A stretch of DNA of 37,392 nucleotides from an uncultured Chitinophagaceae bacterium (GTDB lineage: Bacteria; Bacteroidota; Bacteroidia; Chitinophagales; Chitinophagaceae). Made by a program: the position numbers and the translations under genes. Of this stretch, positions 1-37,392 are shown one piece after another (position 1 is the first letter of the stretch; each line of letters begins with the position of its first letter). The DNA lies in NCBI GenBank assembly GCA_903895845.1, contig CAITVK010000041.1, positions 1 to 37,392 on the forward strand, read 5' to 3'. Under the pieces are notes generated by a model that had not been told where the DNA came from, ran no database searches, and was given only the letters and a program-made list of their open reading frames with translations.

Positions 1-3000
1 CGTACGGTGTTGTTGAAGTTCAATGTACCACTATTAGTCACATATACAAAGAAGCCAAGGGACGAGTTGATAACATCCCCTGCACCATTCACACCAACTG
101 TACCATCATAAGCAGTCCATGTCCCATTTGTAGCAACACCTGATGCTTTCCATAGATAGCAGGAAGCATCACCAAACAAACCTGGGTTCAATGTTTTCAA
201 TGCTTTCCAACTGATTGGGGAAGGGTAGGGGTTACCCACAAAATTCCATCCTTTAGGAGCGTTGGTTCCTGTACTGTGGGTGACAGGAATACTGATTGCC
301 CCATTGTTTGGTGTACCGAATGTGTTGAGTGTTGGCAAGCTATTTAACCATGCTGTATATCCTTTACCCAAAGTAAGCGCTTTGGAAGTTGCGGTGTAGT
401 TGTAATAGCCCGAATCTAATATGGAGAAGCCATTGTCCACCTCGTCATATATCTGCAAAGAACCCCAGTTACTCAACCAGCTTGGTGCACCATCAGGCCC
501 GGTAATAGGGAAGGCATTACTCCAGCTGTTCACCGTACCATCGCTTATTGGGCTACTAAAATGGTGGTAACCAAAGTTACCTCCTGCATAGTGCTGTATG
601 TATGCCTTGCCGGTCAAAGCACCGCCATTTTCTTCAATCAATGCAGAACCCGAAGCATTGGAGATAAGCGTCAGCTTATCGCTTGTTGAAAGCGTGCCAC
701 TCGTCTTAATCAATTTACCAGTCACATATATTTTATCATTGGCTGAAGCCCCTATGCCGTAGTTACCTTGTATTTCCAAGTTGGTAAAAGTATCTGTACC
801 GCTGATGGTGCCACTTGCCCCCATCATTACTACACTGCTACTGCTGCCGCTTATCAAGCTACCCGAATCCGCAAAGTTGCCATAAACATCCAATGTTCCA
901 TTGTTGGTGAGGGATGCCCCGGTTTCTACTATAACATTAAGAGCCGCCCTGTTGCCTCCGGCTATTGTTGGCTGGTTTGCAGGTGCAGCGGGTATCACAG
1001 CATCCAATGTGTTACTCGGAATTCCGATAGCCCAGTTGGCTGCATTGTCCCAATATATAGAAGACTTTCCTGTCCAGTAGTTTACACAATTAGTTACTGT
1101 TAAAGTCGCAAAACTGCTGGTAACAGCGCTTCCACAAGTACCATTTAGCACACACCTGTACAGATACCCATTTTGAGCAGTGGTAGGACTGGTAATCACC
1201 AATGTATCTGTTGAGGTATTGGTGTAGATACCTGTACTGTTCAAGATAGTATAGGTATTGCCTCCATTGGTGCTTACATACCATTGATAGTTTAAGTTAC
1301 TTCCTGTAGCCTGTACGCCAAAAATAGCACCGGTGTATGCACAAGCAGCACTGTCGGACGGACTTACAGTAATTGCAGGAGCAGTATTGATGGTAAGGGT
1401 GGCAGCAGTACTTGTGTCATTAGCACAAGTACCAGCTACTACACAACGATACAAAAAGCCATTTTGTGAAACAGTTGCACCCGTGAGGTTCAATGTTTTG
1501 GTAGTTGTATTGGTATAGATGCCTACATTATTCAAATTAGTGAAGGTATTACCGCCATCAGTACTTGCTTGCCATTTGTAGGTAAGCCCAGTGCCAGTAG
1601 CCGTAATGCCAAAACTTGTGTTGCTGCCACTACAGATAGCGCTGTTGTTGGGATTCACAGTTATAACTGGTGTTGCGTTTACCGTTAAGGTTGCTCCATT
1701 ACTTGTAGTACTTGGCGAGCAAGAACCACTAACAATACATAAATATACGCTACCGCTATTTGCAGAAGTAACACCAGTTAAATTCAGCGTGCTTGTGGTA
1801 GCATTAGAATAAATGCCACCATCTGTTATATCATTAAACGTCGTTCCCCCGTCTGTACTCACTTGCCATTGATACGTAAGCCCACCGCCTGTAGCAACTA
1901 CACTAAAACTAGCATCGGAACCAGAGCACACAGTTGTATTGCTAGGGCTGGTTGATACCACTGGTGCGGCATTAACCGTAAGTGTTGCTACTGCACTTGT
2001 GGCACTAGGCGTACAGGTACCACTCACCACACACTCATACTTATATCCATTATTTACATTTTTTGCATTGGTCAGGTTCAATGTACTTTTTGTGACATTG
2101 GAATAGATTCCTGTGTTTGTCAAATTATTATAGGTTAATCCGTTGGTACTAATTTTCCACTGATACGTTAAACCAGCACCAGTGGCAGTTACACTAAAAC
2201 TAGTATTGCTACCAGAGCATATTGTACTAGCAACTGGGTCTGCTGTAACTGCTGGTGCAGCATTTACAGTAAGTGTAGCTCCTGTACTTGTTGCACCTGG
2301 TGTGCAGGTACCACTTGCAATACATCTGTATAAATTACCCGACAAATCGGTGGTAACACCTGTAAGGTTGAGTGTACTTGTAGTAACATTGGTATAAATA
2401 CCGGTATTGGTTAGGTCAGCATAATTAGTACCACCATCTGTACTCACTTGCCATTGATACGTTAATCCTGCTCCAGTAGCTGTTACACCAAAGCTGGTAT
2501 TGCTACCACTACAAATAGTACTATTGCTTGGGTTTACTGTTATTGCTGGTGTAGCTGTTACTGTCACGTTCACGGTCATATTAGCGGTGGCAGTGCCATC
2601 GCTTATTTGTACAATAAACTGGTCGCTGCCACTATAACCAGCAGTAGGCGTATAGGTAAGCCCTGTTGGAGTAATAGATGTGCTGCCAGAACTTGCAGTC
2701 GCATTAAACCCACCTAATGTTCCATGTGTAGGAGCCGTTTTTACACTCCATGTTTCGGTCTGACTATTATCCGCATCACTCACAGTTAATAACGTATTGA
2801 TGCTTGTTGCACTTCTACCCTCGCAAACAGTTAAGGTTTGTGGACTGCTATTGGTAAAAGTGGGGGCAGTGTTACTTGAAGGCAAAGTAAAATTACTTGG
2901 ATAAGTAGGAACAGTATTATCTGAAGGGTTGCCCAGATATGTGATCCAATTAGTTCCATTATGGGTATTTACCGAAGCTTTTGCAGCTGCAAGGGTAGCG

Positions 3001-3701
3001 AAACCTGAGGTAGGTCCCGTGTAAGTGGCTGACCTAACATTACTACTAGTTGTCAACCCGTAAACACAATAGGTAGCAGAAAGATCGCTAGGTAGATAAC
3101 CTGCTTTATTACTAGAGGAGCCACTCGAAAGGAAATTGTTATTGAGACCTGAACCAGAAATAACAAAACCACAAATCAAACCCGACCCATTAAAGGTTGC
3201 AGTAGGGGAACTGCTTGCACTAAAATCATCTGTGCCACCATATTGGTAAGCAAAAAGATTCCTTCCTAAATTACTCACTGTAAAGGCACCGTTGCCTCCA
3301 TTACCTGCTGCATGAATAGTTATTATACCTGTGCTTGCACTTAAAGTTCCTCCCGAACCAGTAATACTTATAACAGTACCAGCAGTAATAGCGGAATTTG
3401 CAGTCCAGTAAAGTACATTATCCGCAGTTGTATTTGCATTAGCACTCGCAGTGGAGCTGGAACTACTACTATTGAAAGTATTGATAGTAAATCTTATTTG
3501 AGTTCCGCTTACTAAGTCAACCCAAGTAATAAATGCAAATCCGGAATTAACACCACCTCCAGATAATACACCACTAAACCCTACAATAGAAATGTCCCCT
3601 TGAGATAACGTAGTAGATGTTTGTGCATTAACTTTCAAAGCACCCAGTGTAAGCAAGCATACGACTAAGATACTTGCAATAGATTGTTTAATTAGATTCA
3701 T
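1..3701 (-). CDS. Large secreted Ig-like repeat adhesin, probable T9SS cargo (C-terminus outside window)
   Basis: The frame is open from an ATG at 3701 to the left edge without a stop, giving 1233 codons and a missing C-terminus. Residues 1-26 form a signal peptide (basic MNLIKQS start, hydrophobic core, cut near VNA-QT). An N-terminal region of about 250 residues with a lamin-tail-like or beta-sandwich look follows, then a cadherin-like segment, then five Ig-like repeats of about 98 residues, each with a Cys in an ICSGSN-like motif and a second Cys in YRCVVSGTC-like motifs. Past the repeats (nt 1085 down) lies a WTGKSS...WDNAANW segment and later WNFVGNPYPSPI and GFFVY motifs, which are typical of Bacteroidota type IX secretion cargo. 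A C-terminal sorting domain beyond the edge is therefore expected but not seen. Likely role is surface adhesion; the ligand is unknown. It is divergent from the + strand block to its right. Confidence 0.85.
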   Translation of the reverse strand, partial: MNLIKQSIASILVVCLLTLGALKVNAQTSTTLSQGDISIVGFSGVLSGGGVNSGFAFITWVDLVSGTQIRFTINTFNSSSSSSTASANANTTADNVLYWTANSAITAGTVISITGSGGTLSASTGIITIHAAGNGGNGAFTVSNLGRNLFAYQYGGTDDFSASSSPTATFNGSGLICGFVISGSGLNNNFLSSGSSSNKAGYLPSDLSATYCVYGLTTSSNVRSATYTGPTSGFATLAAAKASVNTHNGTNWITYLGNPSDNTVPTYPSNFTLPSSNTAPTFTNSSPQTLTVCEGRSATSINTLLTVSDADNSQTETWSVKTAPTHGTLGGFNATASSGSTSITPTGLTYTPTAGYSGSDQFIVQISDGTATANMTVNVTVTATPAITVNPSNSTICSGSNTSFGVTATGAGLTYQWQVSTDGGTNYADLTNTGIYTNVTTSTLNLTGVTTDLSGNLYRCIASGTCTPGATSTGATLTVNAAPAVTADPVASTICSGSNTSFSVTATGAGLTYQWKISTNGLTYNNLTNTGIYSNVTKSTLNLTNAKNVNNGYKYECVVSGTCTPSATSAVATLTVNAAPVVSTSPSNTTVCSGSDASFSVVATGGGLTYQWQVSTDGGTTFNDITDGGIYSNATTSTLNLTGVTSANSGSVYLCIVSGSCSPSTTSNGATLTVNATPVITVNPNNSAICSGSNTSFGITATGTGLTYKWQASTDGGNTFTNLNNVGIYTNTTTKTLNLTGATVSQNGFLYRCVVAGTCANDTSTAATLTINTAPAITVSPSDSAACAYTGAIFGVQATGSNLNYQWYVSTNGGNTYTILNSTGIYTNTSTDTLVITSPTTAQNGYLYRCVLNGTCGSAVTSSFATLTVTNCVNYWTGKSSIYWDNAANWAIGIPSNTLDAVIPAAPANQPTIAGGNRAALNVIVETGASLTNNGTLDVYGNFADSGSLISGSSSSVVMMGASGTISGTDTFTNLEIQGNYGIGASANDKIYVTGKLIKTSGTLSTSDKLTLISNASGSALIEENGGALTGKAYIQHYAGGNFGYHHFSSPISDGTVNSWSNAFPITGPDGAPSWLSNWGSLQIYDEVDNGFSILDSGYYNYTATSKALTLGKGYTAWLNSLPTLNTFGTPNNGAISIPVTHSTGTNAPKGWNFVGNPYPSPISWKALKTLNPGLFGDASCYLWKASGVATNGTWTAYDGTVGVNGAGDVINSSLGFFVYVTNSGTLNFNNTV
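1090..2570 (-). repeat. Five ~293-bp direct repeats encoding Ig-like domains
   Basis: Within the adhesin gene the coding motif for TICSGSNTSF recurs near 2515, 2220, 1928, 1636 and 1340, a spacing of 292-295 bp. Each copy also carries GLTYQWQVSTDGG-like and YTNVTTSTLNLTG-like motifs. Copies are similar but not identical; the last one (nearest 1090) is the most diverged. Such arrays can change copy number by recombination. Confidence 0.85.
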
Positions 3702-3922
3702 ATTATTTGTTTTAAAATGATTAAAGGCAAATTAGCTTTTGACGATGCAATTAACTACTTTTTGGCTAAACATTAAACTTTCTTGTTGAATTTATTTTGT
3801 TTAATGAATAAATAATGTAGAATAGATATGATGATTGCATTTAAACAAAAAGTGTTGCCTCATTTGCAATCAGAATTTTTTGGTCATATAAAAGTATTTG
3901 GTCAAAACAAATAAATAAATAA

Positions 3923-3951
3923 TTTATCAGCAACATTAATCCGTACTTTCG
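3923..3951 (+). promoter_or_regulatory. Candidate Bacteroidota-type promoter
   Basis: TACTTTCG at 3944-3951 matches the Bacteroidota -7 box TAnnTTTG at seven of eight positions, and TTTA at 3923-3926 could serve as a weak -33 box. It would drive rightward transcription into the 24-codon ORF at 3975, the 42-bp array and possibly the gene at 4503. Sequence resemblance only. Confidence 0.3.
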
Positions 3952-3974
3952 TTCTTTCCTGCAAAACAAATAAA

Positions 3975-4049
3975 ATGGTACAAAGAATTTGGTTAAACGC
4001 ACCGCATTCTGCCAAAACATTCTCTAGAAGACTAGGGTCTTTCTTCTAA
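3975..4049 (+). CDS. Possible 24-aa leader peptide
   Basis: An ATG preceded by an A-rich leader (AAAACAAATAAA) opens a 24-residue frame ending in TAA. The product is basic (Lys and three Arg, with RRLGSFF at the C-terminus) and has no signal or membrane segment. It lies about 25 nt after the candidate promoter box and just before the 42-bp array. A small GCCT-N5-AGGC hairpin follows the stop. It resembles no family I know. It may be a chance ORF or a leader peptide. Confidence 0.2.
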   Translation: MVQRIWLNAPHSAKTFSRRLGSFF

Positions 4050-4082
4050 TCTAAATGCCTCTTTCAGGCACTAATAAAATAA

Positions 4083-4461
4083 TTTGCTGGCAACATAGTT
4101 CTGTCTTTTGGGCGGAAACTGCTGTTTGCTGTCAGTATAGTTCTTTACTGACAGCAAAACACCTTGCTTACTGCCAACATAGTTCTATACTGACAGCAAA
4201 ACACCTTGTTTGCTGCCAACATAGTTCTTTACTGGCAGCAAAACACCTTGTTTGCTGGCAACATAGTTCTATACTGACAGCAAAACACCTTGTTTGCTGC
4301 CAACATAGTTCTTTACTGGCAGCAAAACACCTTGTTTGCTGGCAACATAGTTCTTTACTGACAGCAAAACACCTTGTTTGCTGGCAACATAGTTCTATAC
4401 TGGCAGCAAACAGGCGTTTTTACCCAAAAAGTAGTTCTATACTGGCAGCAAAACACTTTTT
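4083..4461. repeat. Nine 42-bp tandem units with alternating inverted motif
   Basis: The acatagttct core recurs at exactly 42-bp steps (4093, 4135 as gtatag, 4177, 4219, 4261, 4303, 4345, 4387, 4429 degenerate). Each unit holds TTTGCTGnCA, a 14-nt spacer and TGnCAGCAAA, then ACACCTTG. The 10-bp arms are exact complements in the units at 4125, 4209 and 4293 and have one or two mismatches elsewhere. The units at 4209 and 4293 are identical; the first and last are diverged. The array ends about 40 nt before the ATG at 4503. There are no unique spacers, so it is not CRISPR. Because 42 is a multiple of 3, several reading frames stay open through it, but I do not call it coding. Confidence 0.9.
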
Positions 4462-4502
4462 TTAATCAAATAGTATTATCAATTAATCTAAAAAATAAAA
4501 AA

Positions 4503-5456
4503 ATGAATTTACCTTGGAAATACCTTCTCGATCAGATGGAAATACAAACAGAGAATAACGTTAAAAAAGCAGTTACATTGAGCCTCTATCACGACTCCTC
4601 ATTGTATACACTCTCCCTAATTTATCCCGGGCTTTTGCCTTATTACACACGCTACCATCCGTTACACCTCAGCTTTATGGATGGCTATACCAACCTGGAC
4701 AGTAGCGGCGGCGCCAAACAAGGCGACAGGGTATCGGTAGAAATTTTGTTGGTATCGTCCAAACAAACGCTTGCAAATACCTGGCTGGTAGACATCTTGA
4801 AACTGCACCCAAAAGGGTCTGCACGCTATATTGCCATATTTCCCAACGGGATGACACCATTTAACTCCAAAGGGATAGACGCCCGCATTGCTGCCTACAG
4901 CACCCTTGCCAAAAACATTGGCAGCGAAGTGGCTCTGGCAAGTACAAAAACCGATGTAACCACCGCCTACAACAACCTACTGGCTGCAAGGGCAACGCAA
5001 ACCAATGCCAAAACAAGCACAAAAGACACTAGTGGCACACTGAACGACTTGCGTGTGGCTGCCATGGAAATGCAGTACAGGAATCTGGGCGGCATAATGG
5101 ATACTTTTTTTGATACGAGGGAAGTACTTTGTCCCCTTTTGTTTGATCTGGTAACATTACGCATCAATCCACAGACCCTTTTTACGGGCAATTTGGTGGG
5201 CAGCATGAAGAAAGCAGTACTGGCAAACACTTTTAAAGCCACAGATACTGTTGACGTGAAGGCGACCCAGATAACCAGATTGTATTTGTCTACCACCATC
5301 GGCGGCATTGACAGCACGCCAATTACGGTTCCGGCAAACATAAAAACCACCATCAACGTAGCCGATTTTGGCGTAACAGACTACACCGCTCACCGCTTTC
5401 TAACTATTGTAAACCAAGCAGTAGTGGCAGGGAAGTACTCGATAACATTGCAATAG
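4503..5456 (+). CDS. Unrecognised 317-aa protein
   Basis: I chose the ATG at 4503 (MNLPWKYLLDQMEIQ) because it follows an A-rich leader and starts non-repetitive sequence. An upstream TTG at 4374 in the same frame would add 43 residues made of the repeat array. There is no signal peptide or clear membrane helix. Residues 1-130 look alpha/beta, the middle (about 140-200) is Ala/Thr-rich and helical with many Lys, and the last 70 residues look like a beta-sandwich (ITRLYLSTTIGG...TVPANIKTTI). No catalytic motif was recognised and no function is offered. It sits alone between the 42-bp array and a long inverted repeat. Overall composition resembles its neighbours. Confidence 0.75.
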   Translation: MNLPWKYLLDQMEIQTENNVKKAVTLSLYHDSSLYTLSLIYPGLLPYYTRYHPLHLSFMDGYTNLDSSGGAKQGDRVSVEILLVSSKQTLANTWLVDILKLHPKGSARYIAIFPNGMTPFNSKGIDARIAAYSTLAKNIGSEVALASTKTDVTTAYNNLLAARATQTNAKTSTKDTSGTLNDLRVAAMEMQYRNLGGIMDTFFDTREVLCPLLFDLVTLRINPQTLFTGNLVGSMKKAVLANTFKATDTVDVKATQITRLYLSTTIGGIDSTPITVPANIKTTINVADFGVTDYTAHRFLTIVNQAVVAGKYSITLQ

Positions 5457-5459
5457 GAA

Positions 5460-5534
5460 AGTTCTGAGTTATGAGTTATAAGTTATGAGTGCAAATACAT
5501 GTCACTCATAACTTATAACTCATAATTCAGAACT
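5460..5534. repeat. Long near-perfect inverted repeat (32-bp arms)
   Basis: Arms at 5460-5491 and 5503-5534 match at 31 of 32 positions around an 11-nt loop. Each arm is built of a 7-bp motif (GAGTTAT, GAGTTAT, AAGTTAT, GAGTG). It starts four bases after the stop of the 317-aa gene. It could act as a transcription terminator or mRNA-stabilising hairpin, although no strong T-run follows on the + strand. It may equally be a dispersed intergenic repeat. Confidence 0.85.
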
Positions 5535-5578
5535 AACTACTGCTTTTTAGTCTTAATATTGCCACTTAAAACTTAACA

Positions 5579-8413
5579 GTGCGTAATTTCCTGCTATTAC
5601 TTCTTTCTTTTATTATACTCACAAGGGTTTCTAGCCAAACGCAACCGTATTGGCAGCAACAGGCCAACTATTCCTTGAGGGTTCAACTGGACGATATTCT
5701 CAACAGCATCGATGGCTATGAGCAAATTGTGTACACCAACAACTCGCCAGATACGCTTCATTTTATATGGTTCCACCTGTGGCCCAATGCCTACAAGGAC
5801 GATAAAACTGCCTTTAGTGAGCAGATGCTTCGAAACGGTAGGACCGATTTTTACTTTGCCAACGATGAAGACAGGGGATATATCTCTAACTTGTCGTTCA
5901 AAGTAAATGATGTAAAAGCCGATACGCAACAGCATCCACAATACATTGATATTGTAAAAGTATTATTGCCCCAACCGTTGCCACCGGGGCAAAGTGCCAC
6001 CATCACTACTCCTTTTCATGTGAAACTTCCCTTCAATTATTCAAGAGGTGGTCATGTGGGACAGAGTTATCAGTTAACACAGTGGTATCCCAAACCTGCG
6101 GTGTACGATAGCAAAGGCTGGCATCCGATTCCTTACCTCGATCAAGGTGAATTTTACAGTGAATTTGGCAATTTTGATGTACAGATTACCTTACCTCAAA
6201 ACTACATTGTAGCCGCTTCGGGGCAATTGCAAGACACCAGCGAACAACGCAAACTGTTGGAGATTGCAGCCACAAAACCCAGTGAACAAAAGAATTACAT
6301 TTATTATGAAGAAAGGACACAGAGCAGAGGTACAGGCAGTGGAAGCGGCATGGAAGAACTAGCCCCTCGGTCTTCATCCACCAATAAAACATTGCATTAC
6401 CAACTGACCAATGCCCTAGACTTTGCCTGGTTTGCCAGTAAGCAGTTTATGGTTTTGCACGATACGGTTCAGCTTCAATCAAAAACAGTTGATATATTCT
6501 CCTTCTACCCGCCATGGGATGCAGTAAACTGGAAAACAAGTGTACGCTTTGCGAAAGCTGGTCTGAAGTATTATGATAGTCATATTGGTAGCTACCCCTA
6601 CCCAATTGCCAACATAGTAAGTGGCCCCAAAGTAACGCCGAGTGGGGGCATGGAATATCCCTCCATCACCCTCATCAATGTACCCGGCGGCGGCAAATCA
6701 CTGGATGGCGTAATTGCCCACGAGCTTGGCCATAACTGGTTTATGGGGGCATTGGCAACCAACGAAAGGGATCATCCCTGGATGGATGAGGGCATGAATA
6801 CCTTTTATGAGCAGAATTACCTGAAAAGCAGGTATGCGGCAGACAGTGACTGGGCTTCTTTGCTGGATGAGAATCTGGAAACTTCCATCATAAAAAACCT
6901 AGAGAACATACACAAAGATCAACCAATAGAACTAACAAGCGACTCGTTTACACTGGCTAACTACGAGCTGTTTGTATATAAAAAGACAGCCCTTTGGATG
7001 GAACGACTACGGACGCAACTGGGTAATGACCTCTTTGAAAAAGCTATGAAGAGCTACTATGCCCAATGGCAATTCAGGCACCCGTATCCGACAGACTTTA
7101 AGCAGTCGATAGAAGCGGCAAGTAACCAACATATAGATGCTTTGTATAGCGATTTATATACTACCGCCGCACAAAGACCAACACCTGTTGCCCCAAGGAA
7201 ACCCTTGAAACTAGGCTTTCTGTTTCCTGCAAAAAATACGGATAAGTACCAGTACATTTCGGTAGCGCCCTTGCTAGGTTATAATGCGTACGACAAACTA
7301 ATGGTTGGTGGCCTCATCCATAACTACCAGTTGCCGTTAAGTAAATTCAACTTTCTGGTGGCGCCATTGTATGGTACGGGCAGCAACCGCCTCAACTATT
7401 ATGGCAGGGCATCGTACAGGATATTGCTGCAACATGGCTTTTTTGATAACATCAATATCAATACTTCGGTCAGCAGTTTCAGCTATGCACACATCAATTT
7501 CTCCGATTCCGTGTATCCTGCCCAATATACTTTGCAGTTCTTTAAAATAGACCCTACCATCAGGCTGAACATCCGCAATAAAAGCATTACCAGCTCGGTG
7601 CGGAGTTTTATCCAGCTGAAAACTTTCTTTATCAATGAAGGTAATTATAGTTCCAATGCCATCAATATAGGTACAAGAACATACGACTCCAGCTATCAGA
7701 TAAGCACAAACAGACACCTGGCACAGTTGAGATTTAATATTGAAGATTATCGCAAACTGTATCCTTACAGCGCTGACCTTACGATTGATGCAAACGAAGA
7801 TTTCTTGCGGGCGGGGCTTACTGCCAACTACTTCTTTAATTATCCGTCTGGCAAAAATGCTGGCTTGAATGTACGTTTGTTTGCAGGCAAGTTCTTCCAT
7901 TTAAACCAAGACAATCCATACAATACCTCGCAGTATTTTCTTACACTTACTGGCCCACGTGGAGGAGAAGACTATACCTACAGCAATTATTTTGTGGGAA
8001 GAACAGACTTTGATGGGGCAAAGAGTCAGCAACTGATGGAACGTGATGGCTTTTTTAAAGTAGCTACGGATTTGCAAGGCGAAGTAGGTAAAACAGACAA
8101 CTGGTTATCGGCAGTTAACTTCACCAGCAGCATACCAAAGATACCATTTGTGAAGGCTTTTGTAGATGTTGGCACGTATGCCGAAGCATGGGATGTAACC
8201 AATACGGGTAGTCACTTTTTGTACGATGCAGGGTTGCAATTATCTCTTCTAGATAATTGTGTGAATGTTTATGTGCCCTTTTTGTATAGTAAAGTTTATC
8301 GAGATTACTACACATCAATCTTCCCCGGACAGAGTTTTGCAAAGAGTATTTCATTCAGCATAGATATTCAACGGATAAAACTATACAAACTTACTAAAGG
8401 GATTCCTTTGTAA
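5579..8413 (+). CDS. M1-family zinc metallopeptidase with extended C-terminal region
   Basis: 944 aa starting at GTG; this is the only start that preserves the signal peptide (MRNFLLLLLSFIILTRVSSQ). The zinc site is HELGH at 381-385 with the third ligand Glu404 eighteen residues later, the exact M1 spacing. GGMEY at 356-360 corresponds to the family GxMEN exopeptidase motif, with Tyr replacing Asn. Residues 30-560 form the N-terminal beta-domain and catalytic domain. From about 590 the sequence changes to alternating aromatic/polar strands (LAPLYGTGSNRLNYYGRASY, NLFAYQY-like patterns) ending in a short basic tail, which resembles an outer-membrane or surface beta-barrel rather than the usual helical M1 C-domain. 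It is probably exported and acts on peptides outside the cytoplasm. The lipoprotein gene follows after 23 bp. Confidence 0.9.
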   Translation: MRNFLLLLLSFIILTRVSSQTQPYWQQQANYSLRVQLDDILNSIDGYEQIVYTNNSPDTLHFIWFHLWPNAYKDDKTAFSEQMLRNGRTDFYFANDEDRGYISNLSFKVNDVKADTQQHPQYIDIVKVLLPQPLPPGQSATITTPFHVKLPFNYSRGGHVGQSYQLTQWYPKPAVYDSKGWHPIPYLDQGEFYSEFGNFDVQITLPQNYIVAASGQLQDTSEQRKLLEIAATKPSEQKNYIYYEERTQSRGTGSGSGMEELAPRSSSTNKTLHYQLTNALDFAWFASKQFMVLHDTVQLQSKTVDIFSFYPPWDAVNWKTSVRFAKAGLKYYDSHIGSYPYPIANIVSGPKVTPSGGMEYPSITLINVPGGGKSLDGVIAHELGHNWFMGALATNERDHPWMDEGMNTFYEQNYLKSRYAADSDWASLLDENLETSIIKNLENIHKDQPIELTSDSFTLANYELFVYKKTALWMERLRTQLGNDLFEKAMKSYYAQWQFRHPYPTDFKQSIEAASNQHIDALYSDLYTTAAQRPTPVAPRKPLKLGFLFPAKNTDKYQYISVAPLLGYNAYDKLMVGGLIHNYQLPLSKFNFLVAPLYGTGSNRLNYYGRASYRILLQHGFFDNININTSVSSFSYAHINFSDSVYPAQYTLQFFKIDPTIRLNIRNKSITSSVRSFIQLKTFFINEGNYSSNAINIGTRTYDSSYQISTNRHLAQLRFNIEDYRKLYPYSADLTIDANEDFLRAGLTANYFFNYPSGKNAGLNVRLFAGKFFHLNQDNPYNTSQYFLTLTGPRGGEDYTYSNYFVGRTDFDGAKSQQLMERDGFFKVATDLQGEVGKTDNWLSAVNFTSSIPKIPFVKAFVDVGTYAEAWDVTNTGSHFLYDAGLQLSLLDNCVNVYVPFLYSKVYRDYYTSIFPGQSFAKSISFSIDIQRIKLYKLTKGIPL

Positions 8414-8436
8414 GAGAATCAATCAATTCAAATAAA

Positions 8437-9393
8437 ATGAATACAAACAAATACATAACGGGTGTTCTATTGATAGGATTGCTATTTATGATCGGTTGTT
8501 CCAAACTAGACTGGTGGAATGGCAATAATGGCACGCTTACCAATCAGAACCTACCCTTTGTAAGTAGTAGTGTAGACAGTACAAGCGACACTAGTATTAC
8601 GGCAACAATCACTATAAAAGATGGCGGCAACCCCGTTGTTTTTTCACAGGGTGTATGTTGGGGTACCTCTCCTAACCCTACGGTTATTTCGAACGATACG
8701 ATACCGGATACTACCAAAAACACAACCTTCACTATTGCCATCAAGGGACTAAAACAGAAAACAACTTATTACCTGAGGGGGTATGCAAGAAACAGTAAGG
8801 GAGTGGGTTATTCAACACAGATAACCATTACTACACCTGCTCATTCACAATATAGGTTTGGGGATACCTTGGGAGGAGGTATTATTTTTTATATAGACAC
8901 AACTGGCTTGCACGGATTGGTGTGTGATACGGCTAACTTATTCTATAAATCACCACCTGACTCTTTAGGAAATTTTACGATAGTAGATAGCTTTCCTTGG
9001 AGTGTATCCAACAGAAATAACATTTACCTTAATAATGGTACAGCCATCGGCACAGAGGCATCCAATACGCTTTCCATTCTTGTTACATTTGATAGCCTGA
9101 ATTCACCTGGCTATGATACACTGAACCTGCCGAATATTGCCGCATCCATTTGTAGAAGTAGTCATAATAAGGACACATCCTGGTATCTGCCTTCAATTGA
9201 TGCGCTTAACCTGATGTATAAAAACCTGGCAGCAAGAGGATTTGGCAACTTTACAGCGGGCAACTACTGGAGCAGCAGTGATTACTTGTATAACGGCAGG
9301 GTATATGCTTGGGCACAATACTTTGGTAATGGCAATCAGTATTACTTCAATCAGTCATTACCGCTATATGTGCGGGCAGTGAAGAGGTTTTAA
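8437..9393 (+). CDS. Lipoprotein with FnIII-like and DUF1566 (Lcl) domains
   Basis: 318 aa. The lipobox LFMIGC gives a lipidated Cys at residue 21. Residues about 35-130 form a fibronectin-III-like domain (GVCWGTSPNPTV, TTYYLRGYARNSKGVGYS), common in Bacteroidota surface lipoproteins. Residues about 140-318 match the DUF1566/Lcl C-terminal pattern: GGGIIFYIDTTGLHGLV, ICRSSHNKDTSWYLPSIDAL, YWSSSDY and a closing VRAVKRF. The domain is thought to be a C-type-lectin-like extracellular fold; the ligand is unknown. It lies 23 bp after the peptidase and 40 bp before nadC, so co-transcription is possible. Confidence 0.85.
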   Translation: MNTNKYITGVLLIGLLFMIGCSKLDWWNGNNGTLTNQNLPFVSSSVDSTSDTSITATITIKDGGNPVVFSQGVCWGTSPNPTVISNDTIPDTTKNTTFTIAIKGLKQKTTYYLRGYARNSKGVGYSTQITITTPAHSQYRFGDTLGGGIIFYIDTTGLHGLVCDTANLFYKSPPDSLGNFTIVDSFPWSVSNRNNIYLNNGTAIGTEASNTLSILVTFDSLNSPGYDTLNLPNIAASICRSSHNKDTSWYLPSIDALNLMYKNLAARGFGNFTAGNYWSSSDYLYNGRVYAWAQYFGNGNQYYFNQSLPLYVRAVKRF

Positions 9394-9433
9394 TAATGTA
9401 CTTTGTATTACTAACCACTTATTACTTACGACT

Positions 9434-10288
9434 ATGGATAAAGAACAATTACAGCTACTGATAAGTAATGCTTTGAAAGAAGATATTGGCACCGGTGACC
9501 ATAGTACATTGAGTTGCATTCCTCCACACAAGCCAGGGAAAGCTGAACTCAAGATAAAACAAGATGGGATACTGGCTGGTGTGGAAGTGGCAAGAAGGAT
9601 ATTTGAACAAGTAGAACCAACCTCAGTATTTACACCCTTCAAGAAAGATGGGGATACAATGAAGATAGGGGAGAAGGCTTTTGAGGTTACGGCGTCTATC
9701 TATACCATACTCACTTGCGAACGGCTAGTACTAAATTGTATGCAACGCATGAGTGGTATTGCTACACTCACCCATCAATACACCGAGAAACTAAAAGGAT
9801 ATAAAACAAAGTTGCTGGATACGAGAAAGACCACACCCAACTTCCGCTTGTTGGAGAAAGAGGCCGTGAAGATTGGCGGCGGAACAAACCACCGTTTTGG
9901 TTTGTACGATATGATAATGCTTAAGGATAATCATATTGACTATGCAGGCGGATTGGAACTGGCTATCAACAAAGCATACGATTATACGCAGACAAATAAC
10001 CTTCCATTGAAAATAGAAGTAGAAACGAGAAGTCTGGAAGATGTGGAAACTGTGTGTCGGATAGGAAGTGAAAAGGTCTTCAGGATAATGCTCGACAACT
10101 TTACACCTGCTCAGATTGTAAAGGCATTAGCAATTATAAAAGGCGAATACGAGACAGAAGCGAGTGGGGGCATCAGCCTGCAAACAATAGAAAGTTTTGC
10201 TGCGACTGGCGTGGACTATGTGAGTGTTGGTGGATTGATACATCAGGCACAGAGCCTGGATCTTAGTTTGAAGGCAGTGATTATTTAA
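9434..10288 (+). CDS. nadC: Nicotinate-nucleotide pyrophosphorylase (carboxylating)
   Basis: 284 aa, the usual length. It converts quinolinate and PRPP to nicotinate mononucleotide, CO2 and pyrophosphate in de novo NAD synthesis in the cytoplasm. Family motifs in order are EDIGTGDHST near residue 15, LNCMQRMSGIATLT near 98, LLDTRKTTPNFRLLEKEAV near 130 (the Arg-Lys pair binds substrate phosphates), GGTNHRFGLYDMIMLKDNHI near 150-172, IEVETRSLEDV, IMLDNFTP and the closing ASGGIS and GVDYVSVGG phosphate-binding loops. No other NAD genes lie nearby. The start ATG is preceded by an A/T-rich leader. Confidence 0.97.
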   Translation: MDKEQLQLLISNALKEDIGTGDHSTLSCIPPHKPGKAELKIKQDGILAGVEVARRIFEQVEPTSVFTPFKKDGDTMKIGEKAFEVTASIYTILTCERLVLNCMQRMSGIATLTHQYTEKLKGYKTKLLDTRKTTPNFRLLEKEAVKIGGGTNHRFGLYDMIMLKDNHIDYAGGLELAINKAYDYTQTNNLPLKIEVETRSLEDVETVCRIGSEKVFRIMLDNFTPAQIVKALAIIKGEYETEASGGISLQTIESFAATGVDYVSVGGLIHQAQSLDLSLKAVII

Positions 10289-10341
10289 AACCCTTACCCA
10301 AGGGGTGAAAACGTAAAGTATATTATTTACAACTTATTAGA

Positions 10342-10683
10342 ATGAGCAAAAAGATAAAACCACTCAATAGCTTTAGTGGGCTTGTGTACAGCACCGACCC
10401 TAACTTTAAGCTAGAAGATAATGAGGAAACACAAGAGACTTTACCAGCAAATCAGCAGAAGCTAAGGATACGATTGGAAACGAAACATCGTGCAGGAAAG
10501 GCAGTGACTTTGGTTACCGGATTTATTGGCACCGAAGATGATTTGCAAACGCTAGGAAAACTGCTTAAAAATCATTGTGGCACGGGTGGCTCTGCAAAAG
10601 ACAATGAAATAATCATTCAAGGCGACCAAAGGGAAAGGGTATTGAAGTATCTATTGACGAAAGGGTTCTCTCAAAGTAAATAG
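10342..10683 (+). CDS. SUI1/eIF1-family translation factor (YciH-like)
   Basis: 113 aa. The SUI1 fold occupies about residues 38-110: KLRIRLETKHRAGKAVTLVTGF, then LKNHCGTGGSAKDNEIIIQG and RVLKYLLTKGF. The CGTGGSAKD signature is the family hallmark. In E. coli the homologue YciH influences start-codon discrimination; the role in Bacteroidota is not established. The N-terminal 35 residues are acidic and probably flexible. It is 53 bp after nadC on the same strand and convergent with the phytase-like gene 17 bp downstream, with no obvious terminator between. Confidence 0.93.
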   Translation: MSKKIKPLNSFSGLVYSTDPNFKLEDNEETQETLPANQQKLRIRLETKHRAGKAVTLVTGFIGTEDDLQTLGKLLKNHCGTGGSAKDNEIIIQGDQRERVLKYLLTKGFSQSK

Positions 10684-10700
10684 TGATTAGTGATTAATGG

Positions 10701-11840
10701 TTATTCTATCACTTCAAACAAAAAGAACTGGGTCTTTTCTAGCATCAGGAAGTTATTGTCTACTACTGTTACCAAAGTTTTGTGACCATTGGGTAGTATA
10801 GGACCAAAGGTCATCCCCTCTACATTGTCTACATACCGTCCCAGATTATCCATGTTTAGAATCAACCGCTTGGTTGCCGGCACAAAAGCCTTGTGTTGTA
10901 TCAAGGATGGATTATCTTTTATGTTTGTCGCCTTACTCAAATCGGCTTCAAATATCTTTACAGTGCAGGCCATTCTCCCGGTAGAAAAAGAGCGCTCCAT
11001 CACCAATAGTTTGTCTTTTGATTCAGAAAGAATATCTGACACCCCATTAATTTTAAATGTAAAAGGCAACGAAGCATGTGCTACAGGATCTAATTTATAG
11101 GCATATTGCGCGGTATTTTTCTTTGTAGCAAGGTCATATTTTAGAATACGGATCATGGGGTTCACATCTTGCGTATCTGCTTTTGGTCCATCCTGAAATA
11201 ATGGTTCCTCCACACTGATATATGCTTCCTTGTAATTATTAGCGAATGCTATGCCTTCAAAAACGCTGTTTTGTCTTGGCCCAGTTTCTTCCTTGTGCAT
11301 GATTACCTGTGAGGGCAATGGAAAGGTATCTATGTATTTTCCAGTTGTTGTGATGGTAGTTATTGCTGGATTCTCCAATACTGTTTTGAATATCCCTAAG
11401 TCCCTTTCGCCTTCACTAGTCCATATCAGATTTTTGGTGGTTGGGTTGTAACGCATTGCCTCCGGGTCGGGTGTTTTATACGGATTCTGTTTCTTGTTGG
11501 GGTACACTGTTCCATCTGGTTGGAGCATATTGCGTACATCCTGAAACATAACTGTATCAATTCCTTTTGGAGAAATATTTATCTTTAACACATAAAACCT
11601 AGCAGGATTGTGCTCGCTTCTGTCATCGCTCACGGAGTAATAGATATTATGTTCTGCATCATAATCAAGTCCGGATAGGCCGCCGATAGTTGTGCTTTTG
11701 AATTCCATATTGTGCGGAACTACATATTCGCCCAAGAACTTCAATTGCTTTATGTTCGCTGTGGGTTGTACATATTTTGTTTGTGCAGAAGCATTTAATA
11801 GCAGTACCGAAACTATCACCAAGACTGAAAAAAATCTCAT
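10701..11840 (-). CDS. Secreted esterase-like/phytase-like protein
   Basis: 379 aa with a signal peptide (MRFFSVLVIVSVLLLNASAQ). The sequence fits the 'esterase-like activity of phytase' family: GGLSGLDYDAEHNIYYSVSDDRS near residue 52, PDPEAMRYNPTTKNLIWTSEGERD near 123, RQNSVFEGIAFANN near 190, VEGMTFGPILPNG near 340. These acidic loops suggest a beta-propeller with metal-binding sites. It is expected to act in the periplasm or outside the cell on a phosphate or carboxylic ester; the substrate is not predictable. A TTAGTTTG box upstream (about 11862, minus strand) is close to the Bacteroidota -7 consensus. It lies downstream of the polysaccharide operon but is separated by 117 bp. Confidence 0.85.
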   Translation of the reverse strand: MRFFSVLVIVSVLLLNASAQTKYVQPTANIKQLKFLGEYVVPHNMEFKSTTIGGLSGLDYDAEHNIYYSVSDDRSEHNPARFYVLKINISPKGIDTVMFQDVRNMLQPDGTVYPNKKQNPYKTPDPEAMRYNPTTKNLIWTSEGERDLGIFKTVLENPAITTITTTGKYIDTFPLPSQVIMHKEETGPRQNSVFEGIAFANNYKEAYISVEEPLFQDGPKADTQDVNPMIRILKYDLATKKNTAQYAYKLDPVAHASLPFTFKINGVSDILSESKDKLLVMERSFSTGRMACTVKIFEADLSKATNIKDNPSLIQHKAFVPATKRLILNMDNLGRYVDNVEGMTFGPILPNGHKTLVTVVDNNFLMLEKTQFFLFEVIE

Positions 11841-11957
11841 ATTGTATTTTGCCGCAAACTAATAAAAATTGGCTACGATTTATCTATGCAATTGGTGATA
11901 AACCTTTTAAATACAGACTGCTTGTAAAAAATGATTATAAAGGAAGGTGGTTCCTAT

Positions 11958-12824
11958 CTATCCTTTCGATCTTTTAAATACTTCCCATAAAAATGGAAAC
12001 AACGTTTTTAGCCATATCATCGTAAAGTAATAAGGAACTGTGAGAGGGAAATGTTTTTGGATATAATATAAATATTCACTGTATGCGAGTCCTTTAGGGC
12101 TTTTTAGGTATTCAACTCTTTTCTTTAGCGAAACTGTTCCAGCTTTCCAATTATTACCATGATCATCTTCGCAAGAACCTAATATCCCTGGTGCCAACAA
12201 AAGCGGAATATTCTTTTCTACAGCCCTGCGGGTATAATCATAATCGGCCAGGCTATGAGTGTATCTAGTATCTAGTTTACCTAATTTATCGATGGCATAT
12301 TTGCTGACAAATAATATGTTGGCATTGGCATAATCGCAAGCCACCGGCTCTTTTTCTGGAATTACCAGTTTACTTTTTATCAAAAAGTTATTCTTTAAAA
12401 TCTGATAACCTCCATAAGAGACCATTCCACTTGCCGCACTAGCAGTTGCACCAGTATAGATGCCGGGCACCACATTATTAACAGCATACGTATGGGTTTC
12501 AACAAGCTTGCATAGACAATCTTTTTTTAGCAAAACATCATCATTCAACAATAGAAATGCGGCATATCCTCCTTTTGCAGAGGCTGTGTCCCATGCTAAG
12601 CGCATACCGCCAGCCCAAAACAAATTGCCTGAACCAGTTACTATCGTCACGTTTGGAAATTTATTTGCCACCTCTAAAGAAGTATTATCAGTGCTGCCAT
12701 CATCCACCATAAATATTTCAAACCTATAATTTGAAGGCGTTTCACACGCATAAAAAGAGGAAAGACAAGCAAGCGTCTTCTCTTTTCGATTGTGACAGGT
12801 TATTAAAACAGCAACTTTATTCAT
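11958..12824 (-). CDS. GT2-family glycosyltransferase
   Basis: 288 aa GT-A fold enzyme. The nucleotide-binding start is VAVLITCHNRKEKTLACL. DDGSTDNT begins at residue 41, and LLLNDD at 91-96 supplies the metal-binding acidic pair. The GSGNLFWAGGMRLAW segment (64-78) is characteristic of a GT2 branch often annotated as rhamnosyltransferase-like. The donor sugar cannot be read from sequence. It is the last gene of the polysaccharide operon, 12 bp after the GT4 gene. It lacks a signal peptide and has only a short hydrophobic patch near the C-terminus (VPYYFTMIWLKTLFPFLW), which may associate with the inner membrane. Confidence 0.92.
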   Translation of the reverse strand: MNKVAVLITCHNRKEKTLACLSSFYACETPSNYRFEIFMVDDGSTDNTSLEVANKFPNVTIVTGSGNLFWAGGMRLAWDTASAKGGYAAFLLLNDDVLLKKDCLCKLVETHTYAVNNVVPGIYTGATASAASGMVSYGGYQILKNNFLIKSKLVIPEKEPVACDYANANILFVSKYAIDKLGKLDTRYTHSLADYDYTRRAVEKNIPLLLAPGILGSCEDDHGNNWKAGTVSLKKRVEYLKSPKGLAYSEYLYYIQKHFPLTVPYYFTMIWLKTLFPFLWEVFKRSKG

Positions 12825-12836
12825 TTGATATCAGGC

Positions 12837-13946
12837 TCAATTTGAGTATAATTCACTATAAGCATCCAGCATTGACTGTAACGAAAATCTTGCTTGAGCA
12901 AAGGCAAAAGCCGTATTCTGTAACTCTTTTTTGTTGAAAGATTGATTAACAATCCCATCAAATATCTCCAATCCTTCTTTCTGATTATTTATATCGAAAA
13001 GAAGAGGCCAATTGGTTGGCAATGTCTCCGTTAAACCAGGAATATTTGAAGCAATCACTGGAAGTCTGGAAAGGGATGCCTCTATCGTAACCAGAGGAAG
13101 TCCCTCAAAGCGAGAAGGCATTAATAAGAAATCAAAAGGGTAAAGTTTACTGCTCATCTGTGGCACTTCACCGTAATAAATTACATTCTTCAGTTCTTTA
13201 GTGATGTTTTCAATCAATATAACATCTTCTCCTCCTCCAACTATATGAAACAAAAATTGATCTGGAAATTTTATTGAAACTGCATTAATCAATTGGACTA
13301 AAATGTCAATACCTTTTTGATAAACCAATCTACCACAATAAACAATATTTATTTTACTGGAATTGATTTTAAAAGAATGAGGTTGTTTCTCTGGTACCAC
13401 GCAGCCATTGTAAATAACACAATTTGTTTTTGAAACTTCCAGATTATTGTCAATACGTAACTTTTTATACGACTCTAATGCTGCTTGTGATACTGCCGCA
13501 ATGAAATCTTGCACAAACATTTTCTCAACAAAAGCACCTACATTGGGGTGGGTATACCAAAGTTTTGTATTGTGGATTGTTCTAACTATCCTAACTCTTT
13601 TTCTGAGACCACTATTTAATCTTATTGCTAAAGACAAAACAAAATCAGGCAAATCAGTGTGTGCGTGCAGGATAGTTGGTCTTTTTTTTGCACAGTAATA
13701 AAGGAGTATAAATGGAGCAATCAGCAAGCTAATTCTTTTGCTAAATGGGCTGAGCGACAAAAAATCAATTCCTTTATGGGCTAATTTTTCTTTCAAATTA
13801 TCGGAATAGTTTCCTCTTGTTTTGAATATCTCTACTATAGTACATTCAGCTTGATTATTTTGCTTGAAGCCTTCTGCAAGGCTAATTGCAACATTCTCAG
13901 ACCCCCCAACATGTATTGTGTGAACTATATGAAATATTTTCTCCAT
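12837..13946 (-). CDS. GT4-family glycosyltransferase
   Basis: 369 aa from the ATG at 13946 (MEKIFHIVHTIHVGGSENV). A TTG four codons upstream overlaps the preceding gene and is less likely. It is a GT-B fold: the N-terminal domain has the VGGSE loop and HAHTDLPDF, and the C-terminal donor domain starts near NIVYCGRLVYQKGIDILV. The EX7E signature EGLPLVTIE lies near residue 285. It transfers a sugar from a nucleotide donor to the growing lipid-linked repeat unit; donor and acceptor are unknown. It starts 8 bp after the stop of the upstream transferase and is followed 12 bp later by the GT2 gene. Confidence 0.93.
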   Translation of the reverse strand: MEKIFHIVHTIHVGGSENVAISLAEGFKQNNQAECTIVEIFKTRGNYSDNLKEKLAHKGIDFLSLSPFSKRISLLIAPFILLYYCAKKRPTILHAHTDLPDFVLSLAIRLNSGLRKRVRIVRTIHNTKLWYTHPNVGAFVEKMFVQDFIAAVSQAALESYKKLRIDNNLEVSKTNCVIYNGCVVPEKQPHSFKINSSKINIVYCGRLVYQKGIDILVQLINAVSIKFPDQFLFHIVGGGEDVILIENITKELKNVIYYGEVPQMSSKLYPFDFLLMPSRFEGLPLVTIEASLSRLPVIASNIPGLTETLPTNWPLLFDINNQKEGLEIFDGIVNQSFNKKELQNTAFAFAQARFSLQSMLDAYSELYSN

Positions 13947-13954
13947 TCTGTTTA

Positions 13955-14893
13955 TCAACTTATTAAACGACTAAAAAATAACCGTTTCAATTTACCCTGC
14001 CCCCAAACAAATATTTTTTTCAATACCCTTGTTCTCTTGTTATAGGAGTAGGCGTCGGCATCGGCATCAACAACAAGATAAGTAGGGTGTTTTATGTTAG
14101 AAAAATCAACATCCTGCGCAATGTTTTTTGCAATACTACTACTCTTTCTAGTAGTATGTGTTGCGGCACTGTCAAAGCCTATATTCTCAACAAGATTGTA
14201 GTTGGGCACCACAGAAAGGCCACTATTCACTAATTGATAAAATGCATATTGATAATCCCAGGTATTGATTTTGCCATTGTACACTTTCCAGAAGTCGAAC
14301 ATGGCTGTAAGCGAGTGTAACCGATCCTTTTTTAGGTTATACTTCGTTCTGCTTTTTTCTAATTCTGGCAAACTAGAGAGCTTTAGATTATAATGTTTCC
14401 AGGTTCTTCTCCAAGATGCCCAACCCCAAATGGAAGTCTCTTGAGAAAAGAAATAGTCTCCATTTCCCCTCTTAATTCCATCCTGACTATTGTAACCTGC
14501 AATATGCCAAATGCGATTATCGTTTTTATAATGCTGCAACATTTTCTGGCAGAAGCTAAAGAAAGACAAAGATGGAAGGCAATCATCTTCTAGTATAATT
14601 CCTTGTTCCTCATTCTCGAAGAACCAAGTAATAGCAGAGCTTACTGCCAATCCGCAGCCAAGATTTTCGTCTCTGTAAAGTAATTTAACCTCACACTCCC
14701 AATTAATAGCTTCAATTAAAGCCCTTGTCTTGCTACACAAATCTTTGTCAGTGTCAACATGTTTTCTTGCCCCATCGGCAGCAACATACAAATGAGATGG
14801 TTTTATTTCAGCAAGCCGATTCAAAACAACCTTTGTAAGTGCTGGGCGATTGAATATCAAAAAGAGAACCGGTGTATCAAATGAAGATTGCAT
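13955..14893 (-). CDS. GT-A-type glycosyltransferase, GNT-I/GT2-like
   Basis: 312 aa from the ATG at 14893 (MQSSFDTPVLFLIFNRP). A TTG eleven codons earlier exists, but the ATG is at the usual distance before the first beta-strand. Motifs are VLFLIFNRPALTKVVLNRL, LYVAADGARK near 36, YRDENLGCGLAVSSAITWFF and the acidic metal site ILEDDCLPS (Glu102, Asp103, Asp104). WHIAGYN and SIWGWASWRRTW are typical of a bacterial family related to N-acetylglucosaminyltransferase I. It is soluble or peripheral in the cytoplasm, and its sugar specificity is unknown. It lies 88 bp after the Wzy-like gene and 8 bp before the GT4 gene. Confidence 0.88.
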   Translation of the reverse strand: MQSSFDTPVLFLIFNRPALTKVVLNRLAEIKPSHLYVAADGARKHVDTDKDLCSKTRALIEAINWECEVKLLYRDENLGCGLAVSSAITWFFENEEQGIILEDDCLPSLSFFSFCQKMLQHYKNDNRIWHIAGYNSQDGIKRGNGDYFFSQETSIWGWASWRRTWKHYNLKLSSLPELEKSRTKYNLKKDRLHSLTAMFDFWKVYNGKINTWDYQYAFYQLVNSGLSVVPNYNLVENIGFDSAATHTTRKSSSIAKNIAQDVDFSNIKHPTYLVVDADADAYSYNKRTRVLKKIFVWGQGKLKRLFFSRLIS

Positions 14894-14980
14894 ACTTAAA
14901 AATGTATTTAGCTGGGTAAATTCCAAACCTCCCTACAAAAATTGCTGAGTCGTAAAGTTTTGTATGACTGTAGTACTATT

Positions 14981-16192
14981 TTAGACGATTTGTACAGCTG
15001 GTGCTTTTTTATACATACTGTATTTTTTTACTTCAATAAATTTTTGCAAATCTGGCAGGAAGGCATTGTAACACAAAATAAAAAAAATCCATGGAGTAGA
15101 TGTGGAAAGTGAATTATTAGCTGATCCTAATCCGATAAAAGAAACTAAAAGTAGCATCTGAACATTAAAACGGATTCCTCTTAATAATTTTCTAATCCAG
15201 AGTGTGTACATGAAAATAAGGAGTAGACTTATTGGTATTCCATATTCTAGAATAAGAACAATAAAAGAATTCTCTACCCCTCCAGCATCTAGTTTATTGG
15301 TTATGTACAAATAGCTTTGCGGGTTACCAATCCAAAGGTCATAACTGGTTATGTAGTCGAAAGCATCAAATACATCAATACGCGTTTGGGCACTTCCATC
15401 AAAAAGACTGCTCTGTGTAAGCCTGTCGCCAAAGCCTTGTTTTGTTACTAGTATTAAAGTAATTATCAATGCCGTGCCTAAGCAGAAATAGAAAAACAGA
15501 GATAGTTTTTCTTTCGATTTAAATAACAGGTAGTAGATTAAAAAGAGAATCAAAACTGCCCAGATTAATATGGCTGCTTTTGCGTTAAAACAAAGGAGCG
15601 ATATAAAACCTAGCGATATCAATGCTGTCTTATGCAATATTTTGTAGTTGGAAATAATAATAAATGCCATGATTATTGAAATACATACCGCATTAGTCAA
15701 TGGATGCCCAAGAAAAGCAGAACTTCTAAACCCTCCTTCCATTGCTAGTGTTTCTTCAATATTATTGTTGTAATAGGAATAGGGAAATAAGTTGAACTGA
15801 AAAATTTTCTCTCCAATAGACAAGATACAGTTCAGCAAGAAGAAGGTTAATATGACATTTTTGATTTTTAATTTGATTTCATTCTTTTGAGATTTCAAGT
15901 AAATGCTGATTAACATTAATGAAGTTGTTAGAAAGAAGGTAGATTTTGCAAATTCTGCTCCTCCAATAAACAGATTAATTGGAATGATGAGAATTAATGT
16001 TGTTCTTATGATTCTAAACTCTTCAATAAAACCTCTCCCATATTTGCCAGAATTTAGTAAAACATCTACAATTGCAAGCCCTAGTAAAATAATATTTGAT
16101 ACTAATCCAACCTGCTCGATATGCAATCTCCTTGAAACTGTGCTAGTTACCATCATCAAGAGAAAACACCCTATGTATATTAACAATCTCAT
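14981..16192 (-). CDS. Wzy-like polysaccharide polymerase/ligase (membrane)
   Basis: 403 aa, strongly hydrophobic, with about ten predicted membrane segments, for example LLIYIGCFLLMMVTS, LILIIPINLFI, AVCISIIMAFIIIS and SLFFYFCLGTALIITLIL. The longest periplasmic loop is after about residue 255 (FGDRLTQSSLFDGSAQTR). An Arg near 156 (GGFRSSAFLGHPLTNA) and an Arg near 260 are placed as in O-antigen polymerase/ligase families. In a Wzx/Wzy pathway it would join lipid-linked repeat units at the periplasmic face of the inner membrane. It is AT-rich, like most polymerase genes. Gaps of 118 bp upstream and 88 bp downstream separate it from glycosyltransferase genes. Ligase and polymerase cannot be told apart by sequence alone. 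Confidence 0.8.
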   Translation of the reverse strand: MRLLIYIGCFLLMMVTSTVSRRLHIEQVGLVSNIILLGLAIVDVLLNSGKYGRGFIEEFRIIRTTLILIIPINLFIGGAEFAKSTFFLTTSLMLISIYLKSQKNEIKLKIKNVILTFFLLNCILSIGEKIFQFNLFPYSYYNNNIEETLAMEGGFRSSAFLGHPLTNAVCISIIMAFIIISNYKILHKTALISLGFISLLCFNAKAAILIWAVLILFLIYYLLFKSKEKLSLFFYFCLGTALIITLILVTKQGFGDRLTQSSLFDGSAQTRIDVFDAFDYITSYDLWIGNPQSYLYITNKLDAGGVENSFIVLILEYGIPISLLLIFMYTLWIRKLLRGIRFNVQMLLLVSFIGLGSANNSLSTSTPWIFFILCYNAFLPDLQKFIEVKKYSMYKKAPAVQIV

Positions 16193-16310
16193 ATTTACAG
16201 TATAATAACTATTCTAGGAGTTTACATTATTTAAACTCAAAACAAATGACATGAACTGAAGCTTAATCTATTTATTCTCACTTAAAGAATTGGTCTAGCT
16301 GTTTAACATT

Positions 16311-17519
16311 TCACCATTTAGCTACTATTTCTTCATAGTACGCAAGATAATCATTGACTACTGAAGTAACTGAAAATCGACTGGTTACATTAAAATAACC
16401 ACTTTTAGCATGCTCCTTATATCTTTCAGTATTCACTAATAAATCTTCCATTTTTAAGGCTATCGCATGCGAATTGCTGACGTCAACCAACAAATTTTCA
16501 TTACTTACCACCCAAGGAACAGCACCAGAACTATTTCCGCCCACAACAGGAATTCCAAATGACATTGCCTCAATCAATACAACGCCAAAAGATTCTTCCA
16601 AAGAAGAATGTAACAGTAAGTGTGCATCTATCAGCCTTTGCATTAAGAAGCTATGGTCAACCGCACCATAGAAGTTTACATTCTTAATCTCTAATTTTTG
16701 GACATCATCATAGGCCAGTCCCTTGTTTTCAGAACCATTTCCAAAGAGGTGTAAAGTGATATTGGGAAACTTTTTTTGTAGTTCTTTAAAAGCCATCAAT
16801 CCCTTTATTCCATTTTTTCTATTGTCCCAGCCATTGTTGATCATCACTATCTGAGCCTCTGACAACTGATTGACCTTTACTTCTATTAAAGTTTCTATTG
16901 TTTCAAACTCTTCAGATATTACCACAGGGTTTGGGATTAATTTACTGGATTTAACCCTTTTTAGGGTGTAAGGCATCATGTAAGGTGAAACAGTGGAAGC
17001 AAATCTTGTTTTCTTTAATATAGACTCGGACATTATTAATCGTCCAAGCCTGTAAAGATTTTTAAAGAAGTACAGCACTTTTACGGCATCATCATGTATA
17101 GTAACAAGACAAGGAAAGCCCGATTTAACAGCAGCGCCCGCAAATTCATAGCTCCAATGGGCATGTACAATATCAGGATTTATAATTTTAATATATTTCA
17201 ACATCTGATTTTGCTCCAGACTGTATAAATCCAATATTCTGCCCTTGTAAGGGCCATTCATTCTCATTGAGTGTGGCCTGAATGGTACTACTATCCATGT
17301 GAATTTTTGGTGATTGAATTCTTTAGTCGAATAATCGTTGTTGATGGCTTTGCTAGTTGTAATAGCCGTTACCGTATGTCCTCTTTTCAACAATTCATCT
17401 ATCATTATCCCAATGAATGGTGCCGTAGAACTTCCGGCAGGTAATTCAGCAAAATCAACTTTTGGTAAATGCTTTGAAGTAAATGACCTGTCAGATGGGG
17501 CTAAAATTGCAATATGCAT
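16311..17519 (-). CDS. GT4-family glycosyltransferase
   Basis: 402 aa GT-B enzyme. The N-terminal domain holds PAGSSTAPFIGIMIDELLKRGH, where the Gly/Ser-rich loop and helix resemble the acceptor region, and IVHAHWSYEFAGAA near 118. The C-terminal domain holds AQIVMINNGWDNRKNGI, LHLFGNGSE and the EX7E signature ESFGVVLIE near residue 310, followed by SFGIPVVGGNSSG. It is a nucleotide-sugar-dependent transferase for repeat-unit assembly with unknown sugar. It starts 24 bp after the GT-D-like gene ends. Confidence 0.92.
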   Translation of the reverse strand: MHIAILAPSDRSFTSKHLPKVDFAELPAGSSTAPFIGIMIDELLKRGHTVTAITTSKAINNDYSTKEFNHQKFTWIVVPFRPHSMRMNGPYKGRILDLYSLEQNQMLKYIKIINPDIVHAHWSYEFAGAAVKSGFPCLVTIHDDAVKVLYFFKNLYRLGRLIMSESILKKTRFASTVSPYMMPYTLKRVKSSKLIPNPVVISEEFETIETLIEVKVNQLSEAQIVMINNGWDNRKNGIKGLMAFKELQKKFPNITLHLFGNGSENKGLAYDDVQKLEIKNVNFYGAVDHSFLMQRLIDAHLLLHSSLEESFGVVLIEAMSFGIPVVGGNSSGAVPWVVSNENLLVDVSNSHAIALKMEDLLVNTERYKEHAKSGYFNVTSRFSVTSVVNDYLAYYEEIVAKW

Positions 17520-17543
17520 AAAAAATATTTAGTCTGTTTTAAT

Positions 17544-18515
17544 TTACCAGTAGCATGCGCCTTCTACTTTTTTAGCACCATCAGGTATCTCATCCTCACT
17601 CGGTCTTACCCAATATTCATTCATTAAAGCTGAGTAATTATATTGTTTATTATAGTTTTCATCTTCCCATCTTTTTCCTCGAATGCCAAACAATAGTTGA
17701 GTTGCCCCGCCCAAATGAACCGCCTTTTTTCCTTTTCTTTTTATATGTGCTGCTAAGGGAAAGCCATAAGCGCCACATCCAAGTATGCAGATATCGTAAT
17801 CAACTTTGTCAATCTGGTCTGACATATAATTTAAAGCATCAAACCATGTACTAAAAGGGGTTTTCTCATCAGCTATAGATTGAACCGCTTTTAGTGTAAT
17901 CAGTTCAAAATGAGGTAATAGATTATTATCAAACAATAATTCTCTCTTCTTATACTGTTTTGCTATCGTATTTGTAAATGGATGAACCACTAGAACTTTT
18001 TTATTTTCTAATGCTTTTGTCCAGGGTGTTGTTGTAGCGAAAAAGGGGGTGAGTTCCTCCAGCATTATCTTTCTTGAAGATTGTAATTCGGACTTGAAAA
18101 ACTTTTCTTCCGGCAACCACGATCCGAGAACATCACATTCTGGCATGTCTGTAATCATTAACTCACAAAAACGTTCTACTGCGGATTCTGTTGAGGGGAA
18201 AAAGCCTGACCACTCTTTTAGTTGTTTCAAACTGGATTGATTCCACCACCAAGGCGGGGTTTCCCCTTTGATGTAGGAAAGGAATTTCTGATGGTATAAT
18301 GGTTGTTTTACACCTAAGTAGTTATACAAACAGAGCGTTTCTGTGGCTCCGAGTCTGGCAATCATTTTGGGCTGAGAATCAATCAGAGCTTCATAAATAA
18401 TTTTGTTACCATTCTCCTCTATTGATGAAAAATCTAAATCAATCCCCCTTCTTTTCTCGATTTTATAATTTATTTTTCTAAGCAATCTTAAAATAGGGGC
18501 ACTAAATTTATTCAT
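17544..18515 (-). CDS. Putative GT-D-fold glycosyltransferase-like protein
   Basis: 323 aa from the ATG at 18515. A TTG at 18542, directly against the kinase stop, would add nine hydrophobic residues and is less likely. MIARLGATETLCLYNYLG near residue 50 resembles the conserved strand-loop of the GT-D/DUF1792 type (IARxGxxE). Next come SGFFPSTESAVERFCELM, KKVLVVHPFTNTIAKQYKKR and DYDICILGCGAYGFPLAAHIKRKGKKAVHLGGATQLLFGIRG, a Rossmann-like segment with a Gly-rich loop. The C-terminus is W-V-RP...VEGACYW, a conserved ending I associate with capsule-locus proteins. No DXD metal site is obvious. Position between the kinase and a GT4 gene supports a role in polysaccharide assembly; the reaction is unknown. 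Confidence 0.65.
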   Translation of the reverse strand: MNKFSAPILRLLRKINYKIEKRRGIDLDFSSIEENGNKIIYEALIDSQPKMIARLGATETLCLYNYLGVKQPLYHQKFLSYIKGETPPWWWNQSSLKQLKEWSGFFPSTESAVERFCELMITDMPECDVLGSWLPEEKFFKSELQSSRKIMLEELTPFFATTTPWTKALENKKVLVVHPFTNTIAKQYKKRELLFDNNLLPHFELITLKAVQSIADEKTPFSTWFDALNYMSDQIDKVDYDICILGCGAYGFPLAAHIKRKGKKAVHLGGATQLLFGIRGKRWEDENYNKQYNYSALMNEYWVRPSEDEIPDGAKKVEGACYW

Positions 18516-18542
18516 GTAAAAGTTTGTTAGAAAAATAGTCAA

Positions 18543-20963
18543 TTACTTTTTTAACCATAGAGACTTCCAGAAACTCCTCTTGCCAGATTGGCTGCTGTAA
18601 TTTCCATAGCCATAACCATAGCCGTAGCCACTGCTATTGGAGTTGTCCTTGTGTCCGTAGCCGTAACGTTGAGAAGTTTTATATATAACGTCGTTTACTA
18701 CAACATAAAGATTTGCAATACTACCAGATTCATTTAGTTCATTGATAATGTTTAAATGATTTTTGTGCGTGTAGTTCATTCTTGTAATAAATAAAACGAC
18801 ATCGGCATATTGCGTTAATAATTGGGCATCAGCGACTAATCCTATGGGGGGAGAGTCAATGATGATTAAATCATATTGCTCCTTTAATTTTTTCAGCATA
18901 GTTGAGAAACGTTCATCTTCAAGCATCTCTGATGGGTTAGGTGGAATTGGTCCCGTCAAAATAACATCCATTGACTCTGATACACTTGAGGGTAAAATGA
19001 ATTCCTCTATTTCTGAATTACCTAAAATAAAGTTAGAATATCCGTGCTTGTTGTCCATTTTTAGATAGGAATTAAGTTTTGGCTTGCGTAAATCCAAATC
19101 CATCAGCAAAATCTTTTTATTCTTCTTAGTGGCGGATGAATAGGCAAGGCCCAAGTTTGAGACAACAAAAGATTTTCCTTCTCCGCCTCTACTTGAGGTT
19201 ACAAGAATCACAGGACATTCTTTTTTCCGTATTTTGAGCTGTAAATTTGTCTTTAGTGCTCTGAATTGTTCAGATATAACTGAGCGATTGTTTTCTTTAA
19301 ATACTAATTTACCTCCTTCATGACTATTTGATATTTCTCCAATTATTGGAGAGGTTATTATTTCTTTTACTTCAGATGTACTACTTATCCTATAATCTAA
19401 TGTTCTTCTGAGAGAAATTATAATGTATGGCACTACTATCCCAGCAAACAATGCAGCTATCAAAATCAGTGGCTTATTTGGACTAAAAGGCATATCAGCA
19501 GCCTGCGGTTTATCAATTAGTCTTGCTCCTGCAATATTTGAAGCTTTTGTAACCGCAACTTCTTCCTTTTTTTGAAGTAAATACAAAAAAAGTGCTTCTT
19601 TCACTTGTTGCTCTCTGCTAACAGCAAGAAATGCACGCTCTTTTTCGGGGACACTACTTATAAAATTCTTAAACTTATAATCTTCCTCCTGTAATTGAGA
19701 GACCCCCGTATGGACTGCTAATATTTGGTTTCTCAAGCTAGTAATCATGTCTTTTCGGGTATTTTCAAGTTGCTCCTCCATATTAACAAGCAATGGATTC
19801 TCATTTGTGCTACCCACTGTTAGACGTTCTTTTTGCAAAAGCAAATTATTATATTTCTCTTGCAAAAGGAGAAAATTAGGTTCTGTATTGCCAAGTAAAG
19901 AAGGTATAGGTCTGTTATTGTTCGTACTTCTTTCCAAATAATCAAGCATTGTTTTTGTTATCTGTTCCTGTACCTCCGACTGTTTAAGTAACTTATTAGC
20001 ATCAGCAGAATTCTCAAGAACCAATTTAGATTGCTCTTTTAAATCCGATATTTTGTTTTCTTTTTTAAAATCTTCTATACTTTTCTCAATTCTTTCAAGT
20101 TCATTATTAACAACCAATATCCTTTCATTGATAAAGTTAATTGTACTATCAGCGAAAGCATTCTTTTGCTGAATATTATCCCTTAGGTAATCATCAATAA
20201 TTGTTTTTAATATCAAAGTCCCCATATCTGGGTCAGAATGGATTAGCTGTAATTTTATGGTTGTAACTTTCTTGTTTGGGATATCCACCTGCAAACTTGA
20301 ATTCAACTGCATCGCCACTCTATTTAGAGTTGACAAGGATATGAAATACTTATATCCCGGATTTGCAATTACACCTGTTTTGTATACCATCATTAATCCT
20401 CCGGAGGATTGAAAAGACTTCCCGAAATAGATTGTGTAGGATGTATCTCGCTTTGGTTTAAATAAAGTTTCTTTTATTACAGCTGTTTCATTATTCCAAT
20501 GTGTAACTAATAAACTGGTGGAGCTTAAAGAATCTGGAGAAGAAAGTAGCTCAGCCCTAAAGGGAATGTCCTCATAAATTGTGGATTCTTTCAAATCATT
20601 GCTTACTTGATAAGAAATATATAGATGTAAATCTCGAACAACTTTTCTCATCAAATCACTTGTCAGCAATACTTCTGCTTCATTATCAACAGAACTGTGC
20701 GTGTTAAAGATGTCTCCAAAATCCTGCATTACGCTCGACTGACCACCAAATAGGCTACTCCCTTTATCTTGATCCTGAACTAATAGTTTCGCAGTAATTT
20801 TATAAGACGGTGTTGAATATCCCAGATACACAAATGCCCCTGCAGTAAAAAGAACAGCTGAGAAGAAAATTAACAGCCAATAGTCCAAAAATATTCCTAA
20901 AATCACTTTTAGGTCACGATACTCTTCTTCTTGTCTCTGTATGAAATATTCTTTATTTTCCAA
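18543..20963 (-). CDS. Wzc-like polysaccharide co-polymerase and tyrosine autokinase
   Basis: 806 aa starting at TTG; no upstream in-frame ATG was found and the next ATG would remove the first membrane helix. Domains in order: Wzz-type N-terminus with a membrane helix at about 22-48; a periplasmic region with coiled coils (about 265-310 and 380-440); a second helix near 494-515 preceded by the Pro-rich PFSPNKP; then a BY-kinase. Walker A is SSRGGEGKS near 590-598, Walker A' is ILLMDLDLRKPK near 625, Walker B is LIIIDSPP near 700. The C-terminus carries a seven-Tyr cluster (RYGYG, then GYGYGYGYGNY), the autophosphorylation tail. It controls chain length and export with the Wza-like protein 54 bp upstream. 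No cognate phosphatase gene is present. Confidence 0.95.
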   Translation of the reverse strand: MENKEYFIQRQEEEYRDLKVILGIFLDYWLLIFFSAVLFTAGAFVYLGYSTPSYKITAKLLVQDQDKGSSLFGGQSSVMQDFGDIFNTHSSVDNEAEVLLTSDLMRKVVRDLHLYISYQVSNDLKESTIYEDIPFRAELLSSPDSLSSTSLLVTHWNNETAVIKETLFKPKRDTSYTIYFGKSFQSSGGLMMVYKTGVIANPGYKYFISLSTLNRVAMQLNSSLQVDIPNKKVTTIKLQLIHSDPDMGTLILKTIIDDYLRDNIQQKNAFADSTINFINERILVVNNELERIEKSIEDFKKENKISDLKEQSKLVLENSADANKLLKQSEVQEQITKTMLDYLERSTNNNRPIPSLLGNTEPNFLLLQEKYNNLLLQKERLTVGSTNENPLLVNMEEQLENTRKDMITSLRNQILAVHTGVSQLQEEDYKFKNFISSVPEKERAFLAVSREQQVKEALFLYLLQKKEEVAVTKASNIAGARLIDKPQAADMPFSPNKPLILIAALFAGIVVPYIIISLRRTLDYRISSTSEVKEIITSPIIGEISNSHEGGKLVFKENNRSVISEQFRALKTNLQLKIRKKECPVILVTSSRGGEGKSFVVSNLGLAYSSATKKNKKILLMDLDLRKPKLNSYLKMDNKHGYSNFILGNSEIEEFILPSSVSESMDVILTGPIPPNPSEMLEDERFSTMLKKLKEQYDLIIIDSPPIGLVADAQLLTQYADVVLFITRMNYTHKNHLNIINELNESGSIANLYVVVNDVIYKTSQRYGYGHKDNSNSSGYGYGYGYGNYSSQSGKRSFWKSLWLKK

Positions 20964-21017
20964 AACTATTTTTTGATATTTTAATATTATAAATTGAATT
21001 TAACGTGAGGCAGGTTT

Positions 21018-21839
21018 TTACCTTTTGAAAAGATATATCAAGGCTGCCAAAAGGGTGACACCTGTAGTCAACAACGAATAAAAGCGAAGTTTATCTTGAT
21101 CTAAAACAGCTGCTTTGGTCTTATCAGGTTGGACGTAAATAACATCATTTTGCTTTAAATAAAAAATATCACTACTAACCAGATCCTTGCTGCTAAGACT
21201 AAACCGTTTCATCCGGGTAAATCCTGCAGAATCACGAATTAGAATTAAGTTTTCTCTTTTTCCATAAATTGACAAATCACCAGCTGCTGTTAAAGCATCC
21301 AAAATCGTGTTTCTTTCATTCGTAAGTAATACTACCCCTGGCTTATTTACTTCACCAAGTACACCTATTCTTAAATTTGCAAAACGCACTACTGCTATAG
21401 GCGATTTATATATCTGAGAAGCCTTAAGTTCAATCTCATTGCGAAGACTATCTGTAGAAATGCCCAAAGCCTTAAACTTTCCTAATAAGGGAATTCCAAT
21501 ATAGCCATCCTGATCAACATTATAAGTGGGGGAACTTGATGTATTTAATGTAGTTAATCCTTGACTATTGTCTGCAAAGTTCAAAAAAGACCCCTTTGAG
21601 GAGGACACCTGCTGACTGAAAATTGTATTCGCTGAGGGATCCAATGTCAAGATTGCTACACTGAGAATATCTCCTTTTTCAATTAAAAGAGACCTCGATT
21701 TTGCTGTTTTGATTAGTAAATCCGATGAATCTGGAACATCTCGAAAATAAGAAATATTGTTATATGTTTTGCATGACGTATTCAAAACCACAATAAAAGC
21801 ATAAAACAAAATATAAACTAAGGCTCGCTTTGATAACAT
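21018..21839 (-). CDS. Wza-like polysaccharide export lipoprotein
   Basis: 273 aa. The lipobox VVLNTSC gives a lipidated Cys at residue 23. The poly-export domain spans about 48-150 (LLIEKGDILSVAILTLD, YNVDQDGYIGIPLLGKFKALG), then an SLBB-type segment (IGVLGEVNKPGVVLLTNERNTILDALTAAGDLSIYGKRENLILIR), DVIYVQPDK and a single C-terminal membrane segment (FYSLLTTGVTLLAALIYLF). This architecture is the Bacteroidota form of the outer-membrane polysaccharide exporter. It is the first gene of the operon, and a promoter candidate lies about 85 bp upstream. Confidence 0.95.
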   Translation of the reverse strand: MLSKRALVYILFYAFIVVLNTSCKTYNNISYFRDVPDSSDLLIKTAKSRSLLIEKGDILSVAILTLDPSANTIFSQQVSSSKGSFLNFADNSQGLTTLNTSSSPTYNVDQDGYIGIPLLGKFKALGISTDSLRNEIELKASQIYKSPIAVVRFANLRIGVLGEVNKPGVVLLTNERNTILDALTAAGDLSIYGKRENLILIRDSAGFTRMKRFSLSSKDLVSSDIFYLKQNDVIYVQPDKTKAAVLDQDKLRFYSLLTTGVTLLAALIYLFKR

Positions 21840-21924
21840 TCTTTTCTTTGTTAAATTATAAAGGTGTAAAACTCTTTATGTAATCAAGACTAAAAAATCT
21901 TAAAGATTAAATTAATAAGTGGCG

Positions 21925-21951
21925 CAAAAGTAATCTTTTAGAAGCTTCAAA
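21925..21951 (-). promoter_or_regulatory. Candidate promoter of the polysaccharide operon
   Basis: On the minus strand TACTTTTG (21932-21925) is an exact TAnnTTTG -7 box followed by CGCC, a common Bacteroidota context. TTTG at 21951-21948 could be the -33 box, but the 15-nt spacing is shorter than usual. It lies 86 bp upstream of the Wza-like ATG, leaving a leader of roughly 75 nt. Confidence 0.45.
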
Positions 21952-22047
21952 AATCAAGTTCGAAAAGCCCTAGAAAACAGCACCAAAAGGATTTAGCCCT
22001 CAATTTATGGCATCATATCTGGTTTCTTTTATCTGCCTTTATGCGTA

Positions 22048-23058
22048 CTAAAACTTCATCGAAGGACATTTAATCGGATGATCTTTTGGGTATGAGCTAT
22101 TTTTGATTATTGACAGTTCATAACCACCCTGATTATTATTGAAAGACCCCAGATAAGAAGTAGTAACATCGTAGCTTAATGTAACCTTTGCATCATTCAC
22201 TTGATATCCAATCATCGGAATCACTGCATCATTAGAACGGTAATATATTCCAGCAATTAATTGTTTTACCCCATCCCCACTCAGATTCCTATTCACATTT
22301 ATTCCAACTAAAACTTCATTTCTACCTGCCGAGTTACTAATGTATAGGTTGGGATTAAGTATCCATAAATCTTCAATTTTAAAGTTTGCATTTAAAAACA
22401 GATTAGTTCTAACAGGTACTATCTGATTTTGTCCGCTGGAAGAGACTATAAAACTTTCAATTGGTTTATTAATGTGCATGGCACTAATCCCTATATTATA
22501 ATATGCAGTATTAGATACAAACAAAGCATAATTGATCCCTAACTGCAAATCGAAATATGAAGTGTTTGAGTTTATATAATTACCATTATAAGGAGAGAAA
22601 GACTGACTATTGTAATCCCAATTATCAAAAGTTAGTTTGCTTATGTCTATCTGTTTATTTATAAGACCTCCACCAAAACCCAGGCTCAACAAACTAGAAT
22701 TACCCAACATTTGGTGGTAGGCAACAGAAAGATAGCCTTGTGTACTGGTAAGATTTTCCGAACCAGCTTGATCTTTGTACAACGTCCCTCCTATTCCTGC
22801 CCACCCACTTTCGATTTTATTGGTAAATAATTGTGCATCTCCCCAAAGATTCATAGTCTTGTAAGGATTAGTCATGATATTTGCCCACTGATTTCGGTAA
22901 CTCCCTCCAAAGCGATAGTCATAATCTGGATTAAACCCTGTATTTGCAGGATTTACCAGCAAAGGAGTATTAAAATATTGAGAAAAATGGAGTTGCTGTC
23001 CAAAAGCTAAGCCAGAGAACCAAAAACTAACTATCAATATACAGAAGACTCTATTCAT
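22048..23058 (-). CDS. PorP/SprF-family type IX secretion membrane protein
   Basis: 336 aa with signal peptide (MNRVFCILIVSFWFSGLAFG) and the family start QQLHFSQYFNTPLLVNPANTGF. It continues with YRFGGSYRNQWANI, SGWAGIGGTLYKDQAGS, GYLSVAYHQML and many amphipathic strands ending in an aromatic-rich region, as expected of a 14-strand outer-membrane beta-barrel. SprF-type paralogues sit next to, and are thought to anchor or help secrete, adhesins with type B C-terminal domains. Its ATG directly abuts the stop of such an adhesin, so the two are almost certainly translated from one mRNA. The closing segment HPIKCPSMKF contains an unusual Cys. Confidence 0.95.
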   Translation of the reverse strand: MNRVFCILIVSFWFSGLAFGQQLHFSQYFNTPLLVNPANTGFNPDYDYRFGGSYRNQWANIMTNPYKTMNLWGDAQLFTNKIESGWAGIGGTLYKDQAGSENLTSTQGYLSVAYHQMLGNSSLLSLGFGGGLINKQIDISKLTFDNWDYNSQSFSPYNGNYINSNTSYFDLQLGINYALFVSNTAYYNIGISAMHINKPIESFIVSSSGQNQIVPVRTNLFLNANFKIEDLWILNPNLYISNSAGRNEVLVGINVNRNLSGDGVKQLIAGIYYRSNDAVIPMIGYQVNDAKVTLSYDVTTSYLGSFNNNQGGYELSIIKNSSYPKDHPIKCPSMKF

Positions 23059-26000
23059 TTATCTAAGTAGGGTAATATCCCCTGTTTTTGTGTAATGATC
23101 GTTAGAAGTACCCGTTGTTGCCGTATTACTACTTGTGGTATAAGTTACATCCAACGTATACGTATATACTTCCGAAGGTTGCAATTGTCCATTACATCTG
23201 CCATCCCACGCTTCGTCCTTATTGGTCGTTTCAAAAACTTTTTGTCCCCAACGGTTATAAATAACCCAATGGATTGCCTTTATTCCGTAGCCTTCAACTT
23301 TAACTTTACGATTCGTAGCATCGGGGGAATTGGGCGCTATTGCATTCGCAATTTTGATGAAAGGCAAAACTGATGCCTTCACATCTTGATAGAACGTATC
23401 TGCGCAACCACTCAGATTGAAAGCAATCAGGGTGACACGATATGTAAGGTTAGCATTAAAAACATGCGTGATTGTGTCCGTTTCTGAATTTCTATAAACG
23501 GTATCCCCATCATCAAATATCCATTCGAATTGGGTAGCTTCTGTAGATTGATTCGTAAAAACTACCGCTTGGTTGGCAGTCTGAGGATTGGGTGGAAATG
23601 AAAACATTGAAGTAGGTTTGGTATTTGCAACCAAAACAACTGTAGTACTATCCAATTTATTGCAAGTTGAAGAATCTTTGGCCACAAGTTTAATATTGTA
23701 GGTACCTGCATTTTCATAGAGGTGACTAATCGTAAAATCCGAACCCGCGTAGGTTGTTCCATCACCAAAACTCCAAGAGAAAGTTTCGCCTCCAAGAGAA
23801 TTATTCTGAAGAACTGCATTATAAGGAGTGCAAGCAACAGTTGGTGTATTGATGATGGCTTTTACAGTATCTGCAATACGGATAATCATCTGCACAGAAT
23901 CTGGCGCATTGCAGTAAGTAGTATCTGTAAGCCAGAGACTAGCTTTGTATGTACCAAAGTTGGGATACTTATGGTAGTAAACCCCTGTTGAAATATTATC
24001 CTTAGTGCCATCACCATAATACAGGGTGAAGCTATTATTATTGAATGAAGACAATGTTGCAGAACTATTATTGGTGAATCTATAATTTAACGAGGCGCAA
24101 TCGCCTGTTTTTTCTGGAACGATTTTCAACGTCGCCTCGTTGTTGGCAACCTTTATCACCACGCTAGAAGTATCGGCAATATTACAAGAAGTGGAATCTA
24201 TGGAAACTACAGAAGCAGTGTAATATCCTGTGTCGTCATAAGTATGTTTTGCTGATGGGCTTAAAGTGGTATCTTTTTTCTTTTTATCGCCATAATTCCA
24301 GATATACTTATTTCCTTCTCCCAATAAATCAGTAAATTCCACATCCAAAGGAACACAGCCAATTACTTTAAACGGTATACCTTTTATAGCAGATCTGATA
24401 TTTGCACCCACACCAGACAGATTGAAAGCTATCTTAATTGCAGCCAGATTGCACTCGTCAGAACCGTTTTTATAATAAGCTGCTCCCTGTGTGGTTGGAA
24501 ATGAAACACCTCCGCCACAGTTGGCGCATACCGATTGGTAAATTACTCCATTTTTATCAAATCTACTCGTGCCACCATCTACATGGTCTGGGAAACCACC
24601 ATCCTGCCCAAAGTAACTTCCATACAACTGACTTGTAGCATTGTGTTCTAACACAAAGAAGTAAAAGTCGTTACCATCCGTCATTCTTTTTATGGCGTTA
24701 TTTGTAATATTCAATCCATAAGTGCCTTCACTTTTATATCCCTGTTGTGTAAAATAGGTCGCATTTCCATTACTGAAACCCCAGCCAGAAGCATATACAT
24801 TTTCGCACCGATCAACCAAAAAAGCTGTAGGGGATAAATTTGGATAAGAAGAATTAGTTGTACCAAAAGTGGTAGAATAAACGTAGGTGCTAAGATCTTT
24901 CTGCAACTTGGCAATAAATTGTTTCGCTCCAGCCTGAACAAAGCCAGCATTTACGACCGGCCAATTACCAGTAGTAGTTCCTAGCACATAAGGATAACCC
25001 GACTTGTCATACTGAACACCAAAAACTACATCATTTCCTTTTGTACCTAAATAGGTTGTTTTTATTATCTTACTGCCATCATTGGTCATTAGTGTCACAA
25101 ACCCATCACAAGTACCCCCACTAAAGTGGGTTCCAATTGTGTTTGTTGTATCTCCTGGAAAATCATTGCTTGCAGTTGCACCCCCAACAGCCAAAAGATT
25201 TGATGCTGGGTCTAATGCCAAAACAAATGCCCCATCATCACCATCTCCACCCAAAAAAGTGCTGAATAATATCTGACTTAAGTCTGGCGAAGTCTTTATT
25301 ACCACCGCATCTTGGTTATAACGATTTATGCCCTGCGTATTTTTGCCATGAACAGATTGAATAATGCCTTTTGTGACATCAGATTGGACAGTAGGAAAAT
25401 CGTTGGATTGGGTGCAAGAAGCCAGATATATATTATTTTGATTGTCTACAATCACCTCACTTCGGGCAGCATCACCATAATTTTGTCTGATAGATATAGG
25501 CCCGTGCTGTCCTATTTCATCTATCTGAATGTTTACCCCATCATTACTTGTTCCACCAATAGACCTTGAGCCAACCAAAGCAGTCCCATCTGCATTCAGA
25601 ACGCTTAAAATAATATCAAATTTATTTGCGTTCGCCATTCCAGGACCAAAATGAGGAATAGAAACTGGATATTGGGGATAATTGCTTGAGGTCGTTTTAC
25701 CCGCAACAATCAGTTGATTATATTGATTTACCACCATGCTATGTGGAAACTCATCCCCACTACCGCCTATATAAGTTGCATAAATAACTTGTGTCCCCAA
25801 GGGATTAAATTTCATGACTCCTATATCTACACCAAGAGTCGAACCTCCTCCGGCATAATCATGTTGAAAAGCTCCATTGCTCACAGGAAATCCTCTTCCG
25901 AAAACAATACCACCAGCATAAAAGTTTCCTAGTGCATCATAAGTAGATGTAAAGCCCCAGTTGTGCGCAGTACTGCCGCTAAAAGAACAGAATATAAATT

Positions 26001-26790
26001 GTGGATCAATCACTAGTGTAGCGTTATGATCTACTTCTTCCAATAAACTAAAATGAACGATATTACCGTTTGCTTTATAAGCGCAACGAACAGCTTTCTT
26101 ACCAGTTACAGGATTAAATTGATAAGAAGCAGGAATATTCTCCCTCACTTCTCCAACTGGTGTTTTTACAACTAATTGTCCTTTTTTAATATCCAAATTG
26201 GTTGCCCCATCAATATACATAATGATTTTATTGGCATCGCCACCCGGATTAATGATAAAGTCATACTTTAGGTTTCCTTTATCGGTATAATAACGGATAT
26301 CAATATTTGGATAGATGTTTTTATACGTAACAGCTGTAAATATCCTACAGTGACCTGCCCATTTAGAAGAATCTGTCCCAATAAAATAGTTATTATATTG
26401 CTCAATTATTTTGTCGGGAATAGCGACAGGATTTGGGTTTGAATTCAAAAATTTCACCTCATATACATTCCCCTTCAACACAATTTTATCATTACTGGAT
26501 GTTAAGGCTTGTGAAGGACTTTTCAGGCTTGGGGATGTTATTGTATTGGTGTTTTTGGTTGGATGTATCCTTTCAGAGATGGTTTTGAGAGAACTGGTGT
26601 CATATTGAAGCATTCTGTACCCTCCATCTGGTTTTAGAATAAACGACCCGGTGGTCATGTCTCCTTTAAATTGTATATTTTTATCCCATTGCCCTTTATT
26701 CTCCACAAACTCCAGGTTTTCCTGAGATTTTCCGTATGATGAAATCAAAAGGAGGATGAAAAAAATATTGTATTGTAAGATAGATTTCAT
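23059..26790 (-). CDS. T9SS type B adhesin: DUF7948, SBBP and PKD domains, gliding-motility C-terminus
   Basis: 1243 aa with signal peptide (MKSILQYNIFFILLLISSYGKS). Residues 23-260 match the DUF7948 N-terminal domain (FVENKGQWDKNIQFKG, YYTDKGNLKYDFIINPGG). Residues about 260-780 hold SBBP-type beta-propeller repeats (YATYIGGSGDEFPHSM, FSTFLGGDGDDGAFVLALDP, TTYLGTKGNDVVFGVQYD). Four PKD domains follow between about 795 and 1140 (WNYGDKKK, LYYGDGTK, WSFGDGTT, WIFDDGDT). The last ~95 residues are a type B sorting domain (VIYNRWGQKVFETTNKDEAWDG). The product is expected to be secreted by the type IX system and held at the cell surface. It lies immediately upstream of its PorP/SprF partner. Confidence 0.95.
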   Translation of the reverse strand: MKSILQYNIFFILLLISSYGKSQENLEFVENKGQWDKNIQFKGDMTTGSFILKPDGGYRMLQYDTSSLKTISERIHPTKNTNTITSPSLKSPSQALTSSNDKIVLKGNVYEVKFLNSNPNPVAIPDKIIEQYNNYFIGTDSSKWAGHCRIFTAVTYKNIYPNIDIRYYTDKGNLKYDFIINPGGDANKIIMYIDGATNLDIKKGQLVVKTPVGEVRENIPASYQFNPVTGKKAVRCAYKANGNIVHFSLLEEVDHNATLVIDPQFIFCSFSGSTAHNWGFTSTYDALGNFYAGGIVFGRGFPVSNGAFQHDYAGGGSTLGVDIGVMKFNPLGTQVIYATYIGGSGDEFPHSMVVNQYNQLIVAGKTTSSNYPQYPVSIPHFGPGMANANKFDIILSVLNADGTALVGSRSIGGTSNDGVNIQIDEIGQHGPISIRQNYGDAARSEVIVDNQNNIYLASCTQSNDFPTVQSDVTKGIIQSVHGKNTQGINRYNQDAVVIKTSPDLSQILFSTFLGGDGDDGAFVLALDPASNLLAVGGATASNDFPGDTTNTIGTHFSGGTCDGFVTLMTNDGSKIIKTTYLGTKGNDVVFGVQYDKSGYPYVLGTTTGNWPVVNAGFVQAGAKQFIAKLQKDLSTYVYSTTFGTTNSSYPNLSPTAFLVDRCENVYASGWGFSNGNATYFTQQGYKSEGTYGLNITNNAIKRMTDGNDFYFFVLEHNATSQLYGSYFGQDGGFPDHVDGGTSRFDKNGVIYQSVCANCGGGVSFPTTQGAAYYKNGSDECNLAAIKIAFNLSGVGANIRSAIKGIPFKVIGCVPLDVEFTDLLGEGNKYIWNYGDKKKKDTTLSPSAKHTYDDTGYYTASVVSIDSTSCNIADTSSVVIKVANNEATLKIVPEKTGDCASLNYRFTNNSSATLSSFNNNSFTLYYGDGTKDNISTGVYYHKYPNFGTYKASLWLTDTTYCNAPDSVQMIIRIADTVKAIINTPTVACTPYNAVLQNNSLGGETFSWSFGDGTTYAGSDFTISHLYENAGTYNIKLVAKDSSTCNKLDSTTVVLVANTKPTSMFSFPPNPQTANQAVVFTNQSTEATQFEWIFDDGDTVYRNSETDTITHVFNANLTYRVTLIAFNLSGCADTFYQDVKASVLPFIKIANAIAPNSPDATNRKVKVEGYGIKAIHWVIYNRWGQKVFETTNKDEAWDGRCNGQLQPSEVYTYTLDVTYTTSSNTATTGTSNDHYTKTGDITLLR

Positions 26791-26861
26791 TCAGACAAAT
26801 ATCAATTTAAAATAAATACAGCCAAGACCTTTCGCCGATTATAAAACGCCCTCTGCCCTTC

Positions 26862-28952
26862 CTATGCAATCTTGCTCCATCCTGTCTTTCCTTTCTGCTG
26901 TTGAAGGAAGCTTTTCAAAGGCAAATTCTCTGCCATATCCAATCCTTCATCCTTTGTTACAACTGCTTCGGCCCATTGTTTGGCACTTTCCAGTACTTGC
27001 CTGTCATTTACGAGAGAAACCAGTTTAAAGTTCAAAGCACCACTTTGTCTTGTTCCTTCAATATCTCCCGGCCCTCGTAGCTCCAAGTCTTTTTCTGCAA
27101 TCTTGAAGCCATCATTGGTGGCACACATCACCTTGATACGTTCCCGGCCTTCTTTGCTTACTTTCTGACCCGTTAAAAGAATGCAAAAGCTTTTTTCACT
27201 GCCTCTTCCCACACGTCCTCTCAGCTGATGTAATTGTGATAAGCCAAACTTTTCAGCACTTTCAATTACCATCACACTGGCATTGGGTACGTTTACACCC
27301 ACTTCTATTACAGTGGTACTGACCATTATGTTTGTTTCGCCATTCACAAATCGGTCCATATTGGTTTGTTTCATATCGGCAGGCTGTCTACCATGAACCA
27401 TACTGATGAGGTAATTGGGTTCGGGGAAAAAGCTTTTTACTTGTTCATATCCTTGCATCAGGTCTTCGTAGCTCACCTTTTCGCTTTCATCAATCAGGGG
27501 ATAGATAATATAAGCTTGTCTTCCCTTTTCAACTTCACCTCGTATAAATTCCATCACACTTGCCCTTGCCATTTCATCGCGGTGCACCGTCAGTATGGGT
27601 TTTCTTCCCGGTGGCAGTTCATCCATCACACTATAATCCAGATCGCCATAGGCAGTCATTGCCAATGTCCGTGGGATTGGTGTTGCCGTCATCACCAATA
27701 TATGTGGAGGAATCTTTGCCTTTTCCCACAGCTTCGCCCGCTGAGCCACACCAAAACGATGCTGCTCATCTACCACCACAAATCCTAAGTTCTTAAACTG
27801 AACCGTATCTTCTATCAAGGCATGTGTACCTACCAGAAAATGAAGGGACCCATCCAACAAGGCGGCATGGATTGCCCTTCGTTCTTTTGCCTTTGTGCTA
27901 CCCGTGAGTATCCGGATGTTCAACGGCATGTCTTTCAACAACTCACTCAGACCAGCATAATGTTGTTGTGCCAGAATCTCTGTAGGTGCCATAATGCAAC
28001 TCTGGTAGCCATTATCCGCCGCCAGCAACATACTCAACAAGGCCACAATGGTCTTTCCACTTCCTACGTCGCCTTGCAATAACCGGTTCATCTGATGCCC
28101 CCTTGCAGTGTCCTGACGAATTTCTTTCAGTACCCGTTTCTGTGCATTGGTGAGCTCGAAAGGTAAATGATTGTTGTAAAAGTTATTGAAGTAATCGCCA
28201 ACCTTTTCAAACAACACGCCCTGACTACTTTTGTGACGCTGCAACCTGATGAGGCTCAACCGTACTTGTGCAATAAAAAACTCTTCGAATTTTAGCCTGT
28301 TCAGTGCCCGCTCATACTCTTCGGGGGAAGAAGGAAAGTGTATTTTTAGATACGCATCATAGCGGGTCATCAGCCTCAACTGCGCCAATACTTCATTTGG
28401 AATATTCTCTGGGATATCCCTTTGTTTCAGTTGAGAAAACAGTTGTTTGGTGAGTGCCGCCAATTGCCTGCCGCCTAAGTTTCTGGCTTTTAATTTCTCA
28501 GTACTTGGATACACAGGTTCCAGAAGGTTCTTGGCGCCTTGTTGTGCAGGTACAAACAGCTCCATTTCGGGATGCACCATTTGTGGTTTGTTATTGAAGA
28601 CGCCTGTTCGACCATACACCAGGTATCGTGAACCCAATACTAAGTTCTTTTCTACCCAGTTGATGCTCTGAAACCAAGCTAATTCCAACACACCCGTTCC
28701 ATCCTGCAATTGCCCAACAAGTCGGCGGCCTCTTCCTTCGCCAATAGCTTCCAGGTGGGTGAGCCTGCCAATTACTTGGATAAAATCGGTATCGGTATGA
28801 ATGTCCGCAATGCTATTTACCTTGGTTTTATCTATGTGACGGAAAGGAAAATGCCCTAGTAAATCCTCGAAAGTATAGATATTGAGATCTTTCTTAAGAA
28901 GATCGCCCCTGATGGGACCAACTCCTTTGAGGAACTCAATGGGTGTTGACAA
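26862..28952 (-). CDS. recG: ATP-dependent DNA helicase RecG
   Basis: 696 aa, usual length. It unwinds branched DNA and remodels stalled forks and Holliday junctions. The N-terminal wedge/OB domain starts FLKGVGPIRGDLLKKDL, with FPFRHIDKT near 35. Helicase motifs: RLLQGDVGSGKT (Walker A) near 288, MAPTEILAQQHY, VVVDEQHRFGV (DEQH, motif II) near 390, VMTATPIPRTLAM (motif III), MVHGRQP, VSTTVIEVGVNVPNASVMVIE, QLHQLRGRVGRG (motif VI) and FKIAEKDLELRGPGDIEGTRQSG. The start is TTG at 28952; no in-frame ATG lies nearby upstream. A TATATTTG box about 40 nt upstream supports this start. It is independent of the adhesin genes. Confidence 0.97.
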   Translation of the reverse strand: MSTPIEFLKGVGPIRGDLLKKDLNIYTFEDLLGHFPFRHIDKTKVNSIADIHTDTDFIQVIGRLTHLEAIGEGRGRRLVGQLQDGTGVLELAWFQSINWVEKNLVLGSRYLVYGRTGVFNNKPQMVHPEMELFVPAQQGAKNLLEPVYPSTEKLKARNLGGRQLAALTKQLFSQLKQRDIPENIPNEVLAQLRLMTRYDAYLKIHFPSSPEEYERALNRLKFEEFFIAQVRLSLIRLQRHKSSQGVLFEKVGDYFNNFYNNHLPFELTNAQKRVLKEIRQDTARGHQMNRLLQGDVGSGKTIVALLSMLLAADNGYQSCIMAPTEILAQQHYAGLSELLKDMPLNIRILTGSTKAKERRAIHAALLDGSLHFLVGTHALIEDTVQFKNLGFVVVDEQHRFGVAQRAKLWEKAKIPPHILVMTATPIPRTLAMTAYGDLDYSVMDELPPGRKPILTVHRDEMARASVMEFIRGEVEKGRQAYIIYPLIDESEKVSYEDLMQGYEQVKSFFPEPNYLISMVHGRQPADMKQTNMDRFVNGETNIMVSTTVIEVGVNVPNASVMVIESAEKFGLSQLHQLRGRVGRGSEKSFCILLTGQKVSKEGRERIKVMCATNDGFKIAEKDLELRGPGDIEGTRQSGALNFKLVSLVNDRQVLESAKQWAEAVVTKDEGLDMAENLPLKSFLQQQKGKTGWSKIA

Positions 28953-28992
28953 TATATTTTCTGAGTAATTGATAGCTAGCTTATTTTGTTTG

Positions 28993-29000
28993 CAAATATA
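28993..29000 (-). promoter_or_regulatory. Candidate recG promoter -7 box
   Basis: TATATTTG read on the minus strand is an exact match to TAnnTTTG, followed by C, and lies about 40 nt before the recG TTG start. No convincing -33 TTTG is seen at the expected distance. Confidence 0.4.
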
Positions 29001-29061
29001 CAGGGTGACTAGCAGGCATTATTATTATCAGTAACGGCTAGACACATAACAGAGTCACTGC

Positions 29062-29098
29062 ACCAGTCGATCAGATTCAAACATTTCAGCGCAAGATG
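29062..29098. repeat. Dispersed ~35-bp repeat, copy 1
   Basis: The segment from CCAGTCG to GCGCAAGAT matches 30127-30163 at about 30 of 35 positions. On the minus strand both can be read as related peptides (LALKCLNLIDW here, LALECLIVSDW there), suggesting remnants of one coding sequence. An alternative is a shared promoter-like ATCTTGCGCT element. Confidence 0.55.
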
Positions 29099-29110
29099 GG
29101 GGCATGGGCA

Positions 29111-29785
29111 CTAGCTTGGTTGATGTATAGTATCATTATATACTTTTATATTATTTGACATACTTGAATATGCAGTAATCCGAAGAAAATAAATAGGGGC
29201 ATTTCCTTTGACTGTTCCATTTAATAGCATTGGTTGCATTTTTGATGGTTTTAGAAATAATTTATTATTATTTTCTTTTGTCCTTACCTCAACCGAAAGA
29301 CTGTCAAAAAAAACAGTAGAAAAATGCAATTCAATGTTATTTTTTTCATCTTTAATGTAATCTACAAATGGATTACCTTTCTCCTCAATCAATTTTCCAC
29401 TTTCACTATATTTTCTGATATAAGAACTTTCACTTTTATGTCCTACATAATAACAATATTCTTCAAGAATACCATTTTGATAGAATTCAAAATGATGTCC
29501 GTACTTGTCTTTTAACAAAAAAGTTTCAATTTCTCTAACTTTTTTTTTGTCAATATCATGATAGTAGATGTATGTGTTAATTAAAGCATTGCAATAACTG
29601 GTTGTAATCAAGTACAAACTTTTATTTGGATTAGGAAAATATTCTCTCCTAATAGTAGAATCAGTCCCATTTTCTATGATATTAAATATCTTATTTGAAG
29701 AAATCACAGGTTGCCAATTACATGATGATAATATTGTAATTAGTAGTGTTGTCAAAATAATTCTATTAATCTTTTTTTCCTTCAC
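29111..29785 (-). CDS. Hypothetical lipoprotein
   Basis: 224 aa starting at GTG (KEKKINRII follows). ILTTLLITILSSC is a lipoprotein signal with Cys near 22. The middle has a short MORN/antitoxin-like pattern, FEFYQNGILEEYCYY and SESGKLIEEKG, in which FY-x-NG-L-E alternates with charged residues. The C-terminus is beta-rich. No catalytic motif is seen and the family is not recognised. It is AT-rich compared with recG and lies next to decayed repeat sequence, so recent acquisition is possible. It stands alone, and the GTG start is supported only by the intact signal. Confidence 0.7.
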   Translation of the reverse strand: MKEKKINRIILTTLLITILSSCNWQPVISSNKIFNIIENGTDSTIRREYFPNPNKSLYLITTSYCNALINTYIYYHDIDKKKVREIETFLLKDKYGHHFEFYQNGILEEYCYYVGHKSESSYIRKYSESGKLIEEKGNPFVDYIKDEKNNIELHFSTVFFDSLSVEVRTKENNNKLFLKPSKMQPMLLNGTVKGNAPIYFLRITAYSSMSNNIKVYNDTIHQPS

Positions 29786-29863
29786 TTTTAGGTTTAATTT
29801 TAAGTATGATTATTTACCGTATCATTAGCAGACTCCATCTATCGAATACCATCTAATTGACTT

Positions 29864-30012
29864 GTCCTAGAATCGGGACTACATGTGCTCGCCGTTACTA
29901 ATCCCCTACTAGTCCACTTCATTATATGCTTTTCTTCCATTTGCTTTCCAAACTCTTCCAATATTCCATTTTCTTCTCCAACATCAGTCAAAGTATCACC
30001 CACAACATACCA
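29864..30012 (-). pseudogene. Diverged duplicated coding remnant, copy 1
   Basis: The block pairs with 30584-30730 at a nearly constant offset of 720 bp, roughly 75 percent identical by eye, with the best-conserved stretch AGAATCGGG through CCACTTCA. Minus-strand reading gives MKWTSRGLVTASTCSPDS. No start, stop or domain boundary can be fixed and the parent family is unknown. Confidence 0.45.
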
Positions 30013-30126
30013 TAATACTGAGGATAAAGATAGGATTCTTGGATTAAACTTGAAATAAAGCTTCCCCCTTCTATTGCCCCAATACCATCCAACCGTACTT
30101 GTCCAAAAATCGTGATATCAATGCGC

Positions 30127-30163
30127 CAGTCGCTCACAATCAAACATTCTAGCGCAAGATAAG
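30127..30163. repeat. Dispersed ~35-bp repeat, copy 2
   Basis: Partner of 29062-29098 (about 30 of 35 positions equal). A 12-bp core, AGCGCAAGATAA, also recurs exactly near 36658 upstream of rocD. Confidence 0.55.
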
Positions 30164-30372
30164 CATCCAAGTTGACGGTTACGAGCTTGTTTGTTTTTAT
30201 ATTCAATAAATACTGATTCTCCCTCTGCTACCTTACCTTGTTTCAATTTGAGGTTAAGTTATCATCAAAATAACCAACTCTACATCTTAGTAACTGCCAG
30301 TCTAGTTTCTCTTATTATTGTGCTATAAATCTTGAATAATATGCCAAATCATGCCCACCTTGGGTCTTGCAA

Positions 30373-30562
30373 GGAGTACCAAGAATGATTCTGGGAGTTC
30401 CAAGAATGACCCAAGGAGTACCAAGAATGATTCTAGGAGCTCCATAAGTCATCCAAGGAGTACCATAAATGACCCAAGGAGTACCATACCCCATTCTTGG
30501 AACTCCATAACTCACCCAAGGAACTCCAAGAACGATTCCTTGGACTCCTTGGGTCATTCTTT
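30373..30562. repeat. Nine 21-bp tandem units
   Basis: Units begin with GGAG/GGAA/GGAC at 30373, 30394, 30415, 30436, 30457, 30478, 30499, 30520 and 30542, a step of 21 bp except the last (22). The consensus is GGAGTACCAAGAATGAyyCwn. Two units contain the odd palindrome AGAAT-G-ATTCT. Several frames on both strands are open because 21 is a multiple of 3; for example the minus strand reads as a 7-residue G-T-P-W/R-V-I-L repeat. I see no start signal and do not call it a gene. The second decayed block begins about 20 bp after the array. Confidence 0.9.
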
Positions 30563-30583
30563 GGCGGCAGTAATGTAGCCCGT

Positions 30584-30730
30584 GTTCCAGAATCGGGGTC
30601 ACATGTTCTCTCCGTTACCAATCCACGGCTAGACCACTTCACTAAATACTTTTTCCATTGGTGTTCCAAACTCCATCACCTTTATAAGTTTCATACCAAC
30701 AGCTATCAAGGTATCACCTGCAGCACACCG
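30584..30730 (-). pseudogene. Diverged duplicated coding remnant, copy 2
   Basis: Counterpart of 29864-30012. Minus-strand reading gives VKWSSRGLVTERTCDPDSG, and upstream a GDTL motif in a different frame, so at least one frameshift separates the two parts. It lies directly beside the 21-bp array. Confidence 0.45.
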
Positions 30731-30918
30731 TGACACTGAGCATAAAGTTGAAATTCAAGCGTTAAATTCAAAATAACATCTTGTTATGAATGAAATAATG
30801 CTATGATGAGACAGGATAGTACAACTACCTATAAAATTGAAAGGCCACGAGGTAATTGTAGTCTAACACAAATTATGATTGCATCTGATGATTAAAACCT
30901 GGTCTATAATGACCAAAC

Positions 30919-31503
30919 TTAAATTCCTGGAGTAGAGGGGGGAGGAGTTGTTGCCGGCGTAGGATTGGTAGTAATAGTACGCCCCTTCATCTGACGTTTA
31001 TTTATCTCTTCATTATTCAATTCACTCGTCTTTATCAGAATACTTGCATTGGTGCCAGCATGAATAAAATAATTCTTTCCTTCGTAGGTAATCGCACCAT
31101 AATCTCCAATCCAACTATTGGCCAATATCTTGTAGGGATCAGAATCTGTGGCATATTTTGTTTTACCAAACGTGAGATATTTGTCATCCCCTATTTCAAA
31201 AGAGATTAATACTTTGTCGGGTAATACTTTGGTACAGACGCCGGGAGTATTTCTTTTTAGGGTAATGATATTCAGGTTCTTGCCATTCTCGAACCGTACA
31301 ATACCAGAAGTAACTTTGGTTTCATCCTTTAATATTTCCCTGGAAAGCTCTACATCCCTATCTACATAAAACTGCAGCTGAGTAAGCGGCGTTCCGGTAC
31401 TTTCTACTTTCTGCCTTACTTGTGTGCTGAAATAAATTTTGGAACTACTGCAAGAGGTAATGACAACCAAAAGGGCAATTACTATCAGACTATTGTTTCT
31501 CAT
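30919..31503 (-). CDS. Hypothetical lipoprotein
   Basis: 194 aa. The signal IALLVVITSC places the lipidated Cys at residue 18. The body (20-170) is beta-rich: IYFSTQVRQKVESTGTPLTQLQFYVDRDVELSRE, then GIVRFENGKNLNIITLKRNTPGVC and YAITYEGK-like strands. The tail from about 172 is low-complexity Thr/Pro (TNPTPATTPPP). No catalytic residues or named family were recognised. A periplasmic or outer-membrane location is likely. It lies 84 bp downstream of ispH on the same strand and could be co-transcribed. Confidence 0.8.
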   Translation of the reverse strand: MRNNSLIVIALLVVITSCSSSKIYFSTQVRQKVESTGTPLTQLQFYVDRDVELSREILKDETKVTSGIVRFENGKNLNIITLKRNTPGVCTKVLPDKVLISFEIGDDKYLTFGKTKYATDSDPYKILANSWIGDYGAITYEGKNYFIHAGTNASILIKTSELNNEEINKRQMKGRTITTNPTPATTPPPSTPGI

Positions 31504-31587
31504 TTTGTATATTTTTGAAGTTGTTTAGCCAATTCTATACCACAAAATGAGGAATAGCAGCCAATTAACCAGCCTTTCACAAAAGTT

Positions 31588-32814
31588 TTATTCAAACTCG
31601 GTGAGTAGTTCATCCACTAGGTCATCTGCGTTGTAGAACCCTGCCAACTTCCTTATAACTTCTTCTACCAATGCATCCGGACAGCTTGCGCCACTGGTTA
31701 TCAATACTTTTACAATGTCTTTCTGTGGCAGGAAATCATTGGTAACTGTTTGCTGTTTTGTGATCCAGTTGCAATGGGTAACCGTATGTTTATCTGCAAT
31801 TCTGTTGGCACTATCAATGAAATAGGTAGGTAGTTTTTGTTCGCAAAGTTCTACTAAGTGCGAAGTGTTACTACTATTATATCCCCCAATTACCAATGCA
31901 AGGTCTGCTTGGGTTTCCAACAATCCACTTACCGCTGTCTGGTTATCGTTGGTAGCATAACATAGCGTGTCTCTTGTGTCGGCAAAGCGTTCACCAATAG
32001 TTGCATCCGTTAGTTGATAATGTGTTTTCACCACTTGCTTCAAATAATCGGAGATTGCTTGTGTGTCGCTTGCCAGCTGCGTTGTCTGATTTACGACTCC
32101 AAACCGTTGTAAGTCTTTAGTGGCATCGAACCCTTGGGAGAAACGACCTTTGAACTCCTCGGCAAAGGCGCTGGATTCCTTTTCCCCTGTAATATATTTA
32201 GCCAGTTCTATGGCTTCCTTCATATCATTTACAATAATACTGGGACTATTTTGTGCTGCATGTGAAAAGGTAGCCCTTGTTTCTTCGTGCTTTGGTTTAC
32301 CGTGTATCACAATGCTATAGCCTTTCTTGGCAATTTGCTCGCTTCTGTTCCATACCTTTTCTACAAAGGGGCAAGTAGTGTTGTATTTCTCTGTGGCTAT
32401 CCCTTTTTCGTTTAGCAATGCCTCAATGTTCAAGGTCGTACCAAAAGCAGGAATCAATACAATATCTTCTTTGGTAATCGTATCAAAGTCTATCAGTTGT
32501 TTGCCATAGGTATCTTGAAGAAACTGAACCCCACGGGCTTGCAGGTCGGCATTTACTTGTGGGTTGTGAATCATTTCACTCAATAGGAAGATGCGTTTAC
32601 CGGGATTTTCATCAATGGTTTTGAAGGCTATCTCGATGGCATTCTCTACCCCATAGCAAAAACCAAAATGACGGGCTAGATAAATGTGCAATCCCCCGAA
32701 ATCCAATAAAGTAGGTGAATAATCTTTTTTCAGTTTATCATCCTGCTTACGTTTGTTTTTGATGGCACTGATTAACGAACTGCGGTATATATTGGGAATT
32801 GTAAATTGCTTCAT
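31588..32814 (-). CDS. ispH: 4-hydroxy-3-methylbut-2-enyl diphosphate reductase (long form)
   Basis: 408 aa from the ATG at 32814 (MKQFTIPNIYR). A non-ATG start ten codons earlier lies inside an inverted repeat and is rejected. It catalyses the last MEP-pathway step, giving IPP and DMAPP, using a 4Fe-4S cluster. Cluster cysteines fit Cys53 (HFGFCYG), Cys148 (NTTCPFV) and Cys285 (DTLCYATND). HGKPKHEET carries substrate-binding His/Glu residues, and ITSGASCPD is the C-terminal signature. E. coli IspH is about 316 aa; this protein has a longer N-terminus and inserts like the cyanobacterial and plant forms. It lies downstream of dxs, with 183 bp and an inverted repeat between them. Confidence 0.96.
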   Translation of the reverse strand: MKQFTIPNIYRSSLISAIKNKRKQDDKLKKDYSPTLLDFGGLHIYLARHFGFCYGVENAIEIAFKTIDENPGKRIFLLSEMIHNPQVNADLQARGVQFLQDTYGKQLIDFDTITKEDIVLIPAFGTTLNIEALLNEKGIATEKYNTTCPFVEKVWNRSEQIAKKGYSIVIHGKPKHEETRATFSHAAQNSPSIIVNDMKEAIELAKYITGEKESSAFAEEFKGRFSQGFDATKDLQRFGVVNQTTQLASDTQAISDYLKQVVKTHYQLTDATIGERFADTRDTLCYATNDNQTAVSGLLETQADLALVIGGYNSSNTSHLVELCEQKLPTYFIDSANRIADKHTVTHCNWITKQQTVTNDFLPQKDIVKVLITSGASCPDALVEEVIRKLAGFYNADDLVDELLTEFE

Positions 32815-32827
32815 AATTATGTATCGA

Positions 32828-32943
32828 TTTTGCCACAAAGACACAAAGACCTAAAGCTGAACTAAGAAAGGAGAAAGAGAAAGAAGTTTAAATCTTATGT
32901 CTTCTTTGCGTCCCTTTGTGACTTAGTGTCTTTGTGGCGAAAA
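32828..32943. repeat. Inverted repeat of the 'cacaaagacac' intergenic type
   Basis: TTTTGCCACAAAGACAC at 32828-32844 is the near-exact complement of 32926-32943 (one inserted base). Inward of the arms, CACAAAG-like units recur with a 7-8 bp period (CACTAAG, CACAAAG, CGCAAAG). This kind of element is widespread between genes in Bacteroidota. Here it lies between dxs and ispH, where it may act as a terminator or processing hairpin. Confidence 0.75.
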
Positions 32944-32997
32944 TATCTTTTTCTTAAACAACTAAGACTTAATAGCAGAAGGGAGTTTTAAGAATAT

Positions 32998-34932
32998 TTA
33001 TCCTGCAATGAGTGTGCTTACTTTTAGTGTAGCACCTACCAACGACCTTACTGTACTGGCAATGGCATCTGCATCATAGCTACATTCATGGTACAACTCT
33101 TTCAAGGAGCCGTGTTCTACCAGCCTGTCTGGAATACCTAATATCTTCACTTCAGCTTTATAGTTATGTGCAGCCATAAACTCTAGGATAGCACTACCAA
33201 CACCACCTACCACAGTACCGTCTTCTACCGTTACTATCTTGGTATATTTTGCAAATACTTCATGTAAAAGTTCTTCATCCAGTGGCTTCACAAAACGAAT
33301 ATCATAGTGTGCAGGATTTATTCCCTCACTCCTCAATGTTCTGATGGCCGCTTGTGCGAAATTGCCCGGATGACCATAACTTAATATCGCTACATCTTCT
33401 CCATCTTTTAGTTTTCTTCCCTTGCCAATCGTAATTTCCTCCAGTTTAGTTTGCCATTCGGGCATTACACCATTTCCTCTTGGGTAACGGATTACAAAAG
33501 GAAGAGTTGTTGATTCCAGTTGAGCGGTGTACATCAGGTTGCGTAATTCCTGCTCATTCATCGGTGCAGAAATAATCAGGTTGGGTATGCAACGGAAGTA
33601 AGCAATGTCATAACAACCATGATGTGTTGGCCCGTCCTCTCCTACTAACCCTGCTCTGTCCAGACAGAATACCACTGGTAGCTTTTGTATGGCTACGTCG
33701 TGCACCACCTGGTCGAACGAGCGTTGCATAAAGGACGAATAGATATTGCAGAATACACGCATGCCTTGTGTTGCCAAGCCTGCACTTAGTGTTACAGCAT
33801 GTTGCTCGCAGATGCCCACATCAAACGCCCGGTTAGGCATCTTTTCCATCATAAACTTGAGGGAAGAACCACTAGGCATAGCCGGGGTAACGCCCATTAT
33901 CTTATCATTCTGTTCTGCTAATTCTATCATGGTATGCCCAAATACATCCTGGTATCTAGGCGGCTGTGGTGCATTATATGTTTTCTTTACAATCTCACCA
34001 GTTATCTTATCAAACAAACCCGGGGCATGCCACTTGGTCTGATCTTGTTCTGCTAAGTCATACCCTTTCCCCTTGGTAGTGATGATGTGCAAAATCTTAG
34101 GACCTGGAATGTTCTTTAAATCTCGGAGCGTATCTACCAGCTTGGTAATGTTGTTACCATCTATTGGCCCGAAGTAACGCAGCTTTAATGCTTCAAATAA
34201 GTTACTACTACTGCTTACCATTCCCTTAACGCTGTCGGCTAGTTTGTGTGCCATTGTTCTGCTGATACCTTTACCCACAGGCAGTTTGCCCATTATCTTC
34301 CACACATCATCCTTCATTTTGTTGTAGGTAGGAGAGGTGGCAATATCAGTCAGGTATTCTTTTAAAGCACCCACATTAGGGTCGATGCTCATGCAGTTGT
34401 CATTCAGTATTATCAGTACATCGCTGTCAGCAACACCTGCGTGGTTCATAGCTTCAAAAGCCATCCCAGCGGTCATGCTTCCATCACCAATAATGGCAAC
34501 GCTTTTTTTGTTTTCTCCTTTGTATTTGGCTGCCATAGCCATGCCAAGTGCAGCAGATATAGAGGTAGAGGAATGTCCTACGCCGAAGGTGTCGTATTCG
34601 CTTTCGCTTCTTTTAGGGAATCCACTTAAACCGCCATACTTTCTATTGGTAACAAAACTATCCCTTCTCCCGGTGAGTATTTTGTGACCATAAGCTTGGT
34701 GACCAACGTCCCAAACTAATTGATCGTAGGGGGTATTGTAAACATAATGCAAAGCAACGGATAATTCTACCACGCCCAAGCTAGCAGCAAAGTGACCGCC
34801 ATGTACACTCACTACGTCAATAATGTACTGACGAAGTTCATCGCATACTTTATGCAAGTCTTTCTTTCCTATTTTCTTTAAATCATCTGGGGAGTTGATT
34901 TCCTTCAATAATGCGCCGGGTAAAATATCCAT
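32998..34932 (-). CDS. dxs: 1-deoxy-D-xylulose-5-phosphate synthase
   Basis: 644 aa from the ATG at 34932 (MDILPGALLK); a TTG directly before it is ignored. It condenses pyruvate and glyceraldehyde 3-phosphate, the first committed step of the MEP pathway, using thiamine diphosphate. Domain I has WDVGHQAYGHKILTGRR near 74-90, GVGHSSTSISAALGMA near 117 and the ThDP/Mg motif GDGSM (149-153) through N179. Domain II has GICEQHAVTLSAG with the catalytic Glu and DRAGLVGEDGPTHHG. Domain III is the C-terminal transketolase-type domain (GTVVGGVGSAILEF). A promoter candidate lies just upstream, and the rocD terminator isolates it from rocD. Confidence 0.98.
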   Translation of the reverse strand: MDILPGALLKEINSPDDLKKIGKKDLHKVCDELRQYIIDVVSVHGGHFAASLGVVELSVALHYVYNTPYDQLVWDVGHQAYGHKILTGRRDSFVTNRKYGGLSGFPKRSESEYDTFGVGHSSTSISAALGMAMAAKYKGENKKSVAIIGDGSMTAGMAFEAMNHAGVADSDVLIILNDNCMSIDPNVGALKEYLTDIATSPTYNKMKDDVWKIMGKLPVGKGISRTMAHKLADSVKGMVSSSSNLFEALKLRYFGPIDGNNITKLVDTLRDLKNIPGPKILHIITTKGKGYDLAEQDQTKWHAPGLFDKITGEIVKKTYNAPQPPRYQDVFGHTMIELAEQNDKIMGVTPAMPSGSSLKFMMEKMPNRAFDVGICEQHAVTLSAGLATQGMRVFCNIYSSFMQRSFDQVVHDVAIQKLPVVFCLDRAGLVGEDGPTHHGCYDIAYFRCIPNLIISAPMNEQELRNLMYTAQLESTTLPFVIRYPRGNGVMPEWQTKLEEITIGKGRKLKDGEDVAILSYGHPGNFAQAAIRTLRSEGINPAHYDIRFVKPLDEELLHEVFAKYTKIVTVEDGTVVGGVGSAILEFMAAHNYKAEVKILGIPDRLVEHGSLKELYHECSYDADAIASTVRSLVGATLKVSTLIAG

Positions 34933-34946
34933 CAAGCAGATTTTTG

Positions 34947-34977
34947 TAAAAGTAATGGTTTGCCTTTTATCAGCAAA
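34947..34977 (-). promoter_or_regulatory. Candidate dxs promoter
   Basis: Minus strand TTTG (34977-34974), a 19-nt spacer, then TACTTTTA (34954-34947), which matches TAnnTTTG at seven of eight positions with ideal Bacteroidota spacing. The predicted leader before the dxs ATG would be only about 10 nt. Confidence 0.45.
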
Positions 34978-35099
34978 ACCTAGATTTAGAACAGCAGGGG
35001 ATAAATAATGTTCGGATGGATGGGATGATGTTGTACTAAACTAGTGATAACCATCTACTTTTTTAAATACATACCTATCCATTATATCTGATTTGTGTC

Positions 35100-35140
35100 T
35101 AAAAACATGGCAACTACTTTTTATAAAGCAGTTGCCATGT
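35100..35140 (-). terminator. Rho-independent terminator after rocD
   Basis: ACATGGCAACTACTTT (35105-35120) and AAAGCAGTTGCCATGT (35125-35140) pair over 16 bp with one G-U wobble and a 4-nt loop. Read on the minus strand the stem is followed by a run of five T. It lies 80 bp after the rocD stop and before dxs. Confidence 0.85.
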
Positions 35141-35219
35141 AGCTATGTTATATCCTATCCGTTTGCATAAAGACAAGTTCTGACATTAAAGACTGTTTGC
35201 GTTGATCATTTCGCTACCC

Positions 35220-36452
35220 TTACTCCAATGTCTTCAAAGATTTGCTGATAATCCCTACACACTCCATTATCTGTTCTTTTGTAATGATTAATGGTGGTGC
35301 AAAACGGATCTTATCTCCGTGAGTAGGTTTTGCCAATAATCCATTGTCCCTCAATGCCAGACACAAATCCCATGAAGCATCAGGGTTCTCGTGTTGTATT
35401 ACGATGGCATTCAGCAACCCTTTTCCACGAACAGTTTTAATTAATGGGGAATTCAGTTTCACCAGTTCTTCCCTCAATAATTGTCCCATTGCTTCGGCGT
35501 TCTCAGCCATTTTTTCTTCTTTCAACACTTTCAACGAAGCAATAGCTACTGCACTAGCCAATGGATTTCCTCCATAAGTACTTCCATGTTCACCTGGTTT
35601 AATGGTGAGCATGATCTCGTTGTTGGCAAGTATTGCCGCAACGGGCATAGTACCTCCACTAAGTGCTTTTCCCAATATCAATATGTCGGGCTTCACGTTT
35701 TCATGGTCGCAAGCCAATACTTTTCCTGTTCTGCAAAGACCTGTTTGTATTTCATCGGCTATAAAGAGGACATTATATTTAGTACATAGTTCCCTCACTT
35801 TTGTCAGATAGCCTTCATCAGGAATCACTACACCTGCTTCGCCCTGGATTGGTTCTACCATAAAGGCTGCAACGTTAGAATCCTTCAAAGCAGTTTCCAA
35901 AGCAACTGTGTCATTGTATGGAACAAGTGCAAAACCTGGCATAAACGGACCAAAGTCTTTGTAACTGCTAGGGTCTGTAGAAGACGAGATGGCAGCGAGT
36001 GTACGACCCCAGAAGTTACCTTCTGCAAATATTACTTTCGCTTGATTTACGGGTACGCCCTTGTGTTTGTATGCCCAGCGTCTTGCCAATTTAATAGCAG
36101 TCTCACCCCCTTCAACGCCAGTATTCATTGGCAATACTTTGTCGTAACCAAAAAACTCGGTTATATACTTTTCGTATTCCCCCAAAATATTGTTATGAAA
36201 AGCCCGGGAGGTAAGGGTTAATGTTTGGGCTTGCTTTGTAAGTGCTTCGATGATTGTTGGATGACAATGTCCTTGATTAACGGCTGAGTAGCCGCTTAAA
36301 AAATCATAGTACTTCTTGCCATCCACATCGGTGAGGTAAACGCCCTTTCCTTCGGATAAAACTACTGGAAGCGGATGATAGTTGTGTGCGCCAAACTTGT
36401 CCTCCAGTTCCAGATAATAATTACTCTTTTCAGATAATGTATGTGTATTCAT
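35220..36452 (-). CDS. rocD: Ornithine aminotransferase
   Basis: 410 aa class III PLP aminotransferase. It converts ornithine and 2-oxoglutarate to glutamate-5-semialdehyde and glutamate, linking arginine and proline metabolism. Motifs: [20 protein letters not shown] and [16 protein letters not shown] near 50-65, [17 protein letters not shown] near 110-126 (PLP phosphate loop), [14 protein letters not shown] near 198, [14 protein letters not shown] near 230 (Asp233 of ADE contacts the PLP nitrogen) and the Schiff-base Lys262 in [10 protein letters not shown]. The [10 protein letters not shown] and [11 protein letters not shown] segments distinguish ornithine aminotransferase from other class III enzymes. 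It is monocistronic, ended by a clear hairpin terminator. Confidence 0.95.
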
Positions 36453-36899
36453 TCGTTTGTTGTTAATGCGTGAAAACTCCCCTTGCCTCAGCTGTAAACT
36501 GAATGACGATTGAGTTGAAATAATAAGAATTTGTCTTGCTAAAGTTGCGTTAGACAGGTGCTAAAAAGATTGCTTGTAATAAAGAATAATCACAACCCAA
36601 AGGGATGATCGAGAAAGTCTAAATTCGAAAGAAGAAATAACATATCACCTGATTAGGAGCGCAAGATAATAAATTGTAATGGAATGAACACCCTTTTGAT
36701 GATGATAACCTTTACAAAAGTTATCAGTCACTATTTGCAAGCGCTGTTGTCTTTCCTTCAAAATGGGAATGAATACTCATTATTTGAGTGATGAATGGCA
36801 TTTATTGTGCGATTTATGTGCTTTTTGCAAAACTCATTCGTCCCTGAACAAACCAAAATAGTCCAAAATCAGCCTTTTTTGCTGGAGGAAAAGTTTTGA
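36453..36899. other. Intergenic region upstream of rocD
   Basis: No gene is seen in about 450 bp. It holds a 22-bp imperfect palindrome at 36704-36725 and a minus-strand ATTATCTTGCGC near 36660 that loosely resembles a -7 box and shares a 12-bp core with 30127-30163. At its right end GGAGG (36885-36889) precedes the first ATG of the array. Nothing else is supported. Confidence 0.5.
36704..36725. promoter_or_regulatory. Possible operator palindrome
   Basis: GATAACCTTT, two central bases, AAAAGTTATC: nine of ten positions pair. The size and symmetry suit a dimeric regulator site, but it is 250 bp from rocD and no regulator gene is adjacent. Confidence 0.25.
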
Positions 36900-37198
36900 A
36901 ATGTCTCAAATTGAATATGACATGTCTGAGATTGCACTTGATTTTCCTGAGATTGCATTTGATTGGTCTTAGATTGAATATTACACGCCTTAAACCTTGT
37001 ATTACAAATGTTTTATCCTGTATTACACGCCTTAAATCTTGTATTACAAGTGTTTTATCCTGTGTTACACGTCTTAAATGCTGTATTACACGGGTTTTAT
37101 CTTGTATTACACGTCTTAAACCTTGTATTACAAGTGTTTTATCTTGTATTACACGTCTTAAATGCTGTATTACACGGGTTTTATGGTATGTTACATGA
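36900..37198. repeat. About fourteen 21-bp tandem units with TGTATTACA cores
   Basis: TGTRTTACA recurs at 36998, 37019, 37040, 37061, 37082, 37103, 37124, 37145 and 37166, always 21 bp apart, with weaker forms at 36977 and 37187. The core is a perfect odd palindrome (TGTA-T-TACA). Between cores two alternating flanks occur, CGTCTTAAA and AGTGTTTTAT types. To the left a different-looking sequence keeps the same step (ATTG at 36910, 36931, 36952, 36973). Two + frames stay open through the array because of the period. No spacers and no flanking CRISPR genes are present. Confidence 0.9.
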
Positions 37199-37392
37199 AA
37201 TGAGAGGAGATTTTAAATTTTGTGTGTTTACAGAAACTACTTTTCACTCTCTGTTTCCTTTGTTTTTTCTTTGTGAACTTAGTGGTAAAGCTGCTGACAG
37301 TTATTGTTGTTGATATGAAATAAACAGCTTTATTCTACTTTTTTGCCTCAAAGCCGGCGGGCTTCGTACTTACAACGCCACTACGGTTAACC
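37199..37392. other. Right edge, nothing recognised
   Basis: About 190 bp after the array with no supported gene, RNA or repeat. The sequence changes from T-rich to more GC-rich after 37350 (GCCGGCGGGC), which may mark the approach of the next gene. Confidence 0.4.

What the first reader, a model, noticed from the sequence alone, without database searches (positions are those of the whole stretch)
4083..37198. Three unrelated intergenic arrays share a 21-bp register (42, 21 and 21 bp)
Seen: arrays at 4083-4461, 30373-30562 and 36900-37198 have unrelated unit sequences but periods of exactly 42, 21 and 21 bp, almost without indels. 21 bp is two B-DNA turns, so any bound protein would sit on one helical face; it is also seven codons. 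Inference: a common process makes or maintains 21-bp-phased arrays in this genome, for example as binding platforms for a nucleoid or architectural protein, or as periodic transcript structures. I know no named family with this behaviour.
Basis: partly seen in the sequence, partly recalled or inferred. Interest (0 to 1): 0.75.

Follow-up and report, generated by a model that had tools for sequence, protein, structure and literature searches.

The report
Dispersed arrays with fixed two-turn spacing
A group of little-known bacteria carries many non-coding DNA arrays whose spacing is almost always 21 or 41-42 letters while the sequence itself is free to change, and the 41-42-letter kind often sits in front of a multi-copy gene family of unknown function, which points to an undescribed DNA-organising or gene-control system.

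Summary
In a 20% sample of this Chitinophagaceae-related genome, 40 of 44 arrays of at least 100 bp have basic periods 20-22, 41-42 or 65 bp. The 46 arrays of at least 60 bp taken as this class all lie outside called genes and form 33 unit families. Samples of relatives outside the genus have almost none. 41/42-bp units are often dyad-symmetric (17 of 26), 21-bp units rarely (4 of 36): a site every two helical turns, head-to-head or head-to-tail. Coding, MITE and RNA-hairpin readings did not pass tests.

New: window array 1 precedes a gene of an unnamed ~320-aa multi-copy family. 30 of 33 family genes tested in this genus and one other, and 15 of 20 from other genera of the order, have a 41/42-bp array upstream; between genomes the units are unrelated. 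Some units recur elsewhere in the same genome. Two genus members without a detected gene have no array of 100 bp in 125 kb.

Best reading: multi-site DNA-binding platforms. Protein binding is inferred; one helical-face test failed to replicate.

The parts
4081..4463 (+). Array 1: 42-bp units, about 8 copies, arms TTTGCTG.CA ... TG.CAGCAAA in inverted orientation (dyad), degenerate at both ends
   Evidence: TRF 4123-4463 period 42/84/126; unit listing; dyad 0.71, p=0.010
4503..5456 (+). Gene of the array-linked family (called q45 here), 317 aa, no known family; ATG 40 bp after array 1
   Evidence: No Pfam match, no NCBIfam match (47, 118), no PDB sequence match (48); 8 matches in this genome (41); 30 of 33 family genes tested have a 41/42-bp array upstream (90)
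5460..5534 (.). Two 7-bp arrays (AGTTATG type 5460-5490, ACTCATA type 5504-5534), roughly inverted to each other, just after the q45 stop codon
   Evidence: 16 of 35 family genes vs 17 of 200 control genes have a 7/14/21-bp array within 160 bp downstream
30370..30558 (.). Array 2: 21-bp units (GGAGTACC/GGAACTCC cores), about 8 copies, decayed at the right side
   Evidence: short matches to its unit at C28:85544-85601 and C72:56421-56489
30919..31503 (-). Gene of 194 aa (match over 175 aa in relatives); the stretch after its stop carries 21/42-bp arrays of differing units in 7 of 8 genus genomes with a close ortholog (this one included), 6 of them within 500 bp
36901..37198 (.). Array 3: 21-bp units of two types in one continuous register (GAGATTGCACTTGAT type, then TATTACACGTCTTAAATCTTG type); same unit family on contigs C25, C87, C138, C22, C65, C18, C129, C36

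Best explanation
These are members of a genome-wide class of intergenic, multi-site DNA-binding platforms. A platform is a stretch of about 200 bp with one recognition site every two helical turns: head-to-tail (21-bp unit) or head-to-head (41/42-bp dyad unit). Sites within a platform are kept alike by tandem amplification and exchange, and units are copied to other intergenic places of the same genome, so the sequence turns over while the spacing is held. The 41/42-bp form is anchored upstream of an unnamed multi-copy gene family (q45, about 320 aa), much as iterons stand upstream of a plasmid rep gene. I propose that the q45 products, or a regulator of q45 genes, bind the array next to their gene and the dispersed arrays with the same unit. 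Shown: the arrays, their periods, intergenic place, dyad structure of many 41/42-bp units, restricted distribution in the samples, the gene link, unit turnover, and dispersal of some units. Inferred: that a protein binds, that the bound thing acts as regulator or architectural element, and that q45 is the partner rather than only the client.
For: Period peak with mostly unrelated units. The 46 sampled arrays do not overlap called genes; gaps holding an array: 12 of 63 divergent, 4 of 67 convergent (p=0.032), 13 of 305 codirectional (p=0.0002). Dyad symmetry at p<=0.05 in 11 of 15 42-bp, 6 of 11 41-bp and 4 of 36 21-bp arrays. Helical component of conservation in genus arrays. About as many A-C as G-T mismatches, so no RNA strand signal. 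Gene link: 30 of 33 and 15 of 20 outside the genus, against 10 of 411, 6 of 300 and 0 of 1023 ordinary genes. Units upstream of q45 genes in 19 genomes are no more alike than shuffled ones (0.426 vs 0.421), yet some are shared within a genome with arrays elsewhere. The two genus members without a q45 match (G005, G008; single-sequence search) have no array of 100 bp or more in 125 kb, chance 0.007.
Against: The helical-face signal did not replicate in 22 further q45 arrays, 18 of them outside the genus (p=0.70), and dyads are weaker there (6 of 23 at p<=0.05). Paired against neighbouring harmonics the helical one wins only in the dispersed arrays (p=0.03), not in q45 arrays of the genus (p=0.23). 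No DNA-binding domain is recognised in q45; the predicted model has N-terminal helices and a C-terminal beta sandwich, with no PDB fold match at E<=0.001. 9 of 12 dispersed 41/42-bp arrays share no unit with a known q45 array, and nearly all dispersed 41/42-bp arrays have no q45 gene beside them. No 21-bp array could be tied to q45 except through the phyletic pattern. Array positions are mostly not kept between species, which also fits spreading without function. 5 of 20 and 3 of 33 q45 genes have no array.
Confidence: 0.5

Rival explanations
1. Selfish or neutral minisatellites: an ancestral 21-bp array was copied to many intergenic places by recombination; slippage and unequal exchange keep units alike, and the period is merely inherited while the sequence drifts. 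Nothing binds.
For: Same unit families at several loci with no shared flank motif; mixed arrays with two unit types in one register; species-specific presence (gap 145 vs 532 bp and 40 vs 616 bp); few indels inside arrays (indel/substitution columns 0.040 in TRF alignments, which disfavour indels) may reflect recent amplification.
Against: Neutral indels should spread the period; among arrays of 100 bp or more it is nearly always 21, 41 or 42 (in this genome also one 20, one 22 and two 65) with no 40 or 43. Dyad structure is often kept although the sequence is replaced. The q45 link persists across families of an order with unit sequence lost.
Confidence: 0.27
2. Array of RNA hairpins: the units are transcribed and act as tandem stem-loops (5' leader, ncRNA or guide-RNA array).
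For: 41/42-bp units can form stems.
Against: Stem changes in 22 q45 arrays show as many A-C as G-T mismatches on the gene strand (45 vs 39); no Rfam match in the window; no unique spacers; in two distant genomes (L342, L343) a promoter-like TTGACA...TAnnTTTA lies between array and ATG (read by eye; the consensus is recalled).
Confidence: 0.1
3. The arrays are the client side only: q45 genes are cargo whose promoters use a multi-site activator or repressor encoded elsewhere; q45 itself has another function.
For: q45 has no recognisable DNA-binding domain; an array lies upstream of the start codon in 45 of 53 genes tested.
Against: Units differ between diverged paralogs and between genomes, which would need many regulators; the two genus members without a q45 match also lack arrays elsewhere in 125 kb.
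Confidence: 0.35
4. Minisatellites carried inside a MITE, as in Porphyromonas gingivalis BrickBuilt.
For: Same phylum, intergenic, 22/23- and 41-nt units reported there (PMC4596501, part 1 of section 7); one insertion (L214) has an inverted flank repeat.
Against: Flank pairs show no inverted-repeat excess: 4 of 55 above the 95% null level; no shared flank motif.
Confidence: 0.04

Closest known systems
Plasmid iterons with their Rep gene (recalled)
   Same: Direct repeats of about 17-22 bp spaced by two helical turns, several copies, upstream of the gene whose product binds them; unit sequence differs between replicons while the layout is kept
   Different: Here chromosomal contigs, up to 20 family matches per genome, 41/42-bp units at the gene, many dispersed arrays; q45 has no Pfam match, so no Rep domain was found
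BrickBuilt and MITE464/PgRS of Porphyromonas gingivalis (PMC4596501: abstract and part 1 of section 7 read)
   Same: Bacteroidota; intergenic arrays of 23-, 22- and 41-nt units in multiple copies
   Different: There the BrickBuilt copies share one unit, leader and tail with terminal inverted repeats; here units are mostly unrelated and flanks share no motif
Tandem repeats of archaeal Borg elements (PMC9879509: abstract and passages read)
   Same: Many independent, recently formed arrays with unit sequences nearly all unique within a genome
   Different: Borg arrays are perfect repeats of differing unit length and about half lie in genes; here the period is nearly fixed, units are imperfect and intergenic
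LytTR-type operators (direct repeats about 21 bp apart; recalled)
   Same: Two-turn spacing of direct repeats
   Different: Only 5 LytTR genes in this genome, fewer than in 16 of 23 genomes of other genera of the family; arrays have about 10 sites and unrelated units

Membership tests
BrickBuilt-type MITE minisatellite | terminal inverted repeats flanking the array | tested here: not met
   Inverted flank scores 17.6 vs null 17.4; 4 of 55 above the 95% level
BrickBuilt-type MITE minisatellite | one shared unit and leader/tail across copies | tested here: not met
   33 unit families among 46 arrays; no k-mer of 8-13 bp common to most flanks
CRISPR or guide-RNA array | conserved repeat separated by unique spacers | tested here: not met
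   Whole unit recurs without spacers in the arrays listed
Iteron / Rep system | multi-copy repeats in helical-turn register upstream of a gene | tested here: met
   (41/42 bp, about four turns)
Iteron / Rep system | gene product is a winged-helix Rep initiator | tested here: not met
   No Pfam family; model is a helical part plus a beta sandwich
Iteron / Rep system | product binds the repeats | not testable with these tools
   needs a binding assay
Protein-coding heptapeptide repeat | 3-bp periodicity of conservation and frame kept | tested here: not met
   Period-3 z -0.6 (36 21-bp arrays) and -0.4 (29 42-bp arrays); 10 of 15 arrays with a period not divisible by 3 have no frame open throughout, though 46 of 52 with a period divisible by 3 have one
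Known structured RNA family | Rfam match | tested here: not met
   0 matches in the window at gathering score
LytTR operator set | expanded LytTR regulators | tested here: not met
   5 LytTR matches in G000; 3-12 across the genus, up to 39 in other genera of the family

The most novel reading that the evidence does not exclude
A self-addressing DNA system: each member of an undescribed protein family carries its own address, an array of sites every two helical turns upstream of its gene, and acts on all arrays of that address elsewhere in the genome. Protein and address co-evolve so fast that only the geometry (21/41/42 bp) is conserved across an order, and the arrays form genome-wide nucleoprotein platforms that regulate genes or fold the nucleoid.
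Probability: 0.3. Interest if true: 0.93.

Novelty: categorically new. Interest (0 to 1): 0.82.

Why it matters
A DNA element whose spacing is conserved while its sequence is free inverts the usual rule for regulatory DNA, and ordinary similarity searches cannot see it. If a protein reads it, this is a new class of regulator or chromosome-organising system with a built-in record of protein-DNA co-evolution. Even if neutral, a sharp 21/41/42-bp rule for arrays of unrelated units would reveal a molecular ruler in repeat formation. It gives an unannotated multi-copy gene family a first functional lead.

Tried and rejected
Rejected: coding heptad repeats (no 3-bp signal); MITE or TIR-bounded elements; RNA stems on the gene strand; LytTR operators; Rfam families in the window. 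A shared AT-based bending code is not supported in the 21-bp arrays (W, WW and AA/TT at 10.5 bp z 0.0, -1.0 and -0.4, n=35) and weak in 42- and 41-bp arrays (WW z 1.7 and 3.3; AA/TT z 2.1 and 2.6); purine content with period 21 is shared by the 21-bp (z 3.8) and 42-bp (z 4.0) arrays but absent in 41-bp ones (z -0.3). Array neighbours are varied genes: the 40 I scanned, of 72 neighbour proteins, matched 84 Pfam families; the 25 shown had 1-2 members each. q45 relatives in viral contigs, plasmids and phages: none by single-sequence searches. Weak q45 hits in PHROGs, PADLOC, Pfam, NCBIfam and PDB (best E 0.0029-0.02) are each 1-2 members or a partial stretch and are read as noise. The autocorrelation run gave spikes at 21, 42, 63, 84, 105 and 126 but its base level is inflated, probably by masked N runs, so I rest nothing on it. 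Results against my reading: the helical-face test failed to replicate, and in q45 arrays of the genus the helical harmonic did not beat its neighbours in a paired test (p=0.23).

Literature: ten searches of an open-access library; no report of this gene-array link or of a 21/41/42-bp rule was seen in the listings. I read the abstract and the first part of section 7 of PMC4596501, the abstract and passages of PMC9879509, and passages of PMC9426551. This does not show that none exists.

Not tested: whether the 21-bp arrays have their own anchor gene; whole-genome counts (20% sample only); copy-number polymorphism; q45 in G005 and G008 by profile (only the single-sequence search); whether the dispersed matches in G280 each stand beside further q45 copies (only 5 of 17 candidates were scored).
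Full report
THE OBSERVATION. The three arrays exist as described and have unrelated units. The window is contig C41 of a 4.01-Mb assembly in 138 contigs.

GENOME-WIDE PERIODS. I sampled 61 sequences (the window and 60 stretches, mostly the first 20 kb of contigs C1-C40 and C61-C80; 812,041 bases, 20% of the genome). Two stretches, on C28 and C72, were placed where array 2 had matches; they add one array of 100 bp or more. Of 44 arrays of at least 100 bp, 22 have basic period 21, nine 42, five 41 and two 65, with one each at 20, 22 and 12 and three without a short period; none is 40 or 43. L070 and L084 carry the same 41-bp unit at contig starts and may be one locus. I took 46 arrays of at least 60 bp as the class; one of them has period 168, admitted as a multiple of 21. 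Their median length is 205 bp, they make up 1.2% of the sample and fall into 33 unit families. None overlaps a gene called by my simple ORF and codon-usage caller. In stretches of 12 genomes of the same genus (one of them, G004:C4, placed at a known match), 28 of 52 arrays of at least 60 bp are of this class in 578 kb; in 17 genomes of other genera of the family, 1 of 3 in 340 kb. In 1.76 Mb from relatives outside the genus (78 named LytB loci and 20 stretches), counted at 100 bp or more, 1 of 13, in L097.

ANATOMY. 42-bp units are dyad-symmetric at p<=0.05 in 11 of 15 arrays, 41-bp in 6 of 11, 21-bp in 4 of 36, and 20- and 22-bp in 0 of 1 each; a few of these arrays are related to each other. 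I read the 42-bp unit as two 21-bp sites head to head, with dyads every 21 bp, and the 21-bp array as head to tail. Conservation along the 41/42-bp unit has a component at the helical repeat in 18 deduplicated genus arrays outside the q45 family: p=0.0002, the strongest of 12 harmonics, leave-one-out maximum 0.002; paired test against the neighbouring harmonics p=0.03. In q45 arrays of the genus it is p=0.0012, but the paired test gives p=0.23. In 22 further q45 arrays (18 from other genera, four from this genome) it is absent (p=0.70), while the 21-bp component is significant (p=0.002). In 34 21-bp arrays the 10.5-bp component is p=0.052. No 3-bp component is seen. Stem mismatches in 22 q45 arrays are 39 G-T and 45 A-C on the gene strand, which speaks for DNA rather than RNA. 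Gaps holding an array are 12 of 63 divergent, 4 of 67 convergent and 13 of 305 codirectional.

TURNOVER AND SPREAD. Array 3's unit family occurs on eight other contigs. Array 1's family occurs on C34 and C13. Array 3 holds two related unit types in one register. After the gene at 30919-31503, 7 of 8 genus genomes with a close ortholog (this one included) have 21/42-bp arrays of differing units; six are within 500 bp, one about 1 kb away, and one genome has none. Elsewhere positions are mostly not kept. Counting gene sides with an ortholog in the samples, 3 had an array only here and 9 only in the relative (7 arrays, two of them seen from both sides); the only 2 shared were at the 30919-31503 locus, and 85 had none. 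Two conserved gene pairs show a short gap here and an array-bearing one in the relative (145 vs 532 bp, 40 vs 616 bp).

THE LINKED GENE FAMILY. Array 1 ends 40 bp before a 317-aa gene (window 4503-5456, called q45 here). It matches no Pfam, NCBIfam or PDB sequence. It has 8 matches in this genome and up to 20 in others of the genus. Of 33 family genes with at least 250 bp upstream in hand, 30 have a 41- or 42-bp array, none with basic period 21, ending 33-268 bp before the start: 26 of 28 in the genus and 4 of 5 in G032, a different genus. Left out: L287 and L289 (short upstream); L297, L303, L310, L311 and L186 (no near-full-length match from the start; L186 has a 41-bp array 62 bp upstream); and the C119 copy at a contig end. 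Within the genus many of these units share TTTGCT...AGCAAA ends and differ inside; diverged paralogs share nothing evident. A profile search found the family in 31 of 396 genomes of the order. I fetched one upstream stretch each from 20 of the 29 matching genomes not yet looked at, all outside the genus: 15 have a 41/42-bp array (families f8, f12, f16, f18) and 5 do not (L335-L339, of f3, f14, f3, f1, f18). Among ordinary genes a 41/42-type array lies within 500 bp upstream in 10 of 411 (this genome, the window q45 gene among them), 6 of 300 (genus) and 0 of 1023 (relatives outside the genus); 19 of 25 against 0 of 1023 gives p about 1e-35. Nineteen units upstream of q45 genes in 19 genomes are no more alike than shuffled ones (171 pairs, 0.426 vs 0.421).

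WITHIN-GENOME SHARING. In this genome, 3 of 12 dispersed 41/42-bp arrays reach 0.6 identity with a unit of one of seven q45 arrays (0.62, 0.83, 0.98; shuffled 95% level 0.52, maximum 0.63, so the first is weak); the same seven match 1 of 12 arrays from other species (0.62). The C21 q45 unit also occurs at C53:139276-139626, C80:15389 and C7:2-58; no q45 gene was found in the stretch holding C80's array. In G280, a two-contig genome of another family, the q45 array has 31 matches in its own genome, with 22, 9 and 1 in three congeners and none in ours. Whether further q45 copies stand beside those places is not known.

PHYLETIC PATTERN. By a single-sequence search q45 is in 11 of 13 genus genomes, not found in G005 and G008, and in 2 of 46 others searched. 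G005 and G008 have no array of 100 bp or more in 125 kb; about five were expected, chance 0.007. One 68-bp stretch of period 22 in G005 (L315) and two stretches under 50 bp are weak.

STRUCTURE OF q45. AlphaFold2 on 28 sequences gave mean pLDDT 81.6 and pTM 0.40: N-terminal helices with one of 59 residues, and a C-terminal beta sandwich. No PDB fold match reaches E 0.001; two viral-library matches below 0.001 have query TM-scores near 0.2. Nothing marks it as DNA-binding; the median pI is 8.6.

READING. Spacing held near two or four helical turns, frequent dyads, intergenic and promoter-side place, sequence freedom and a conserved gene link together suggest multi-site DNA-binding platforms, with q45 or its regulator as the trans factor. 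Binding is inference. The main rival is inherited period in spreading minisatellites; it does not readily explain the absence of 40 and 43, the retained dyads or the order-wide gene link. A third possibility, that q45 genes are only clients of another regulator, is about as likely as q45 being the partner; it is compatible with the platform reading, so the stated confidences overlap.

KNOWN THINGS. It works like iterons upstream of a rep gene but fails the membership test. It resembles the 22-, 23- and 41-nt arrays of Porphyromonas gingivalis, some of them in MITEs (PMC4596501), but lacks terminal repeats. It shares independence of arrays with Borg repeats (PMC9879509) but has a nearly fixed period. 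I call it categorically new, with the proviso that only open-access papers were searched.

Noticed in passing
window 5460-5534; L285, L286, L294, L297, L307, L310, L325 and others: Arrays of 7-bp units, sometimes in two inverted blocks, stand just after the stop codon of q45-family genes: 16 of 35 vs 17 of 200 control genes. They may form the transcript's 3' hairpin.
   Followed up: partly
L008 about 310-560, L009 1300-1500: Next to clear arrays lie decayed stretches with 21-bp spacing of unlike words (for example ATACGCAAATTGC / ATACGATAATTAC), as if older arrays were being replaced by newer ones in the same register (by eye).
   Followed up: no
L195 8869-9064 and to its right: The array is homogeneous at one end and increasingly diverged toward the other, suggesting polar renewal (by eye).
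   Followed up: no
L211 3398-4243; L214 6890-7257: G012 carries a 9-bp (AACTCCCTA type) array complex of about 850 bp and a 7-bp array of 368 bp.
   Followed up: no
window 3-3701 and stretches of contigs C18, C19, C30, C31 (L045, L046, L057, L058): Very large repetitive genes (up to 5075 aa in L046) flank several arrays; the product of window 3-3701 matches those of L045 and L057 at 97% over short stretches.
   Followed up: no
window 30919-34935: Gene trio (645-aa gene, LytB, 194-aa gene) kept in L095 and L096, two of the three genes in L097; no further window proteins matched beyond the array-bearing gap.
   Followed up: partly
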